Shown here in pieces: positions 1 to 64,000 of a stretch of DNA of 64,000 bases. This DNA is from Spirosoma linguale DSM 74 (GTDB taxonomy: Bacteria; Bacteroidota; Bacteroidia; Cytophagales; Spirosomataceae): contig CP001769.1 in NCBI GenBank assembly GCA_000024525.1, positions 6,977,001 through 7,041,000 of the forward strand. The letters are read 5' to 3'. Within the stretch, counting starts at the first letter, position 1. Every line of letters begins with the position of its first letter. A program made the translations under genes and the position numbers. The notes beneath the pieces were generated by a model. The model was not told the DNA's origin and ran no database searches. It saw nothing but the letters and a program-made list of their open reading frames with translations.

Positions 1-860
1 CTACCGATCCCGCCGAACGGGAAAGTCTGCTGACGTTCGTTATCGCCGGGGCCGGTCCAACGGGTGTCGAAATGGCCGGTTCGCTGGCCGAGATGCGCAA
101 ACACGTACTGCCCAGCGATTATCCGGGTCTGGATTTCAGCCAGATGAAGATTTATATTGTGGAAGGGGTGGGTAAAGTGCTGCCGCCCATGTCGGAGGAG
201 GCTGGTAAAAAAGCCCAACGCTACCTCGAAGACCTCGGCGTTATTATCAAACTGAACACGCTGGTGGAGGGCTACGATGGCGAAACGGTCACGTTTAAAG
301 GTGGTGAACAGATACGAACCCAAACCTTAGTGTGGGGTGCTGGCGTAACCGGTGCACTGATCGATGGTATTCCGGCCGAATCCGTTGAGCGGGGACGTAT
401 CTTAGTCGACCCCATTAACCGGGTGCAGGGCCTGACCAATGTGTTTGCCATCGGTGATATTGCTCTGATGAAACTGGAGGATTACCCGAAAGGGCATCCG
501 GGTGTGGCGCAGCCCGCCATTCAGCAGGGTGAGCATCTGGCCAAAAATATTCGTCGCTTATTAAAGAACGAACCAACCGAGCCGTTCAAGTATTTCGATA
601 AAGGATCGCTGGCCATTGTAGGCCGTAGCCGCGCCGTGGCCGATCTGCCGGGCAATATTCACCTGGGGGGCTTTGTCGCCTGGATGGCCTGGCTGTTCGT
701 CCACATCTGGTATCTGGTTGGCTTCCGCAGCAAGCTGGTCGTGTTTAGCAACTGGGTGTACCGGCTGTTCACCTACGAGCGCGGCACCCGAATTATTATT
801 CGTCCGTTTATACGCAAGGATGATAAAGTAGGGCAGGAGATTATGGCCCAGAGTGAGTAA
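1..860 (+). CDS. ndh: NAD(P)/FAD-dependent oxidoreductase, type II NADH dehydrogenase (5' end missing)
   Basis: The reading frame is open from base 3, so the gene begins before the window and only its last 285 codons are seen. The frame opens on the second dinucleotide fold: GAGPTGVEMAG at bases 48-80 is the NADH-binding glycine motif of NDH-2 enzymes. A later FAIGD segment at about bases 450-465 is the usual FAD-contacting motif. The C-terminal stretch from about base 680 is hydrophobic and aromatic (WMAWLFVHIWYLVGF) and matches the membrane-anchoring tail of NDH-2. By family knowledge the enzyme passes electrons from NADH to quinone at the inner membrane without pumping protons. The gene ends TAA at 858-860 and faces the next gene, with a long inverted repeat between them. 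Confidence 0.9.
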   Translation, partial: TDPAERESLLTFVIAGAGPTGVEMAGSLAEMRKHVLPSDYPGLDFSQMKIYIVEGVGKVLPPMSEEAGKKAQRYLEDLGVIIKLNTLVEGYDGETVTFKGGEQIRTQTLVWGAGVTGALIDGIPAESVERGRILVDPINRVQGLTNVFAIGDIALMKLEDYPKGHPGVAQPAIQQGEHLAKNIRRLLKNEPTEPFKYFDKGSLAIVGRSRAVADLPGNIHLGGFVAWMAWLFVHIWYLVGFRSKLVVFSNWVYRLFTYERGTRIIIRPFIRKDDKVGQEIMAQSE

Positions 861-873
861 AAAGCGTTATTGG

Positions 874-946
874 GTACGAAACAGCCTCTGGCTGTTTGTG
901 AGTAGGTACTTGCCTGACACACAAACAGCCAGAGGCTGTTTCGTAC
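874..946. repeat. Perfect 27-bp inverted repeat between convergent genes
   Basis: Arms 874-900 and 920-946 are exact reverse complements with a 19-nt loop. Each arm contains its own palindrome, AAACAGCC-TCT-GGCTGTTT. There is no T-tract, so a plain intrinsic terminator is unlikely to be the whole story, although it lies between convergent genes. The design of a palindrome inside each arm recurs elsewhere in this window. Confidence 0.9.
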
Positions 947-954
947 ATATGGCC

Positions 955-1782
955 CTACCGCCGATTAATCGGGTAATTGAAGCCGAACTGGTATTTGTAT
1001 TGAAGTGAGTAGAAATGGTGCGTGGCCAGCCCCTGTTGATCGACCCCCAGCCGGGTGTTGGTGTAATCGGCCCAGGCCCCCTGAAAGTCCGATTGTAAAA
1101 AGAAGTACCTAAAAATATCCAGTCTAAGCCCGGCGCTTAAGGCGGCTACCATACCGTGATAATGAAAAGGGCCTTCCTGCTTGTTGCCTAGTATAGTCGA
1201 GATGGTGTAAGAGATGAGCGGTCCTCCGCCCACTTTGCCAATAGCACTTAAATCAAGGTTTTTGGCATGCCATAGCTTTTTTCGCTTGATCAGGTTAAGC
1301 ATCAGGTAGTTATTGCCGTTGGTGTGCTGAAGGTGTACGAAGTCTGGTGTTACCAGCGTGTCTTTGTCAATCTGATGGCCCCTTATCTGGCCCTGTACGT
1401 GAATAATCTGGTTATCGGTGACAATGTATTTTAGGTGATCCCAGCTTAGTTCAATACCCAAATCGTGCTTATCGTTGAAAAAATAACCCGCATTCATGTC
1501 GTATTGCGGAACGGTCAGGTTATCAAGTTTATAAAAGTCGTGTAAATCCGGACGGTCGTGGGCTTTCGCCTTGATAAACGTAAAATCGTAGTTATCGGTC
1601 GTGGTATTGCGAAAATGAATGGTACTGGCGGTGTACCATTCCCGGTTGTAGCCCCAGGTGAAATAAAAGCTACCGGGCTGTTTTCCTAATGTAAACGTTT
1701 TGGCCGAAAGGGGCTGTTGTGCGAAAGCTGTTTGAGAGAGGCAATAGAAAATTAAAGGCACAAGTAAACGTGTCTGCTTCAT
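955..1782 (-). CDS. Putative outer-membrane beta-barrel protein
   Basis: No named family is recognised. The protein starts with a clear Sec signal peptide ending in AFAQQ. The rest is rich in alternating hydrophobic/aromatic strands and Gly/Asn turns, and it ends in strand-like segments (QYKYQFGFNYPINRR), as expected for an outer-membrane barrel of about 270 residues. I chose the ATG at 1782 (MKQTRLLVP) over a TTG four codons upstream because the signal peptide fits better. It lies downstream of the small lipoprotein gene on the same strand, separated by a hairpin, so it is probably transcribed alone. Confidence 0.7.
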   Translation of the reverse strand: MKQTRLLVPLIFYCLSQTAFAQQPLSAKTFTLGKQPGSFYFTWGYNREWYTASTIHFRNTTTDNYDFTFIKAKAHDRPDLHDFYKLDNLTVPQYDMNAGYFFNDKHDLGIELSWDHLKYIVTDNQIIHVQGQIRGHQIDKDTLVTPDFVHLQHTNGNNYLMLNLIKRKKLWHAKNLDLSAIGKVGGGPLISYTISTILGNKQEGPFHYHGMVAALSAGLRLDIFRYFFLQSDFQGAWADYTNTRLGVDQQGLATHHFYSLQYKYQFGFNYPINRR

Positions 1783-1870
1783 AGAGTTTAACAAGAACGG
1801 TGGTATGTGAGGTATGTACCTCGGTAGATGAAGCGCAAAATAGCTTCATGAGTTCCTGCGAGCCCTATAC

Positions 1871-1910
1871 AACAGGAAAGTACCAACCCATTAGTTGGTA
1901 CTTTCCTGTT
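1871..1910 (-). terminator. Hairpin after the small lipoprotein gene
   Basis: Perfect 17-bp arms, 1871-1887 and 1894-1910, with a 6-nt loop. It begins 12 nt past the stop of the leftward lipoprotein gene. No U-run follows, so termination is inferred from position only. Confidence 0.5.
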
Positions 1911-1921
1911 CAGTCAGTTGC

Positions 1922-2113
1922 TTACCAGCCGGGACGACCATAGTTGCCATAGCCATACCCTCTGTAACCACCATAGGGGCGGGGTGGAGGACCATGATGC
2001 CGACGTCCATACGTATTGACAGGACGGTTTGTGTAATAGGTTGGTCCACAACTGCTAACCGATATGAGCAGCAGCAAAGCCACTATATATCCGAGCATTT
2101 TTGACGTTTTCAT
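1922..2113 (-). CDS. Small Gly/Tyr/Arg/Pro-rich lipoprotein
   Basis: A 63-residue protein with a signal peptide and lipobox (VSSC, Cys22), so the mature part is only about 42 residues and lipid-anchored. The mature part is low-complexity: Gly, Tyr, Pro and Arg in short YGGYRGYGYG-type runs with an HHGPPPRP stretch. Small lipoproteins of this composition are common in Bacteroidota and have no established function. An opposite-strand frame over the same bases (1895-2104) is a shadow; the signal peptide and lipobox support the minus strand. Confidence 0.7.
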   Translation of the reverse strand: MKTSKMLGYIVALLLLISVSSCGPTYYTNRPVNTYGRRHHGPPPRPYGGYRGYGYGNYGRPGW

Positions 2114-2230
2114 AACCAGCGAATTGTGTTTTTGAGCAATTCGATAGTTAGATAAGCTGGCTAATCGTTCGATTAAAACGAGCTGGTTAAGCTTTGGTTA
2201 AAGTTTTGTGCGTGTAGTCTAACGTGGCAG

Positions 2231-2352
2231 GCTGGCGTGGGTGTTGGGCGGTTGGCGCGGGTTTGAACCCGTGCCTTTTATTAAGTCAGTATTCACTGAC
2301 GCAAGCAAATGCTTGCTATATCAAAAGGCACGGGTTCAAACCCGCGCCAGCC
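2231..2352. repeat. Structured intergenic repeat, family G copy 1
   Basis: Most of the gap 2114-2443 is this element. Outer arms 2250-2279 and 2323-2352 pair over 30 bp with one mismatch. Each arm holds a palindrome (CGGGTT-TG-AACCCG). The loop is not free: it contains hairpin GTCAGT-ATTC-ACTGAC (2285-2300) followed directly by GCAAGCA-AA-TGCTTGC (2301-2316). The whole would fold as a long stem closing two small hairpins. A second copy lies at 59078-59191 with the same core and different arm sequence. The rest of the gap shows nothing recognisable. Confidence 0.85.
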
Positions 2353-2443
2353 AGCAGCTACACGACCTGCGCCAGTTTAAAATCCTAAACGTTTGGCTTA
2401 CCTTCACAGTTTATTAGCGGTAAGCACCATCCTCCTCGGTCTA

Positions 2444-4579
2444 ATGCAGTTTAGAAAATTTCGTCTCGCTTTGCTGGCAACCTCTTGCCTGGCATTCCTG
2501 GCTGGCCCGGCGTCAGCGCAAACGACCACCGATACAACCAAAGGTGGCCCGCTCGATCTGGGAAAAATGTGGACCTTCGATAGTCCACCGTCCGCCTATT
2601 TTAAGAAAACCTACAACTTTACCGCCGATGAAAAGTGGTTCGACGAAGCGCGGTTGGCTTCCCTGCGATTTGCTGATTACTGCTCAGCGTCGTTTGTGTC
2701 GGCCAATGGGTTGGTGATGACCAACCACCACTGCGCCCGTGAGTCGGGTACGGGCGTAACCCGAAAAGGCGAAGACCTGAATGCAACCGGATTCTTTGCC
2801 AAAACACCCGCCGAAGAGCGGAAGGTGGATGGCCTGTTCGTTGATCAACTGGTGAAGCTTCAGGACATCACCAAACAGGTGCAGGACGCCATGAGTGGCG
2901 CAACTTCCGAACAGGCGCAGTTGCAGGCCCGTGAGCAGGCGTTTTCGGCCATTAAGCAGGAGTATGGTACAAAAGAAGGCTGGAAAGGACTCGAACTTCA
3001 AACCATCACGTTTTATAACGGAGGCCGTTATGCGTTGTATGGCTTCAAACGATATACCGATGTGCGGCTGGTGTTTATGCCTGAGTTACAGCTTGGCTTC
3101 TTCGGGGGCGATTACGACAATTTTACCTACCCGCGTTATGCCCTCGACTGCTCGTTTTTTCGAGTATATGACGGCGGCAAACCGTTGAAAACAACTCATT
3201 TTTTTAAGTTCAATATGAACGGTGTTCGCGATGGCGAACCCATTTTTGTGATTGGAAATCCCGGCCATACCGAGCGGCTCAAGACCGTTGCCGAACTTGA
3301 ATTTGACCGGGATTTGCAGACGCCCGCTACTATTCAGATGCTCCGTAACCGTTCGGCGGCTTTACAGGCTTATAATGCTACGGCGAAGAATGACAGCGTG
3401 CTGAACGAGATTTTCAGCTATGAAAATAGTCTGAAAGCTTACGGCGGTCAGCTCGAAGGGCTGCGCGATGCCAGTTTGCTGAACCGTAAGGTGGTATTTG
3501 AGAATCAGTTCAAAGCAGCAGCCAAAGCTAAAAACCTGCCCGCCGATCAGCTGAAAACGTGGGATGAACTGGCTGCCAATACCGCACAGCTACGGAGTCT
3601 GTTCAAAGACGCGAACTACCTCGGACCCAGCGAGCGCACTATGGGCGAGCTGCTGACCTTCGCCAATGTTGTTACCCAGTTTAGCGAGTTACTGGCTACC
3701 CGCCCGCAGGATGCCGAACGGGCTCGCTCGCTGATGGTTACGCCAGAGGTGAAAAGTATGGCGCTGGAAGAAGCGTATCTGGCAGCTCACCTGACCGAAG
3801 CACAGCTTGGTTTAGGAAATGACGATCCGTATGTGAAAGCTGCCTTGACCGGTACCAACGGTAAGCGGCTAACTCCCAAAGAGGCCGCAGCGTACCTTGT
3901 GAAAAATACAAAGTTGACCGATCCGGCCTTCGTGAGTGAGCTATCGACCCGACCCAATGCCGCAGCGGCCTCCAACGATCCTATGCTGGCGCTGGCGCGA
4001 ATTGGGTTTCCCCGCTACCTGGCAGCCGCCCGTCAGGCCCGTCAGATTTCGCAGAAGCAGGAGGTGCTTCGTGGACAACTGGGCCGGATGTTGTATGATG
4101 TATACGGCACCGCTGTTCCACCCGACGCTACCTTCTCGCTGCGGATCAACGACGGTGTGGTGCAGTCCTATGATTACAATGGTACGAAAGCGCCTATTCT
4201 GACGACCTTCGCGGGCTTGTATGATCGTAATTACTCCTTCGCCGATAAAGCGCCCTGGAATTTGCCTGCCCGTTGGAAGAGTCCGCCCATGGAATTACTG
4301 AAACAACCCATGTGCTTCATCTCGACTAATGATATCATTGGCGGTAATTCGGGTAGTCCGATGATCAATAAAAACCTCGAGGCCGTTGGGCTAGCCTTCG
4401 ACGGGAACATGGAGAGTCTGCCCGGCGAGTTCATCTTCGTCCCCGACCGTAACCGAACCATTTCGGTGCATACAGGCGGCATCATTGCGGCCATGCGGTA
4501 TATTTATAAAGCAGATCGGCTGGTTAGCGAGCTGACGGGTACGCCGGTAACAGCGAAGCCCAAACCAGTAAAAAAATAG
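2444..4579 (+). CDS. S46 family serine peptidase, DPP7-type dipeptidyl-peptidase
   Basis: A 711-residue secreted or periplasmic exopeptidase that removes dipeptides from peptide N-termini, a typical amino-acid scavenging enzyme of Bacteroidota. The ATG at 2444 is preferred over the one at 2393 because it directly starts a signal peptide (MQFRKFRLALLAT...ASAQ). The catalytic His is in TNHHC (about residue 95). The catalytic Ser is in GGNSGSP (Ser636). Length agrees with DPP7/DPP11. The residue 18 positions after the catalytic Ser is Gly (AFDGN). In the family this position is Gly in DPP7, with broad hydrophobic preference, and Arg in the Asp/Glu-specific DPP11. I therefore infer DPP7-like specificity. 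Confidence 0.93.
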   Translation: MQFRKFRLALLATSCLAFLAGPASAQTTTDTTKGGPLDLGKMWTFDSPPSAYFKKTYNFTADEKWFDEARLASLRFADYCSASFVSANGLVMTNHHCARESGTGVTRKGEDLNATGFFAKTPAEERKVDGLFVDQLVKLQDITKQVQDAMSGATSEQAQLQAREQAFSAIKQEYGTKEGWKGLELQTITFYNGGRYALYGFKRYTDVRLVFMPELQLGFFGGDYDNFTYPRYALDCSFFRVYDGGKPLKTTHFFKFNMNGVRDGEPIFVIGNPGHTERLKTVAELEFDRDLQTPATIQMLRNRSAALQAYNATAKNDSVLNEIFSYENSLKAYGGQLEGLRDASLLNRKVVFENQFKAAAKAKNLPADQLKTWDELAANTAQLRSLFKDANYLGPSERTMGELLTFANVVTQFSELLATRPQDAERARSLMVTPEVKSMALEEAYLAAHLTEAQLGLGNDDPYVKAALTGTNGKRLTPKEAAAYLVKNTKLTDPAFVSELSTRPNAAAASNDPMLALARIGFPRYLAAARQARQISQKQEVLRGQLGRMLYDVYGTAVPPDATFSLRINDGVVQSYDYNGTKAPILTTFAGLYDRNYSFADKAPWNLPARWKSPPMELLKQPMCFISTNDIIGGNSGSPMINKNLEAVGLAFDGNMESLPGEFIFVPDRNRTISVHTGGIIAAMRYIYKADRLVSELTGTPVTAKPKPVKK

Positions 4580-4610
4580 AGAATTATTGCGCTATTGGCA
4601 TTTCAGGCCG

Positions 4611-4655
4611 CACAAACTCCCCGAAAGTTCAGTACTTTCGGGGAGTTTGTGTTTT
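4611..4655 (+). terminator. Intrinsic terminator of the S46 peptidase gene
   Basis: Perfect 17-bp stem (4611-4627 with 4635-4651), 7-nt loop, followed by TTTT. It overlaps a possible TTG start at 4654 for the next gene, which argues for that gene's downstream ATG. Confidence 0.85.
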
Positions 4656-4674
4656 GCCTTTATACGATCTGCTA

Positions 4675-5196
4675 ATGACTAAGTCCGACATTCCGGTGAT
4701 GCCAAAGTTCTTCGACCGGTATATCAATCTGGCCGACAATGACTGGCTCCTCCTCGATGCCCTCACCCAGGGCGCATCCTTCGAAAACCTAATCCCTGCC
4801 GAAACGCTCGAAAAACTGGGCGATCTCCGCTACGCCCCCGAAAAATGGACGGTAAAAGATATTCTACAGCACATCATTGATACCGAACGTATCATGAGCT
4901 ACCGGGCCATGCGTATCGCCCGCAATGACAAAACCCCTTTACCCGGCTTCGATGAGGTGATGTTTGGTGAAAATGCCAACGGCATTAACCGAACCATACC
5001 AGATTTGTACGAAGAATACAGCCTTGTAAGGCAGTCCAACATCGCTATGTTCAAGAGCTTCGACCACGACATGCTGCTGCGTTCCGGAACCTGTTCTGAT
5101 CAGCCTATATCGGCCATCGCCCTGGGTTTCGTGCTGGTCGGACATGCCACCCACCACGTGAATGTCATCAAAGAGCGGTATCTGCCCCTCCTGTAA
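4675..5196 (+). CDS. DinB family protein
   Basis: A 173-residue four-helix-bundle protein of the DinB/YfiT-like superfamily. Visible features are the Trp and Lys of EKWTVKDILQHIIDTE, the SYRAMRIAR helix and the C-terminal GHATHHVNVIKERYL. The three histidines (in QHIID and HATHH) are the usual metal ligands of this fold. Members are putative metal-dependent thiol transferases or hydrolases; the exact reaction here is unknown. The ATG at 4675 is chosen because the longer TTG start at 4654 lies in the T-tract of the preceding terminator. A repeat element starts 3 nt after the stop. Confidence 0.85.
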   Translation: MTKSDIPVMPKFFDRYINLADNDWLLLDALTQGASFENLIPAETLEKLGDLRYAPEKWTVKDILQHIIDTERIMSYRAMRIARNDKTPLPGFDEVMFGENANGINRTIPDLYEEYSLVRQSNIAMFKSFDHDMLLRSGTCSDQPISAIALGFVLVGHATHHVNVIKERYLPLL

Positions 5197-5198
5197 AC

Positions 5199-5277
5199 GT
5201 ACCTACGGGCCGGGCCGCGTTCGGCTTCAGCCCGTATTTTATGGTACTGCCATTTACGGACTAAAGTCCGTAGGTAC
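5199..5277. repeat. Nested inverted repeat after dinB
   Basis: Outer arms GTACCTACGG (5199-5208) and CCGTAGGTAC (5268-5277) are perfect. Inside the right arm lies ACGGACT-AA-AGTCCGT, a 7-bp hairpin. The left half carries a related but longer CGGGC...GCCCG palindrome. Same design as the 874-946 and 2231-2352 elements. Confidence 0.75.
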
Positions 5278-5330
5278 ATTCAGCCTCGTCACTCAATACA
5301 CGTACTTATTCAACAATCATCCAACACTTC

Positions 5331-7538
5331 ATGAGAGCAACGTTTTTACTGCTTATTACCCTGGTGGCGCAGACGGTCTGTGCCCAGCAAAAATCAAAAG
5401 TTACGGTTACCGACCTGACCCGTATCAAACAGGTTGGCGGCATTTCGTTGTCGCCCGATGGGCAGCGAGCTGTTTACGCCCTCGCCACCATTGAACCGAA
5501 CCCGGACAATAAAGAAGAATACGAGTATAAAACTCATGTGTATTTAACGGGTCTGAAGCCCGGCGATAGCAAAGCCCTGACGCGTGGACCTGAGTCGGCC
5601 CGGCAGGCCGTCTGGTCGCCCGATGGCCAGCGGATTGCCTTCGTGCGGACCGTAAAAGGGAAGGGTCAGATTTTTATCATGCCGCTGGACGGGGGAGAAG
5701 CCTGGCAACTTACGAATACGACCTACGGAGCCTCTACGCCCCTCTGGTCGCCGGATGGAACCCGGATTTCGTTTACATCGGGCATCACAATGGCACAGAT
5801 GTTAACCGATTCGCTGGTGAACCCCGGCAAAAACACGCCCCTCTGGTCGCTGGAGAAGCCGGGCTTTGCAAACAATAATTTTATTAAAAGCGATAAGAAA
5901 GTAAAGCCTAATCCGGATGGGTCGCTGGCCGAGGTACGGGCGTATCTGGAAAAAGATGTTGACGACAAGAAAGCGAAAGTGTTCAACCGGCTCAATTTTC
6001 AGGGCGAAGCGACCACAGAACCCGAGCTATCGTTTACGCACATGTACGTGGTTGATGTGAAGGAAGGAGCTACGCCCAAAGCCCTGACGCGCGGTTTTTA
6101 TTCGTATCAGGGTGGTAACTGGCTGCCAAACGGACAGGGGCTACTGGTTGTAACTGACCGCGATTCGCTCAAACACCCCGACCGGGAGCAGGATAACAGG
6201 ATCGTCTATATTCCGGCCGATGGCTCAGGTACGCAGAAGGCTGTTCTATCAGAAGCCGGTAAAAGCTATCGCTCCCCCAGCGTATCGCCCGATGGAAAGC
6301 AACTGGTATTCATGGTGTCCCCATCGGAAGGTGTTAATTTCCCCCAGCTTGGTCTGGCAACGCTCAATGGTACTTCGGTATCGGGTGTTGAGCTCGTCAC
6401 CTTCGACCGGGCACCTAGTAGCATGGCTTGGACAACCGCACCGATTTCGGCAAAAGGCAAGAAAGGAACCGCCGGTTATGTCATTTATTTCAATGCGTCG
6501 GCAAACGGCGGTTCGCCCCTGTACCGGCTTGACCCCGCTACGAAGCAGGTCACACAGCTAACCGATTTCACGGCTGGCGTCACCAGCTTCGACGTGAGCG
6601 GTAACCGCGTGGTGCTCGCAAAAACAGAAGTAGCAAACCCGTCGGAGCTGTACCTGACCGATGCAGCCGCCAAAACACAGACCAAACTCAGCAATTATAA
6701 CGACTGGGTGGCGCAACGGCAGTTGAGTACGCCGGAAAAACGCACGTACAAAAATTCGCTCGGCCAAACGGTCGATTACTGGATCATGAAGCCGTCGTTC
6801 TTCGAGGGCAACAAAAAGTACCCGCTGCTACTGAATATGCACGGCGGCCCAACGGCCATGTGGGGACCGGGTGAGCCGTCCATGTGGCATGAGTTTCAGT
6901 ATATGTGTTCGCAGGGGTATGGCGTGGTGTATGCCAATCCGCGCGGATCGGGAGGGTACGGTATCAATTTTCAGCGGGCCAACATCAAGGATTGGGGCAC
7001 CGGCCCGGCCGAAGATGTGCTGGCTGCCGTTACCGATGCCGCTAAAGAAAGTTGGGTCGATACCAGTCGGCAGGTGATTACAGGCGGTTCGTATGCCGGT
7101 TACCTGACAGCTTGGATTGTGGGCCACGACAATCGGTTCAAAGCCGCTTTTGCCCAGCGGGGGGTGTATGATTTGACCACCTTTTTGGGTGAGGGTAATG
7201 CCTGGCGGTTGATTCCCAGCTACTTTGCTTATCCGTGGTCGGCGGAGGCTAAAGTGCTGGATGCCAACTCGCCTTATACCTTCGTCCAGAATATCAAAAC
7301 GCCTTTGCTCATCAAGCATGGTGAGAACGACCTCCGCACCGGGCCAATTCAGAGCGAGATGATGTATAAAAGTTTGAAGATACTGGGTCGCCCGGTCGAG
7401 TACGTCCGTATGCCAGGCGCTACGCACGAACTGAGCCGGTCGGGTAACGTTCGGCAACGGATTGACCGACTGCTGCGGATTTACGAGTTCTTCGAGCGGT
7501 ACGTAGGGGCTGATGCGCAGGTGGTTACCCAGAAATAA
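5331..7538 (+). CDS. S9 family serine peptidase (prolyl oligopeptidase-like)
   Basis: A 735-residue exported peptidase. The signal peptide (MRATFLLLITLVAQ...CAQQ) is followed by a beta-propeller of WD40-like PD40 repeats, seen as repeated LSPDGQRAVY, WSPDGQRIAF and VSPDGKQLVF motifs, up to about residue 430. The C-terminal alpha/beta-hydrolase domain carries the catalytic triad: Ser587 in GGSYAGY, Asp667 in HGENDLR and His699 in GATHEL. The oxyanion segment HGGP is at about residue 503. Relatives are dipeptidyl- and acylaminoacyl-peptidases acting on short peptides. With the S46 enzyme upstream it points to peptide scavenging. The exact bond preference cannot be told from sequence. Confidence 0.92.
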   Translation: MRATFLLLITLVAQTVCAQQKSKVTVTDLTRIKQVGGISLSPDGQRAVYALATIEPNPDNKEEYEYKTHVYLTGLKPGDSKALTRGPESARQAVWSPDGQRIAFVRTVKGKGQIFIMPLDGGEAWQLTNTTYGASTPLWSPDGTRISFTSGITMAQMLTDSLVNPGKNTPLWSLEKPGFANNNFIKSDKKVKPNPDGSLAEVRAYLEKDVDDKKAKVFNRLNFQGEATTEPELSFTHMYVVDVKEGATPKALTRGFYSYQGGNWLPNGQGLLVVTDRDSLKHPDREQDNRIVYIPADGSGTQKAVLSEAGKSYRSPSVSPDGKQLVFMVSPSEGVNFPQLGLATLNGTSVSGVELVTFDRAPSSMAWTTAPISAKGKKGTAGYVIYFNASANGGSPLYRLDPATKQVTQLTDFTAGVTSFDVSGNRVVLAKTEVANPSELYLTDAAAKTQTKLSNYNDWVAQRQLSTPEKRTYKNSLGQTVDYWIMKPSFFEGNKKYPLLLNMHGGPTAMWGPGEPSMWHEFQYMCSQGYGVVYANPRGSGGYGINFQRANIKDWGTGPAEDVLAAVTDAAKESWVDTSRQVITGGSYAGYLTAWIVGHDNRFKAAFAQRGVYDLTTFLGEGNAWRLIPSYFAYPWSAEAKVLDANSPYTFVQNIKTPLLIKHGENDLRTGPIQSEMMYKSLKILGRPVEYVRMPGATHELSRSGNVRQRIDRLLRIYEFFERYVGADAQVVTQK

Positions 7539-7583
7539 ATGACACTTAACCGGTAAATCTCAAAAAATACCGGATACTCAAAG

Positions 7584-7670
7584 AAACGTGATGTCTGTTC
7601 ATCGGATTAGGTTAATTTGTTCATAACCAATTAGCAACTCAACTTAATCCGATGAACAGACATCACGTTT
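7584..7670. repeat. Perfect 26-bp inverted repeat overlapping a start codon
   Basis: Arms 7584-7609 and 7645-7670 are exact reverse complements with a 35-nt loop. The right arm covers the start codon of the gene at 7652 and its next six codons. If transcription starts upstream of 7584, the start codon would lie inside a stable stem. No internal palindrome is present, unlike the REP-like elements. Confidence 0.9.
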
Positions 7671-8311
7671 TACTGGCATTTTTTCTATCCATTACGACTG
7701 CATTTGGTCAGATTGCCAATGACAATACCTTTAAGGCTCAGATTGACGGTAAGGAATTTGTAACCCAGCCCCGACGGGTCAGAATCGGTAATTTCTGGTG
7801 GATAACGGCTAACACCGTTAAACCCGACAAATCACTACGTATCTGGCTCGGTAGCTACGACAAGCGTGAAATCATCGAAACGGGCACTTACCTCGTTGTC
7901 GATGCCGACAAACCCGATACCCGTGAGAATAAGAAAAAGGTAGAGGATTTGGCGAAATATAAAGGTATTGCGACGATCAAGTATGTGGAGGAAACCCGCG
8001 AACCCCGCATGGAATACCACGTTGGCAAATCGCAGAACGGCGATGAAACGATAGACGTAAAAATGGGCGCCGATGGGTTTCTGGAAGCAACATTCTCGAC
8101 GAACCTCGTTGGCAGTTACTGGAAAGAAAAAGGTACCGCTACCGTATTTGGCGGCATGGGACGGCTGATCAACAAAATGGAAGACAAAGCCATTACCAAA
8201 GCCTCTGGCTACGACTCGGACATCGATCCGGAAGGCAACGGCTACAAAAAACAGGATAAGCAGGATCAGATCGTTATTAAAAACGGGATGGTTAAGTTGA
8301 AGATGAAGTAG
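7652..8311 (+). CDS. Secreted protein of unknown function
   Basis: A 219-residue protein with a Sec signal peptide (MNRHHVLLAFFLSITTAFGQ). No catalytic motif or named domain is recognised. The mature part starts with a FKAQIDGKEF segment and has a beta-rich pattern reminiscent of small Bacteroidota secreted or lipid-anchored proteins whose opening reads like tFkAkIdGkef; that resemblance is weak. The C-terminal third is very rich in Lys and Asp, ending in repeated VIKNGMVKLKMK-like strands. The start codon lies in the right arm of a 26-bp inverted repeat, so translation may be controlled by structure. A strong terminator follows at 8348. Confidence 0.75.
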   Translation: MNRHHVLLAFFLSITTAFGQIANDNTFKAQIDGKEFVTQPRRVRIGNFWWITANTVKPDKSLRIWLGSYDKREIIETGTYLVVDADKPDTRENKKKVEDLAKYKGIATIKYVEETREPRMEYHVGKSQNGDETIDVKMGADGFLEATFSTNLVGSYWKEKGTATVFGGMGRLINKMEDKAITKASGYDSDIDPEGNGYKKQDKQDQIVIKNGMVKLKMK

Positions 8312-8347
8312 GTATCCCTTCGTAACTAACATACCCACTATATCGTT

Positions 8348-8389
8348 ACGTCTTTAACCTGACATGCATCAGGTTAAAGACGTTTTTTT
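8348..8389 (+). terminator. Intrinsic terminator
   Basis: Perfect 15-bp stem (8348-8362 with 8369-8383), 6-nt loop CATGCA, then a run of seven T. The T-run doubles as the first bases of the next inverted repeat. Confidence 0.9.
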
Positions 8390-8461
8390 GTAGTGCCGAC
8401 CGTCCCGGTCGGTAGAGAACTGACTTCACGACCGACCGGGACGGTCGGCACTACAAAAAAA
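8383..8461. repeat. 31-bp perfect inverted repeat, family T copy 1
   Basis: Arms 8383-8413 and 8431-8461 are exact reverse complements with a 17-nt loop. The arm contains TGTAGTGCCGACC and the palindrome CCGACCG-TCC-CGGTCGG. Related copies lie at 20380-20467 and 57435-57525. Confidence 0.9.
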
Positions 8462-8499
8462 GTTGAAACGCCGAAGCCGTTTTATACATAACTAGCGGT

Positions 8500-9180
8500 A
8501 TGAAAAATAATAAAGAGTCGCTTGAGAACGCCCCCAAGTTTCGCTACTGGAAGAGTCAGGCCGAAGCCAATGGATTGAAAATTAATGCCGTAAACGATTT
8601 TTATATCCGCTACCGACATAACGGCGAAGTTCTATTCGCCATGCTCGAAGTAGACGCCGATACCCCCGAAGGGGATAAAATTCCGCCCGCGCTCTTCCTG
8701 AAAGGACATGCTGTTTCGGTATTGGTGTGTTTGATCGAAAAAGAAACACGTCAGAAATTCGTGGTGCTGGTTAAACAGCGACGCATAGCCGACGGCTCGC
8801 AAACGTACGAACACCCCGCCGGGATGGTCGATGCCAGCGACGCCCCCGACGAAGTAGCCGCCCGCGAACTCGGCGAAGAAATCGGTCTGACCGTTTCGGC
8901 CAGTGAATTGACGAAGCTGAACCCGAGGGTGTGGCACCCCAGCACCGGCACCAGCGACGAAGGGATGCACTTCTTCTTCATAGAGAAAGAAATGCCGCGT
9001 GAAGAAATTATGAAATTTCATCTACAAAACATGGGTAATCAGTCGGAGTTTGAGCGAATTACGAGCGTGGTGGCCACGTTGCCCGAAGCCCACCGACTTA
9101 TTACCAATGTGAACGGTCTATTGTTGCATTTCCTGTATCTGCAACACATTGGGGACTATGAGACCATGAAATTGTTATAG
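8500..9180 (+). CDS. Nudix hydrolase
   Basis: A 226-residue protein with a Nudix box at residues 108-130: Gly108, then REL-GEEIGL with Arg122, Glu123, Glu126 and Glu127, which bind the catalytic metal. The Glu expected eight residues before Arg122 is Asp here, a mild departure. The box sits in an ADP-sugar-pyrophosphatase-like setting (VLVKQRRIADG...YEHPAGMV), so the substrate may be a nucleoside diphosphate linked to another group; this is not settled. An N-terminal region of about 65 residues precedes the Nudix fold. The next gene starts 17 nt downstream on the same strand and the two are probably cotranscribed, suggesting a shared role in nucleotide clean-up or salvage. Confidence 0.9.
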   Translation: MKNNKESLENAPKFRYWKSQAEANGLKINAVNDFYIRYRHNGEVLFAMLEVDADTPEGDKIPPALFLKGHAVSVLVCLIEKETRQKFVVLVKQRRIADGSQTYEHPAGMVDASDAPDEVAARELGEEIGLTVSASELTKLNPRVWHPSTGTSDEGMHFFFIEKEMPREEIMKFHLQNMGNQSEFERITSVVATLPEAHRLITNVNGLLLHFLYLQHIGDYETMKLL

Positions 9181-9197
9181 GATAAAACCGGAAGGAT

Positions 9198-9632
9198 ATG
9201 GATGAATTTATGCAGGAGGCCATCAATCAGGCCCGCAAGAGTTTGAGCGAAGGGGGAATTCCTATTGGGTCGTCCCTGGTTAAAAATGGTGAACTGGTAG
9301 CGTCGGGACACAACAAGCGGGTGCAGGAAAATAACCCGATTCTGCACGGTGAGATGGATTGCCTGAACAATGCCGGGCGGGTAGGTTCATTCCGCAATAC
9401 GGTTATTTACTCGACCCTGATGCCCTGCTACATGTGTGCCGGAACCATCGTACAGTTCAAAATACCCAAAGTGATTGTGGGTGAGTCACGTACGTTTTTG
9501 GGGGCGCGGGAATTTATGGAGCAGCATGGCGTTGAAGTCATTGACCTCGACCTGCCCGAGTGCGTCGACATGATGAACCAGTTTATCGCCGAGAAACCAA
9601 CCCTCTGGAATGAGGATATCGGCGAACTGTAA
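9198..9632 (+). CDS. Cytosine/nucleoside deaminase of the yeast Fcy1 type
   Basis: A 144-residue zinc-dependent deaminase of the CDA fold. The zinc site is complete: His50 with catalytic Glu52 in HGEMD, and Cys77 and Cys80 in PCYMC. The sequence resembles fungal cytosine deaminase more than TadA or guanine deaminase: GGIPIG near the N-terminus, HGE followed by a NAGR-like turn, PCxMCxGxI, IPKVIVGE, and the C-terminal LWNEDIGEL that matches the fungal WFEDIGE end. I infer cytosine or a related base as substrate. It follows the Nudix gene by 17 nt, consistent with a two-gene pyrimidine salvage or clean-up unit. Confidence 0.88.
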   Translation: MDEFMQEAINQARKSLSEGGIPIGSSLVKNGELVASGHNKRVQENNPILHGEMDCLNNAGRVGSFRNTVIYSTLMPCYMCAGTIVQFKIPKVIVGESRTFLGAREFMEQHGVEVIDLDLPECVDMMNQFIAEKPTLWNEDIGEL

Positions 9633-9696
9633 GTAACGGTCGGTTACCTTCTCTGTTTGCCTTCGTCACAGGGGTTTATCATACTGATTTACCCTT

Positions 9697-10521
9697 GTGC
9701 GTTATTTTTGGTATTGGGTTAATTTAATTAGCTGTATCAGCTGTTCGGCCAGTTTGCTGGCACAACGTTCCGAAATCTGGCGGGAGCGCCCCGGCACCTG
9801 GCTTATGAACGGTGGCGTGGGCGTTACGCATTACTTGGGCGATTTGACCGAAGCGGGTAATCTGGGTTATCTGCGGTTGGGGGCAGCCATGAGTGGGGCC
9901 GTTGCCTATCGGTATTCTCCTCAGCTAACGCTCCGGGCCGAGGCACAGATCTACTACATACGCGGTACGCATAAAAACACCCACCTGGAATACAACAACC
10001 TTTCATTTCATAGCATAAATCCAGACATCTGGGCGGGTGTGCAATGGGATTTCTGGCCCGCCAGCGACCCAAATCATGTCATTATTCCCTACGCGCTGGC
10101 GGGAGTCGGACTTACCTATATGACGCCTATGGCCGTTTTTAGCGGTCAACCCGTTAGTCTGGCCCCCTTACAGACCGAAGGCGTAAAGTACAACCGGCTG
10201 CCCTTCATTGTACGCTACGGACTTGGTGTACCCATTCACTCAACGGAGCGTTTTCGGTGGAATCTGGAGGCTGCCTACACCCACGTTTTTAGCGATTACC
10301 TGGATGACGTGAGTACGGTGTATCCTGACCTGACCAGGATGGATCCCTTTGCTGCAGCCCTGTCGGACAGGCGTCTTGAGTTGGGTCTGAAGCCAAATGC
10401 GCCGGGAGCCCAACGGGGTAACAGTCAACGGCGTGATGGTTATTTCATCTTATCGGCAAGGCTTGTTTTCGTAATCAACACGCCTTCTTACCGGAATTAT
10501 CGACGGATATTTCCCCGTTAG
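9697..10521 (+). CDS. Outer-membrane barrel protein (DUF6089-like)
   Basis: A 274-residue exported protein. The GTG at 9697 is the only start that keeps the signal peptide (RYFWYWVNLISCIS...LLAQ); an in-frame stop lies just upstream at 9685. The mature part opens GTWLMNGGVGVTHYLGDL and has alternating aromatic/Gly strands typical of a barrel, with YRYSPQLTLRAEAQIYYIRG and LEAAYTHVFSDYLDDVS segments. This pattern fits the DUF6089 group of Bacteroidota, whose role is unknown. A TATTTTTG match inside the first codons is probably chance. Confidence 0.7.
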   Translation: MRYFWYWVNLISCISCSASLLAQRSEIWRERPGTWLMNGGVGVTHYLGDLTEAGNLGYLRLGAAMSGAVAYRYSPQLTLRAEAQIYYIRGTHKNTHLEYNNLSFHSINPDIWAGVQWDFWPASDPNHVIIPYALAGVGLTYMTPMAVFSGQPVSLAPLQTEGVKYNRLPFIVRYGLGVPIHSTERFRWNLEAAYTHVFSDYLDDVSTVYPDLTRMDPFAAALSDRRLELGLKPNAPGAQRGNSQRRDGYFILSARLVFVINTPSYRNYRRIFPR

Positions 10522-10541
10522 GGTTTTGAGGTCTTTTGCTG

Positions 10542-10549
10542 TAATTTTG
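10542..10549 (+). promoter_or_regulatory. Candidate -7 promoter element for the polyprenyl synthase gene
   Basis: TAATTTTG fits the Bacteroidota -7 consensus TAnnTTTG and lies 21 nt before the ATG at 10571. A well-spaced -33 TTTG was not found, so support is moderate. Confidence 0.35.
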
Positions 10550-10570
10550 GCCGAAACGTAACCCTGCCGA

Positions 10571-11542
10571 ATGAGTCCTGCTATTTTCATTGATGCACTT
10601 CAACAAGAACTTCAGTCTATACAATACGGGCAAAACCCGCCCGAACTCTACAATCCAATTCGGTACATAATGAGTTTGGGGGGTAAGCGAATGCGTCCCC
10701 TGTTGACGCTGATGGGCGCTTATCTTTTTACCGATGATTGGCGAAAGGCCGTTCGCCCCGCCCTGGGCGTCGAGGTTTTTCACAATTTCACACTCATGCA
10801 CGACGACATTATGGATCAGGCTCCGCTGCGCCGGGGACAGCCGACTGTGCATGAAAAATGGAACGGTAACATTGCCATTCTCTCGGGCGATGTTATGCTT
10901 GTTAATGCCTACCAGCTTATGCTCAATGTCGAAGCGGATAAGCTGGCTGTTGCACTAGCCCGGTTTAGCCGTACAGCCGCTGAAGTCTGCGAAGGGCAGC
11001 AGATGGACATGAATTTTGAAACACGCTGGGACGTTTCCGAAGCCGAGTATATTGACATGATTCGCCTTAAAACGTCCGTTTTACTGGGGTATTCCCTGGA
11101 ACTGGGCGGTTTGATTGGTGGCGCCGATGAAGAAACCAACTTACACCTTTACGAAGGCGGCATGAACATTGGCGTTGGCTTTCAGTTAAAAGATGACCTA
11201 TTGGACGTATACGGCGACCCGGCCAAGTTTGGAAAACAGGTAGGCGGAGACATTATTGCCAACAAAAAAACGTTTCTGCTCATCGAAGCGCTGGCTCAGG
11301 CTAAAGGGCCTCTCCGGGATGAATTAATCGACTGGCTCACCCGTACCAAGTTCGATAAAGCTGAAAAAGTAAAGGCGGTCACGGCGATTTATGACCAGCT
11401 GGGTATTCGGGAGCTGACAGAGTTGCGGATCAATGAGTATTTTGCCCGCGGATTTGCGAACTTCGACCAGATCAATGCCCGGCCTGAGCGGAAAGGATTA
11501 TTGATTCAATTTGCCCGCCAGTTAGTTGAACGGGAAAGCTAG
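10571..11542 (+). CDS. Polyprenyl diphosphate synthase, trans type
   Basis: A 323-residue all-alpha prenyltransferase that adds isopentenyl units to an allylic diphosphate to make the chain for menaquinone or related lipids. Both Asp-rich motifs are present: first DDIMD at residues 78-82 and second DDLLD at 208-212. GGKRMRP near residue 40 binds IPP. Product length is set by residues before the first Asp motif. The FHNFTLMHDD stretch has a Phe five residues before the first Asp, which often restricts chain length, but length cannot be assigned safely. The gene stands alone on the plus strand, followed by rhomboid after 89 nt. Confidence 0.92.
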   Translation: MSPAIFIDALQQELQSIQYGQNPPELYNPIRYIMSLGGKRMRPLLTLMGAYLFTDDWRKAVRPALGVEVFHNFTLMHDDIMDQAPLRRGQPTVHEKWNGNIAILSGDVMLVNAYQLMLNVEADKLAVALARFSRTAAEVCEGQQMDMNFETRWDVSEAEYIDMIRLKTSVLLGYSLELGGLIGGADEETNLHLYEGGMNIGVGFQLKDDLLDVYGDPAKFGKQVGGDIIANKKTFLLIEALAQAKGPLRDELIDWLTRTKFDKAEKVKAVTAIYDQLGIRELTELRINEYFARGFANFDQINARPERKGLLIQFARQLVERES

Positions 11543-11631
11543 AACGAGCGATGTAGGATATAGGGTGTGTTGCTTTTGCGTCAGCCATTTCGTACATCAT
11601 ACACCATAATACTACATCCTATATCCAACTC

Positions 11632-12255
11632 ATGAGCATTACCTTAATAATCATCGTTGTCACGGTTATTATCAGTGTAGCCGCCTGGAACAACTACAGC
11701 CTGATGAACCGGTGGATTATGAATCCCTATCAGGTAGCGAGCCGCGGGCAGTATTACCGCCTGATTACCTCTGGTTTTCTACATGCCGACTGGGGGCATC
11801 TGTTCTTTAATATGCTTAGTCTGTACTTCTTCGGCGGCTTTATTGAACAGGTATTTACCATGCTGTTTGAGGGAAGTGGAGGGCCTTATCTCATTGGCTT
11901 TTATCTGGTGGCTATCCTGGTATCGGATATCCCCAGTTTTCTGAAACACCGAAACGATCCTGGCTATAACTCGTTGGGGGCATCGGGGGGCGTATCGGCC
12001 GTTATTTTCGCGGCTATTCTGTTTCGGCCTCTAACACCAATCTACCTATACTTTATTCCGATTGGTATTCCGGGGTTTATTTTTGGTGCCCTGTATTTGG
12101 CTTATTCATACTATGAGTCACGGCGTGGTGCGGGCAATGTTAACCATGACGCTCACTTTTACGGTGCCTTATTCGGGGTTGTCTTCATGATTATTGTGTA
12201 CCCCGAAGTGCTGCCCAGCTTTTTTGAGCAGATTGCGGGCTGGCGGCTATTTTAG
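11632..12255 (+). CDS. Rhomboid family intramembrane serine protease
   Basis: A 207-residue polytopic membrane protein. The catalytic dyad is visible: Ser118 in GASGG (GxSG motif) and His175 in HDAHFYGALFG. The N-terminal HADWGHLFFNMLSLYFFG matches the conserved HxxxN helix of rhomboids. About six membrane helices are expected. Rhomboids cut membrane-protein substrates inside the bilayer; no substrate can be inferred. The 89-nt spacer upstream carries an imperfect inverted repeat built around GGATATAGG (about 11556-11564) and CCTATATCC (about 11618-11626). Confidence 0.93.
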   Translation: MSITLIIIVVTVIISVAAWNNYSLMNRWIMNPYQVASRGQYYRLITSGFLHADWGHLFFNMLSLYFFGGFIEQVFTMLFEGSGGPYLIGFYLVAILVSDIPSFLKHRNDPGYNSLGASGGVSAVIFAAILFRPLTPIYLYFIPIGIPGFIFGALYLAYSYYESRRGAGNVNHDAHFYGALFGVVFMIIVYPEVLPSFFEQIAGWRLF

Positions 12256-12315
12256 CTCGGTTTCTACACCGTGCTGTCGTAACGCATTGGCCAACTTATT
12301 CGCTGTATTTAACCC

Positions 12316-13212
12316 ATGGTTCGATTCCTTAATCAACCCTATCCGATTGATTACTCCGCCGGAGCTCAACTCCGAAAGGCTACGTTGATTGGCTTATTTG
12401 TGGGCTTATTCCTGCTTGTCTTCCAGCCATTTGGCCTAAACTCATGGGAAACGCCTAACAAAGTGCTCAAGATTCTGGGCTTCGGTGCAGTGACGTTTGC
12501 GGTTACCGCCTTTAATTTCATCATTTTGCGCAGGCTGTTTCCCCGGCTATACGTAGAGGAAGAGTGGACGGTTGGGCGGGAAATTGTGGCGTTGATGATT
12601 AACATTATGCTAATCGCTATAGCTAACCGGTTCTATCTGGGCTGGCTACTGGATGTGGGAGAGCATAGCAGTATAAGTTGGGCAGGTATGATCCTGGTAA
12701 CGTTCCTCATCGGGCTATTTCCTGTGACAGGGCTCGTATTTGTCAGTTATATCACCCGGCTTAAAAAATACAGCCAGGCCGCTGCCAGCCTGCCAATTCA
12801 TGTACATAATGAAGTAACGACGCTCGCCCGAACTGCCCCCGTCGGTCCGGCAACTGAGCCTGTTAACGCGACCGTTACCCTCGTGGCCGACAACGAAAAA
12901 GATAGCGTCAGCCTGGATGCAGAAGATTTGCTCTTTGTTGAGTCGAGTGATAATTACTGCACCGTTACATATCTCAAAAATAAGCAGGTAGCCAAACCGC
13001 TACTGCGCAGCAGCCTCAGTCGGCTGGAGAAACAAATTACGCAGCCCTATATTGTCAGATGCCACCGTTCGTACATCGTTAACCTCAACCGAGTGGAGCG
13101 TGTAACGGGGAATGCGCAGGGGTATAAACTGCATCTACTGTCCGGGCAGTTTATCGTTCCCGTATCCCGGCAATACAACGAGACGCTGATTGCGGAGTTA
13201 AAAGCGTTGTAA
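12316..13212 (+). CDS. Membrane-bound LytTR transcriptional regulator
   Basis: A 298-residue protein with about four hydrophobic segments in residues 20-150 and a C-terminal LytTR DNA-binding domain at about 200-298 (LLFVESSDNYCTVTY, RCHRSYIVNLNRV, FIVPVSRQY). A linker of Thr/Pro/Ala lies between. There is no receiver domain, so this is a one-component membrane regulator rather than a response regulator, and it presumably senses something at the membrane directly. It starts 60 nt after the rhomboid stop and may be cotranscribed. Its targets are unknown. Confidence 0.9.
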   Translation: MVRFLNQPYPIDYSAGAQLRKATLIGLFVGLFLLVFQPFGLNSWETPNKVLKILGFGAVTFAVTAFNFIILRRLFPRLYVEEEWTVGREIVALMINIMLIAIANRFYLGWLLDVGEHSSISWAGMILVTFLIGLFPVTGLVFVSYITRLKKYSQAAASLPIHVHNEVTTLARTAPVGPATEPVNATVTLVADNEKDSVSLDAEDLLFVESSDNYCTVTYLKNKQVAKPLLRSSLSRLEKQITQPYIVRCHRSYIVNLNRVERVTGNAQGYKLHLLSGQFIVPVSRQYNETLIAELKAL

Positions 13213-13347
13213 AACACCCCACCATTCGTCCCAAGGGGCGCTTTTGTTTGTCAAACGCCCCAAACTGTGCCGTAGAGCCCTATTTTTCGCCGTATACCCA
13301 TCGGCCGCCGTACGTTTGTCTCAACGAAAACAAACCCGGCAACGGCC

Positions 13348-14061
13348 ATGAAAACAGTAATTCTTTCCCTGCTCATTCTCCACATCGCTACCGGCATCAC
13401 GGCTTTGCTGGTTGGCCTTATTCCAATGATTGCTAAAAAAGGCGGTCGCTTACATAACCGCGTCGGCCTTATTTATGTCTACTGCATGATTGCGGTAGCC
13501 GTGTCGGCGTTGCTGCTGTGTGTCTTGCAGCCGTTTAAAATGATGCGGTTGTTTCTGACAGGTATTGCCGTTTTTAGTTTCTATCTGAGTATGACCGGCT
13601 GGCGCGCTACGAAACAAAAAAAGTCAGGGCCAACACTGGCCGATAAAGGGCTTACCTTCATAACGCTGCTCGTCAGTTTAGCCATGATTGGCTTCGGTGT
13701 TTATTTGCTGGCACTGCACGGTCCCTCATTCTTCCCAATCCTGTTTACGTTCTTTGGTCTACTGACCCTAACGTTTGCTGGTCGGGATGTTCAGTCTATG
13801 ACGCGCCCTACCGAAAAGATGCATCGGGGAGCCGAACCTTGGTTTTTCCAGCACTTCACCCGGATGGGGGGCTCGTACATAGCCACGTTTACGGCGGCTC
13901 TGGTCACGAACGTGTCTCGGCTGTTACCCGCCAATGCTCCCGAATGGATGGCCACGGTGAGCTGGATCGCTCCTTCGCTGGTGGGCGGGATGCTCATTGG
14001 TTTTACCGTTCGCTACTATAAGCTGAAATTTAGTGGTTCTAAACGCCCTGGCATTGCCTAA
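13348..14061 (+). CDS. DUF2306-like integral membrane protein
   Basis: A 237-residue protein with about six or seven hydrophobic helices and conserved-looking histidines: LHIATG near the start, RLHNRVGLIYVY after the first helix pair, and KMHRGAEPWFFQHFTRM before the last helices. This arrangement matches the DUF2306-type membrane family, whose function is not established; bound haem or copper has been suggested by the His pattern only. Upstream, a GGGGCG...CGCCCC hairpin at about 13235-13261 may end transcription of the LytTR gene. Confidence 0.7.
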   Translation: MKTVILSLLILHIATGITALLVGLIPMIAKKGGRLHNRVGLIYVYCMIAVAVSALLLCVLQPFKMMRLFLTGIAVFSFYLSMTGWRATKQKKSGPTLADKGLTFITLLVSLAMIGFGVYLLALHGPSFFPILFTFFGLLTLTFAGRDVQSMTRPTEKMHRGAEPWFFQHFTRMGGSYIATFTAALVTNVSRLLPANAPEWMATVSWIAPSLVGGMLIGFTVRYYKLKFSGSKRPGIA

Positions 14062-14127
14062 GTATGTCTCGACTCATCTAGTGGTATTGCTTTGTAGACG
14101 AACTACACATCCCGGCCAAACACCTCA

Positions 14128-14796
14128 TTAGTCGGTCAGCAACTTTTTTGCCACCGGCAGGGCTCGTTCGGCCCACAGTTTCATCTGCTTTCCTGAGTAA
14201 TGAAGGCCGTCCGATGCGAACTGACTTTCGTCGCCGGTAGCAGAGCGGGTCGGTGGGGTAATGTCGACATACGCAATGGCCGCCTTCTGACACTCCTCTT
14301 TCGCAATGGTGTTGAACTGGTCAATCTCACGGGCTATCTTGTTCCTATCCCGACCAGCCGCAAAGGGAGAAGCGCCCCAGTCCGGAATAGACAGCACGAA
14401 GACGCGTGCCGACTTGCCGCCTGTATACTGTACTGCCGTTTGCAGCAATTCCCGAAATTCGGTTCGGTAGCGTTCCTGACTCTGCCCCCGGTATTGATTA
14501 TTGACGCCAACCAGCAACGAAACCAGGCTATACGTATTCCGGTTACCGCTAACTTTAACAGCCTCCTGCAATTCGGCCGTAGTCCAGCCTGTTTTGGCAA
14601 TGATTGCCGGGCTCGCCACATCGATTCCCTCCTTACGCAGCATACCGGCCAGTTGAACGCTCCAGCGGTCTTGTTCGGCTACGCTCTCGCCAATGGTGTA
14701 CGAATCGCCGAGGGATAGGAATGTGTAGTTGGCCTTGGGTGCGGTTGGCAGAAAGCTGGTCATCAGGAGGAAAATCAAAACCGGGATTGCAACCAT
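14128..14796 (-). CDS. SGNH/GDSL hydrolase (esterase/lipase type)
   Basis: A 222-residue exported hydrolase with an N-terminal hydrophobic signal segment. The nucleophile is Ser32 in LGDSYT (block I), block III is GVNNQYRG, and Asp196/His199 in SDGLHYS form the rest of the triad (block V). Family members hydrolyse esters of carbohydrates, lipids or thioesters; the substrate here is not clear. It is the last gene of a leftward cluster: oxidoreductase, then MFS transporter, then this gene, with gaps of 49 and 42 nt. The sugar-related neighbours make a deacetylase or esterase acting on sugars possible. Confidence 0.88.
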   Translation of the reverse strand: MVAIPVLIFLLMTSFLPTAPKANYTFLSLGDSYTIGESVAEQDRWSVQLAGMLRKEGIDVASPAIIAKTGWTTAELQEAVKVSGNRNTYSLVSLLVGVNNQYRGQSQERYRTEFRELLQTAVQYTGGKSARVFVLSIPDWGASPFAAGRDRNKIAREIDQFNTIAKEECQKAAIAYVDITPPTRSATGDESQFASDGLHYSGKQMKLWAERALPVAKKLLTD

Positions 14797-14838
14797 AATT
14801 TTTACGAGAGAGAAAGCAATGTGCTACTCCGCAGCAGA

Positions 14839-16149
14839 CTATTTTTCGGGAGTACGTTTTGGGTCGCCTAAATTAATCGATACTGGTTTCATGGCCGGAA
14901 CCAGTAAATGAATACTTAGCAAAGCGATGAGGTAAGCGCTACCACACAGTACAAAAAGAATATTGTAGCCGGTTGCGATACTGCCCGCTGCCTTGTAGGA
15001 ATCCAGCAGCGAACCGACCAGTAGCGGAAACAGTAAACCACCAATGGAGCCAGCCATGCCACCTATCCCGACAACTGAACTTACGGCTTTTCGCGGAAAC
15101 AGGTCCGACACAAGGGTAAACAGATTGGCGCTCCAGGCCTGGTGTGCTGCCACGGCCAGCCCCAGTAACGCAATTACCTGCCAGAGTTCAGAGGCAAACT
15201 GAATAGCCATAATAGGAACAATGCACAACGCAAAGACCAGCATCGACGCTTTGCGTGCCCAGTTGACCGACCAGCCTTTCCCCAGAAAATAACCGGAGAT
15301 ATAACCACCCCCCACGCTACCAATGGTGGCAGACGAATAAATCAGGATGAGGGGTAAGCTGGGTTTGGTTAGATTGATCTGGAAGGTAGACGCCAAAAAG
15401 GAAGGCAACCAGAACAGGAAAAACCACCAAACCGGATCGGTTAGAAGTTTTCCCAGGATGAAAGCCCAGGTCTGCCGACGGTTCAGCAAGTCGAGCCACT
15501 TCAGCGCAGGCTCAGCGACATTCGTTGGGACGGCTTCGCTAACGTAATCCAGTTCTTCGGGCGAGATTTTTTTGTGAAGGCTGGGTTTTTCATAATACAT
15601 CCACCAGAAGATCAGCCAGATAAAACCAATGGCTCCCGTAGCCAGAAAAGCCGCTTGCCAACCATACTGCCCCAGAATCCAGGGAACCATGAGCGGGGCA
15701 ACAACGGCGCCGATGTTGGTTCCTGAGTTAAAAATACCTGTAGCAAACGCCCGGTCTTTCTGCGGAAACCATTCGGTAACCGTTTTAATAGAGGCCGGAA
15801 AATTTCCTCCTTCGCCCAGCCCCAGCAGGGCTCTGAAAACGCCGAAACCAAACGTACTGCTGGCTACAGCGTGAAGCATGGCCCCGATACTCCAGACAAA
15901 GACGGATAGAGTGTACCCGATTTTTGCGCCAATCCGGTCAATTGCCCAGCCAAAGCCAATGAAACTGAGGGCATAAGCGCCTTGAAACGCCATAACGACA
16001 TGGCTGTAGTCCGTTTCTGTCCAGACAAAGACTTTTTCCAGGGTTGGTTTTAACAGGCTGATAACCTGCCGATCCAGGTAGTTGATGGTGGTGGCCACAA
16101 AAAGCAAGGCGGTCATCTGCCATCGGTAGCTGGTTGGAAATTTTGGCAT
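14839..16149 (-). CDS. MFS transporter, hexuronate (ACS) family-like
   Basis: A 436-residue permease with twelve hydrophobic helices. The opening WQMTALLFVATTINYLDRQ is the signature of the anion:cation symporter family that includes ExuT (hexuronate) and related sugar-acid carriers. The loop 2-3 motif reads GWAIDRIGAKIGYTLS, and GLGEGGNFPASIKTVTEWFP is the typical ACS segment. It lies in a leftward operon after a Gfo/Idh/MocA dehydrogenase, an arrangement usual in sugar-acid use. Hexuronate or a similar acidic sugar is therefore the best guess, but it is inferred from family and context. Confidence 0.88.
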   Translation of the reverse strand: MPKFPTSYRWQMTALLFVATTINYLDRQVISLLKPTLEKVFVWTETDYSHVVMAFQGAYALSFIGFGWAIDRIGAKIGYTLSVFVWSIGAMLHAVASSTFGFGVFRALLGLGEGGNFPASIKTVTEWFPQKDRAFATGIFNSGTNIGAVVAPLMVPWILGQYGWQAAFLATGAIGFIWLIFWWMYYEKPSLHKKISPEELDYVSEAVPTNVAEPALKWLDLLNRRQTWAFILGKLLTDPVWWFFLFWLPSFLASTFQINLTKPSLPLILIYSSATIGSVGGGYISGYFLGKGWSVNWARKASMLVFALCIVPIMAIQFASELWQVIALLGLAVAAHQAWSANLFTLVSDLFPRKAVSSVVGIGGMAGSIGGLLFPLLVGSLLDSYKAAGSIATGYNILFVLCGSAYLIALLSIHLLVPAMKPVSINLGDPKRTPEK

Positions 16150-16198
16150 CGGGAATGGGGCGTTAAAAGGTATAGAGCCAAATCAGAACCGGACTTAC

Positions 16199-17242
16199 TC
16201 AGAAGGGCAGTGTATGGCTTTCAAGACTGCTTTGCCGGGCAAGGGCAATCACTCGGGCAATTTGCTGTATTTCGTGGGGTTTCACAAGCGGATCGGCCCC
16301 ATCGGCAATAGATGCGTGCACACCCGCATAATAAGCACCGTAATTGCCGGGCAGACTCTCCACCTGTTCCGAAAGCCCGTTGGCGGTGAGCGTTCCCCAA
16401 CGATCGGCTGGTTCGATGCCAAACGCTGGCTCGTTTGGGAGCCTGTTCTTCCGGAGTTCTTCTTCCTGAACATCCAGCCCACCTTTAATGAATGATCCTG
16501 CCGTACCGTGAACGCTGAAACGAAGTTGATTCTGGTGCATCATCAGGCTCGACCTGAGCGTCACCTGCTTGCCCGTATAGCCAAGCCGAATGGTAAAAAA
16601 GTCTTCGATCATGCTGTTCGGCCGTATCATCCTGACCTCTGCCGAAACAGATTGTGGCTTGCCGAATAACTGGAGTGCCTGATCGATCAGGTGAGGGCCG
16701 AGGTTATAGAGGCTGCCACGCCCTTCGCCCGGCCGCTCTTTCCAGGATTGATTTCGACTGTCTACCGGCATTAGCCGATCATAGCGGGCTTCATAATCGA
16801 GTACGTCTCCCAACCGATTCTGGTCCATCAATTGTTTAACGGTCAGAAAATCAGAGTCCCAGCGCCGGTTCTGATAGGCGGTAGCCAGCAACCCTCTTTT
16901 GGCGGCAAATTCGAGCAACTGGTCGGTTTCGGACTCATTCGTGGCAAATGGTTTCTCAACAACAACGTGTTTGTCGTGTTCCAGAGCCGCCTTCGCATAC
17001 TGAAAATGAGTTTCGTTAGGTGAGCAGATAAAAACCAGTTGAATGGAGTCGTCGGCAAACAGGTCGTCGGCGGTTGCTACCGTGCTAATGCTGGGGTCGA
17101 AGGCTGCCACTTCATCAGGGCGACTGGTTACTACCTTTCGTAGCTCGAAACCGGGGTGTGTCGATAGGAACGGCGCGTGGAAATAGCGGCCCGATAGACC
17201 AAATCCAACCAGACCAACCGTTATTTTTTGCTGAGATGTCAT
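16199..17242 (-). CDS. Gfo/Idh/MocA family NAD(P)-dependent oxidoreductase
   Basis: A 347-residue dehydrogenase. The N-terminal Rossmann fold has GFGLSGR at residues 13-19. The EKP catalytic motif is Glu96-Lys97-Pro98. The C-terminal half is the substrate-binding beta-sheet domain. Family members oxidise or reduce hydroxyl groups on sugars, inositols or related polyols; the substrate cannot be assigned. It is the first gene of a leftward operon with an MFS carrier and an SGNH hydrolase. An imperfect 18-bp inverted repeat lies immediately upstream of its start (17247-17300). Confidence 0.92.
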   Translation of the reverse strand: MTSQQKITVGLVGFGLSGRYFHAPFLSTHPGFELRKVVTSRPDEVAAFDPSISTVATADDLFADDSIQLVFICSPNETHFQYAKAALEHDKHVVVEKPFATNESETDQLLEFAAKRGLLATAYQNRRWDSDFLTVKQLMDQNRLGDVLDYEARYDRLMPVDSRNQSWKERPGEGRGSLYNLGPHLIDQALQLFGKPQSVSAEVRMIRPNSMIEDFFTIRLGYTGKQVTLRSSLMMHQNQLRFSVHGTAGSFIKGGLDVQEEELRKNRLPNEPAFGIEPADRWGTLTANGLSEQVESLPGNYGAYYAGVHASIADGADPLVKPHEIQQIARVIALARQSSLESHTLPF

Positions 17243-17246
17243 AAAG

Positions 17247-17300
17247 TAACGCTGGGTAACGGGTGTTTAGTCGTTGTCATCTACCCGTTGCCCAGCGTTA
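17247..17300. repeat. 18-bp inverted repeat upstream of the oxidoreductase
   Basis: Arms 17247-17264 and 17283-17300 pair with one mismatch (TAACGCTGGG and CCCAGCGTTA at the ends). It could form a leader hairpin a few nt from the start codon. Apart from this and the prfB terminator, the gap 17243-17579 shows nothing I recognise. Confidence 0.7.
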
Positions 17301-17464
17301 ATGAAGACGTTTTGTATGATCTTTTACTTAAATCCTGCGTCCTGAGCTATCCTCAGGTCTTTTAAGAGCAGGGATCAGGGCGTACGGATCATACGGTTTA
17401 TTTTTAACGTACAAGGTTTCGACCGCTGTTCTTTACCGCCCGTGTTGTGAATGTGAAAGTCCGG

Positions 17465-17509
17465 AAAAAACTACTGCCGCCCACCACCAAAGAGGGTAGT
17501 GGGCGGCAG
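17465..17509 (-). terminator. Intrinsic terminator of prfB
   Basis: Stem arms 17474-17488 and 17495-17509 (15 bp, one mismatch) with a short loop. On the minus strand the stem is followed by TAGTTTTTT. It lies 71 nt past the prfB stop. Confidence 0.85.
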
Positions 17510-17579
17510 ACTTTCTGCAGCAATTGCACATTGACCCGTCAGACGAGCCCCGTTACAATGGAAATCCGGGCGGTCAGTA

Positions 17580-18657
17580 CTACTCCTGTTCCAGCAAAAA
17601 TGCCTTGATAAACGGGTCGAGATCGCCGTCAAGCACTGCTTCTGTATTCGATGTCTGGTAACCGGTGCGGTGATCTTTCACCCGTCGGTCGTCGAGGACG
17701 TATGAACGGATTTGCGACCCCCACTCAATCTTTTGCTTGCTTGCTTCGACTTCGGCCCGGGCGGCATTGCGCTTCTGCACCTCAATTTCGTACAGCTTGG
17801 ACTTCAGCAATCGGATAGCCACTTCCTTGTTCTGCAACTGGCTCCGTTCCTGCTGACATTCAATAATTAGCCCGGATGGTTTGTGTTTCAAACGAACGGC
17901 CGTCTCAACCTTGTTCACGTTCTGGCCACCCGCACCCCCCGACCGGAACGTATCCCAGTCGATGTCCGCCGGATTAACTTCAATATTGATCGTGTCATCA
18001 ATCAACGGATAGGCATATACCGATGCAAACGATGTATGTCGACGTGCGTTGGAATCGAATGGAGAGATACGCACCAATCGGTGTACGCCGTTCTCGGATT
18101 TCAAAAACCCATAGGCCAGCGGGCCATCGACTTCAATGGTGGCAGATTTAATACCTGCCGTATCACCTTCCTGATAGTCGACCTGCTTGAGCCCGTAGCC
18201 GTGTTTCTCGGCCCAGCGCATGTACATGCGGTAGAGCATGTCGGCCCAGTCCTGGCTTTCGGTACCACCAGCACCAGCATTTATTTCGAGAACAGCACTG
18301 AGCTGGTCCTCTTCATTGCCAAGCATTTTTTTGAGTTCGAGCTCTTCGAGGGTGGTGGTCACCTTACGGCCTTCCTCATCGACTTCTTCTTCCGTTACAT
18401 CACCGGCTTCATAAAACTCAAACAAGGTTTCGAGGTCGCCGAACTGGCTGTTCAGTTTTTCATAGCCGGTGGTCCAGCCTTTCAAACCGCGTACCTGCTT
18501 CATAACACCTTCGGCCCGGGCCGCGTCGGTCCAGAATTCAGGCTGAAAAGTCTGCTGTTCGAGTTCAGCTAGTTGTTCTTTCTTATTATCGTAGTCAAAG
18601 ATACCCCCTCAGGGCCTCTACTCTGGCTCTCAAGTCGCTCAACTGGTCGGTTGTCAT
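17580..18657 (-). CDS. prfB: Peptide chain release factor 2, with programmed +1 frameshift
   Basis: RF2 reads UGA and UAA stops on the ribosome. The gene starts at ATG 18657 and codes 20 residues, then meets an in-frame TGA at 18597-18595. The context is AGG GGG TAT CTT TGA C, identical to the classic RF2 shift site: internal Shine-Dalgarno AGGGGG, slippery CTT and a weak TGA-C stop. After a +1 shift, skipping base 18597, the frame continues to 17580, giving 358 residues. SPF, the stop-recognition tripeptide, is at 198-200, and GGQ, the catalytic motif, at 243-245. Low RF2 favours the shift, so the gene regulates itself. A product starting at 18503 would be truncated and is not real. Confidence 0.97.
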
Positions 18658-18690
18658 GAACTTGTCGTGTTGGTTTAAAAAATAGAATTG

Positions 18691-18787
18691 TGACACAGAG
18701 CTACACGGAGGAGCACAAAGATTCAAAGAGGTGCTTATTAAATTCTTCTCTGTGAATCTCTGTGCTCCTTAGTGTAGCTCTGTGTCA
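18691..18787. repeat. 40-bp imperfect inverted repeat between prfB and lpdA
   Basis: Arms 18691-18730 and 18748-18787 match at 36 of 40 positions with a 17-nt loop. The arms are built of CACAGAG/AGCACA-type words and hold no internal palindrome. It lies between divergent genes, so it is not a terminator. Confidence 0.85.
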
Positions 18788-18851
18788 TAACACAAAGATA
18801 GAACAAATCAAGCTGGGGTAAGGGTTTGCGTCGGGTATCAACTTTTCGGCC

Positions 18852-18859
18852 TACCTTTG
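18852..18859 (+). promoter_or_regulatory. Promoter of lpdA
   Basis: TACCTTTG fits the Bacteroidota -7 element TAnnTTTG. A TTTG at 18825-18828 lies 23 nt upstream, at the long end of the allowed -33 spacing. The start codon is 57 nt downstream. Confidence 0.55.
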
Positions 18860-18916
18860 CGTTCTCTTTTTAAGACGAGTTTATTTTTTCATTCTACATT
18901 ATTCATTCATTAACTA

Positions 18917-20317
18917 ATGGCTTCACAGTACGATGTAATCGTTGTGGGTAGCGGGCCGGGCGGCTATGTGGCTGCTATCCGGGCGTCGCAGTTGGGTCTG
19001 AAAACGGCCGTCATCGAGCGCGAAAGCCTCGGCGGCATTTGTCTGAACTGGGGCTGTATCCCAACCAAAGCCCTGCTGAAATCGGCGCAGGTTTTTGAAT
19101 ATATCAAGCACTCGGCAGATTATGGAATCACCATTTCGGGCGAGTCGAAAGCTGATTTTGGTGCCGTCATCAAGCGGAGCCGGGGTGTTGCCGAAAGCAT
19201 GAGTAAAGGCGTTCAGTTTCTGATGAAAAAGAACAAGATTGACGTCATCAGCGGTTTCGGTAAAGTAAAATCAGGTAAAAAGGTAGAGGTAAAGGCTGCC
19301 GATGGTACTGTCACGACCTACGATGCCAAACATATTATCATCGCTACCGGTAGCCGTGCCCGCCAATTGCCTAACGTACCCATTGATGGGAACAAGGTTA
19401 TTGAATACCGGAAGGCTATGTCGCTCGAAAAGCGGCCTGATAGCCTGCTGGTAATCGGTTCCGGTGCTATTGGCGTGGAATTCGCCTACGTGTATGCCAG
19501 CATGGGCACCAAAGTGACCATCGTCGAATTCCTGCCCAACGTAGTGCCGATTGAAGATGAAGATATCTCGAAAGAACTGGCCAAGCAATACAAGAAACTT
19601 GGTATCGATATTTACACGAAGTCGGAAGTAACCAAAGTGGACACCAGCGGCAATGGCTGCAAAGTGTTCGTGAAAACACCCGATGGCGAAAAAACCTTTG
19701 ATGTCGACATCGTTCTGTCGGCAGCGGGTATTGTCGCCAATATCGAAAACATTGGGCTCGAAGAACTGGGTATTTCGGTCGACCGGGGCAAGATTGTTAC
19801 GGACGATTACTACCGCACAAACGTTGAAGGTTTCTATGCCATCGGCGACGTAACGAAAGGCCAGGCACTGGCGCACGTAGCCTCGGCCGAAGCGATCATC
19901 TGTGTTGAGAAAATTGCCGGTTTGTCGCACGTCGAGCCGCTGAACTATAACAACATTCCGGGCTGTACTTACTGTACGCCAGAAATTGCCTCGGTTGGTT
20001 ATACCGAAAAGGCCGCACGTGAAGCGGGTTATGAGCTGAAAGTAGGCAAGTTCCCGTTCTCGGCCTCGGGTAAAGCCAAAGCGGGTGGCGTACCCGAAGG
20101 GTTCGTAAAAGTTATTTTTGATGCCAAATACGGCGAGTTCCTGGGGGCTCACTTCATTGGCTCAAACGTAACGGAAATGATTGCTGAGGTGGTAACCGCC
20201 CGCAAGCTGGAAACAACCGGAGAAGAGATTCTGAAGGCGGTTCACCCGCACCCAACCATGTCGGAAGCCATCAAAGATGCAACCGAAGCGGCTTACGGCG
20301 AAGCAATTCACCTGTAA
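18917..20317 (+). CDS. lpdA: Dihydrolipoyl dehydrogenase (E3)
   Basis: A 466-residue FAD enzyme that reoxidises dihydrolipoyl groups of 2-oxoacid dehydrogenase and glycine cleavage complexes, making NADH. FAD is bound by GSGPGGYVAA (residues 11-20). The redox disulfide is Cys42-Cys47 in CLNWGC. A second Rossmann motif, GSGAIGVEFA, binds NAD. The C-terminal HPHPTMSEA has the catalytic His445-Glu450 pair that completes the partner subunit's site. Length is normal. The gene stands alone; the E1 and E2 subunits are not nearby, so the complex it serves cannot be read from context. Confidence 0.96.
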   Translation: MASQYDVIVVGSGPGGYVAAIRASQLGLKTAVIERESLGGICLNWGCIPTKALLKSAQVFEYIKHSADYGITISGESKADFGAVIKRSRGVAESMSKGVQFLMKKNKIDVISGFGKVKSGKKVEVKAADGTVTTYDAKHIIIATGSRARQLPNVPIDGNKVIEYRKAMSLEKRPDSLLVIGSGAIGVEFAYVYASMGTKVTIVEFLPNVVPIEDEDISKELAKQYKKLGIDIYTKSEVTKVDTSGNGCKVFVKTPDGEKTFDVDIVLSAAGIVANIENIGLEELGISVDRGKIVTDDYYRTNVEGFYAIGDVTKGQALAHVASAEAIICVEKIAGLSHVEPLNYNNIPGCTYCTPEIASVGYTEKAAREAGYELKVGKFPFSASGKAKAGGVPEGFVKVIFDAKYGEFLGAHFIGSNVTEMIAEVVTARKLETTGEEILKAVHPHPTMSEAIKDATEAAYGEAIHL

Positions 20318-20336
20318 GAAGCTGTATATCTAGTAA

Positions 20337-20380
20337 CATATAAACGGCCGGATTGACATGTCAATCCGGCCGTTTATATG
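20337..20380. repeat. 44-bp perfect palindrome after lpdA
   Basis: Bases 20337-20358 and 20359-20380 are exact reverse complements with no spacer (centre GACATGTC). It follows the lpdA stop by 19 nt. The centre would open to a small loop in RNA. No T-run follows. Confidence 0.9.
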
Positions 20381-20467
20381 TAGTACCGAGCGTCGGCCCG
20401 GCGACCGTCCCGGTCGGGTGTATTTCTATCTAACTGATTCACACCCGATCGTGCCGCTCGGTACTAC
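20380..20467. repeat. Inverted repeat, family T copy 2 (partly decayed)
   Basis: Outer arms GTAGTACCGAGCG (20380-20392) and its complement (20455-20467) are perfect. Inner TCGGGTGT/ACACCCGA also pair. The left half has extra GACCGTCCCGG sequence matching the other two copies. The glycosyltransferase stop codon lies in the right arm. Confidence 0.8.
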
Positions 20468-21204
20468 GTCAAAACCTTCCAGTTAAACACACCGATTTTG
20501 GTTAGAAAGTAGAGGAATGAGGTTCGTAATACGCCAAGACCGTAGATCGAACTGCGCCGAAAATTAATGGACGAAGCTTCCTCAAAGTATTTGGTAGGGC
20601 AGGTGACTTCGCCGATTTCGTAGCCTTTATAGAAAATCTGGGCTACCATTTCGTTGTCGAAGATAAAATCGTCGGAGTTATGGGTAAAATCCAAACTGCG
20701 CAGGACCTCGCCCGAAAAAGCCCGATAACCGGTATGGTATTCGGACAGTTTCTGATTCATCAGCAGGTTTTGCGAAAAGGTCAGGAAACGGTTGGCAATG
20801 TATTTATACATCGGCATGCCTCCTTTCAAAGCCCCTTTCCCCAGAATACGCGACGCAAACACAACGGGATACAATTCGTTGCCAATAATGGAAATTATAG
20901 CGGGCAATAGGAGAGGAGTATACTGATAATCGGGGTGGAGCATAACGACAATGTCGGCCCCAAGTTCGAGAGCTTTGGCATAGCAGGTTTTCTGATTGCC
21001 GCCATAGCCTTTGTTCCGGTCGTGCCGGATTATATGCCGAATACCTAGTTGTCTGGCTACTTCGACCGTATTGTCTGGGCTGGCATCGTCAACTAAAATG
21101 ACGTCATCGACTAAATCGAGCGGAATTTCTCGGTAAGTGCGTTCCAGCGTCAAGGCTGCCCGGTAGGCGGGCATCACGACAATTACCTTCTTATTATTAA
21201 ACAT
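20464..21204 (-). CDS. Glycosyltransferase family 2 (DPM1-like)
   Basis: A 246-residue GT-A fold enzyme. VVMPAYRAALTLERTY at the start, VDDASPDNT (nucleotide binding) and the HPDYQ metal motif place it with polyprenyl-phosphate mannose or glucose synthases. The acceptor-site HTGYRAFS follows. Unlike longer relatives it has no pair of C-terminal membrane helices. Such enzymes load a sugar onto a lipid carrier for surface glycans. The stop codon, TAG at 20464-20466, is inside an intergenic repeat, so the last residues depend on the repeat sequence. Confidence 0.9.
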   Translation of the reverse strand: MFNNKKVIVVMPAYRAALTLERTYREIPLDLVDDVILVDDASPDNTVEVARQLGIRHIIRHDRNKGYGGNQKTCYAKALELGADIVVMLHPDYQYTPLLLPAIISIIGNELYPVVFASRILGKGALKGGMPMYKYIANRFLTFSQNLLMNQKLSEYHTGYRAFSGEVLRSLDFTHNSDDFIFDNEMVAQIFYKGYEIGEVTCPTKYFEEASSINFRRSSIYGLGVLRTSFLYFLTKIGVFNWKVLT

Positions 21205-21282
21205 TAGAGCAAAATTAAGCGGTGGGTATTATCTAGCCAATAAATTTGACAATTAAAGCCATTTCGTTTGACATAATGGCCG

Positions 21283-21290
21283 TAGATTTG
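21283..21290 (+). promoter_or_regulatory. Candidate -7 promoter element for terC
   Basis: TAGATTTG fits TAnnTTTG and lies 59 nt before the terC ATG. No well-spaced -33 TTTG was seen. Confidence 0.35.
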
Positions 21291-21349
21291 TTGTTTAATC
21301 TGGAGCATCAGTAGGCCAAAGGCTTCATTATCTGTTCATTTTTCACATT

Positions 21350-22414
21350 ATGTTATCTAGCGAAACCGTTTTTTTTCTCGCCTTTGCTGCTTTTGTTCTG
21401 GTAATTATGGCCCTGGATTTAGGCGTTTTTTCCAAGCGCAAAAGCCACGTTGTTCAATTTAAGGAAGCGGCAATCTGGAGTGCTATCTGGGTTGCTTTAT
21501 CAATTGCCTTTTATTTTTTCCTTCAAAATTACGGGTATCTGGTTCATGGCATTACCGATATGGCCCGGCTTCAGGAAGTACGAAATAAATACGCTGAGCA
21601 TGTTGAGTTAATACCCGGCAATTTTTCTGCCAGTTTAGCCCGCTTTCAGGCCAACATGTCTCTGGAGTACATCACGGGTTATTTGGTGGAGTACTCTTTA
21701 TCAGCCGATAATATCTTTGTTTTTATACTGATATTCAGTTCATTCGGTGTCCGGGAGCGGTATTATAAGAAGATTCTGGTGTGGGGTATTCTTGGCGCAA
21801 TTATTCTTCGATTTGTCTTTATCTTCCTGGGCTCAGCCTTGATTCAGCGTTTTGAGTGGATCATGTATCTGTTCGGTGCTTTTCTGGTGTATACAGGTGT
21901 CCAACTGTTTTTTCAGAAAGAAGAAGATGAAAAGATTGACCCATCAAGTCATCCGGTAGTGCGTTTCGCCAGTAAATACCTGAACGTCTACCATCGGAAT
22001 GTGACCGATAATTTTTTCATCCGGCGTAAGTCAGACCACAAGCTGTTCGTAACTCCTTTGTTTCTGATTGTCATTGTCGTGGCCTTCACCGATCTGGTGT
22101 TTGCGGTCGATTCCATTCCGGCTATTTTCTCGATTACCAAAGACCCGTATATTGTCTTCTTTTCGAACGTATTTGCCATCATGGGCTTGCGGTCGATGTT
22201 CTTCTTCCTGTCCAGCATTATGGATCAGTTCCGTTTCCTGAAGGTTGGTCTGGCGGTACTGCTGACCTTTATCGGGGCTAAGATGCTGGCCGAACACTGG
22301 CTGGCTGAGCAAGGGTTTAAACCCGTTTACTCGTTGTACATTATTATTGCTATTCTGGGTATAAGCGTTTTGGCCTCCTGGCTCATTCCTGAAAAGAAAG
22401 AAGTAGAAGCATAA
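21350..22414 (+). CDS. TerC family integral membrane protein (Alx-like)
   Basis: A 354-residue protein with about nine hydrophobic helices and the acidic membrane motifs of the family: MALDLGVF in helix 1, YSLSADNIFVFILIF, and FTDLVFAVDSIPAIFSITKDPYIVF. By family knowledge TerC/Alx proteins export or balance Mn2+ and are linked to tellurite and pH stress; metal transport is the most likely role. No other tellurite genes are near, so it is probably a stand-alone housekeeping copy. A clear terminator follows. Confidence 0.92.
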   Translation: MLSSETVFFLAFAAFVLVIMALDLGVFSKRKSHVVQFKEAAIWSAIWVALSIAFYFFLQNYGYLVHGITDMARLQEVRNKYAEHVELIPGNFSASLARFQANMSLEYITGYLVEYSLSADNIFVFILIFSSFGVRERYYKKILVWGILGAIILRFVFIFLGSALIQRFEWIMYLFGAFLVYTGVQLFFQKEEDEKIDPSSHPVVRFASKYLNVYHRNVTDNFFIRRKSDHKLFVTPLFLIVIVVAFTDLVFAVDSIPAIFSITKDPYIVFFSNVFAIMGLRSMFFFLSSIMDQFRFLKVGLAVLLTFIGAKMLAEHWLAEQGFKPVYSLYIIIAILGISVLASWLIPEKKEVEA

Positions 22415-22435
22415 TCATAATCTATCAGTCTGGCT

Positions 22436-22469
22436 AAGCCATCCGGAGATTCCTTCGGATGGCTTTTTT
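22436..22469 (+). terminator. Intrinsic terminator of terC
   Basis: Stem 22436-22448 with 22453-22465 (13 bp including one G-U), 4-nt loop, then TTTTTT. Confidence 0.85.
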
Positions 22470-22542
22470 GTGGTCTTATTTACCTATATCAATAACTACT
22501 ATAAATTTTCCAGTAAACCTGTAGGACTTATTCGTGTGTTTG

Positions 22543-22550
22543 TACTTTTG
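22543..22550 (+). promoter_or_regulatory. Candidate -7 promoter element for the siderophore receptor
   Basis: TACTTTTG fits TAnnTTTG. The start site would fall at about 22557, inside the palindrome described next. No clear -33 element. Confidence 0.4.
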
Positions 22551-22551
22551 T

Positions 22552-22568
22552 TTTAGAATTAGTCTAAA
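22552..22568. promoter_or_regulatory. Candidate iron-responsive operator
   Basis: TTTAGA-ATTAG-TCTAAA is a palindrome with 6-bp arms and a 5-bp spacer, 6 nt before the receptor ATG and overlapping the expected start site. Its form is like DtxR/IdeR-type boxes with TTAG...CTAA. Which regulator binds is inferred. Confidence 0.45.
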
Positions 22569-22574
22569 TAAATA

Positions 22575-24956
22575 ATGATAACACATTTCTATACATATCG
22601 ATATTACATAGCAGGCTTAGGGTTGCTATGGGGTGTTTTGCTAAGTTCGCTGAGCTTTGGCCAAACGACTGGGACTATTGCCGGTCGGGTTCTGACCGCT
22701 GACTCACAACCTGTGGCGCAGGTAACCGTACGACTTACTAATGGTCGAATTGGGGCGTTGACGAATGAGCAGGGTGAGTTTACGCTCAATCAGGTTCCGG
22801 CCGGTACGCATACATTGCTGATAAGCCGAATGGGTTATAGCCGTATCCGGCAATCGGTAACGGTAGCCGCCGGCGAAACGGTGAACCTGACCGATATTAC
22901 CCTGCTGGAAAGTAGTGAGTCGCTTCAGGAAGTAACCGTAGAGGGCAAAAACTCATATAAGGCCGACATCCCGTCATACAGCCTGCGGGTGAAAACGCCC
23001 CTGATTGAGCTGCCGCAGAACATTCAGGTCATAAACCGGCAGCTCATAGCCGATCAGCAGATTTTCGATATGCTGGAAGGCGTTTCACGCAATGTAAGTG
23101 GGGTAACCAAGCAGGAACACTGGGACAATTACGCCCGCCTGAATATGCGGGGTTCTCGGGTGGCTCCCTTCCGAAATGGGATGAACGTTCAGTCGACCTG
23201 GGGCCCACTGGCCGAGGATATGTCGATGGTTGAGCGCATTGAATTTGTGAAAGGTCCCGCCGGTTTCATGATGGCCAACGGCGAACCCAGTGGTTTTTAT
23301 AACGTCGTGACCAAAAAGCCAACCGGCGTTTCGAAAGGTGAAGTGACCATGACAACAGGAAGTTTCGACACCTACCGCGCCACCCTCGACTTGGATGGTA
23401 AACTCAAGCAGGACGGTAGCTTATTGTATCGGCTGAATGTAATGGGCCAGGCCAAGGGCTCTTTCCGCGATTTTGAGTACAATAATCGGTATACGGTGGC
23501 CCCCGTACTCAAATATAAATTGAGCGAGCAGACGTCGATAACGGCGGAATACACGTACCAGTATTCACAGATGTCGGCAATTGGATCGGCCTACGTTTTC
23601 TCGGCTACGGGCATGGGCAATCTACCCCGTGCCTCAACAGCAGCCTCGGCCAACCTCGACCCCACGAACGTTCACGATCATAGCGCCTTTCTGATTCTGG
23701 AACACCAGCTTAATCCGAACTGGAAATTGACCGGCCAACTGGCTTATTTCAACATGAGTCAGGTTGGTAGTTCCATCTGGGCCGATTCAGCTAAAGCCGA
23801 TGGTACCGTTTACCGGTACGCCGGTATCTGGGATGCAGCCAACGAAGGAAAGTTTGCCCAGATTTTCGTGAATGGCGATGTAAAAACCGGGGGCATTATC
23901 CACCGAATCCTGGCAGGTCTGGATTTAGGCAACAAAAAATACATGGCCGACTGGGGCCAGAGCTTTCCACTCTATAGTAAGGATTTTACGTTTAACGTCA
24001 ACGCACCAAATTATTACCTGCCCGCCAGTCTGCTACCTAAGTTTGACCGAACACAAAGCCTGCGAAACCGCGCCGGGGCCAATGTGCTGAGCCAATCCTA
24101 TAGCGGAATTTATTTGCAGGATGAGTTACGCTTCTGGCAAGACCGGCTTCGTCTGACATTGGCTGGTCGGGTAACGTCGGCAAGAGACAGCCAATATGGT
24201 TCGGGTACGAATGAAACGGTCTTCACACCCCGCGTCGGTATCAGTGCGTCGTTATCGAAACAAACCTCTCTGTATGCGCTTTACGATCAGGCGTTTGTTC
24301 CTCAGGCGGGTGTCGATCGAGCTGGAAATGCCTTTAAGCCCATTACCGGCAACAATATGGAAGTTGGTCTAAAGAGAGACTGGGCTGATGGGCGCTGGAA
24401 TTCGACCCTGTCGCTGTATCAGATCACGAAAAATAACGTACTCACCACCGATCCTACCAATCCCAACTACTCCATTCAGTTAGGCCAGACAGAAACAAAG
24501 GGTATTGAATTTGACGTGCGGGGTGAACTGCTGCCGGGCCTGAATCTGGTAGCCAACTACGCCTACACCGACTCAAAAATCACGAAGGATACCAAATCGG
24601 AAAATGTAGGGATGCCGGTGCCGGGTTACAGTAAGCACGTAACCAACGCCTGGCTTGCCTATCGGGTACGGGAGGGAAGCTTGCAGGGGCTGGGTGTTTC
24701 GCTGGGCTATCAGTGGCAGCTCGACCGGTATGCCTGGTTTTCGGATGCCACATCCAAAGAGCCAACCTTACCGAATACCTTCCGGGCCGACGGGGCCATT
24801 TCTTGGCAGAACGGCCGTGTCAACGTTGCGCTTAACGTCAATAATCTATTCGACGCCTATCTGTATTCGGGAGCTTACTACCCGTACGGCGGCTACTATT
24901 ACTACCAGGCAGAGGCCCCACGCAATTTCCGCCTGAGCATGGGCTATAAATTTTAA
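22575..24956 (+). CDS. TonB-dependent siderophore receptor
   Basis: A 793-residue outer-membrane receptor. The signal peptide ends near SFGQ. A carboxypeptidase-regulatory-like beta domain follows (residues about 30-115: GTIAGRVLTADSQPVAQVTV...), then a TonB plug (about 125-240, with QNIQVINRQLIADQQ and KGPAGFMMANGEPSGFYNVVTKKP), then a 22-strand barrel ending in Phe. The plug wording is that of the FhuA/FoxA-type siderophore group, so ferric siderophore uptake is likely. A palindromic operator sits just upstream. The PepSY gene 18 nt downstream probably reduces or helps release the iron. Confidence 0.93.
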   Translation: MITHFYTYRYYIAGLGLLWGVLLSSLSFGQTTGTIAGRVLTADSQPVAQVTVRLTNGRIGALTNEQGEFTLNQVPAGTHTLLISRMGYSRIRQSVTVAAGETVNLTDITLLESSESLQEVTVEGKNSYKADIPSYSLRVKTPLIELPQNIQVINRQLIADQQIFDMLEGVSRNVSGVTKQEHWDNYARLNMRGSRVAPFRNGMNVQSTWGPLAEDMSMVERIEFVKGPAGFMMANGEPSGFYNVVTKKPTGVSKGEVTMTTGSFDTYRATLDLDGKLKQDGSLLYRLNVMGQAKGSFRDFEYNNRYTVAPVLKYKLSEQTSITAEYTYQYSQMSAIGSAYVFSATGMGNLPRASTAASANLDPTNVHDHSAFLILEHQLNPNWKLTGQLAYFNMSQVGSSIWADSAKADGTVYRYAGIWDAANEGKFAQIFVNGDVKTGGIIHRILAGLDLGNKKYMADWGQSFPLYSKDFTFNVNAPNYYLPASLLPKFDRTQSLRNRAGANVLSQSYSGIYLQDELRFWQDRLRLTLAGRVTSARDSQYGSGTNETVFTPRVGISASLSKQTSLYALYDQAFVPQAGVDRAGNAFKPITGNNMEVGLKRDWADGRWNSTLSLYQITKNNVLTTDPTNPNYSIQLGQTETKGIEFDVRGELLPGLNLVANYAYTDSKITKDTKSENVGMPVPGYSKHVTNAWLAYRVREGSLQGLGVSLGYQWQLDRYAWFSDATSKEPTLPNTFRADGAISWQNGRVNVALNVNNLFDAYLYSGAYYPYGGYYYYQAEAPRNFRLSMGYKF

Positions 24957-24974
24957 TAAGTTGACAAACTGACC

Positions 24975-26141
24975 ATGACAGCGAAAAAACTGATTGGTAA
25001 AGTACACCTCTGGCTCGGACTCTCGTCCGGGCTATTGGTGTTTGTGGTTGCCATTACGGGCTGTGTATTAGCATTTGAGCAGGAGATCAAGACCGTTTTG
25101 CGGCCATATCAGTTCATTGAACCGGTTGCGAACGGTGTTCCTATGTCGCCTTCTCAACTGCGAGCCATCGCCGAAGAAGTGGTGCCGGGTAAACCGGCCA
25201 AAGCGGTTATCTATGGCGACGGAGAGCATAGTGCCATTGTTCCCTTTTACGGGGTAGCTCCGGATTATTACTATCAGGTGTATATGAATCCGTATACGGG
25301 TAAGGTGCTGCACGTACACGATGAGGAAACGGATTTCTTTCACTTCATCCTCCACGGACACTATTACCTGTGGCTCCCCGAAACGATCGGGCAGCCGGTT
25401 GTGGCCTACGGGACATTGGTATTTGCCATCATGTTGATAACCGGTCTGGTATTGTGGTGGCCGAAAAACCTGAAGAAGGCCAATCGGGAGAAAAGCTTCC
25501 GCATCAAGTGGAAAGCCAAATGGCGTCGGGTAAATTATGACTTACACAATGTTCCCGGTTTTTACGCGCTGTCCATCGGTCTGGTACTGGCCCTAACGGG
25601 GATGATTTTTGGCATTCAGTGGTTCGCCGACTCCGTGTATTGGGTTAGCTCCGGTGGAAAAACAGCACCGGTATATCAGTTGCCTTTGTCCGATACAACG
25701 GCCGTTCGACGGTTTGCTGCACCGGAAGACCGCGTCTGGCAGCAGTTGTCAAGGAGTAAGCCACATACCGCCGGACTTTATATTTCCTTTCCAGAAAAAG
25801 CGTCGGAATCCATCTTTGCCTACGTCAACTACAAACCCGGCACCTATTATAAAATGGATTACTATTCGTTCGATCAGCACACGCTGAAACCGCTGATAAC
25901 CGAAGGGCCTTATTCCGGTACCTACGCGAAAGCTGGTTTTGGCGATAAGCTTCGCCGGATGAACTACGACATTCATACCGGTGCCATACTGAGTTTACCG
26001 GGTAAACTACTGGCTTTCTGCGGCAGCCTGATCTGTGCTAGTCTACCCATTACAGGTACTATCATCTGGTGGGGACGTCGGAAAAAGAAGTCACCTGCCG
26101 TGAAACAGTACGCCAGCCAAAGGGTCAGGGAAAAAGTCTGA
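24975..26141 (+). CDS. PepSY-associated transmembrane protein (siderophore reductase type)
   Basis: A 388-residue inner-membrane protein with four hydrophobic segments: near residues 12-35, 140-165, 195-220 and 345-370. PepSY-type periplasmic segments lie between them. Membrane-facing His motifs are seen in HLWLGL, FHFILHGHYYLWL, YDLHNVPGFYALS and YDIHTGAILSLPGK. The family (PiuB/FsrB-like) is associated with siderophore receptors and with reduction of bound Fe(III). It follows the receptor by 18 nt and is almost certainly cotranscribed. Confidence 0.92.
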   Translation: MTAKKLIGKVHLWLGLSSGLLVFVVAITGCVLAFEQEIKTVLRPYQFIEPVANGVPMSPSQLRAIAEEVVPGKPAKAVIYGDGEHSAIVPFYGVAPDYYYQVYMNPYTGKVLHVHDEETDFFHFILHGHYYLWLPETIGQPVVAYGTLVFAIMLITGLVLWWPKNLKKANREKSFRIKWKAKWRRVNYDLHNVPGFYALSIGLVLALTGMIFGIQWFADSVYWVSSGGKTAPVYQLPLSDTTAVRRFAAPEDRVWQQLSRSKPHTAGLYISFPEKASESIFAYVNYKPGTYYKMDYYSFDQHTLKPLITEGPYSGTYAKAGFGDKLRRMNYDIHTGAILSLPGKLLAFCGSLICASLPITGTIIWWGRRKKKSPAVKQYASQRVREKV

Positions 26142-26178
26142 GGTAGCAGACGAACGATTTAGAGGATTTTTCTGGATT

Positions 26179-29100
26179 TTGCGTTATAATCCTGCCTATC
26201 AGAAAAATCCTGTGGAAATCCCGGTCCAGACTGTACTAAAGACATTCCGTCGACGCTTAACCAACCTCAGCAGCCGTAATCGGTCGCTTTTACTGACAAG
26301 CTTACCCGCAGGTCAGTTTCTGGACTTACAGGAAACGGATTTCCTGCTCAACAAACCGGCCTTTTCCATCATTACCGACCTTATTGCTCGGAAAGGGTCA
26401 ATTTCGTTGTGCGATGTGCTCGACCCACGCCAGGAGCGCAGCAACGAGGTGAGCCAAAAGCTACGACGTATTGACCGCACCGCCCGATTTATCGAAGAGG
26501 AGCGGGGTACGGAAGATTTATACGTGGGCTGGCCGTTTGTGAAGGGGAAATTTATGGACGACTCGGTCGTTCACGGACCGCTCCTGTTTTTCCCCGTTCA
26601 GATTGAGCAGCAGGGTAAGGGCTGGAAACTTACGCGCCGGGGTGATGAACTGGCCTTCCTGAACCCAACCTTGTTGATGGCCTACGGGCAATTTAACCAA
26701 GTGAAACTGACAGACGAGATCATCGAAAAATCAGTCGACGATTTTGACCGAGACCCGCTTGTATTCCGTACCCAGCTTTACGAATGGCTCAAAACCAGCC
26801 CGCTCGAACTGAATTTCAATCAGGAGCTTTTCACCGATAAACTTCAGTTTTTCAATAAGCAAAGTGCCAAAGACCTCTCCCAGCTCGAACGCACCGGTGA
26901 GTTAAAGCTCTACCCCGAAGCCGTCCTGGGTATCTTCCCGCAGGCAGGATCGTTCCTTGTCCCGGATTATGAAGGGCTCATTTCAAGGAGCGAGGGCTTT
27001 TTAAGGAGCCAGGAGTTAGGAGCGAGGAGTGAGGAGCCATTCGGTGGTGAAGGGTTTTCCAACTCACTTTTTTCTTTTTTGCTCCCGAATGGCTCCTTGC
27101 CGCCGGATGGCTCCTCACTCCTCGCTCCTCGCTCCTCGCTCCTTAAAGAAAAACACCTCCACACCCCCCTGCCCATGGATGCATCGCAGGAGACGGCGGT
27201 GCGGGCAGTGAAAGAAGGGCAGTCCCTGGTGGTGCAGGGACCACCGGGAACGGGGAAGTCGCAGTTGATCGCGAATTTGATGGCCGATGCCGCAGCATCC
27301 GGGAAACGTGTTTTGCTTGTTTGCCAGAAACGGGCTGCGCTGGACGTTGTGCAGCATCGGCTTGAAGAAGTGGGCATGGCTCCCTTTCTGGCATTGGTAC
27401 ATGATTTTCAGAATGACCGACGGGCCCTTTTCGCCCAGATTGCAAGCCAGATCGAGCAGATCGACGCCTATCGCCAGCAGAATAACGGATTGAACGCCGT
27501 CCTGCTGGAGCGTGATTTTGACGTGGAGAGCCGTCGCATTGATGACACCATTGCCGAGTTACAAGCTTTCAAGTCGGCGCTGTTCGACACCGCTGAAAGT
27601 GGCGTCTCCGCCAAAGAGTTGTACCTGAAGTCGCCTTCCGGTGAGGGTTATCAACAGTTGATCGACTTGAGCGATAGTTATCCACAGTTTCGTTTGGATA
27701 ATGTGGATAACTATCGGCAACGTTTAGCCAATTACACGGCTTATCAACAGGCATTAGGCCCTGACCATAGCTGGGCGGAGCGGGTCAACTTTTCTGACTT
27801 TACCAATGCCGACTTAAGCAAGGCTGATTGGGTAATTGTACATTGGGAGCAAACCCGGCAAACAACCGTTGACCAAATGACGAGTTTGTTAGGTCGTTCG
27901 CTTCCACTTAGTGAACTCCTTTACTGGCAGGCACACGATTGGGATTTAACGGCCCTTCTGCGTTTTTTGGATGCGCCAGACGCCACCCAGTTATGGGAAA
28001 CCACCCGGTATTTACTCGCCAATGCTACCCACCCGGCGCTAACCATTGATGAAACCCGTTTTGAGCATCTGGCAATCAGTTGGGAAGAAGCTACCGACTC
28101 GCCCGGCCCCGAAACGTCTTTGCCAACGCCTGACCTGAGAGCCTTCCGGGATATACTGGCCGATGCACTCACGGCCCGCTCCTCGTGGGTGAGCTGGAAC
28201 TGGTGGCAGTTAACGCATTCGGGAAAAACACAGCTTCAAACGGTCATCTCAGCTAATGGGTTGACACTTTCCGAGCCGGATTTAAACACGCTTGCCACGA
28301 AAATAAACCAGCGAATAAAGCTCGAAGCCATCCGGCATGAAGCTAATCCGTTGCTGGCCGGACTACCGCTCCCTGAAGCGCCGGGAAGTTTACGGCTGCT
28401 GCATCGGGCGCGTCACCTGGCCGAGCGCTTGACTACGCTTAATCTACTGCGTCAACTGCCGGGACCGCTTTGGCAAACACCGGTTCAATTCGCGGAAAGC
28501 GTGCGGATGATGATGCAACTCGCAGCTACGGTTACGCAGCAACAGGCAGAATCGGCTAGGTATCTCACGGCTGATCAGCTAGTGAAAATATGGGAGGACA
28601 GTGCCTATGCAACGGAACTTCGTCGGAAACTGCGGGATGACTTTGATTTACTCGTTGAAGCGGATCGGTTGCAGGCTGGTTTTTCAGACGCGGAGAAAAC
28701 GGTTATCGACCAACTGAAAGACTATGAGCCCGCCCGATGGCCAGTTATTTTTATGAATAGTTTGCGGGCCGCCTGGCTCGATCATATTGAGCGGCTATAT
28801 CCTGAACTTCGAGCCGTGTCGTCGCTCAAAATGAATCAGCTTGAACAGACGTTGCAGGAGAGTATCCGGCGGAAACAGGCGCTAAGCCGGGAAAATCTGC
28901 TGGTTAAACTTCGCGAGCAAACGTATCGGAATCTGACCTTCAACCGCCTGAACAACGTCGTTACCTACCGTGATCTGCAACATCAGGTGACCAAAAAACG
29001 CAGTGTGTGGCCGGTGCGGAAACTCATGGAATCCTTCTCCGACGAAGTGTTTAAGCTGGTGCCTTGCTGGCTGGCCTCGCCCGAGTCGGTATCGGCGATG

Positions 29101-30270
29101 TTTCCGCTTCGAGAGGGCCTTTTCGATCTGGTTATTTTCGACGAAGCCTCGCAGTGTTTTGCCGAAAATGGCATCCCGGCCATGGCGCGGGGTAAGCAAG
29201 TTGTCATAACGGGCGATAACCAGCAGCTTCGCCCGAGCGATCTGTACCGAACGCGTCTTGACGATGCGGAACTGAACGAAGAAACGCCGGTCGCGCTTGA
29301 GGTAGAATCACTGCTCGAATTAGCGGCTCAGTACCTGCCGCAAGTGTCGCTGACGGAACATTACCGGAGCCATTCGCTCGATCTGATTACCTTCTCGAAC
29401 GAACATTTTTACCAGAACAAGCTGTCACTACTGCCGCATTTCGACGACATTAACCGGCGCGAACCTGCCATCCGGTATATGAACGTAAAGGGCGTCTGGC
29501 AGCAAAATACCAACCAGGCCGAAGCGGAGGCAGTTCTGGCCCTCCTCGATCAACTGGCCGTCGAGCTTCCCGGTCGTTCCATTGGTATCGTTACGTTCAA
29601 CTATCCCCAACAGCAATTGATTCAGGACATGCTGGAGGGAAGTGTAACTGGGCAACCTCAGCATGCAGAGCCCCCACGTACCTATCCGGCTTCACTCTTT
29701 GTTAAAAACATCGAAAACGTACAAGGTGATGAACGGGATATTATCATTTTCTCCGTTGGCTACGCCCCGGATGAGCGCGGTCGTTTGGCCATGCAATTTG
29801 GTAGCCTGAACGCTAAGGGTGGCGAAAACCGACTTAACGTTGCTGTAACCCGAGCGCGGGAACGGGTATATGTTGTTACGAGTCTGTGGCCCGAACAACT
29901 GACAGTTGCCGATACTGCCAACGACGGCCCACGTTTGTTAAAAGCTTATCTGGCCTACGCACTCGATGTAGCGCAGGAGCGTTTCCGGCCGATGCCCAAA
30001 CCACAACAGGCTTTGCCGTCGGGTACGTTATTGAAAGATAAGCTAGCCGTTCAGCACACCAACTGGCAACCTGAGCTTCCTTTTGCCGACCTGACGGTGA
30101 AAGCAACAGATGATACGTACGAATCCATCGTCCTGACCGACGATGACGCCTATTATCAACAGACTACGAAGCAGGCCCATGCCTATCTGCCGATGGCTTT
30201 ACAGGGACGTAAGTGGCCTTTCGAGCGTGTTTGGAGCCGTGAGTTCTGGCGGGGAAAACCTCCGTTATAA
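26179..30270 (+). CDS. Large superfamily 1 helicase (DUF4011 / DNA2-NAM7 type)
   Basis: About 1363 residues. An N-terminal DUF4011-like region (about 10-250, RRLTNLSSRNRSLLL) precedes a split SF1 helicase core: Walker A GPPGTGKS at 354-361, Walker B with Asp988-Glu989 in FDEAS, GDNQQLRPSDL, HYRSH, and VTRARERVYVV near the end. About 600 mostly helical residues are inserted between the first two motifs. No nuclease domain is seen. The start is uncertain: TTG at 26179 or GTG at 26212; no ATG fits. Residues about 270-323 are encoded by a 146-bp inverted repeat with low-complexity wording. Members act on nucleic acids, some in defence; no defence genes are nearby. Confidence 0.88.
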   Translation: MRYNPAYQKNPVEIPVQTVLKTFRRRLTNLSSRNRSLLLTSLPAGQFLDLQETDFLLNKPAFSIITDLIARKGSISLCDVLDPRQERSNEVSQKLRRIDRTARFIEEERGTEDLYVGWPFVKGKFMDDSVVHGPLLFFPVQIEQQGKGWKLTRRGDELAFLNPTLLMAYGQFNQVKLTDEIIEKSVDDFDRDPLVFRTQLYEWLKTSPLELNFNQELFTDKLQFFNKQSAKDLSQLERTGELKLYPEAVLGIFPQAGSFLVPDYEGLISRSEGFLRSQELGARSEEPFGGEGFSNSLFSFLLPNGSLPPDGSSLLAPRSSLLKEKHLHTPLPMDASQETAVRAVKEGQSLVVQGPPGTGKSQLIANLMADAAASGKRVLLVCQKRAALDVVQHRLEEVGMAPFLALVHDFQNDRRALFAQIASQIEQIDAYRQQNNGLNAVLLERDFDVESRRIDDTIAELQAFKSALFDTAESGVSAKELYLKSPSGEGYQQLIDLSDSYPQFRLDNVDNYRQRLANYTAYQQALGPDHSWAERVNFSDFTNADLSKADWVIVHWEQTRQTTVDQMTSLLGRSLPLSELLYWQAHDWDLTALLRFLDAPDATQLWETTRYLLANATHPALTIDETRFEHLAISWEEATDSPGPETSLPTPDLRAFRDILADALTARSSWVSWNWWQLTHSGKTQLQTVISANGLTLSEPDLNTLATKINQRIKLEAIRHEANPLLAGLPLPEAPGSLRLLHRARHLAERLTTLNLLRQLPGPLWQTPVQFAESVRMMMQLAATVTQQQAESARYLTADQLVKIWEDSAYATELRRKLRDDFDLLVEADRLQAGFSDAEKTVIDQLKDYEPARWPVIFMNSLRAAWLDHIERLYPELRAVSSLKMNQLEQTLQESIRRKQALSRENLLVKLREQTYRNLTFNRLNNVVTYRDLQHQVTKKRSVWPVRKLMESFSDEVFKLVPCWLASPESVSAMFPLREGLFDLVIFDEASQCFAENGIPAMARGKQVVITGDNQQLRPSDLYRTRLDDAELNEETPVALEVESLLELAAQYLPQVSLTEHYRSHSLDLITFSNEHFYQNKLSLLPHFDDINRREPAIRYMNVKGVWQQNTNQAEAEAVLALLDQLAVELPGRSIGIVTFNYPQQQLIQDMLEGSVTGQPQHAEPPRTYPASLFVKNIENVQGDERDIIIFSVGYAPDERGRLAMQFGSLNAKGGENRLNVAVTRARERVYVVTSLWPEQLTVADTANDGPRLLKAYLAYALDVAQERFRPMPKPQQALPSGTLLKDKLAVQHTNWQPELPFADLTVKATDDTYESIVLTDDDAYYQQTTKQAHAYLPMALQGRKWPFERVWSREFWRGKPPL
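27001..27146. repeat. In-frame inverted repeat inside the helicase gene
   Basis: Arms 27001-27044 and 27103-27146 match at 40 of 44 positions. They consist of GGAGCGAGGAGTGAGGAGCC-type words. A third partial copy (CCGAATGGCTCC, 27085-27096) lies between. The element is read through without stops and makes a Ser/Leu/Gly/Glu-rich linker just before the helicase core. This wording is typical of intergenic repeats, not of coding DNA. Confidence 0.85.
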
Positions 30271-30292
30271 GTTATTCAGCATAGTTGTAATG

Positions 30293-30320
30293 AAAAAGCC
30301 TGAGTTTCCTCAGGCTTTTT
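30293..30320. terminator. Bidirectional terminator between helicase and carA
   Basis: Perfect 12-bp stem AAAAAGCCTGAG/CTCAGGCTTTTT with a 4-nt loop, T-run on both strands, between convergent genes. Confidence 0.92.
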
Positions 30321-30326
30321 CATTCT

Positions 30327-31430
30327 TTATTCTTTCATCATTCCGATAAACTGGTCGAATAGGTAGTGCGAATCGTGCGGGCCAGGCGACGATTCGGGGT
30401 GGTACTGCACCGAAAATGCTGGTTTGTCCTTCCGGCGAATCCCTTCAATCGTGTTATCATTCAGGTTGATGTGCGTCAACTCGACATTCGCATGATCCAT
30501 CACTTCCTCAGCCCGTACGGCAAAGCCGTGGTTTTGAGAGGTGATCTCACAAAGACCTGTCGTTAGATTTTTGACAGGGTGGTTTAAGCCACGGTGACCA
30601 TTGTGCATCTTATACGTTGAAATGCCGCTGGCCAACGATAAAATTTGATGGCCCAGGCAAATACCAAACAATGGCTTATCGGTGTCCAGCGCCTGCTTTA
30701 CGGTTTCGACGGCGTAAGGCATAGCGGCTGGGTCGCCGGGGCCATTGGCAATGAAGTAGCCATTGGGATTCCAGGCTGCCAGTTCAGCGTGGGACGTCCG
30801 GGCCGGGAATACCTTGCAGAATACACCCCGTTCGTTAAAGTTGCTGAGAATGCTTCTTTTGACGCCTAAATCAAGTACCGCAACGCGAAGGTCGGCTTCC
30901 GGGTTACCCTGTTCGTAGGCTTCTTTCGTGCACACTTCCGAGGATAGTTCCAGACCATCCATATCCGGCACCTTGTTTAACTCAGCAAGGAGAATAGCCG
31001 GGTCCAGAATCTCCGACGAAATAATGCAGTTCATTACACCTTTCGACCGGATATAACGAACCAGTTGGCGGGTATCGACACCGTGGATACCGACGATATT
31101 AGCCCGTTCGAAATAGTCCTGTAGCGAACCATCGGCCGTGTAGCGCGAGTGAATATTCGAGAAGAAGTTACAAACCATACCCCGAATTTTCACGCTACCC
31201 GATTCCTGCTCGGCGTTGTTCAACACACCGTAATTGCCAATGTGCGACGTGGTGTTGATAATTACCTGACCGTAGTAGGATGGGTCGGTGTAAATTTCCT
31301 GATAACCGGTCATGCCGGTGTTGAAGCATATTTCACCTCCGGCTGTACCAATCTTACCAAGAGCCAGGCCTCGGTAAACGGTTCCGTCTTGCAAAACCAA
31401 CAGGGCTTCAGGTTGCTGTGTATGTTTCAT
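30327..31430 (-). CDS. carA: Carbamoyl-phosphate synthase small (glutaminase) subunit
   Basis: A 367-residue glutamine amidotransferase subunit that releases ammonia from glutamine for the large subunit, feeding pyrimidine and arginine synthesis. The N-terminal CarA domain (about 8-140) includes GGEICFNTGMTGYQEI. The class I GATase domain has nucleophile Cys258 in GICLGHQ and His344/Glu346 in YHPESSPG. Length is normal. carB is not adjacent. It lies 114 nt after rplQ in the same direction, but a terminator stands between, so it likely has its own promoter or depends on read-through. Confidence 0.96.
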   Translation of the reverse strand: MKHTQQPEALLVLQDGTVYRGLALGKIGTAGGEICFNTGMTGYQEIYTDPSYYGQVIINTTSHIGNYGVLNNAEQESGSVKIRGMVCNFFSNIHSRYTADGSLQDYFERANIVGIHGVDTRQLVRYIRSKGVMNCIISSEILDPAILLAELNKVPDMDGLELSSEVCTKEAYEQGNPEADLRVAVLDLGVKRSILSNFNERGVFCKVFPARTSHAELAAWNPNGYFIANGPGDPAAMPYAVETVKQALDTDKPLFGICLGHQILSLASGISTYKMHNGHRGLNHPVKNLTTGLCEITSQNHGFAVRAEEVMDHANVELTHINLNDNTIEGIRRKDKPAFSVQYHPESSPGPHDSHYLFDQFIGMMKE

Positions 31431-31453
31431 TGTTCGGTTTGACTTGATAGGCT

Positions 31454-31485
31454 AAAAAAAAGGGCTAACCGTTACCGGCTAACCC
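31454..31485 (-). terminator. Terminator at the end of the ribosomal operon
   Basis: On the minus strand GGGTTAGCC and GGTTAGCCC pair as a 9-bp RNA stem with two G-U pairs and a 6-nt loop, followed by eight T. It lies 60 nt after rplQ. Confidence 0.85.
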
Positions 31486-31544
31486 ATTTTCTATATGATG
31501 TGTGTGTAAATCACTCAGTTTTTTCGCTTTATAAGCTAACGACC

Positions 31545-32159
31545 TTAAGCTTCTTTGGGTTCATCCGACGAATCAGATGGAGTGATTTGTTCATCCTGTG
31601 CCGGTGCTTCTTCAGCTGCCGATGCCTCTACAACCGGAGCTTCTTCAACAACTTCAGCTTCGGCAACGGGTGCTTCGACTACTTCGGCAGCAGCAACTGG
31701 TGCAGCAGCGTCTGTAGCTTTAGCACCTGATCCACGACGGCTACGACGAGTTTTCGTGGCGGTAGCAGCAGTTTTCTCAGCAGCAGCAGCCAGCAACAGT
31801 TCGTTGAAGTCAACCAGTTCGATCAGGCAGGTATCAGCGTTGTCACCTAACCGGTTGCCCAGTTTGATGATACGGGTGTATCCGCCGGGACGGCTGGCGA
31901 TTTTGTCAGCTACCGTTCCGAACAATTCCTTCATGGTTTCTTTGTCATGCAATGACTGGAACACAATCCGGCGATTCTGGAAGGTATCGTCTTTAGCACG
32001 TGTCAGAATCGGCTCCACAAATTTGCGGAGTTCTTTTGCTTTCGCGACCGTGGTTTCGATTCGCTTATGCAGGATGAGCGACGACGCCATGTTCTGCAAC
32101 ATCGCTTCGCGGTGCGAATGTGTGCGACTTAGGTGATTATCTTTTTTACCGTGTCTCAT
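31545..32159 (-). CDS. rplQ: 50S ribosomal protein L17 with long C-terminal extension
   Basis: L17 of the large subunit, at the 3' end of the alpha operon. Residues 1 to about 120 are the conserved L17 fold ([20 protein letters not shown], then [12 protein letters not shown]). The remaining roughly 85 residues are low-complexity: a basic [11 protein letters not shown] patch, then Ala/Val/Glu-rich sequence ending in an acidic DSSDEPKEA. Bacterial L17 is usually about 120-130 residues, so the tail is an addition. It is probably disordered and surface-exposed. The opposite-strand frame here is a shadow caused by the repetitive codons. Confidence 0.95.
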
Positions 32160-32237
32160 TATCTTGTGAGGTTTACAGTTTATGGTTCATTGTTTACGGT
32201 CAAGCTGTCAACCCTAAACCACAAACCGCCAACCGAC
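32160..32237. repeat. rpoA-rplQ spacer with inverted-repeat wording
   Basis: The 78-nt spacer contains GTTTACAGTTTATGG... and ...CCCTAAACCACAAACCGCC stretches that are roughly complementary and could form an imperfect hairpin between two otherwise close operon genes. Confidence 0.5.
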
Positions 32238-33227
32238 TTAATCTTCGTCTAGTCTGTACTTAGCGACGTCCATACCGAACGTCAGGTTTTTCTCTGCAAC
32301 AAGTTGCTCAAGTTCCGTCAGCGACTTCTTACCGAAGTTACGGAACTTCATCATGTCGGAAATTTCTAACCGAACAAGATCACCCAATGTCCGAACGTCA
32401 GCCGATTTGAGACAGTTGTAAGCCCGTACCGACAGATCGAGATCTGCCAACGACGTTTTCAGAAGTTTGCGCATGTGCAGTACTTCTTCGTCCACAACAT
32501 TTTCCTCTTCCGGTTTAGCCGTTTCAAACGTCATCGTCTGATCTGAGAACAGCATGAAGTGCTGAATCAGAATGTAAGCCGCACCTTTCAGCGCTTCTTC
32601 CGGGTGAATTGATCCGTCCGTTTCGATGTCTAACAGCAACCGCTCATAGTCAGTTTTCTGCTCAACCCGCGTATTTTCAACGCTATATTTCACGTTTTTG
32701 ATTGGCGTGTAAATAGCATCGATGGGAATATGACCGAAAGGCAACTCGTTAACCCGTGGTTCATCGGATGGAACGTATCCACGACCTTTTTCCACGAAAA
32801 TTTCCATTTCCAGGTCACGCGTGTCATCGATGTGGCAGATTTCCAGTTCTGGATTCAGCACCTCGAACGAAGGCGAAAACTTGGATATATCACCGGCTTT
32901 CAAAACCGATTGTTTCTTTATATTGACGGTGATCTTGTTGTCGACCATGTCATTGATCTTCTTGAAACGAACCATTTTCAGGTTCAGAATGATCTCCGTC
33001 ACGTCTTCAACGACGCCCTCAATTGATGAAAACTCATGCAACACACCGGGAAATTTCACGCTTGTGATGGCGTATCCTTCCAGTGATGACAGCAAAATAC
33101 GCCGAAGCGCATTACCGATTGTTACACCGTATCCTTTTTCAAGGGGTTTGAATTCAAACACCCCGTGAAAGTCGTCAGCTTTCTCCACTACGACTTTGTC
33201 GGGCATTTGGAACGCTAAAATTGACAT
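32238..33227 (-). CDS. rpoA: RNA polymerase alpha subunit
   Basis: A 329-residue subunit that nucleates core polymerase assembly. The N-terminal dimerisation domain holds [20 protein letters not shown] near residues 33-52. The C-terminal domain (about 250-329) has the helix-hairpin-helix wording [23 protein letters not shown] and [13 protein letters not shown] that contacts DNA and activators. Its place between rpsD and rplQ is the standard alpha-operon order. Confidence 0.98.
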
Positions 33228-33415
33228 ACGTTTCGTATTTTACAGCAGTTCTCTGCCTTGGCGTGAAGACTGAAATTGTGTTTACGGTTTTCAGGTCTTC
33301 GGTTATCTTACTCTTTTGGGTTAATGACTAGTCTCCAACTGAAAACCAATCACCCTTAACCGTAAACTATATAAAGGCGGCAGACGCCAGAAAAGGCATC
33401 TGCCAACCCAATGAA
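33228..33415. other. rpsD-rpoA spacer with partial inverted repeat
   Basis: A 188-nt gap, unusually long for this operon. GTTTACGGTTTTCAG (about 33280-33294) is complemented in part by CTGAAAACC (33340-33348) and AACCGTAAAC (33359-33368). An RNA hairpin is possible. No gene or T-run is visible. Confidence 0.5.
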
Positions 33416-34021
33416 TTACTTCGAATACAATTCGACGATGGCTTGCTCGTTGAAGTTCTCAGGAATTTGGTCACGCTCAGGGTAGCTGATGAATTTGCCA
33501 ACCAGTTGCTGACCATCCCACTCAACCCAGTTATACCGCTTGGTATTACGAGCCGACAGGCTTGAGGATACCGCTTCCAGCGACTTCGATTTTTCACGAA
33601 CGCCGATCAACTGACCTGGCTTCAATGAATACGAAGGAATGTTTACAACTTCACCGTCAACGATGATGTGCTTGTGAGATACTAACTGACGAGCAGCCCG
33701 ACGAGACGATGCGATGCCCAGACGATAAACGGTGTTATCGAGACGGGCTTCACACAATTTGAGGAGGTTTTCACCCGTGATTCCCTCGCGAACTTGTGCA
33801 CGGTGGAACAAGGCACGGAACTGACGCTCCAGGATACCGTATGTATATTTTACTTTCTGCTTTTCCAGCAATTGGAGCGCATATTCGGACTGTTTCCGCT
33901 TGCGGCCACGACCGTGCATACCCGGTCCGTAATTTTTCTTCTGAAGCGCTTTGCTCGGGCCCATAATTGGCTCTCCGAACTTGCGCGAAATTTTGGCTTT
34001 AGGCCCAGTGTAACGTGCCAT
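33416..34021 (-). CDS. rpsD: 30S ribosomal protein S4
   Basis: A 201-residue primary 16S-rRNA-binding protein. [18 protein letters not shown] at the start and the S4 domain wording [26 protein letters not shown] (about 92-117) are clear. The N-terminal zinc-binding Cys residues of some S4 proteins are absent, so this is the zinc-free form. In many bacteria S4 represses the alpha operon; the leader involved has not been identified here. Confidence 0.97.
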
Positions 34022-34098
34022 TCTTCAATGAATGAATAATTGTGAAACATTGGACAGACACAACTTAATGTCACCTGCCCCTATTCATGCCATCCGTA

Positions 34099-34494
34099 TT
34101 ATACGCGACGACGTTTTGGCGGCCGGCATCCATTGTGCGGCAGCGGGGTAATATCACGAATCGTGGTTACTTCGATCCCTGAGTTTTGAATGGTACGGAT
34201 GGCCGACTCACGACCTGATCCTGGACCTTTCACGAAAACTTCTGCTTTGCGCATTCCCAGATCGTGGGCAACGGCAGCACAGTTTGAAGCGGCTGTTTGT
34301 GCAGCGTACGGCGTATTTTTCTTAGAGCCACGGAAGCCCATTTTACCGGCCGATGCCCAGGAAATAACCTGGCCGTTCATATTGGTGATCGAAATGATGA
34401 TGTTGTTGAACGTAGCCCGGATGTGTACCTGACCAACGGGTTCAACAATTACCACCCGCTTTTTCGCTTTGTCTTTGCGTTTTGCTTGAGCCAT
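34099..34494 (-). CDS. rpsK: 30S ribosomal protein S11
   Basis: A 131-residue platform protein of the small subunit. [18 protein letters not shown] and the C-terminal [18 protein letters not shown] are the family signatures. It lies between rpsM and rpsD as expected, with gaps of 77 to 104 nt that are long for this operon. Confidence 0.97.
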
Positions 34495-34598
34495 TGTTTG
34501 TAGGTAATCGTCAATGTGTCACCGGTGTCATTACTTGCCGGTTGATTAGCTAATCAGCCAGCCACAAATGGTCCGTATGACGATGAGCGACCGATTTA

Positions 34599-34976
34599 TT
34601 ATTTCGTTACTTTCTTCTTGTTAGCAACAGTCTTCCGCTTACCTTTCCGGGTACGGGAGTTGTTTTTGGTATGCTGACCACGAACCGGCAGACCTTTACG
34701 GTGCCGCAGACCCCGGTAGCAACCGATGTCCATCAACCGCTTGATGCTCAACTGCACTTCGGAGCGCAATTGACCTTCAACTTTGTATTCGTTCGAGATG
34801 GCGTTACGAACGGCACTCGCTTCTTCATCAGACCATTCGCTGGCTTTCTTATCAACACTGATACCAGCGTCGGTCAGAATTTTTTTCGCCCGACTACGGC
34901 CGATACCGAAAATGTATGTGAGCGCAATCTCGCCACGCTTCTTGTCTGGAATATCAACACCTGCAATACGTGCCAT
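34599..34976 (-). CDS. rpsM: 30S ribosomal protein S13
   Basis: A 125-residue head protein contacting the P-site tRNA and the 50S subunit. [19 protein letters not shown] and the C-terminal [18 protein letters not shown] are diagnostic. The start lies 2 nt past the rpmJ stop, so the two are translationally close. Confidence 0.97.
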
Positions 34977-34978
34977 GC

Positions 34979-35095
34979 TTAGCCTTGTCTTTGTTTATAA
35001 CGGGGATTCTTTTTGTTGATCACGTACAGCTTTCCCTTCCGACGGATCACGATGCAGTCTTCGCTGCGCTTCTTGATTGACGCTTTAACTTTCAT
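34979..35095 (-). CDS. rpmJ: 50S ribosomal protein L36 (zinc-free form)
   Basis: A 38-residue protein read from ATG at 35095 to TAA at 34979: [14 protein letters not shown], then [24 protein letters not shown]. The classic L36 zinc ribbon (two Cys, then Cys and His) is broken: only one Cys remains and the His is Arg. This is the C-minus form common in Bacteroidota. It sits between infA and rpsM, the standard place. Confidence 0.95.
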
Positions 35096-35184
35096 CTGTT
35101 TGGAGTTAAGAGTAAAGAGTGAAAGATGAAGAGTAATTGGCTGCTGTAAAAGCTATCTTTTACTCTTCATTCGACATTCTTCAC
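35096..35184. repeat. infA-rpmJ spacer with inverted repeat
   Basis: GAGTAAAGAGTGAAAGATGAAGAGTAA-like wording at about 35109-35135 is partly complemented by TTTACTCTTCATTCG...TTCTTCACTTA at about 35158-35186. Low-complexity, possible RNA hairpin between two operon genes. Confidence 0.55.
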
Positions 35185-35403
35185 TTACTTGTATCGGTAC
35201 ACAATTCGCGCCTTACTCAAATCATAAGGCGACATTTCTAATTTCACGCGATCTCCTGGTAAAATCTTGATGTAATTCATCCGCATTTTACCGGAGATGT
35301 GAGCAATTACTTCATGCTTGTTGGCCAATTCGACCCGAAACATTGCATTTGATAATGCCTCCAAAATCACACCGTCCTGTTCTATAGAATTCTGCTTTGC
35401 CAT
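35185..35403 (-). CDS. infA: Translation initiation factor IF-1
   Basis: A 72-residue OB-fold protein that blocks the A site during initiation. [19 protein letters not shown] and [19 protein letters not shown] are family signatures; length is standard. It starts 7 nt after the map stop. Confidence 0.97.
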
Positions 35404-35410
35404 ATTCGCT

Positions 35411-36250
35411 TTAAGCCGCCATCAGTTCTTGTGTGTCGACCATCAGACTTGTGTTTGCGGTGACTGCTTCTATGTATTCAAAAGTTGTCAGAATCTCGGC
35501 TTTCCCTTTCCGTACGGCCACTGTATGTTCAAAATGTGCAGATGGCTTTCGGTCAATTGTCCGAATCGTCCAGCCGTCCCGTTCCTGAACAACCCCTTTC
35601 TTACCGAAGTTGATCATCGGCTCAATCGCCAAAATCATACCTTCTTTCAGTTTGGGGCCTTGTCCGCGCTTACCATAATTTGGTACTTCCGGGGCTTCGT
35701 GCAGATTCTCACCTACACCATGGCCTACTAATTCCCGAACTACTGAATACCCGAAATTTTCTGCATACGTCTGAATCCCGTACCCAATGTCGCCAACCCG
35801 GTTCCCATCTATCGCCTTTTCGATACCGACATACAAGGACTCCTTCGTGCGGCTTAGTAATCGGCGTACGGCCGGGTTTACATCACCAACTGGATACGTA
35901 TATGCACTATCACTATGATAGCCGTTCAGTTTTACACCACAGTCAATCGAGATTATATCACCGTCTTTAAGTTCGTAGCGACTTGGAAAACCATGTACGA
36001 CTACGTCGTTGACCGAAATACAGAGTGAAGCTGGAAACTTGTTATATCCAAGAAATGAAGGAGACCCTCCATTATCTTTAATAAACGTTTCGGCAACCTT
36101 ATCAAGTTCCTTCGTGGCTATGCCTGGTCGGATAAGTTTTGCCACTTCTGCATGGGCCTTCCCAAGCACCTGTGCACTAATTTTAATTAGAGCGATTTCT
36201 TCATCGCTTCTAAGAAAAATCATTTTATCCTTCTTATCGGAACTACTCAT
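35411..36250 (-). CDS. map: Methionine aminopeptidase, type I
   Basis: A 279-residue dimetal enzyme that removes N-terminal Met from nascent proteins. Ligands are visible: Asp in [11 protein letters not shown], Asp in [12 protein letters not shown], His in [10 protein letters not shown], Glu in AIEPMI and Glu near the end of HFEHTVAV. It is somewhat longer than the usual 250-265 residues because of a short N-terminal [10 protein letters not shown] and a C-terminal tail. It starts 4 nt after secY. The adk gene often found between secY and map is absent. Confidence 0.96.
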
Positions 36251-36254
36251 TTTA

Positions 36255-37574
36255 TTAGGCGGCTACTGTCTCGCTATTGGCACGGCCCTGTACGCGACCT
36301 GATTTCATCAGACCTTCATACCGGCGCATCAATAGATAGCTTTCTACTTGCTGTAGCGTATCAAGCACTACACCTACCATAATCAGCAAAGATGTTCCGC
36401 CAAAGAATTGCGCAAATCCACTGGTCATGCCCAACAAATTGGCAATGGCTGGCAGAATAGCAACGATGGCGAGCATAACGGCTCCCGGTAAGGTGATACG
36501 ATCCAATACAGTACCAATGTACTCCGAAGTCTGAATGCCCGGCTTAACGCCAGGAATGAAACCACCACTACGCTTCATATCATCGGCAATCTGAACGGGG
36601 TTAACCGAGATAGCGGTGTAGAAAAACGTAAAGATGATAATCAACAGTGAGAACAGCAGGTTATACTGCCAGGTCGTATAGCTTTGAAACGCGTTTTGAA
36701 CGCTGGCAGCGAAATCGCTTTTTTCAGCAAACAGACCGGCAACGTAAGTCGGAATAAACATCAGTGCCTGAGCAAAGATGATAGGCATAACACCAGCGGC
36801 ATTTAATTTTAATGGTAGATACTGCCGTTGGCCACCTACAACTTTATTGCCAATTACCTGCTTGGCGTATTGGATTGGGATTCGTCGTACTGCTTGTGTC
36901 AGGACAACAGCACCCATAATGACGAAGAACAAACCAACTAATTCAAGAACGAAAATCAGCGAACCACCGGTACCACGCGATAACGCTTCACCGTAAATAG
37001 CACCTGGTAGCCGCGACACGATCCCGATCATAATGATCATTGAGATACCATTGCCAATGCCTTTATCCGTAATCCGCTCACCCAGCCACATACAGAAAAT
37101 AGTGCCAGCTGTCAGGATGAATAAGGATGAAATGGTAAATAAACCGCGGTCAATTAGCAGCGCTTCAGCTGGAATCGTTGTACGAACATAAGTAACCGCC
37201 TGTACGGCCGTTACACCAATTGTTAATACACGCGTAATTTGATTCAGTCGCTTACGTCCTGACTCACCTTCCTTCTGCATTTTCTGGAAGTAAGGCAATG
37301 CCAGCGTTAATAATTGAATGGCAATTGAGGCCGAAATGTACGGCATAATCCCCAATGCAAAAATTGACGCTTTGCTGAACGCACCACCTAAAAAGGTATC
37401 CAACAAACCAAGCAATCCCTGCGGATTAAGATTCAGTTTATTTGGATCAACACCAGGCAGTACAATAGCCGAGCCAAGACGAAACGCCGTTATGAACAAC
37501 AACGTGTTCAGGATTCGACCCCGCAACTCGTCAATTGCAAAAATATTTTTAAACGTGGTGATGAGTCGATTCAT
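36255..37574 (-). CDS. secY: Preprotein translocase subunit SecY
   Basis: A 439-residue protein with ten membrane helices forming the protein-conducting channel. GIMPYISASIAIQLL (helix 2 plug region), the YYTAISVNPVQIADDMKRSGGFIPG-type loop and the C-terminal SYLLMRRYEGLMKSGR are diagnostic. Its place between rplO and map follows the spc operon order. Confidence 0.98.
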   Translation of the reverse strand: MNRLITTFKNIFAIDELRGRILNTLLFITAFRLGSAIVLPGVDPNKLNLNPQGLLGLLDTFLGGAFSKASIFALGIMPYISASIAIQLLTLALPYFQKMQKEGESGRKRLNQITRVLTIGVTAVQAVTYVRTTIPAEALLIDRGLFTISSLFILTAGTIFCMWLGERITDKGIGNGISMIIMIGIVSRLPGAIYGEALSRGTGGSLIFVLELVGLFFVIMGAVVLTQAVRRIPIQYAKQVIGNKVVGGQRQYLPLKLNAAGVMPIIFAQALMFIPTYVAGLFAEKSDFAASVQNAFQSYTTWQYNLLFSLLIIIFTFFYTAISVNPVQIADDMKRSGGFIPGVKPGIQTSEYIGTVLDRITLPGAVMLAIVAILPAIANLLGMTSGFAQFFGGTSLLIMVGVVLDTLQQVESYLLMRRYEGLMKSGRVQGRANSETVAA

Positions 37575-37606
37575 AGAAGTAGGTCGGACGTTACAGTGAT
37601 CACAAC

Positions 37607-38083
37607 TTAATTAGCTGCTTCCTCTTTCGCTTGCTTAACGGGAACAACTGCTTTGCCTCCCGCTTTTTCAATCGCTTCTTTTGCGCTGCTAGAGAACGCA
37701 TGGGCGTGAACTTCAACGGCTGCTGTCAATTCACCCCGGTTTAATACTTTCACGAGGTCTTTCTTACTAACCAGACCATGCTGGAGCAGAAAGTCCATGT
37801 CAACTACAGTAGCTTTGGTTTCTTCAACCAGTGCCTGGATTGAATCCAGATTAAGAGGCTTGTACTCGACGCGGTTAATATTTTTGAAGCCGAATTTCGG
37901 AACACGACGCTGAAGTGGCATCTGGCCACCTTCGAAGTGTACTTTACGACTGTATCCTGAGCGCGACTGCGCTCCTTTGTGACCACGCGTGGATGTTCCA
38001 CCCATGCCTGATCCCTGCCCGCGTCCGACTCGCTTGCGCTCTCTGACGGAACCTTTTGCCGGTCTAAGGTTGCTTAAATTCAT
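37607..38083 (-). CDS. rplO: 50S ribosomal protein L15
   Basis: A 158-residue protein. The Gly/Arg-rich N-terminal arm (GRGQGSGMGGTSTRGHKGAQSRSG at about 23-46) penetrates the 50S core; KVLNRGELTAAVEVHAHAFS is the C-terminal fold. A 180-nt gap with a terminator-like hairpin separates it from rpmD upstream. Confidence 0.97.
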   Translation of the reverse strand: MNLSNLRPAKGSVRERKRVGRGQGSGMGGTSTRGHKGAQSRSGYSRKVHFEGGQMPLQRRVPKFGFKNINRVEYKPLNLDSIQALVEETKATVVDMDFLLQHGLVSKKDLVKVLNRGELTAAVEVHAHAFSSSAKEAIEKAGGKAVVPVKQAKEEAAN

Positions 38084-38183
38084 GTGATTTGCTAGACTGA
38101 AGACGGTAAACTAAGTTTGAGGATATTCATAAGTGAATAGCGCTCTTTCCAAATTTGCCGCTCGCATCCGTATTTAGATGTAA

Positions 38184-38253
38184 AAAAGATGATTCTTTTG
38201 GCCTTTCAGCATGCTCGACCGGTGGTCAAGACAGCCTGAAAACCAAAAGAATC
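38184..38253 (-). terminator. Terminator-like hairpin inside the ribosomal operon
   Basis: Arms 38191-38209 and 38236-38253 pair with one bulged base (GATTCTTTTGG.../...CCAAAAGAATC). On the minus strand the stem is followed by ATCTTTTTT, the form of an intrinsic terminator. It lies just after rpmD and before rplO, so it may partly stop transcription into rplO-secY-map and beyond. Confidence 0.75.
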
Positions 38254-38263
38254 GCAAAGATAC

Positions 38264-38443
38264 TTAAATTTCTTCAACCTTTACTAAGTGCTGCACCTTA
38301 TTGATAGCGCCTTTCAATGCGTCGTTGTATTCAAGTTCGACACTCCGGTTGATTTTGCCCAAGCCTAACGACTTGATAGCGTTTTTCTGAGTTAGCGGTC
38401 GTTTGATGGTGCTGCTGACCTGCGTGATGCGTACTCGTGCCAT
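38264..38443 (-). CDS. rpmD: 50S ribosomal protein L30
   Basis: A 59-residue protein read from ATG at 38443 (MARVRITQVSSTIKR) to TAA at 38264. IKRPLTQKNAIKSLGLGKINRSVE is the family signature. It lies 18 nt after rpsE, in standard order. Confidence 0.95.
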   Translation of the reverse strand: MARVRITQVSSTIKRPLTQKNAIKSLGLGKINRSVELEYNDALKGAINKVQHLVKVEEI

Positions 38444-38461
38444 GTCTCTTGCTCCTGTTTA

Positions 38462-38980
38462 TTAACCGTTAAATACTTTAGCCAGGCTGATCTGACGCTG
38501 GAATGCTACCTGGTGAGGTAAACGCATTTTCAGCAGTGCATCAAGCGTTGCTTTTACCACGTTGTGTGGGTTTGACGAACCTTTCGATTTGGCTAGGATG
38601 TCGTGGATACCGGCTGATTCGAGAACAGCACGCATAGCACCACCAGCAATCACACCTGTACCAGGAGCTGCTGGTTTCAGCAGGACAAAGCCACCGCTGA
38701 ATTTACCTTCCATTTCGTGAGGAACTGTACGCTTCAAAAGAGGAATCTGAACCAGATTCTTTTTCGCGTCTTCCACGCCTTTGGCAATGGCGTCTGTTAC
38801 TTCATTGGCCTTGCCTAATCCGTAACCAACGACACCGTTACCGTCGCCAACCACGACAATAGCCGAGAAGCTGAACCGTCGGCCACCTTTTACCACCTTC
38901 GCTACGCGGTTGATGGCTACAACCTTTTCTTTCAGGTCGGCTTCGTTAAATTTTGTCGGTCTTGCTGAATTGATGTTCAT
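38462..38980 (-). CDS. rpsE: 30S ribosomal protein S5
   Basis: A 172-residue protein involved in decoding fidelity and mRNA entry. The N-terminal double-stranded-RNA-binding-like fold has [29 protein letters not shown] wording (about 25-48), and the C-terminal half has [20 protein letters not shown]. It starts 3 nt after rplR. Confidence 0.97.
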
Positions 38981-38983
38981 CGC

Positions 38984-39337
38984 TTAGAACTTAAGGCCTC
39001 CCTCGCGGGCTGCATCGGCCAATGCTTTTACTTTACCGTGATATAAGTAGCCGTTACGATCGAACACAGCCGCGCTGATGTTCTGTGCAACTGCTTTTTC
39101 AGCCAACCGCTGGCCTACTTTCTTCGCCGTTTCGATGGTATTACCTTCGGCTTCGCTCTTCAACTCAACCGACGAAGCAGCAGCAAGGGTGCGGCCGGCA
39201 GTATCGTCAATAAGTTGTGCGTAGATCGCTTTATTCGAGCGGAAAACGGACAAACGGGGGCGTTCTGCCGTACCCGATACTTTCGCCCGGATACCAAACT
39301 TGATCCGCTGTCTTCTTTCTTGTTTATTCGTTGCCAT
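38984..39337 (-). CDS. rplR: 50S ribosomal protein L18
   Basis: A 117-residue 5S-rRNA-binding protein. [20 protein letters not shown] and the C-terminal [23 protein letters not shown] are diagnostic. Confidence 0.97.
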
Positions 39338-39442
39338 GTTATTTGATTCCGACCAAATAGGCGTTTAAAATGTGTTTGGTATTTTGTTTTCGGTTCATAG
39401 CGGCCTAAACCAACCACAAACCGAAAACCAAAGACCAACGTA
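39338..39442. repeat. rplF-rplR spacer with inverted repeat
   Basis: TTTGGTATTTTGTTTTCGGTT (about 39378-39398) is partly complemented by AACCACAAACCGAAAACCAAA (about 39412-39432). A 105-nt spacer with possible RNA hairpin inside an otherwise compact operon. Confidence 0.55.
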
Positions 39443-40000
39443 TTATTTCTTAGACGAAGATTTACCAGCTTTCCGGCGAACTTGCTCACCAATGAAGCGG
39501 ATACCTTTGCCTTTGTACGGTTCAACTTTACGGAGCGAACGGATCTTAGCCGCTACATCGCCAAGAAGTTGCTTGTCCGAACCTTCCAGGTAAACTTTTG
39601 GGTTCTGACCTTTCTCCGTTACGGCTGTTACTTTAATCTCGCTTGGAACGGCCAGGTACACATTGTGTGAGTAGCCAAGCTGCAATTCGAGAATGTTGTT
39701 CGCAACAGATGCTTTATAACCAACCCCGATAACTTCGAGGTTCAGTTTAAAACCTTCGCTCACACCCACTACCATGTTACTTACCAGCGAACGGTACAGA
39801 CCGTGCAGGGCTTTATGGCGTTTTTGCTCCGTGGGACGTGATACTTGAATCTGACCTTCTTCAATGGCTACCGAAATGTCCGGATCGACCGATTGGGTTA
39901 AGGTTCCTTTGGGCCCTTTTACCGTGACGACGTTCTGGTCGTCAACAGACAACGTTACGTTGCTGGGTAGGGCGATGGGTTTCTTGCCTATACGTGACAT
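39443..40000 (-). CDS. rplF: 50S ribosomal protein L6
   Basis: A 185-residue protein made of two similar domains near the factor-binding site. MSRIGKKPIALPSNV at the start and the C-terminal EPYKGKGIRFIGEQVRRKAGKS are diagnostic. Confidence 0.97.
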   Translation of the reverse strand: MSRIGKKPIALPSNVTLSVDDQNVVTVKGPKGTLTQSVDPDISVAIEEGQIQVSRPTEQKRHKALHGLYRSLVSNMVVGVSEGFKLNLEVIGVGYKASVANNILELQLGYSHNVYLAVPSEIKVTAVTEKGQNPKVYLEGSDKQLLGDVAAKIRSLRKVEPYKGKGIRFIGEQVRRKAGKSSSKK

Positions 40001-40012
40001 CGTTCGTTCGGA

Positions 40013-40411
40013 TTAATATACGTAACACAATACTTCTCCGCCGACGTTCAGCGTCTTGGCTTCTTTATCCGTCATTACACCTTTCGAGGTAGAAATGATA
40101 GCGACACCCAAGCCATTCAGGATACGCGGCAGATTGTCGGCACCCCGATACTGACGCAGACCTGGACGACTGATGCGTTGCAGATCAACGATAGCAGGCT
40201 GCTTCGTAGTGGGGTTGTACTTAAGCGCTATTTTGATAGAGCCCTGTGGGGTGCTGTCGTCGAACTTGTAGTTCTGGATGTACCCTTTATCGTACAAAAC
40301 CTTGGTAATTTCTTTTTTTATGTTGGAAGCAGGTATCTCCACAACCCGGTGCTTAGCCCGGATGGCGTTTCTAACGCGGGTCAGAAAATCTGCTATTGGG
40401 TCTGTATTCAT
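40013..40411 (-). CDS. rpsH: 30S ribosomal protein S8
   Basis: A 132-residue 16S-rRNA-binding protein. [18 protein letters not shown] and the C-terminal [18 protein letters not shown] are diagnostic. In many bacteria S8 represses the spc operon by binding mRNA near rplE; that site has not been located here. Confidence 0.97.
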
Positions 40412-40501
40412 TCTTTGCGTTGCGTTACTTGCAAACCCCTGTTTTTTAGAAAGTTCGCAAAATTACGGAAACTGAATTACAAATAGAAATGGAATCTGGA
40501 A

Positions 40502-40771
40502 TTACCAGCTTGCTTTGGTTACACCCGGAATCTTCCCTGCTGATGCCATTTCCCGGAATGTTACCCGTGAAATACCAAACTTACGCATGTAGCCCCGAGG
40601 ACGACCTGTTAGTTTGCAACGGTTGTGCAAACGGACAGGAGACGAATTCTTAGGCAGTTTATCCAGACCGATGTAATCACCGGCGGCTTTTAAAGCGGCC
40701 CGCTTGGTAGCATATTTCGCTACCATTGCTTCGCGTTTCCGTTCCCGTGCTTTTATTGATTCTTTTGCCAT
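40502..40771 (-). CDS. rpsN: 30S ribosomal protein S14 (zinc-free form)
   Basis: An 89-residue protein with [15 protein letters not shown] and the [19 protein letters not shown] signature. The length and the lack of paired CxxC motifs show the longer zinc-independent form. It follows rplE by 23 nt. Confidence 0.97.
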
Positions 40772-40794
40772 TATCTTAACCTTTAAATCGGTTG

Positions 40795-41349
40795 TTATTT
40801 ACCACTTTTAGCAAACGGCATACCCATCGCTTTCAGCAACTCGTAACTCTCATTATCGGTGTCGGCAGTCGTCACAAATGTGATGTCCATTCCCGAAATG
40901 CGGGCTACTTTGTCAATGCTGATTTCAGGGAAGATAATCTGCTCCTGCACCCCAAAGGTGTAGTTGCCACGGCCATCAAACCCTTTATCGCTAATGCCTT
41001 TGAAGTCACGAACCCGGGGTAACGATACGGTTGTTAACCGGTCCATGAATTCGTACATCTTCACACCACGCAGCGTAACTTTCGCACCGATGGGCATTTT
41101 CTCCCGCAGTTTGAAGTTAGAGACAGCCTTTTTCGACAGTGTCGGAACGGCTTTCTGCCCCGTGATGGTCGTCAATTCTTCGACGCCCACGTCTACCAAT
41201 TTCTTATCGGCGACAGCGGCTCCAATACCTTTGTTGATGACAATTTTACTCAGGCGGGGCACTTGCATGACCGACTTGTACTGAAATTTGTCCTTCAACT
41301 GAGGTACGACTTCGCTTAAGTATTTTTCTTTAAGTCTTGGCGTTGCCAT
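40795..41349 (-). CDS. rplE: 50S ribosomal protein L5
   Basis: A 184-residue 5S-rRNA-binding protein. [14 protein letters not shown] and [16 protein letters not shown] are diagnostic. Standard spc order between rplX and rpsN. Confidence 0.97.
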
Positions 41350-41369
41350 TTTCTTACACCTGCTTAAGG

Positions 41370-41726
41370 TTATTTACGGACGTCAGGGATGAAATTGCCG
41401 GTCTTCTTTGAGAACCGCTGTAACTTACCCTTCTCGTTCAACTTACGACCCGTGCGGGTAGGTTCGCCGGTGGCAGGATCAACCAGTTTCAGATTACTGA
41501 TGTGGATAGAACCTTCCGTTTTTACCAGACTTCCCTGCGGGTTAGAAGCCGTTGGCTTCATGTGCTTGGTGATCATAGCGACGCCCTCAACCCGAGCACG
41601 ATCTTTTTCTACGATTACTTCCGTCACTACACCGCGCTGACCTTTCGAGTTACCACCAATAACGACGACAGTATCGCCCGTCTTAATGTGGAATTTGTGT
41701 TTCGGTAGCGTTATTTTCTTCTCCAT
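41370..41726 (-). CDS. rplX: 50S ribosomal protein L24
   Basis: A 118-residue assembly-initiating protein. The KOW motif lies in [19 protein letters not shown] (about 14-33). It starts 3 nt after rplN. Confidence 0.97.
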
Positions 41727-41729
41727 TGC

Positions 41730-42098
41730 TTACAATACCTCCGGGGCTAACGATACGATTTTCATAAACTGCTTCTCACGCAATTCGCGTGCCACAGGTC
41801 CAAAAATACGGGTACCGCGTGGCTCGTCGTTGTTGTTGAGCAATACGGCTGCATTGTCTTCAAAGCGGATATAGGATCCATCTTTCCGACGCACTTCCTT
41901 TTTGGTCCGAACAACTACGGCTTTAGAAACCGTACCTTTTTTCATATTGCTGGACGACAGGGCTTGTTTCACCGTCACGACAATCTTGTCACCGACTGAT
42001 GCATACCGCTTACCCGTACCGCCCAGGACGCGGATAACCAGCACCTCTTTAGCGCCACTGTTATCGGCTACTCCTAATCTTGATTCTTGCTGTACCAT
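41730..42098 (-). CDS. rplN: 50S ribosomal protein L14
   Basis: A 122-residue protein at the subunit interface. [19 protein letters not shown] and [20 protein letters not shown] are family signatures. Confidence 0.97.
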
Positions 42099-42101
42099 GG
42101 C

Positions 42102-42464
42102 TTACTTCGCTTTTTCGATGATTTCGACTAAACGCCAACGCTTGTTCTTGCTTAATGGGCGGGTTTCCATAACACGAACCGTGTCACCAATACCACACTC
42201 ATTTTTCTCGTCATGAACCGTCAGTTTTTTCGTCTTGTTCATGAACTTGCCATACATCGGGTGTTTCACTTTGCGATCAATCGCTACAGTGATGGTCTTC
42301 TGCATTTTATTGCTGGTCACCCGTCCGATACGCTCTTTCCGAGCGTTGCGCTCCGAAGCCTCTGCAGTAGCGCTCGTTGCTGGAGCGGCTGCGGCAGGCT
42401 GTTCTGTTGCTGCTGCCACCGGGGTTGCTTCCTCCTGTGGTGCTGGTGCTTGTTGCTCTTCCAT
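42102..42464 (-). CDS. rpsQ: 30S ribosomal protein S17 with N-terminal extension
   Basis: A 120-residue protein. The S17 OB fold covers about residues 40-120 ([40 protein letters not shown]). The first 38 residues or so are a low-complexity Ala/Pro/Glu/Gln-rich extension not present in ordinary S17 of 80-90 residues. No internal ATG with good spacing opens the core, and the start at 42464 lies 12 nt after rpmC, so the extension is probably translated. Confidence 0.93.
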
Positions 42465-42476
42465 CGTCGTGTCTTA

Positions 42477-42671
42477 TTAGGCTTGCCGCGATTTAACCGT
42501 CAGTTCTGTATTCAGGCGAGCAATCCGTTTGCGGCTCTCGCGGATGCGCATTGGGTTCTCGATAGGAGAAACCGCATGCGCGAACTTGAGTTTCAACAGT
42601 CGGTCCTGTTCTGCACCAATCTCAGTGCGGATCTCGTCGGCCGACAACCCTTTCAAATCTTCTTTTTTCAT
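42477..42671 (-). CDS. rpmC: 50S ribosomal protein L29
   Basis: A 64-residue two-helix protein near the nascent-chain exit. MKKEDLKGLSADEIRTEI and FAHAVSPIENPMRIRESRKRIARLNTEL-type wording are diagnostic. Confidence 0.96.
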   Translation of the reverse strand: MKKEDLKGLSADEIRTEIGAEQDRLLKLKFAHAVSPIENPMRIRESRKRIARLNTELTVKSRQA

Positions 42672-42692
42672 TTTGTTCGTCGCTTAGGGGTA

Positions 42693-43124
42693 CTAGTCTT
42701 CGACTTGCTCCTGATAATCACGCCGGACAACAAACTTGGTCCGAACTGGCAATTTCTGAGCGGCCAGGCGCAGGGCTTCCATACCCGTTGCCAGATCAAC
42801 GCCCGTCGTTTCGAACATAATCGTGCCGGGCTTTACTACGGCTACCCAATACTCGGGGGCACCCTTACCTTTACCCATCCGAACTTCGGCTGGCTTCTTG
42901 GTGATTGGTTTGTCGGGGAATATGCGAATCCAAACCTGGCCTTCGCGTTTCATTGCCCGCGTTACGGAAATACGAGCGGCTTCAATCTGGCGGGCGGTAA
43001 TCCGGCCGGGTTCCAGTGATTTGATGCCGAACGTTCCGAAGGCGATTTCATGGCCGCGTGATGCGATACCTGGAATCCTGCCTTTATGTTGTTTACGGAA
43101 TTTAGTTCTTTTTGGCTGTAACAT
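42693..43124 (-). CDS. rplP: 50S ribosomal protein L16
   Basis: A 143-residue protein organising the A-site tRNA elbow. [29 protein letters not shown] wording and [18 protein letters not shown] are diagnostic. The 89-nt spacer upstream towards rpsC carries two copies of GTGAACTGAC in tandem. Confidence 0.97.
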
Positions 43125-43213
43125 AGCTCTGAAAGTTAGCGTCGATAGTGGTTAGTTGATGGTCGTTGGTGTTTGTGAACTGACGACTGTGAACTGACAA
43201 CTGACGACAAAAT
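43125..43213. repeat. rpsC-rplP spacer with short direct repeats
   Basis: GTGAACTGACGACT and GTGAACTGACAACT follow each other at about 43176-43206, with TGGTTAGTTGATGGTCG upstream partly complementary to them. No gene; possible RNA structure inside the operon. Confidence 0.5.
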
Positions 43214-44122
43214 TTATCGTCTTGGTCCGCCACCACCGCGGTTGCCACCCTGACCGCCAGCGCCACCGCGGTTGCCGCCCTGGCCGCCACCACGATTACC
43301 GCCCTGGCCACCTGCACCTGCACCACCGCGATTGCCACCCCGGTCACCACCGCGATCTCCGCCCCGGCCCCGACCACCGCGGTCATTGCCATCACGGTCA
43401 CCACGTGGGCCACGACGGTCGCCACGATCGTTTGCCGAAGCAGTACGCTCACCGGCTTGCGCCTGGCTCATCATAGCTGCTGGAGACAGATCACGCTTAC
43501 CGTAAACCTCACCTTTGAAAATCCATACTTTGATGCCGATTTTACCGTATACGGTTTGGGCCTCAGAGATAGCATAATCAATATCAGCACGCAGCGTGTG
43601 AAGAGGTACACGACCTTCTTTATATTGCTCCGAGCGGGCAATTTCTGCACCACCCAAACGACCCGATACTTTCACTTTAATGCCTTGAGCACCTACCCGA
43701 ATCGCTGACTGGATAGCTTGTTTCATGGCACGACGGAACGAAATACGAGCCTGTAACTGCTGGGCAATTGCTTCGCCAACCAGTTTAGCATCGATTTCAG
43801 GGCGTTTGATTTCGAAGATATTGATCTGGACATCTTTGCCCGTGATCTTTTTCAGCTCTTCTTTGATCTTGTCGACCTCTCCACCACCTTTACCGATAAC
43901 AATACCCGGACGAGCCGTATGGATTGTTAGGGTTACGCGCTTCAGGGTACGCTCGATAACGACCCGCGCAATGGCGCCTTTCGGGATACGGGCTGCTACG
44001 TATTTCCGGATTTTCTCGTCTTCAACAAGTTTCTCCGAAAACTCTTTGCCGCCGTACCAGCTCGACTCCCAGCCCCGAACAATACCAAGTCGCAGGCCAA
44101 CTGGATTTATTTTTTGTCCCAT
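43214..44122 (-). CDS. rpsC: 30S ribosomal protein S3 with RGG-like C-terminal tail
   Basis: A 302-residue protein; usual S3 is 210-240. Residues 1 to about 225 form the KH domain and C-terminal S3 domain ([47 protein letters not shown]). From about residue 233 the tail is almost only Gly, Arg, Asp and Asn, with repeats such as [15 protein letters not shown] and GGQGGNRGG. Such RGG tails bind RNA in other proteins; S3 lies at the mRNA entry site, so a role there is possible but inferred. The DNA of the tail is repetitive and likely to vary in length between strains. Confidence 0.96.
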
Positions 44123-44128
44123 TTCTGT

Positions 44129-44521
44129 TTATTGTTCGTTTTCAGGGGTAGAAACTTCAGCCTGGCTCAATACCGTATCAGCAGCGCTGTCTACCACAAG
44201 TGTAATGTGGTTTGACCGCTTCCGAATCCGGTGGCCACGGCCTTGTGGTGCTGGCCGAAGACGCTTCAGCATCGGACCGCCATCAACAAAAATCGTTTTT
44301 ACATAAAGATCGGCATCTTCGATGCGCTGATCTTCGTTCTTCTGCTGCCAGTTGGCAACGGCCGACAAAAGCACTTTCTGCAATACGTCGGCACCAGCCT
44401 GTGGCTGATATTTTAACAGGCCCAACGCCCGGCTAACGCGCTGACCACGAATGAGGTCGGCGATTAACCGCATCTTACGGGGCGACGTGGGCACATCTTT
44501 AAGTTTTGCTACTGCTTCCAT
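44129..44521 (-). CDS. rplV: 50S ribosomal protein L22
   Basis: A 130-residue protein whose loop lines the exit tunnel. [21 protein letters not shown] and the C-terminal [16 protein letters not shown] are diagnostic. It ends 6 nt before rpsC. Confidence 0.97.
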
Positions 44522-44603
44522 GTTTTTATGGTTTGGGGTTCAGGGACCAGGACATTGGGATTAAAAAACACCCTGGGCCCTCTGCCCGAAACCCGCTGCT
44601 AGT
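44522..44603. repeat. rpsS-rplV spacer with inverted repeat
   Basis: GGGTTCAGGGACCAGG (about 44535-44551) is partly complemented by CCTGGGCCCTCTGCCCGAAACCC (about 44572-44594). An 82-nt spacer with possible hairpin. Confidence 0.5.
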
Positions 44604-44882
44604 TTATCGTTTGCCCTTGTCTTTCTTTGCGGTGTGACCCCGGAAGTTACGCGTTGGTGAAAATTCACCGAGCTTGTGACCTACCATGTTCTCCGTTACA
44701 TAAACCGGGATAAACTTGTTGCCGTTATGCACAGCGAAGGTGTGGCCTACGAAATCCGGCGAAATCATCGAACGACGCGACCAGGTTTTGATGACCGATT
44801 TCTTGCCCGAATCATTCTGAGCCTGAACTTTATTGTCCAGACGGAAATCAATATATGGGCCTTTTTTGAGTGAACGTGCCAT
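44604..44882 (-). CDS. rpsS: 30S ribosomal protein S19
   Basis: A 92-residue head protein. [15 protein letters not shown] and the [17 protein letters not shown] signature are clear. Starts 9 nt after rplB. Confidence 0.97.
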
Positions 44883-44891
44883 GTTTATCTG

Positions 44892-45716
44892 TTACTTTTT
44901 GCGTCGGCTAATAATCATACTTTCAGATGCCTTGTTCTTGTTACGGGTCTTCTGACCTTTCGCAAACTGGCCATTGCGTGAGCGTGGGTGACCACCCGAT
45001 GCCCGACCTTCACCACCACCCATTGGGTGATCGACAGGGTTCATAACTACCGCACGAACACGGGGACGACGACCTAACCAGCGATTACGACCAGCTTTAC
45101 CGACGACAACGTTCATGTGATCGGGGTTTGATACCGAACCTACCGTTGCCATGCCTGCGCTCAGAACCCGGCGTGTTTCACCTGAAGGTAAACGCAGGAT
45201 AGCGTATTTGTCTTCACGACCAACCAACTGGGCGTATGTGCCAGCCGAACGGGCCATGGCACCACCTTTACCCGGTGTCAATTCGATGTTGTGAACGATG
45301 GTACCAATTGGCATCAGAGCCAGTGGTAATGCGTTACCAACATCGGGAGTTGACCCTTCACCCGACCGGATGGTCTGGCCTACGGTGATACCCTGTGGTG
45401 CGATGATGTAGCGTTTTTCGCCGTCAGCATATTGCACCAAAGCGATGCGTGCTGTACGGTTTGGATCGTATTCTACAGTCAAAACTTCGGCAGGCTGGCC
45501 GACTTTATCGCGCTTGAAGTCAATAATACGGTATTGCCGCTTGTGACCTCCTCCAATGTAGCGCATAGTGCGGTGACCTTCGTTATTACGGCCACCGGTT
45601 CTCTTAATGGGCTCCAGCAGACTTTTTTCTGGCTTGGAGGCTGTTATTTCCGCAAAGTCGGGTGCCACGCGAAAACGTGTACTCGGCGTTATTGGTCTTA
45701 GTTTTTTAACTCCCAT
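44892..45716 (-). CDS. rplB: 50S ribosomal protein L2
   Basis: A 274-residue protein needed for peptidyl transferase activity and subunit joining. [20 protein letters not shown] near the N-terminus and [20 protein letters not shown] near the C-terminus, including the conserved His of HPMGGGEG, are diagnostic. Confidence 0.98.
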
Positions 45717-45746
45717 GACTGATTAATTGGTAGAGCAGTGCTCGGT

Positions 45747-46034
45747 TTACAGGTCAGCGTAGATATCAATTACTTCGCCTTCGGCAACCGTAACAATTGC
45801 TTTCTTAGTGGTTGGGGTCTTGCCCGATACAACACGTCCGTTGATGTTCTTGCTGCGTTTCTTTCCGTAAACCCGGAAGGTGTTGACAGCTTCAACGTTT
45901 ACGCCATACATTTTCTCGATGGCTTTGCCGATTTCGAGTTTGTTGGCTTTTAGTTCAACCTCAAAAGCATACTTCCCCTGCTTGTTAAGGCCCGTCATTT
46001 TTTCAGTGACGATTGGTCGTTTTAGTACGCTCAT
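45747..46034 (-). CDS. rplW: 50S ribosomal protein L23
   Basis: A 95-residue protein at the tunnel exit that docks trigger factor and SRP. VLKRPIVTEKMTGL and KYAFEVELKANKLEIGKAIE-type wording are diagnostic. 3 nt from rplD. Confidence 0.96.
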   Translation of the reverse strand: MSVLKRPIVTEKMTGLNKQGKYAFEVELKANKLEIGKAIEKMYGVNVEAVNTFRVYGKKRSKNINGRVVSGKTPTTKKAIVTVAEGEVIDIYADL

Positions 46035-46037
46035 GGT

Positions 46038-46667
46038 TTATTTGTCGAACAACGTTTGAATGGTTGACAGGGCTTCTTCGCTAATGAGCAGTTGGTCGGC
46101 GTTCATCAGGTCGTAGGTATTAACCTGCGATGCTGTTGTAACCTTTGCCTTCTGTACATTCCGGCTCGACAACACAACATTCGTGTTTACGTCGGGCAGA
46201 ATCAGCAGCGTTTTCTTACCGGTTACATTCAGGTCGTTCAGAAACTGGATGTAATCCTTTGTGCGGGGGGCTTCCAGCGCAATGCTGTCGATAACTGAAA
46301 TCTTCTCAGCTTTTGCTTTAACGGCGTAAGCCGACTGGCGGGCCAGCGCTTTCACTTTCTTGTTCAGTTTGAAGCTATAATCGCGGGGACGGGGACCAAA
46401 AATGGTACCACCACCAACGAAGACCGGCGACTTGGCACTACCCGCGCGGGCACCACCTGTACCTTTTTGCTTCTTCAGTTTGCGAGTTGAGTGCGCATTT
46501 TCAGCACGCTCTTTCGCTTTGTGCGTTCCCTGACGTTGATTGGCCAGGTATTGTTTCACGTCGAGGTAAATCGCGTGTTGGTTCGGCTCAATACTGAAAA
46601 CCTCTTCCGGAAGCGTGACCTTTTTGCCTGTGTCCTCGCCTTTGCTGTTATATACGATTACTTCCAT
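46038..46667 (-). CDS. rplD: 50S ribosomal protein L4
   Basis: A 209-residue protein with a long loop (about 45-100, RQGTHKAKERAENAHSTRKL, then KGTGGARAGS) lining the exit tunnel. In several bacteria L4 also represses the S10 operon through the leader; here the leader upstream of rplC holds a terminator-like hairpin that could serve this. Confidence 0.97.
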   Translation of the reverse strand: MEVIVYNSKGEDTGKKVTLPEEVFSIEPNQHAIYLDVKQYLANQRQGTHKAKERAENAHSTRKLKKQKGTGGARAGSAKSPVFVGGGTIFGPRPRDYSFKLNKKVKALARQSAYAVKAKAEKISVIDSIALEAPRTKDYIQFLNDLNVTGKKTLLILPDVNTNVVLSSRNVQKAKVTTASQVNTYDLMNADQLLISEEALSTIQTLFDK

Positions 46668-46670
46668 GAC

Positions 46671-47291
46671 CTACTTCTCGATAATAACGTATGAATTTTT
46701 GGCTCCTGGAATTGAACCGCTAACAACGAGCAGGTTTTGCTCAGGCAGAACACGCAAAACGCGTAGGTTTTGAACCTTCACACGGTTGCCGCCCATACGG
46801 CCGGCCATCCGAAGACCTTTGAACACACGCGATGGGAACGAACAGGCACCGATCGAACCTGGGTGACGACCCCGGTTATGCTGACCGTGCGTTTGACCGC
46901 CTACACCACCGAATCCGTGACGTTTCACAACGCCCTGGAAACCACGACCTTTAGCTGTTCCGACTACGTCAACGAAGTCAGTTTCTGCAAATACGTCGGC
47001 CACCGTAAGAGTTGTACCTAATGCAAGTTCCTGTTCGAATTCTTTGAATTCAACCAGTTTCCGCTTAGGTGTGGTGCCTGCTTTTTTGAAGTGGCCCATC
47101 TCCGGCTTGTTGCTGTGCTTTTCTTTCTTGTCGCCATAACCCAGCTGCACAGCTGTGTAGCCATCTTTCTCGACGCTACGAACTTGAGTTACGACACAGG
47201 GACCCGTCTCAATCACTGTACATGCCAGAGCCTGCCCGTCCGCATTGTACACGCTGGTCATCCCGATTTTCTTGCCAATTAAACCAGACAT
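46671..47291 (-). CDS. rplC: 50S ribosomal protein L3
   Basis: A 206-residue protein near the peptidyl transferase centre. I use ATG 47291 ([16 protein letters not shown]), the usual L3 start; a longer frame reaching 47408 would run through a promoter-like element and adds no conserved residues. GHRKTGGRTPGH-like wording reads here as [20 protein letters not shown], with [16 protein letters not shown] following. It is the first gene of this operon block; rpsJ, usually just upstream, is absent. Confidence 0.96.
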
Positions 47292-47363
47292 TTGTGTTTG
47301 TTTAAAGTAAGCAGGTAAAAAATAGGTATTCATTTCCCCGTTCGGACCTTCCGAATCGGGGCG

Positions 47364-47371
47364 CAAAGGTA
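47364..47371 (-). promoter_or_regulatory. Proximal promoter element of the ribosomal operon
   Basis: On the minus strand TACCTTTG fits the -7 consensus TAnnTTTG, 73 nt before rplC and downstream of the leader terminator. The -33 element is unclear. Confidence 0.45.
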
Positions 47372-47426
47372 GGCAAATAATCAGACGAATCCTATATCTG
47401 CTTAACAATCAGCTCCAAAACGACAT

Positions 47427-47457
47427 AAAAAAAGGTCGGGCGCAAAGCACCTGACCT
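47427..47457 (-). terminator. Terminator-like hairpin in the rplC leader
   Basis: On the minus strand AGGTCAGG and CCCGACCT pair (8 bp, one mismatch) around a 9-nt loop and are followed by seven T. It lies 136 nt before rplC and after the distal promoter element, the layout of an attenuator. Confidence 0.7.
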
Positions 47458-47575
47458 CAAATGGCAGACAGTACGATGCAATGCAACGTCTGTTTGCCGA
47501 AAAAGTCAGATGTGGTTTCCTTACGGACCTTCACCCTCGTATGTCGTTAGACTCGATGTTCCGAGTTTGGGAGTG

Positions 47576-47583
47576 CAAAAGTA
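47576..47583 (-). promoter_or_regulatory. Distal promoter element of the ribosomal operon
   Basis: Minus-strand TACTTTTG fits TAnnTTTG. A transcript from here would have a leader of about 280 nt containing the hairpin at 47427-47457. Confidence 0.45.
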
Positions 47584-47675
47584 TGAAATAGTTAGGAGAA
47601 ATAGAAAATTTATTTTAAAGAAAGTTTGGTAGTGTGTTTTTATGGTTGATGTTGAGATCATCCCGATGTCTGTTC

Positions 47676-47743
47676 GGTCGCTATGCGACCAAGAAAGCGT
47701 GTTGTTCATTGAGATGCTACAAACATCTCGTCGCTAACGCGAC
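47676..47743 (+). repeat. REP-like unit A
   Basis: Palindrome GGTCGC-TAT-GCGACC (47676-47690), then 47717-47743 ending in GTCGC-TAAC-GCGAC preceded by CTACAAACATCTC. The 27-nt end is exactly inverted in unit B. Confidence 0.85.
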
Positions 47744-47874
47744 TGTGCTAGCTCGGTCAGGGATCTCCTTGGTGTTCTAAGCAGTCAGCTCACAATATCT
47801 TTTGCCTTAGTGCGCTTTAGCGACTATAGTAACTAAAGAAAGGAGCACCTTCTACTATAGAAGGTTGACGTTCG

Positions 47875-47940
47875 GTCGCGTTAGCGACGAGATGTTTGTA
47901 GTATAAGTGCCATAATCATATCTCTCGTCGCGTAGCGACG
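47875..47940 (-). repeat. REP-like unit B
   Basis: Inverted copy of unit A: 47875-47901 is the exact reverse complement of 47717-47743, and CGTCGC-GTA-GCGACG lies at 47926-47940, 5 nt from the transposase stop. Between A and B (47744-47874) only a small hairpin is seen at 47847-47865 (ACCTTCTA/TAGAAGGT). Confidence 0.85.
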
Positions 47941-47945
47941 GAACG

Positions 47946-48407
47946 TCATTCCAGCGGTTTAAAAAGATAACGTTCATCGTAATCCACCTTAAACTTCTGC
48001 AAAAAAGTGACATACTCTTCTGCGAATGTTCGTTTTCGGTGATGCTCTTCCTGATTTACGATATACTTAACGACAGCGTCAATTTGTGAATGACTATATG
48101 AAAAGGCACCATATCCTGCTTGCCACTCGAAGTGCCCCTTGACCAAACGCTTATCATTAATCCATTTCGAAGAGTGACCTTTTATGTCCTGCATAAGTTC
48201 AGAAATGGATTGTTTAGGGTTGATGCCTATGAAAACGTGAACATGATCTGGCATTCCATTAATGGCTAGGAGCTTATGATCCTGATTTTGTACGATGCCA
48301 GTCATATATCTGTATAAATCTTCTTTCCAAGGTTGTAGTATGAGGCCATAACGGTGCTTGACCGCAAAGACGGTATGTAAATAAATTTGAGTGTAGGTGT
48401 TTGGCAT
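47946..48407 (-). CDS. Y1 (HUH) transposase, IS200/IS605 TnpA or RAYT type
   Basis: A 153-residue single-strand DNA transposase. The metal-binding HUH motif is His55-Val-His57 in PDHVHVFI, and Tyr115 in VVKYIVNQ is the likely nucleophile that forms the 5'-phosphotyrosine link. I use ATG 48407 (MPNTYTQIYL) rather than the ATG seven codons upstream because family members start this way. No TnpB partner is present. The gene is flanked on both sides by inverted REP-like units (B and C), the arrangement of REP-associated transposases that move REPs rather than themselves. An IS200-type insertion with hairpin ends is the alternative. The frame looks intact, so the enzyme may be active. Confidence 0.88.
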   Translation of the reverse strand: MPNTYTQIYLHTVFAVKHRYGLILQPWKEDLYRYMTGIVQNQDHKLLAINGMPDHVHVFIGINPKQSISELMQDIKGHSSKWINDKRLVKGHFEWQAGYGAFSYSHSQIDAVVKYIVNQEEHHRKRTFAEEYVTFLQKFKVDYDERYLFKPLE

Positions 48408-48433
48408 GTTTCTTAGACGAGGATACATCCGTT

Positions 48434-48502
48434 TGGTCGCTACGCGACCATAAATAGGGCTAATTCATCTTGGTGCTACAAACATTAGGTCGCTAACGCG
48501 AC
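48434..48502 (+). repeat. REP-like unit C
   Basis: Palindrome TGGTCGC-TAC-GCGACCA (48434-48450), then 48476-48502, which equals the unit A end except for three bases and contains GTCGC-TAAC-GCGAC. Confidence 0.85.
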
Positions 48503-48563
48503 TAAGTCGGAGAATAAATAGGTAATTGGGGCGGGCCTATTCGGGCCAATAGTTAACCTTATA

Positions 48564-48632
48564 GTCGCGTTAGCGACGAGATGTTTGTAGCCTAGTCAGT
48601 ATCACCAGTGTATCCCTCGTCCCGTAGTGACG
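48564..48632 (-). repeat. REP-like unit D
   Basis: 48564-48590 is identical to the 27-nt core of unit B. 48618-48632 (CGTCCCGTAGTGACG) is a decayed form of unit B's second palindrome. From 48633 to the next gene nothing is recognised except a TAGGTTTG -7 match at 48736-48743. Confidence 0.85.
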
Positions 48633-48795
48633 TAATGCTTGTACGTGCGCAAGGTTGTTCATTCAGTTTCAACTGGTTGATAGAATTCACTCGTTCGATT
48701 CAAGAATGTAGAAATAACAAATCCTATAAAACAGTAGGTTTGGGCATTTCTTTCATTTGTTGACTTATCGCAACCGCCCGAATCTTGTTTCATTC

Positions 48796-49740
48796 ATGAC
48801 TCATTCAGTAACTCGTCGTCAAACGCTGGCGGCTCTGACTGCCTCTGTAGGGGCAACTCTTTCCTCAACCTCGTCGCCAGCCATGTCGGCACCAACTGCT
48901 CAGTCTCCGTTCACGATTTGTTTGAATATGAGTACGATTCGGGGGCAAAAGCTGGGCTTTGTAAAAGAACTCGAAGCGGCTTCGAAAGCCGGGTTTCGGT
49001 CGGTTGAAATATGGATCGAGACGTTACAGACTTATTTGAAAAGCGGTGGGACGACAGGCGAAGCCCGACGGATTCTGGGTGATAACGGAATAAAAGTTGA
49101 AAATGCCATCGGGTTCGCCCCCTGGATTATCGACGATGAAGCCGCTCGTGCTAAGGGACTCGCTCAGTTAAAGAGCGAAATGGAGATGCTGGCCGAAGTG
49201 GGTTGCAAACGCGTAGCGACTCCACCTATTGGCGCGCAATCGCCGGGGAGCCCTAAAGTTGATCTGTATAAAGCGGCCGAACGCTACCGGGCTATTCTGG
49301 AAATAGGCGACAAGACAGGTGTTGTTCCCCAATTGGAATTATGGGGTTTTTCGCCTAACCTGAGTCGATTGGGCGAAGTGATGTTTGTGGCCATTGAAAG
49401 TGGTCATCCATCGGCACGGGTGCTGCTGGACATTTATCACCTGTACAAAGGCGGTTCAGGGAATACGATGCTCCCATTGGTTGGTAAATCGGCTATCGAG
49501 GTATTCCACGTGAATGACTACACGGCCAACTTTACACGAGAAAAAATAGTCGATGCCGACCGGGTATTTCCGGGCGATGGCGTGGCGCCGATTCGCGAGA
49601 CGCTTAAACTCATCAAGCGAACCGACCAGCCTATCGTTCTATCATTAGAGGTGTTCAATAAAGAGTATTATGCGCAGGACGCCCTTACCGTTACCAAAAC
49701 GGCCATGGCGAAAATGAAAGCGATGGTAGCCGGGGTTTAA
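48796..49740 (+). CDS. Sugar phosphate isomerase/epimerase-like TIM barrel protein
   Basis: A 314-residue protein of the xylose isomerase-like TIM-barrel superfamily. The ATG at 48796 gives a Tat-like leader ([20 protein letters not shown]), so export through the Tat pathway is likely; an upstream TTG would put extra residues before it. Family features are the metal-ligand regions [39 protein letters not shown] and the final [11 protein letters not shown]. Members isomerise or epimerise sugars or act on inositol derivatives; the substrate is not known. Its last 4 nt overlap the convergent SDR gene. Confidence 0.88.
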
Positions 49741-50507
49741 TACGCCCAGGCCATCAGGCCGCCATCAACGGAGATAGTCTGGCCTGTTACGTAACTGGAC
49801 GCGGGCATACACAGGAACGAAACCACCGAAGCTACTTCTTCGGGTTCACCCACGCGATTCATGGGTGTCCGTTTTAGAATACCCGCTAATTTCTCAGGAT
49901 TGGTCAAAACGGGCGTTGCCAGAGGGGTATTTATATACCAGGGGGCGACCGAGTTGACCCGAATGCCATCCGCAGCCCACTCAACCGCCAGGTTTCGGGT
50001 AAGCTGAAGCATGGCGGCTTTGGTCATGCCATACAGCGAGCCGCTGCTGGTATGCGCCAGCCCCGATACCGAAGAAATCATAACGACTTTTCCGGACGAT
50101 GATGCTTTTAACAGCGGATAAGCCGCCTGGGTCAGTTCGTAGGCTGAGCGCAGATTTGTGTTCAGCACATGGTCATACTCAGCCGGGCTGTAGTCGGCGG
50201 TGGCTTTGCGGATGTTGGTGCCCGCGTTATTAACCAGAATTTCCAGACCTCCCCAGTTGGCTTTTACTGCGTCGATGACCTGCGTTGCTGTGCCCGGCTG
50301 GCTCATGTCGACGGCTAGCCCATCGACCGTATGGCCCTGTTGCCGGTACGCAGTGAGTTGTTGCTGAAGCAGCGCATTATCGCGGGCAACGATGAATACA
50401 GTAGCGCCGAGGTCGAGGAATTGCCGCACAATGGCTTCGCCAATTCCTTTTGTTCCGCCCGTTACGAGGGCACGTTGGCCGCTAAGCGACCAGAGTGATT
50501 GGTTCAT
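49737..50507 (-). CDS. SDR family NAD(P)-dependent oxidoreductase
   Basis: A 256-residue classical short-chain dehydrogenase. Cofactor motif TGGTKGIG at 16-23, NNAG at 93-96, catalytic Ser145 or Ser146, Tyr159 and Lys163 (YGMTK). The wording [10 protein letters not shown] and [15 protein letters not shown] is close to tropinone reductase-like plant and bacterial SDRs. The substrate cannot be read. It ends inside the stop region of the upstream isomerase-like gene on the other strand, a 4-nt tail-to-tail overlap. Confidence 0.92.
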
Positions 50508-50556
50508 GAGCTAAAGGTCAGTAATTTTAGCTTTTCACCAAACTAAAACTGCTCAC

Positions 50557-51900
50557 ATGAACAAACGCATGAGGCTTTTGGCTGTATTGACGCTTTCGGC
50601 AAGCGTTGTATTGGCGCAGAACAAGCCTAAGCCCGAGGACGTACAAACGTTCACGCTGAAGAACGGCATGAAATTCATGGTCCTCGAAGACCACTCCATT
50701 CCCAATGCTAACTTCTATACATTCTGGAAAGTTGGCTCCCGTAACGAAGTACATGGCATAACGGGCTTGTCCCACTTTTTTGAACACATGATGTTCAACG
50801 GAGCCAAAAAGTACGGCCCCAAGCAGTTCGACCGGGTAATGGAAGCCAACGGCGGCTCAAATAATGCCTATACCACGCAAAATACGACGGTATATACCGA
50901 CTGGTTTCAAAGCGGTGCTCTCGAAACAATCTTTGACCTGGAAGCCGACCGAATTCGCGATTTGGCCATCGACCCAAAAATGGTCGAGAGCGAACGAGGT
51001 GTTGTCCTGTCGGAGCGTAGTACTGGTTTAGAAAATAGCAATTATCGGGTGATCAGCGAACTGGTGCAGGCCACAGCCTTTGTCGAACATCCGTATATGT
51101 TTCCGGTAATTGGCTTCGAGTCGGATATTAAGAAATGGACGCAGGCCGATCTGGAACGGTATTTTAAAACGTATTACTCACCGAACAACGCCGTGGCGGT
51201 GGTGGTAGGCGACGTAACGGCCGCACAGGTGAAGAAACTGGCGGAGCGGTATATCGAGTCTATCCCTGCCCAGAAGCTCCCCGACAGCCTGCGTACCGTT
51301 GAGCCACCCCAAAACGGTGAACGGCGCGTAACGACCTATAAGGACGTAGCAACGCCGAATATTCTCCTGGCCTATCATACCCCCGCCACAAGCCACCCAG
51401 ATTATTACGCCATCGACCTGCTGAGTGGCATTTTAAGTTCTGGTAATTCATCGCGACTTGTAAAATCGCTGGTACTGGATTCGACCATTGCATCGCGGGC
51501 ATTTGCCAACTTCGGCGAATCGTTCGATCCAAGCCTCTTTTCAATCTACGCAATTGCTGCCAGCGGTATCTCGGCCGAAAAACTAGAACAGTCGGTATTG
51601 CACCAGATTGATAAAGTAATTAACGAAGGCATTACCGATGTGGAACTGCAAAAGCTGAAGAATCAGAAACTGATGGAGTTTTATCGAACAATGGAGTCGA
51701 TCAACGGGAAAGCCAACTCGCTGGGTACCTACGAACTGTTTTTCGGCGATTATAAAAAGCTCTACGAAGCCCCGGCTCTCTATGAAAAGGTAACGAAAGA
51801 GGATGTTCAGCGGGTCGCTAAAACGTACCTGACCAACCGTAACCGTACCGTTGGGTATCTGTTGCCAGAGCCAAAAGCCAACCCGGTTAAGAACAATTAA
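50557..51900 (+). CDS. M16 family zinc peptidase, catalytic subunit
   Basis: A 447-residue periplasmic peptidase with a signal peptide ending in VLAQ. The inverted zinc motif HxxEH is His73-Phe-Phe-Glu76-His77, and the third ligand is Glu153 in VVLSER, the expected 76 residues later. Two similar M16 domains follow the processing-peptidase layout. The next gene codes for a related subunit without zinc ligands, so the pair probably forms a heterodimer with one active site, as in mitochondrial processing peptidase. The substrate is not known. Confidence 0.93.
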   Translation: MNKRMRLLAVLTLSASVVLAQNKPKPEDVQTFTLKNGMKFMVLEDHSIPNANFYTFWKVGSRNEVHGITGLSHFFEHMMFNGAKKYGPKQFDRVMEANGGSNNAYTTQNTTVYTDWFQSGALETIFDLEADRIRDLAIDPKMVESERGVVLSERSTGLENSNYRVISELVQATAFVEHPYMFPVIGFESDIKKWTQADLERYFKTYYSPNNAVAVVVGDVTAAQVKKLAERYIESIPAQKLPDSLRTVEPPQNGERRVTTYKDVATPNILLAYHTPATSHPDYYAIDLLSGILSSGNSSRLVKSLVLDSTIASRAFANFGESFDPSLFSIYAIAASGISAEKLEQSVLHQIDKVINEGITDVELQKLKNQKLMEFYRTMESINGKANSLGTYELFFGDYKKLYEAPALYEKVTKEDVQRVAKTYLTNRNRTVGYLLPEPKANPVKNN

Positions 51901-51957
51901 TATGACTCAAACCTATAAGGTTTCGAAACTTATAGGTTATGCAATAGCCATCATCTA

Positions 51958-53334
51958 ATGAAATACATACTTACCTTATTTAGTACGCTCGTTATAACGG
52001 GAGCGTCGTGGGCGCAGACGTTTAAAGTGCCGCCCTATCAAAAATTCAAGCTGAAGAACGGCCTGACGGTCTATTTGATGGAACAGCACGAGGTGCCGCT
52101 CATCAATGTATCGGCGGTATTCGATGCGGGTGCGGTGCAGGATGGAAACCGGTATGGACTGGCCAACATGACGGCCGATGCGCTGCTGTTTGGGAGTTCG
52201 AAGTACACGAAGGCGCAGCTGGAAGAGAAAACCGAATACGTTGGCGCAAGTGTAGACACATACGCTGGGAAGGAAGTAGCCAAACTGAGTGCGTCCTTTG
52301 CCGTAAAAGATCAGGACTTACTGTTCGATATTATTCAGGACGTACTAACGAAGCCCACCTTCGATCAGGGCGAGTTCGATAAATACAGACAACGCCAACT
52401 GCTACAGTTGACCCAACAGAAAGAAAGTCCGAGGGGCGTGGTGGGGTCGTACTTTAACAAATTCGTGTTTGAGGGCCACCCATACGCCAATCCGCTAACC
52501 GGCACGCCTAATTCGGTATCGGCCATATCGGCAAATGATGTTCGGCAGTTTTACCAGAAAAACTTCACCACCGATCGGGCGGCCATTGCCATCGTGGGCG
52601 ATTTCAACACAGCGGCCATGAAAAAGCGCATTACCGACCTGTTTGGCAGTTGGAAAACGGCACTCGCCACATCCCCTGCGTTGACCGACCCAACCGTTGC
52701 CTTCGATAAAAGCCGCGTCCTGCTCGTCAATAAAGATGATGCTCGTGAAACAACGTTCCTGATAGGCGGTAAAGGTATCACACAGAATAACCCCGATTTT
52801 ATACCCGTCACCGTTGTCAACACCATTCTGGGTGGTCGGTTTACGTCCTGGCTGAACGATGCCCTGCGCGTAAATTCCGGTTTGACCTATGGGGCCAGCA
52901 GCCGTTTCGGTACTTTCCGGAAAAGTGGCACCTTTGCTATTTCGACGTTTACAAAAGTCAGTACTACCACGCAGGCAATCGATATGGCCTTGCAGGTGCT
53001 CGACAGTCTGCACCGGACGAGTATTGACGAGAAAACGCTTTCGTCGGCTAAAAACTACGTAAAAGCCGACTTCCCACCGAGGTATGAGTCGGCTGCTGAA
53101 CTAGCCAATTTGTTGACGGATATGTTTAGCCTGGGCTTTGATGAATCGTTCATTAACAATTTTCAGAAAAACGTCGATGGACTTACAGTGGCTAAAACCC
53201 GCCAGATTATCGACCAGTATTTTCCGAAAGACAAGCTTCAGTTCGTGCTGATTGGCAAAGCGGAAACCATTCGGGACAAGGTGAAGAAATACGGAACCAT
53301 CACCGAAAAAGAAATTAAAGCCGAAGGGTTTTAA
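51958..53334 (+). CDS. M16 family peptidase-like, non-catalytic subunit
   Basis: A 458-residue exported protein (signal peptide ending SWAQT) with two M16 domains. At the zinc-site position it reads GLANMTADALLFG, so HxxEH is lost. SGLTYGASSRF in the second half resembles the substrate-anchoring Arg/Tyr region of M16 partners. It starts 57 nt after the catalytic subunit and is likely cotranscribed. The role is probably substrate binding and chamber closure. Confidence 0.92.
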   Translation: MKYILTLFSTLVITGASWAQTFKVPPYQKFKLKNGLTVYLMEQHEVPLINVSAVFDAGAVQDGNRYGLANMTADALLFGSSKYTKAQLEEKTEYVGASVDTYAGKEVAKLSASFAVKDQDLLFDIIQDVLTKPTFDQGEFDKYRQRQLLQLTQQKESPRGVVGSYFNKFVFEGHPYANPLTGTPNSVSAISANDVRQFYQKNFTTDRAAIAIVGDFNTAAMKKRITDLFGSWKTALATSPALTDPTVAFDKSRVLLVNKDDARETTFLIGGKGITQNNPDFIPVTVVNTILGGRFTSWLNDALRVNSGLTYGASSRFGTFRKSGTFAISTFTKVSTTTQAIDMALQVLDSLHRTSIDEKTLSSAKNYVKADFPPRYESAAELANLLTDMFSLGFDESFINNFQKNVDGLTVAKTRQIIDQYFPKDKLQFVLIGKAETIRDKVKKYGTITEKEIKAEGF

Positions 53335-53346
53335 CAGGAGCGCGAC

Positions 53347-53413
53347 TTACACAAAGCGGCACTGGGAACACAATGAATAGATTTCTTTGTGTTCCCAGTG
53401 CCGCTTTGTGTAA
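53347..53413. repeat. Perfect 27-bp inverted repeat after the M16 pair
   Basis: Arms 53347-53373 and 53387-53413 are exact reverse complements with a 13-nt loop. It begins 12 nt after the stop. There is no T-run, but the stem could still end transcription or protect the 3' end. The arms have no internal palindrome. Confidence 0.9.
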
Positions 53414-53420
53414 ATAACCC

Positions 53421-53428
53421 TACCTTTG
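53421..53428 (+). promoter_or_regulatory. Promoter element of the cobalamin operon
   Basis: TACCTTTG fits TAnnTTTG, placing the start at about 53435, right at the 5' edge of the riboswitch. Confidence 0.5.
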
Positions 53429-53436
53429 TCATCGAG

Positions 53437-53626
53437 TTATCGGTGCCTGATGCTGCTTCGTAGCGGCTTTCAAGGCTTAAAAGGGAAGTTGGTGTAACGC
53501 CAGCGCTGTCCCCGCAACTGTAAGTCTTACCTAAAATCGGTTCAATCTACATGACCACTGCGCTGACCGCCAGCGTGGGAAGGTCCGATCCGATAAGACG
53601 AGCCAGGAGACCTGCCGAAGACCATC
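53437..53626 (+). ncRNA. Cobalamin riboswitch
   Basis: The aptamer core is clear: AAAAGGGAAGTTGGTGTAA, then CGCTGTCCCCGCAACTGTAAG, then GGGAAGG and the 3' conserved GAGCCAGGAGACCTGCC with GAAGACCA. This is the adenosylcobalamin-sensing class that shuts off B12 uptake genes when B12 is plentiful. Bases 53627-53721 would be the expression platform; no U-run terminator is seen there, so control of translation start is more likely. Confidence 0.95.
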
Positions 53627-53721
53627 CGTTGTTCTGGCGTTCGGAGGAAACGCCCCAACCGCGTGCTATTGGTCAGCGACTTTATCCGCTGACAACTTGA
53701 TGCACATTTTTCAACGATACA

Positions 53722-55656
53722 GTGAAAAAGAGAGCCCTTTTTTGGTGGCTATTGGTACCGTTTGTCGGTCAATTTATGGCGTATAACGGATATGGGCAAA
53801 CGGATTCGTCGGTTGTGTCCTTATCGGCAGTGACCGTTCGGGCCATCGCGCCCGAACGGTTTCTGGCCGGGCAGAAGCTCCAGCGCATCGACTCGGCCAC
53901 CCTGCTTCAGTTTCGCTTTGGTTCGCTGACCGATCTGCTGGCGTTGAACACGCCGATGGCCTTTAAGAATTACGGACCGGGTCAGTTGGCTACGGTGGCT
54001 TTTCGGGGTACATCGGCCAGTCATACTGCCGTTCTCTGGAACGGCATCAACATCAACCAGCCGAATCTGGGCCTGACGGATTTTTCGACTCTGCCCGTAG
54101 CGGGTTTCGACCGGCTGACGGTGCAATACGGCTCGTCGGCAAGCGTAGTTGGCTCTGATGCCGTGGGCGGTAGTATTCTGCTGGGTAGTAATGCCGTTTG
54201 GAAGCCGGGTGTTCAAGTGACACTGGGTCAGCAACTCGCCAGTTTCCAGAATAACCAGACGCAACTGGGCGTTCGCTACAGTATGGCTCTGGGGGCTGAC
54301 TGGAAACTATCGGGCAAGACATTTGCCTATCGAAACCAATTCAACAATGCCTATCCATCGGCCGAACGCCGGAATTATTTTCTGGAGCAGTCTACCACCG
54401 CACAGCGGGGTCTGGTTCAAGATCTATATTTCATGCACAAAAGCGGACGGCAACTGTCAGTGAATGTGTGGCTGACCGACAACGACCTGATCCTGTCGCC
54501 GAAGGATACCATCGCCCGGGAGCGTACTCGGACGCAATCGGCGCGTTTTCTCACAACGTACGAAACGAACCATTTAACGCTCCGGTTGGGCTGGATTCAT
54601 GACGTACTTGATTACGCCAAGGGTAATTTTGATCTGCCAAGCCATACCGAAACCGATCGGTTTATCAGCCGTGTCGAGCGGGAGTTTGTATTAACGCCCG
54701 TTACGGCTCATGTTGCCTTAAATCTGCGCATTGGTGGCGAGTGGTCGCACTACCGCACCCGGACGGATGGGTATGTCCGGCCGCTGATTGAGGAAGATCG
54801 GGGGGATGTCTATGCGTTACTGCGACTGCAAACGGCTCGCTGGCTGGTATCGGCCAATCTGCGCCAGGCATTCGTTACTCATTTCAATCCGCCCCTCACA
54901 CCGTCGTTGGGGGCTGAATACCGGTTGGTACAACATACTAAGTTCGGCCTGACAGCTAAAACCGCCATTAGTCGCAGCTATCGGGTGCCAACCCTCAACG
55001 AACGATACTGGGCCGATTTGGGCAATCCGAATCTGTTGCCCGAAAACGGGTTCAATATAGAGGCCGGACTAGCGTCGACGCTGGCTATTCATGAACATCT
55101 TACGTTAACCTCCGAAGCGACTGTCTATCGCAATCGGGTGGATAACTGGACGTACTGGAATCCAACCACTAATTATCACGTCGAGAATCTGCAACTGGTT
55201 GTTGCCCGTGGGGGCGAGTTGACCATTAATCTGGCGTATGCGCGTGACAGTTGGCGGGCGGGCCTCCGGGCGGGATATGCCCTGACGCGTTCCTCGCAGG
55301 AGCGGGCGTATGATGCCTACTCGCAGGATGTGATCGGCAAGCAGCTGGTTTATGTGCCGCTGCATACCGAAACCCTCAACGCGTATGTGCAGCGGGGCCA
55401 AACCCGGCTGACGGTGCAAACTCAGGTCAATTCCCGGCGGTACATCACGTTCGACAATAGCCAGTTTTTCAAGGGGGCAACGCTAACGAATGTGTTGCTG
55501 GAAACAACCGCTAAAATCGGTCCGGTGCCGGTTCGGGTGCAGGGCCAGGTCAATAATGTATTCGATGCGCTGATGTTCAGCGTAAAACGGAACGCCTTGC
55601 CGGGACGCAACTGGGCACTTAATCTGCTTATCAATTTACCAAATAATACCCAATGA
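53722..55656 (+). CDS. btuB: TonB-dependent vitamin B12 receptor, BtuB-like
   Basis: A 644-residue outer-membrane receptor, started by GTG at 53722 with a signal peptide ending NGYGQ. The plug (about 30-150) includes VAFRGTSASHTAVLWNGINI, and the barrel ends in LNLLINLP. The riboswitch directly upstream, rather than the barrel sequence, identifies B12 or a related corrinoid as cargo. The next gene overlaps its stop by 4 nt (ATGA), indicating translational coupling. Confidence 0.92.
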   Translation: MKKRALFWWLLVPFVGQFMAYNGYGQTDSSVVSLSAVTVRAIAPERFLAGQKLQRIDSATLLQFRFGSLTDLLALNTPMAFKNYGPGQLATVAFRGTSASHTAVLWNGININQPNLGLTDFSTLPVAGFDRLTVQYGSSASVVGSDAVGGSILLGSNAVWKPGVQVTLGQQLASFQNNQTQLGVRYSMALGADWKLSGKTFAYRNQFNNAYPSAERRNYFLEQSTTAQRGLVQDLYFMHKSGRQLSVNVWLTDNDLILSPKDTIARERTRTQSARFLTTYETNHLTLRLGWIHDVLDYAKGNFDLPSHTETDRFISRVEREFVLTPVTAHVALNLRIGGEWSHYRTRTDGYVRPLIEEDRGDVYALLRLQTARWLVSANLRQAFVTHFNPPLTPSLGAEYRLVQHTKFGLTAKTAISRSYRVPTLNERYWADLGNPNLLPENGFNIEAGLASTLAIHEHLTLTSEATVYRNRVDNWTYWNPTTNYHVENLQLVVARGGELTINLAYARDSWRAGLRAGYALTRSSQERAYDAYSQDVIGKQLVYVPLHTETLNAYVQRGQTRLTVQTQVNSRRYITFDNSQFFKGATLTNVLLETTAKIGPVPVRVQGQVNNVFDALMFSVKRNALPGRNWALNLLINLPNNTQ

Positions 55657-56708
55657 ACTACCAACCAACGAAAGGAATCCTGCTTGGCTTGCTGGCCTTA
55701 AGCCTCTGGAACTGTAAAACCTCCGATCCAGAGCCAACGCCGTATGAGTCGGGTGTGCTTATATTGAATGCCGGTAATTTCTTCCAGAATAACGGTACGA
55801 TTTCGTTTCTTCCACGGACGGGAAACACAGTCGCCACTAACATTTTTCAAGCCGCAAATCCATCTCTAGCCCTTACTGGTGGTGTGCAGGGCTATACCGA
55901 AGTGAATGGCAAAGGTCTGATTCTGGTCGATAACAGCACCGCTGGTCAGGATAAGGTTGAAATTGTCGAGTATAACACATTTAAGTCACGCGCTACCCTG
56001 AAAACGCCGGATATTGAAAACCCACGTCAGGTTATCCCCGCAGGCCCCAACAAGGCATATGTTAGTTGCTGGGACGTTTCCGGCGATTTCAATGCCGGTA
56101 CGTTCTATAAAGACCCCGGTTATATAGCCGTCGTTGACTTAAACACCAATACAGTCGTTAAAAAAATACCGGCGGTCAAAGGTGTTGAAAATATGGTCGT
56201 TGCCGGAACGGAAGTGTTTGTGGGCAGCGGCAGTTATACTGGCAGCAAGACATTATTGATCATTGACCTGAACACCGATACGGAGAAACAACGGATTGAC
56301 TTTGGCGCAACGCCCGAGCCCATTGCAGTCGATGCAACCGGGAAGCTGTGGATACAGGCGGGTAATGATCTGGTACAGATCGACCCGGCAACCCGGCTTG
56401 TTGCCAAACGGTGGACCTTTCCGACCAGACCCGGTTCCGTTACGATCAGCGCCGACAAACGGACGTTTTACTACACACAGAGTGGAAAAACCTATCGGAT
56501 AGGCGTCGACGCAAATGCCGCATTAGGTAGCCAGGTAATAGGCCGTTCGTTCACTGCGCTGGGTATCGACCCGCAAACCAAACGAATTTACGGAAGTGTA
56601 ACTCCATCGCAGGCACAGACGGGGTACGTACTTCGCTTTGAAGAGAGTGGTGCCCTGATTGACTCCGTCAGAGCGGAAATTGCCCCTTCCGGGTTTTATT
56701 TCCGATGA
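55653..56708 (+). CDS. Surface beta-propeller lipoprotein, BtuG-like
   Basis: A 351-residue lipoprotein (lipobox LWNC, Cys21). The mature part repeats YVTN/YncE-like blades: VDLNTNTVVKKIP, IIDLNTDTEKQRIDFG, QIDPATRLVAKRW. In Bacteroides the surface lipoprotein BtuG is a beta-propeller next to BtuB that binds cobalamin very tightly and passes it to the receptor. The place in a B12-riboswitch operon, the overlap with btuB and the fold all fit, so a BtuG role is inferred. It overlaps the next gene by 4 nt. Confidence 0.85.
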   Translation: MNYQPTKGILLGLLALSLWNCKTSDPEPTPYESGVLILNAGNFFQNNGTISFLPRTGNTVATNIFQAANPSLALTGGVQGYTEVNGKGLILVDNSTAGQDKVEIVEYNTFKSRATLKTPDIENPRQVIPAGPNKAYVSCWDVSGDFNAGTFYKDPGYIAVVDLNTNTVVKKIPAVKGVENMVVAGTEVFVGSGSYTGSKTLLIIDLNTDTEKQRIDFGATPEPIAVDATGKLWIQAGNDLVQIDPATRLVAKRWTFPTRPGSVTISADKRTFYYTQSGKTYRIGVDANAALGSQVIGRSFTALGIDPQTKRIYGSVTPSQAQTGYVLRFEESGALIDSVRAEIAPSGFYFR

Positions 56709-57439
56709 GTCGGCAGCGAGCCATTATGAACTGGAGCGGGGGCAAAGATTCAGCCCTCGCTCTGTATCATAGCCTCCGTTCGGAACGGTGGGTGATACAA
56801 ACGTTGCTGACCAGCGTGAACGAGCAGTTTGGCCGGGTGAGTATGCATGGCGTCCGCACGGAGTTGCTGGCCGCCCAGGCCGACCGGCTGGGTATTCCGT
56901 TGACGCTACTGAGCCTGTCCGGCGATGTGTCGATGGAAGAATACGACGCCCGGATGCAGACGAAACTTCAGTCATTGACGCAGCAGGGTAGTACCCATTC
57001 CATTTTCGGGGATATTTTTCTGGAAGACCTTCGTCAGTATCGGGAAACCCAGTTGCAGCGGGTGAATCTCACCGGCGAGTTTCCCCTTTGGCAGCGCAAC
57101 ACGACCGAGCTGGTCCATGAGTTTGTGGATTTAGGTTTCCGGGCGGTGCTCGTCTGCGTTAATGACAAACAACTCGGTGCCGAGTTTGTCGGGCGTGAGC
57201 TGGATTTGGACTTACTCAAAGACCTCCCCAAAACCGTTGACCCTTGTGGTGAAAATGGCGAATACCATTCATTTGTCTACGACGGTCCCATCTTTGCCAG
57301 TCCTATACCGTTCGTAAAAGGCGAAATCATTCACCGTTCGTATGCGCCCTCGGGCGGCACCGACTGCCACTCCGACCAGCCCGACAGCCGTTGGGATACG
57401 GGATTCTGGTATCAGGATTTAGTAGTACCGAGCCTGTAG
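56705..57439 (+). CDS. Dph6-like ATP-dependent PP-loop protein
   Basis: A 244-residue adenine-nucleotide alpha-hydrolase. The PP-loop SGGKDS is at residues 11-16, and the C-terminal CGENGEYHSFVYDGP is the MJ0570/diphthine-ammonia-ligase-type signature. In eukaryotes and archaea Dph6 completes diphthamide on EF-2, which bacteria lack, so this copy must do something else. It is the third gene of a B12-riboswitch operon, with 4-nt overlap, so a role in corrinoid handling, perhaps an ATP-dependent amidation, is suggested by context only. Its last five codons and TAG stop lie in or next to an intergenic repeat. Confidence 0.88.
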   Translation: MSRQRAIMNWSGGKDSALALYHSLRSERWVIQTLLTSVNEQFGRVSMHGVRTELLAAQADRLGIPLTLLSLSGDVSMEEYDARMQTKLQSLTQQGSTHSIFGDIFLEDLRQYRETQLQRVNLTGEFPLWQRNTTELVHEFVDLGFRAVLVCVNDKQLGAEFVGRELDLDLLKDLPKTVDPCGENGEYHSFVYDGPIFASPIPFVKGEIIHRSYAPSGGTDCHSDQPDSRWDTGFWYQDLVVPSL

Positions 57440-57525
57440 TGCCGACCGTCCCGGTCGGGTGTTTTGGGCGGTTTGCTGTACTCACCCGACCGGGACGGTT
57501 CGATGCTTCTACGGTCGGCACTACA
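57435..57525. repeat. Inverted repeat, family T copy 3
   Basis: Left arm 57435-57461 (TGTAGTGCCGACCGTCCCGG...). The right arm 57483-57525 pairs with it but carries an extra 14 nt (57499-57512) in the middle. GTAGTACCGAGC just before the left arm matches copy 2. Lies between convergent genes and contains the stop codon of the upstream gene. Confidence 0.85.
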
Positions 57526-57537
57526 AGCCCGGAACCA

Positions 57538-59064
57538 CTACTTCCGAGTCGTATTTTCCAGCACCACCAGCGGCAGGTAACCATTCCAGGTGGGAGTGAA
57601 CTTCACTTCGTTCAGGAAGCCCATTGAGAAATTGCCCAGTACAATATCAGTATCGCCGTCGTGGTCCCAGTCGTTGGCGTCCATGCAAATCCAACGGCCG
57701 TATGAACTGATCGGGACGGCATGCGGTGTAAAGGCAAGGGGTTTGTTTTGCTCGAAGTAAATAAATGTTTCGGCGGGGTTGTTTTTTAAATCGCCGAAGA
57801 AAGCGATGCTGGCAATATCGAGATCGCCGTCCAGGTCGAAGTCTTTCGCGATGGCTTTGGTGCAGCCATTGACAGGGTAGAACCAGGTTTGCTTATAGCG
57901 GAAGTTACCCTGATTGGTGAAGATGTAAACGCCGTGAAAACGCTTCAGAATGCGGGAGTAGTCGCTGTTGTCGCCACAGGTGTACAGAATATCCAGTTTA
58001 CCGTCTTTATTGAAATCAACCAGTTGGAAGCTTGTGGAGCCGTAAACGGGCGGAAACCGTAGTAAGTTTTGCTCTGAAAAGCTGCCTTTCTGGTCATTAG
58101 TGAATAGCCAGATACCTTCGTCGGCATGAGCGAACAGGGCCATGAAGTCGAGCCAGCCATCGTTGTTGAAATCGCCGGGTATGACCTGCGTAGCACCCGC
58201 AATTTCTTTGATAATTACTTTCTCGAATTGATGGTCCGGGCGTTGCCTGAGCCAGTATAAGCCGCCCGCTTCGTGACCAAAGCCACATACGATGTAGTCG
58301 GTCAGACCGTCTTTGTTGAAATCGCCCGGTGTTGTGTCAATCGGGCGGGGGAGTTGACTGGCCAGCACAACCGGTGCACTCTCCGGCGTTCTGGCCAATG
58401 TTAACTCCAGAATTTCACCTTTGGGCTGGTCAACGGCCAGCATCGTTCCTATACAGGTGAGTAATGCACGTTGCGCCCCATTCCCATTCGGCAGAACCCG
58501 GGCCTGTACAGCGGGCGATGGTAACGTCCGGACCAGCGTTGGTTTCAAGTCGGTGCTCCATCGATACAGTCCCGCGCTGGTTTCATTACTCGTATAAATC
58601 TGACGGCTGGCCGAATCGAACGTAACCATCGTTGTGGTCGAAACTTCGCTCTTGATTTCTGCCGGTTTATGTAATTTGAAAATGGACCAGTCGTTGACCA
58701 GCGGCACTGATGGTGATGCCTTGATTGGTTTCTCGGGTGCCAGCGATTCATAGTAATTCTGCAGTTTAATCCAGTCGGTCTGCTTGATCGAAGCCGTTGG
58801 TGGGAAGTAGTAGTTGGTCTTTTGCCATACTTCCAGCCCCAGCTTAAGCGCCATTGCGGGCAATACCCGTTTGTGCCAGGTTTCTTTATCCAGCGCATCG
58901 GGTGCCACGGGTAAATGGCAATTGCTGCAGTATTGCTGCGCCAGGCGTTCGCCTTCGGTAATGATTGGGTCTTTGGCGGTTGAGGTGTCGTTGTCGGATT
59001 GGCAGCCGAGGCTAATCCAGACAAGGAGACAACTGAAAAAGAGTAGTAATAAGAAGGCTCGCAT
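57538..59064 (-). CDS. Lipoprotein with cytochrome c motif and FG-GAP/VCBS repeats
   Basis: A 508-residue lipoprotein (start ATG 59064, lipobox Cys21). A haem-binding CSNCH lies at residues 46-50. After it comes a propeller of FG-GAP/VCBS repeats with Ca-binding-type loops: DFNKDGLTD, DFNNDGWLD, DFNKDGKLD, DLDGDLDIA, DWDHDGDTDI. A longer frame starting at 59103 would begin inside a repeat element and lose the signal peptide at the start. The gene follows susD on the same strand but a terminator stands between. Such proteins are found in redox or polysaccharide-related clusters; the actual role is unknown. Confidence 0.85.
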   Translation of the reverse strand: MRAFLLLLFFSCLLVWISLGCQSDNDTSTAKDPIITEGERLAQQYCSNCHLPVAPDALDKETWHKRVLPAMALKLGLEVWQKTNYYFPPTASIKQTDWIKLQNYYESLAPEKPIKASPSVPLVNDWSIFKLHKPAEIKSEVSTTTMVTFDSASRQIYTSNETSAGLYRWSTDLKPTLVRTLPSPAVQARVLPNGNGAQRALLTCIGTMLAVDQPKGEILELTLARTPESAPVVLASQLPRPIDTTPGDFNKDGLTDYIVCGFGHEAGGLYWLRQRPDHQFEKVIIKEIAGATQVIPGDFNNDGWLDFMALFAHADEGIWLFTNDQKGSFSEQNLLRFPPVYGSTSFQLVDFNKDGKLDILYTCGDNSDYSRILKRFHGVYIFTNQGNFRYKQTWFYPVNGCTKAIAKDFDLDGDLDIASIAFFGDLKNNPAETFIYFEQNKPLAFTPHAVPISSYGRWICMDANDWDHDGDTDIVLGNFSMGFLNEVKFTPTWNGYLPLVVLENTTRK

Positions 59065-59077
59065 TTGATTAGGAAAG

Positions 59078-59191
59078 CTGGCGTTGGAGGTTGGCGCGAG
59101 CATTAGCTCGTGCCGTTTTATGAAGTCAGTATTCTCTGACGCAAGCGAATGCTTGCCAGATAAAAAGGCACGAGCTAATGCTCGCGCCAGC
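59078..59191. repeat. Structured intergenic repeat, family G copy 2
   Basis: Outer arms 59092-59114 and 59167-59189 pair perfectly over 23 bp and each holds CGAGC-ATTA-GCTCG. The loop carries hairpins GTCAG...CTGAC (59125-59140) and GCAAGC-GAAT-GCTTGC (59141-59156). The 34-nt core differs from copy 1 at only two positions, while the arm palindrome is different in sequence. Confidence 0.85.
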
Positions 59192-59193
59192 TC

Positions 59194-59231
59194 AACAAAA
59201 AGAGGCAGTACAATGACTGCCTCTTTTTGTT
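59194..59231. terminator. Bidirectional terminator after susD
   Basis: Perfect 16-bp stem (59194-59209 with 59216-59231), 6-nt loop, T-run on each strand. It lies 15 nt past the susD stop. Confidence 0.9.
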
Positions 59232-59246
59232 ACTGAGTAATAATTA

Positions 59247-61052
59247 TTAATTATACCCCGGATTTTGCGTCAGGGTTGACTTACCGCTGGATGTGCTTAA
59301 GTCAATTTGCCGCTGTGGTATGGGGAAATAATCGTTTTTACCCGCTACAAAGCGGCCACCCCGAATATCGGTTGTAACGGTGCTTTCATAGCTGAAGTAC
59401 TTGTTCAACTCGCTTTCGGCAATACCCCAGCGAACCAGATCGAAGAAACGGTGACCTTCGGTAGCTAACTCCAGCTTACGCTCGAAATAGATAGCGTTCA
59501 AGGCACCCGTTTTTCCCAGACCGGCAAACGTACCCGCCGGATAAACCGCAATTTTATAGTTGGCGGCCGGTGTTGTCGAATAACCTGCCAGCGGAGCCGC
59601 ATCATTTGCGTAGCGGTATACATAGTTGACCGGATTAGCCGCCCGTGCCCGTACCTGGTTGACGTACGTTTGCGCCTGTTCGAGATTACCTAGTTGCGCT
59701 TCCACTTCGGCCGCCATCAATAACACATCGGCATAGCGAATGATATTCCAGTTGATGGCCGTACCGGGTGCCCAGGAGTGGTTATCAGCGTACTGGTCCT
59801 GGGTGGCCTGCATATAGATGTTCTTCTTCGGCGAGTACGGACCGGCGTAGGTCTGGCCCGGACTCCGAATCCAGTCGGCACCGGGGTGGTTGCCCCAATC
59901 CAGATACGGAATTCCCCGCCGACCAATGGTCCAGTCGATGCGTGGGTCCAGCGGACCGGCATCTGGTGTAAACGGCTGAGTCGAGGCAATTCCCTGGTCG
60001 TTCTTAACCGGCGAACTGTTGTAAGCGGTTATTAAAGGTAAACCCGTAGCATCAGTCCGGTACGAGTTGGCCAGGTCCTGCGATGGCTGGAAGAAGCCGC
60101 AGCAGCGGAAGGGACTGTTGCCGTACGGGAAGTTCAGCATATCGCCCTGATTGGCGTTGGCAATGGTACCCGTACCGTCGTTGGCTACCATCTGAATCTG
60201 GAATACAGATTCAGCGTTGTTCTCCGTAGCCGCATCGAAATTATCGTGGTATTTGGTCGTCAGCGCGTATTTCAGACCATTGCTCGTAACGCCCTGCGCA
60301 ATAACCTGATCGAAGAGGGGTTTGGCCTGGGTGTACTTGTGCTCGTACAGATAAGTCTTGGCCAGATAGGTCATGGCGGCCCACTTGTTTACCCGGCCTA
60401 CATCCGACTGGGTATTCGGCAGGTTTTCCATGGCATACTGAAAATCAGCTTCGATTTTCGGCCAGATATCCACATTGTTGGGCTGCGAACTGGCGGCCGT
60501 TGTTTCAACGGTTTCGTCAATCCAGGGCACATTGTTGAACATCCGCTTCAACTCGAAGTAATAATGCCCCCGCAGAAACCGGGCCTGAGCGGCCAGCAGC
60601 GCCTTGTCGGCATCGGCAATGGTGGTGGCCTGTGCCAGCAGGCGCAGGGTCGAGTTGGTCCGGTTTACACCTTCATAAACTGTCCGCCACTTGCTGTTGA
60701 AATAGCCGTTGCTGGGGTCGGCCGTGAACTTGGCAATCGCATCGACGGCGGGCTGGTCGCTGCCATCGCTGCCTTTGTGGGCTTCGCCACCCGCAATACT
60801 ACCGTACACCCAGTTGCTGGGCGAGGCTTCCCAGGCGTTACCACCCGCGAGGTTCAGGGCTGAGCCGTTGTTGTACTGGCCATCCAGCGCGGCATAGGCA
60901 CCCGTCAGGAGGGCATCTACGCCCGCCCGCGTCGCTAATACCTCATCACTCAGGGCACCCTGAGCCGGTATCTCCAAACTTTTCTGACAGGCATCAAAGA
61001 GCAATCCAGCTGCTACAAGCCCCCCGATTGCCATATATCTTGTTACTTTCAT
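59247..61052 (-). CDS. SusD/RagB family nutrient-binding lipoprotein
   Basis: A 601-residue surface lipoprotein (lipobox DAC, Cys22) with the SusD helical TPR fold. Typical segments are QGALSDEVLATRAGVDALLTGAYAAL near the start, RFLRGHYYFELKRMFNNVPW, and the C-terminal ERKLELATEGHRFFDLVRWG. It caps the SusC channel and binds a glycan or other nutrient. The susC gene ends 22 nt upstream on the same strand. No glycoside hydrolase is seen in the window, so the substrate is open. Confidence 0.95.
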   Translation of the reverse strand: MKVTRYMAIGGLVAAGLLFDACQKSLEIPAQGALSDEVLATRAGVDALLTGAYAALDGQYNNGSALNLAGGNAWEASPSNWVYGSIAGGEAHKGSDGSDQPAVDAIAKFTADPSNGYFNSKWRTVYEGVNRTNSTLRLLAQATTIADADKALLAAQARFLRGHYYFELKRMFNNVPWIDETVETTAASSQPNNVDIWPKIEADFQYAMENLPNTQSDVGRVNKWAAMTYLAKTYLYEHKYTQAKPLFDQVIAQGVTSNGLKYALTTKYHDNFDAATENNAESVFQIQMVANDGTGTIANANQGDMLNFPYGNSPFRCCGFFQPSQDLANSYRTDATGLPLITAYNSSPVKNDQGIASTQPFTPDAGPLDPRIDWTIGRRGIPYLDWGNHPGADWIRSPGQTYAGPYSPKKNIYMQATQDQYADNHSWAPGTAINWNIIRYADVLLMAAEVEAQLGNLEQAQTYVNQVRARAANPVNYVYRYANDAAPLAGYSTTPAANYKIAVYPAGTFAGLGKTGALNAIYFERKLELATEGHRFFDLVRWGIAESELNKYFSYESTVTTDIRGGRFVAGKNDYFPIPQRQIDLSTSSGKSTLTQNPGYN

Positions 61053-61074
61053 TGGTTGTCGAATTAAATAAGAA

Positions 61075-64000
61075 TTAGAACGTCACATTCAGACCGAAGA
61101 GGAACTGGCGCTGGTTCGGATAAACACCCTCGTCGATACCAAACGAGGTACTATTCGAGAACGATTGGTTCAGACTGCCACCCGAGCTGTTGTTCGTGTT
61201 GGCCGTAGTGCCAATTTCAGGATCAAGACCCGAGTACTTGGTGATCGTAAACAGGTTGGCCGACTGAACATATACCCGTAGCCGCTCGATACCCAGCTTT
61301 TTCAGGGTATTGGCGGGCAGGGTATAGCCAAGCTGCGCGTTTTTGGCGCGCAGGTACGAGCCATTCTCCACGAAGTACGAGTTAGGTACGTTGGCCGAAC
61401 TGAACGAGCCTACCGTTTCCTGAATCGGTGCTTTGGCATTGTGATTTTCGGGTGTCCAGGAATCGTACAGGGCCGTCCGGCTTTTGGCTCCCTGGAAGTT
61501 GGCGTTGAAGTCGGTCCACCAGCGTACGTTGTTCCAGATGTCGTTGCCTTGTGTTCCGTAGAAGAAAATGCTGAAGTCGAACTTTTTATACGTGGCACCC
61601 AGGTTCAGGCCGTAGCTGAACTTTGGATTCGGGTTGCCCAGGTACGTCCGGTCGGCATCGGTAATCTGACCATCTCCATTCACGTCGGCATAGCGGAAAC
61701 GACCCACGGCCACATCGCTCTGGTAAACGGCTGCCGAATTACCGGTTGCCTGTTGAGCCTGAGCGTTGGCCTGGTTGATCTCTTCCTGCGAATTCCAGAA
61801 GCCTGCGGTTTTGTAGCCGAAGAACTGCCCAATTGAGTGACCAACGGAGTTGCGAACAATGTAGCTACCATTGAACCGGCGACCTTCCTGATCAAAATAA
61901 TCGACGCCCTCAGCCAGCGATACGATTTTGTTGTTGTAGGTCGTAAACGTCAGCGTACCGGTCAGTTTCAGGTCGTTGGTCACGTTGATGGCGCTGGACG
62001 CGGCAATGTCGAGGCCGTGGTTGCGCATCCGGGCGACATTGACCGCCGGAGCCGTTCCCAGACCCGCCGTTCCGGCCAGTTCGAGGGTGTACAGCAGATC
62101 ACGAACTTCTTTGTTGTAATAATCAACCGTCAGGTCCAGTTTGCCTTTCCACAGACTGGCATCGAAACCAATGTTGGCGTTGATGTTTTTCTCCCAGCGC
62201 GCGTCAGGGTTACCGATGCGTGTCCGCTGGAAGCCCAGCGAATTAGCCGAGTTAGAGCCGGTAATGGCGTAGTACGACGAGGTACGATCACCACCGTAGG
62301 TTGTGTAGGCGTTGGCCGGATCAACGTTCAGCTGGTTGCCCATGATACCGTAACCCCCGCGAATTTTCAGGTCATTCAGCCAGGTAAGTCCGCTCATGAA
62401 GCTCTCCTGCGACACGCGCCAGCCTGCACTCACCGCCGGGAACCAGCCGTACTGGTAGTTCAGGAAGCGGGATGAGCCATCGCGACGAATGGTAGCACCC
62501 AACAGGTACTTATCTTTCAGCGAGTAATCGACCCGGCCAATCAGGGAGAACAGCGCGTCGGCATAGCGATTGCTGTAGTTGGTTGGCGTTCCCGAACCGG
62601 TCGAGAGGTTCGTGAAGTTGGGATCGAATGAGAAGTATCCCTGCGTTGTACCCCCTACGTTACGGCCCTGATTCTGGTACGCTTCAGTGCCCACCAGTAC
62701 TTTCAGATCGTGCGTATTGTTGAAGTTGTGCTGGTACTGTACCGTGTTGGTCCAGGTCCAGTTAGACCCGTTGAAGGTGTTCTCCGTGTAGGAGTTGGTC
62801 GTCGTGTTCTCCTGGTTTTCGTAGGTTGGATACGTAAACGAATGGAAGTTACCCATGTAAATCTCACCCCCGAAACTGGTGCGGGCTGTGAAATCTTTCA
62901 GGAAGTCGATCTCTGCGTACATGTTCCCGAACAACCGGTTGTTCTGCCCCCGGTTGTTGGCCGTCCGTTTCTGAATGGCAACCGGGTTGTTGGCGTTACC
63001 CAACCCCTGGCCGTAACCCCCGGCATAGTTTCCGGCAATGTCATAGACCGGAATAATGGGCTGCTCGCGGAACGCCATACCAATGGCGCTGCCTTCCTGA
63101 AGGGCGTTTACCCGTGGGTTGTCCGACACCGAGAAGGCCAGGTTTTCACCTACCCGTATGTTCTCCCGAATGTTGTACTGGCTGTTCGACCGGATTGTGT
63201 ACCGCTTCAGGTACGTGTTGATGAGTGTACCCTGCTGATTGAAGTAGTTGAACGAGAACAGATAGTTGCCCTGCGGACCGCCACCGCTTACGGCCAGGTT
63301 ATGGCTGGTGATGGGAGCCGCCTTGAAAATCTCATGGAACCAATCCGTTCCGGTCTTATTCGCCCGGGTAATCCGGTAGAAGGCATTGTACTGCGAGGCA
63401 TCGTTGTAGGTCGGGTTAACATTGTACCGCGATGGGTCTACCGATGGGTCGCCTTCTTTGGCTCCCTGTGGCGCGATATAGTCCGGCAAAACGGGCGTGG
63501 TGCCGCTGCCGTACAGCGGATCGTTAATGGCCACATTGGGGTTGGCGTTGCGAAGGGCATTGAACTTCAATTGAGCCGTTTCTTGCGGATTCAGCAAATC
63601 CCACACATTGCCGCCTTTAGGAATCTGCGTTCCGTAATAGGCATCGTACTGCACTTTTACCTTTCCCGTACCCCGGCGGGTCGTGATAATAATTACCCCG
63701 TTGGCGGCCCGTGAGCCATAGATCGACGCCGAACCGGCATCTTTCAAAACCTGCATGGAGGCCACGTCGTTCGGGTTGATGTCGTTGATGTTCTGCGTCG
63801 GTACGCCATCCACAACATACAGCGGCTGGTTGTTTCCGAACGTATTCAATCCCCGGATACGCACCTGGGGCGCTTCACCCGGCTGTCCCGAACCCAGCAC
63901 CGTAACGCCCGACGCCCGGCCCTGCAACTGGTTGGTGATCTGCGACGTGGGCTGTTGCTGAAGCTCGGCCACGTTTACGACCGCCACAGCGCCGGTCAAA
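61075..64000 (-). CDS. SusC/RagA family TonB-linked outer-membrane protein (5' end missing)
   Basis: The last 975 or so codons of a SusC-type transporter; the signal peptide and carboxypeptidase-like domain lie beyond the window. The visible part opens in the TonB plug (GRASGVTVLGSGQPGEAPQV, FGNNQPLYVVDGVP, GSASIYGSRAANGVIIITT) and runs through the barrel to the final LNVTF. It pairs with the SusD gene downstream to import oligosaccharides or peptides. Long opposite-strand frames over it are shadows. Confidence 0.95.
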   Translation of the reverse strand, partial: LTGAVAVVNVAELQQQPTSQITNQLQGRASGVTVLGSGQPGEAPQVRIRGLNTFGNNQPLYVVDGVPTQNINDINPNDVASMQVLKDAGSASIYGSRAANGVIIITTRRGTGKVKVQYDAYYGTQIPKGGNVWDLLNPQETAQLKFNALRNANPNVAINDPLYGSGTTPVLPDYIAPQGAKEGDPSVDPSRYNVNPTYNDASQYNAFYRITRANKTGTDWFHEIFKAAPITSHNLAVSGGGPQGNYLFSFNYFNQQGTLINTYLKRYTIRSNSQYNIRENIRVGENLAFSVSDNPRVNALQEGSAIGMAFREQPIIPVYDIAGNYAGGYGQGLGNANNPVAIQKRTANNRGQNNRLFGNMYAEIDFLKDFTARTSFGGEIYMGNFHSFTYPTYENQENTTTNSYTENTFNGSNWTWTNTVQYQHNFNNTHDLKVLVGTEAYQNQGRNVGGTTQGYFSFDPNFTNLSTGSGTPTNYSNRYADALFSLIGRVDYSLKDKYLLGATIRRDGSSRFLNYQYGWFPAVSAGWRVSQESFMSGLTWLNDLKIRGGYGIMGNQLNVDPANAYTTYGGDRTSSYYAITGSNSANSLGFQRTRIGNPDARWEKNINANIGFDASLWKGKLDLTVDYYNKEVRDLLYTLELAGTAGLGTAPAVNVARMRNHGLDIAASSAINVTNDLKLTGTLTFTTYNNKIVSLAEGVDYFDQEGRRFNGSYIVRNSVGHSIGQFFGYKTAGFWNSQEEINQANAQAQQATGNSAAVYQSDVAVGRFRYADVNGDGQITDADRTYLGNPNPKFSYGLNLGATYKKFDFSIFFYGTQGNDIWNNVRWWTDFNANFQGAKSRTALYDSWTPENHNAKAPIQETVGSFSSANVPNSYFVENGSYLRAKNAQLGYTLPANTLKKLGIERLRVYVQSANLFTITKYSGLDPEIGTTANTNNSSGGSLNQSFSNSTSFGIDEGVYPNQRQFLFGLNVTF

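What the first reader, a model, noticed from the sequence alone, without database searches (positions are those of the whole stretch)
874..59191. Intergenic inverted repeats whose arms are themselves palindromes, sharing a design with the REPs around the Y1 transposase
Seen: the elements at 874-946, 2231-2352, 5199-5277, 8383-8461, 57435-57525 and 59078-59191 each consist of two inverted copies of a unit, and each unit holds a GC-rich hairpin with a 2-4 nt centre (AAACAGCC-TCT-GGCTGTTT, CGGGTT-TG-AACCCG, ACGGACT-AA-AGTCCGT, CCGACCG-TCC-CGGTCGG, CGAGC-ATTA-GCTCG). The four units at 47676-48632 have the same plan (GTCGC-TAAC-GCGAC in opposed pairs) and surround a Y1 transposase gene. Known: REP-associated tyrosine transposases move REP palindromes arranged in opposed pairs. 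Inference: several sequence families in this genome are REP/BIME-like elements mobilised by such enzymes.
Basis: partly seen in the sequence, partly recalled or inferred. Interest (0 to 1): 0.8.

Follow-up and report, generated by a model that had tools for sequence, protein, structure and literature searches.

The report
Transposase-linked paired DNA hairpins between genes
The odd double palindromes between genes in this bacterium belong to several repeat families, each tied to its own hairpin-handling transposase gene; this kind of system is known, but one family shows a precise hairpin plan and changes its letters while keeping its folds.

Summary
The six elements fall into four families (A, B, D, E), and each matches the hairpins flanking a particular Y1 gene elsewhere in the genome; the A, B and D genes are open, the E gene is broken in two frames. 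The window's own Y1 gene is IS200-like and its four units are a fifth, low-copy family (F). Across the genus, hairpin family follows transposase clade. Family A shows no target duplication. Its stems vary between copies but stay paired (281 of 292 tested pairs); at 8 orthologous sites 9 of 14 changed stem pairs changed on both sides, while the core changed at 2 of 160 positions. A G·T wobble at a near-fixed stem position recurs beside related genes in 21 of 34 other Bacteroidota loci, which defines REPs so far called 'atypical'. Inverted symmetry extends about 24 nt into copy-specific flanks; why is open. Movement was not observed.

The parts
874..946 (.). Family E element: two opposed copies of AAACAGCC-TCT-GGCTGTTT between convergent genes
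   Evidence: like the hairpins flanking the E-type Y1 genes L235, L240, L242, L212 and the own pseudogene
2252..2350 (+). Family A element: outer hairpins 2254-2275 and 2327-2348, core 2283-2302
   Evidence: partner gene at L005; an A core lies at the matching place in G007 (C6:231483)
5199..5277 (.). Family D element: expanded left unit and regular right hairpin 5255-5272
   Evidence: partner gene L430; regular D pair at the matching place in G007 (144408-144473 of the fetched stretch)
8383..8461 (.). Family B element, GTAGTGCCGACCG-TCC-CGGTCGG in opposed pair, flanked by T7 and A7
   Evidence: partner gene L007; degenerate B remnants at the site in G027 and G007
20379..20468 (.).
47673..47744 (+). 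Family F unit 1 (two hairpins)
47872..47941 (-). Family F unit 2, opposed to unit 1
47946..48428 (-). IS200-like Y1 transposase gene (160 aa; DHVH, YIVNQEEHH)
   Evidence: PF01797 104.9 bits; NF033573 81.2 bits, cut-off 55; sequence
48434..48503 (+). Family F unit 3
48563..48633 (-). Family F unit 4
57435..57525 (.). Family B element with interrupted right unit
   Evidence: a B pair lies at the matching place in G007
59091..59191 (+). Family A element: outer hairpins 59093-59114 and 59167-59188, core 59123-59142
   Evidence: absent at the matching site in G027

Best explanation
The elements are non-autonomous REP doublets (REPIN/BIME-like) of several families, each read as a folded single strand by its own Y1 (HUH plus tyrosine) transposase encoded elsewhere in the genome: A by the gene at G000:C1:5514088-5514630, B by 6139142-6139771, D by the gene at 6581618-6582256, E by a now broken gene at 6142735-6143381. 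In family A the enzyme most likely reads a constant hairpin foot with a G·T wobble that marks the strand, and needs the upper stem only as a paired structure, so that stem letters change in pairs while foot and core stay constant. The F units in the window belong to a separate, syntenic IS200-like gene. Shown: linkage of families to genes, match of clade and family, hairpin covariation, the wobble, absence of target duplication in A, some presence/absence between species. Inferred: recognition, cleavage and movement by these enzymes.
For: Partner genes flanked by the family hairpins. In a 40-row transposase tree each hairpin label seen in two or more rows falls in one clade. A cores are frequent in 4 of 36 genomes, three of which hold an L005-type gene, open, altered or broken. 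Stem pairs of A formed in 281 of 292 cases against about 156 when shuffled. Orthologous sites: 9 double changes that keep pairing, 5 one-sided. Wobble: left foot G·T 61 of 62, right A·C 57 of 61 readable. Model of L005 (pLDDT 92.5) matches 4er8, the REP transposase with its hairpin, best of all PDB chains (E 1.1e-7); L005 and L006 pass NCBIfam NF047646. G027, where no open class-2 gene was found, has 2 nested palindromes against 18 here.
Against: No movement was seen. E and F have few copies. G007 has 16 A cores and no L005-type gene; G032 has 52 B hits and no B-type gene was found; both need gene loss or another enzyme. L007 and L430 score below the NCBIfam cut-off (71.8 and 70.9 against 80). 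13 of 34 related Bacteroidota loci lack the wobble hairpin. Several 'empty' sites in relatives hold remnants. G008 has a broken L005-type gene yet all 84 tested stem pairs formed, so the stems may not need the gene, or the loss is recent.
Confidence: 0.87

Rival explanations
1. The nested symmetry is made and kept by replication itself: strand switching inside quasi-palindromes copies one half-stem onto the other and one arm onto the other. The transposases spread the elements but do not shape them. (The mechanism is recalled, from no call.)
For: Arms of one A element are identical in 35 of 73 against 7.6 shuffled, loop letters included (44 of 73 against 20.6). Symmetry runs on into flanks that are not part of the family (A offsets 2-12: 386 of 946 against 267; 13-24: 336 of 1032 against 283; nothing beyond 24). 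Stems stay paired in G008, where the gene is broken.
Against: At changed orthologous stem positions both arms changed in 4 and only one in 4, so arms are not copied reliably. Foot and core mismatches (G·T) are preserved, although such copying would remove them.
Confidence: 0.3
2. The hairpins are kept by the host as transcription terminators or RNA stabilisers; the genes only supplied them.
For: 19 of 20 elements are intergenic; 8 of 19 lie between convergent genes, where 33 of 175 gaps of 50 nt or more are convergent. Some sites hold different palindromes in three species. Stems stay paired at orthologous sites.
Against: 7 of 19 are in tandem and 4 in divergent gaps. A fixed G·T/A·C strand asymmetry and a conserved inner core are not needed by a two-way terminator. 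Each family is tied to a gene.
Confidence: 0.2
3. They are MITEs of a cut-and-paste DDE transposon.
For: Small, with inverted ends and many copies.
Against: A (86 elements): no direct repeat of 3 nt or more at the ends; the only excess is 10 shared dinucleotides against 3.8. B (21 elements): 2 repeats of 5 nt or more near the ends against 0.5 (shuffle maximum 3), 1 of 4 nt against 0.1, so B is less clear. The families flank Y1 genes.
Confidence: 0.02

Closest known systems
REPINs / BIMEs with RAYT (TnpAREP) genes (PMC3116915 passages, PMC2817692 passages and section 7)
   Same: Opposed hairpin pairs between genes, one hairpin family per transposase gene, gene flanked by its own hairpins, stems that change yet stay palindromic
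   Different: Family A keeps an inner two-hairpin core and varies the outer stems; several families, one of them with a broken gene, coexist here; symmetry runs into the flanks
TnpAY1 subclass 2.6 = RAYT group 5 of Bacteroidota (PMC6006769 passages and section 12)
   Same: L005 and L006 have NHxH and YIHxNP motifs, about 180 aa, and hairpins without GT[AG]G
   Different: The paper calls the structures atypical and weaker; here they are strong hairpins with a G·T wobble about 6-8 pairs from the loop and a constant foot
TnpAY1 subclass 2.4 (PMC6006769 passages)
   Same: L007, L430 and relatives: NHVH, YVLNNT or YTLQNP, 214-222 aa, with B hairpins preceded by GTAG and 'double foot' ends
   Different: D and E hairpins are preceded by GTAC-type letters rather than a clear GT[AG]G
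TnpAY1 subclass 1.2, IS200-like (PMC6006769 passages)
   Same: Window gene: DHVH and YIVNQEEHH resemble DH[IV]H and YIKNQKEHH (motif level only)
   Different: Listed there without REPs; here four palindromic units flank it, and F hits lie beside the related gene in G007, G008, G011, G015, G022 and G032

Membership tests
REPIN/BIME | Many intergenic copies | tested here: met
   A 31, B 112, D 50 hits; 19 of 20 intergenic. Not met for E and F, which have few copies
REPIN/BIME | Two hairpins in opposed orientation | tested here: met
REPIN/BIME | Family-specific transposase gene flanked by the same hairpins | tested here: met
   A, B, C, D genes and the broken E gene
REPIN/BIME | GT[AG]G at the hairpin foot | tested here: inconclusive
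   B has GTAG; A has CTGG; D and E have GTAC-type letters
REPIN/BIME | Excision or insertion caused by the transposase | not testable with these tools
   only presence/absence between species
RAYT / TnpAREP (L005) | HUH motif and catalytic tyrosine | tested here: met
   H59, H61, Y143 of the aligned sequence invariant in 22 sequences
RAYT / TnpAREP (L005) | Family model and fold | tested here: met
   NF047646 112.5 bits, cut-off 80; best PDB match 4er8
RAYT / TnpAREP (L005) | Single copy per genome | tested here: met
   one L005-type gene in G000; next hit is L006 at 48%
RAYT / TnpAREP (L007, L430) | Family model over cut-off | tested here: not met
   71.8 and 70.9 bits, cut-off 80, best model for both
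IS200/IS605 insertion sequence (window Y1 gene) | IS200-type transposase | tested here: met
   NF033573 81.2 bits, cut-off 55; ISDra2 and IS608 structures by sequence
IS200/IS605 insertion sequence (window Y1 gene) | Multiple mobile copies | tested here: inconclusive
   similar distance from the same peptidase gene in five relatives (38.9-54.5 kb, here 45.5) suggests a fixed place; other IS200-like genes (L002-L004) are present but distinct
DDE MITE | Target site duplication | tested here: not met
   0 of 86 A elements with a direct repeat of 3 nt or more; B (21) less clear

The most novel reading that the evidence does not exclude
Family A hairpins undergo active conversion: a process copies stem and loop letters between the arms of one element, and outward into unique flanking DNA, so that a fixed genomic site keeps foot and core but changes its stem allele in a coordinated way. 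If the REP transposase drives this by cutting at the hairpin foot and rejoining, it is a hairpin-allele exchange activity beyond transposition.
Probability: 0.18. Interest if true: 0.72.

Novelty: new variant of a known kind. Interest (0 to 1): 0.5.

Why it matters
How REP transposases recognise and spread their repeats is still open (PMC8266576 passages). This genome offers five class-2 family-gene pairs (A, B, C, D open, E broken), and its sisters hold the same genes open, broken or not found, so the effect of a gene on the number and state of its repeats can be compared. For the Bacteroidota group whose REPs were only called atypical, a wobble foot, a constant core and a free upper stem give a concrete recognition model to test. 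Symmetry that spreads into unique flanks points to insertion into hairpins or to growth of palindromes; both can be tested.

Tried and rejected
Chance palindromes: rejected by the Markov controls. DDE MITEs: disfavoured. Insertion of B into existing hairpins as a general rule: single sites looked so, but only 1 of 21 B copies has 6 or more perfect outer pairs; the average excess is real, its cause open. One partner gene in the window for all families: rejected. E and D as families without a gene here: held after the Pfam search, withdrawn. Identity between the two B arms: none in 21 elements (first letter 57% against 51%), but 21 of 30 pairs read off a truncated list agree in the outer three letters against 8.9; unresolved. 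Rfam gave one cobalamin riboswitch only. Sequence search of the PDB with L005 gave nothing; the fold search did. Literature searches (held open-access library only) listed no paper on these repeats in this group; 'quasipalindrom' with 'repetitive extragenic palindrom' gave none. Bertels 2017 is known to me only through PMC6006769 and recall. Papers seen: PMC6006769 outline, passages, section 12; PMC2817692 passages and section 7; PMC3733652, PMC8266576, PMC3116915, PMC8049555, PMC3686654 passages. No call names the organism; a Cytophagales-like Bacteroidota is my inference.
Full report
Observation. Two are imperfect: 5199-5277 has one regular and one expanded unit, and 57435-57525 has an interrupted right unit. 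A de novo scan for inverted repeats whose arms each contain a hairpin found 18 in own C1:6840001-7140000, 11 in the syntenic stretch of G007, 2 in that of G027, and none in three Markov sequences. A further B-type element lies at about 20379-20468.

Families and partner genes. The own genome (8.49 Mb) has 7 Y1 genes by PF01797. Pattern hits on both strands: A core 31 (control 0), B 112 (control 4), D 50 (control 0), E 14 hits at 8 places, of which about 5 look like the family (control 1; stem variants such as CAGACAGC and CCGACAGC seen were not counted), F 6, four of them in the window (control 0). The gene at L005 is flanked on both sides by A elements, L007 by B, L006 by family C. A protein search with the E-type gene of G007 found a D-type gene here that Pfam had missed (20.6 bits, cut-off 23) and the E-type gene broken into two frames. 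The D-type frame is 222 aa between stops (one search lists 611). It is flanked by CACGGGTTTTAACCCGTG and CACGGGTTGAAACCCGTG on one side and TACGGGCTGAAGCCCGTA on the other; the E pseudogene is flanked by CCGACAGCATCTTGCTGTCGG pairs. So families A, B, D and E each have a partner elsewhere in this genome. The window's own gene is IS200-like, lies at a similar distance from the same peptidase gene in five relatives, and its F units form a separate low-copy family.

Genus-wide match. Of 36 genomes, 29 have a Y1 match, 143 matches in all. I looked at 76 loci (7 own, 29 fetched, 40), of which 60 scored 60 bits or more against an own-genome Y1 protein and were scanned for flanking hairpins; 18 more loci were scanned. 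Related genes carry the same hairpin family. I labelled rows from those scans and then built a 40-row tree: the B rows (5), D rows (4), E rows (4) and the A, C, I, J and M rows each group together. Seven rows had no clear hairpin label (L237, L243, L246, L247, L248, L251, L252) and say nothing either way; L232 was labelled A from the adjacent core. IS200-like genes other than the L001 to L004 types mostly showed no shared hairpins. A cores: G000 31, G015 24, G008 19, G007 16, G027 4, the other 31 genomes 0 or 1. The L005-type gene is open in G000, 87% identical with a changed end in G015, broken in G008 and not found in G007 or G027. That reads as gene loss after spread, which is inference. 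B is frequent in G000, G007, G015, G032, G003 and G022 (106, 105, 53, 52, 51, 36) with 19 in G027; no B-type gene was found in G032, and that of G022 is in two pieces.

Anatomy of family A. Outer hairpin GGCGCG-stem-CGTGCC, inner hairpin GTCAGTATTCACTGAC, inner hairpin GCAAGCGAATGCTTGC (or a longer variant), outer hairpin inverted. Of 98 core matches in loci from five genomes, 4 were the same element read twice; of the remaining 94, 73 had a readable 10-nt variable part in both arms and 21 were dropped. Pair 1-10 is formed in 70 (left) and 68 (right) of 73, against 39.1 and 44.7 when shuffled; pair 3-8 in 71 and 72, against 36.1 and 36.3. Variants are mainly G-C/A-T and T-A/C-G exchanges, with few G-T intermediates. 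The two arms are identical in 35 of 73, against 7.6 (11.1 when shuffled within genomes, maximum 22). Where arms differ at pair 1, both hairpins are intact in 9 of 15; at pair 3 in 11 of 14. Hairpin pairing is the tighter constraint, arm identity the looser one.

Orthologous sites. Eighteen pairs of A elements share at least one flank, 11 share both, and 8 of those have full arms. Between species, 48 stem-pair comparisons gave 34 unchanged, 9 changed on both sides and still paired, 5 changed on one side; 21 of 64 loop positions changed; the 20-nt core changed at 2 of 160. Of the 16 comparisons at the two variable stem pairs, 8 had no change, 4 changed in both arms and 4 in one. The element, its foot and core stay; stem alleles turn over with pairing kept. 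Nunvar 2010 reported retained palindromicity for REPs beside orthologous genes, so the principle is known; here it is seen at dispersed copies. Selection on pairing, conversion between copies and template switching all remain possible.

The wobble. In family A the fourth foot pair is G·T in the left hairpin (61 of 62 readable) and A·C in the right (57 of 61 readable; 94 elements examined). L006, L239, L244 and L249 hairpins carry G·T or A·C at the eighth pair. A scan of genome contigs with the L005 protein kept 80 of 306 loci; I examined 34 Bacteroidota ones. Their flanks hold 114 hairpins of 8 pairs or more, against 11, 13 and 10 in shuffled flanks. In 21 of 34 a hairpin has one mismatch at the seventh pair from a 3-nt loop: GT 32, AC 15, CA 1, other 3. 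Thirteen loci do not show it, some with a different mismatch (L334, L350), and loci of one genus are not independent. In E. coli a stem bulge is needed for activity and only one strand is recognised (PMC8266576 passages). By analogy the wobble would tell the strands apart; this is inference. Quentin 2018 says that subclass 2.6 lacks GT[AG]G and has weaker structures; the hairpins here are strong.

Enzyme. L005 and L006 pass the NCBIfam model for REP-associated tyrosine transposases; L007 and L430 match it below cut-off; L001 to L004 are IS200 transposases. Two histidines and the tyrosine are invariant in 22 L005-like sequences. The predicted fold (pLDDT 92.5) matches 4er8 best (E 1.1e-7, TM 0.65 by the query).

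Sites and symmetry. Of 20 elements in the 300 kb (18 from the scan, 5199 and 57435 added by hand; genes called by my own script) 19 are intergenic: 8 convergent, 7 tandem, 4 divergent; gaps of 50 nt or more number 33, 109 and 33. Family A shows no target duplication. The A element at 59078 is absent in G027; the D element at position 205541 of the stretch is shared with G027 and absent in G007; several sites hold different palindromes in different species. Some apparent empties hold remnants, for example the B site at 258872 in G027, so clean empty sites are few. Outside the family ends, copy-specific flanks are more complementary than expected in A over about 24 nt (386 of 946 against 267, then 336 of 1032 against 283, then nothing) and in B over 12 nt (96 of 252 against 68.6). 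Twelve of 86 A copies have 6 or more perfect outer pairs; some are extra A-like units or simple repeats. I cannot tell insertion into hairpins from later extension.

Verdict. A known kind of system, REP doublets with family-specific Y1 transposases, with several families in one genome. New here: a defined hairpin plan for the Bacteroidota group-5 type, palindromic units beside an IS200-like gene of a type listed without them, and an unexplained spread of symmetry into flanks.

Noticed in passing
window 53424-53633: Cobalamin riboswitch (RF00174, 103.6 bits); a 31-nt inverted repeat lies just before it at 53347-53413.
   Followed up: no
G000:C1:6139142 and 6142735; G007:C8:287181 and 283568; G015:C1:2795930 and 2792386: B-type and E-type transposase genes lie about 3-4 kb apart in three genomes and are sister clades, which suggests a tandem duplication whose hairpins then diverged.
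   Followed up: partly
L002, L003, L004 (own genome): Three more IS200-like Y1 genes, each with its own short palindromes nearby (for example GTCCCGTAGGGAC, AACCGTTTCAACGGTT); copy numbers not counted.
   Followed up: no
L232, L278, L291, L312, L316, L008: A-family variants with a longer GC-rich insert in the outer hairpin, mirrored in the other arm in some (L291) but not in others (L008).
   Followed up: no
L440-L445, L447 (relatives): A distant Y1-like group with long, nearly perfect hairpins about 115-300 nt from the matched stretch.
   Followed up: no
window 27000-27147 and 18688-18790: Two long inverted repeats, one made of AGGAGTGAGGAG-like simple sequence, not of the families described.
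   Followed up: no
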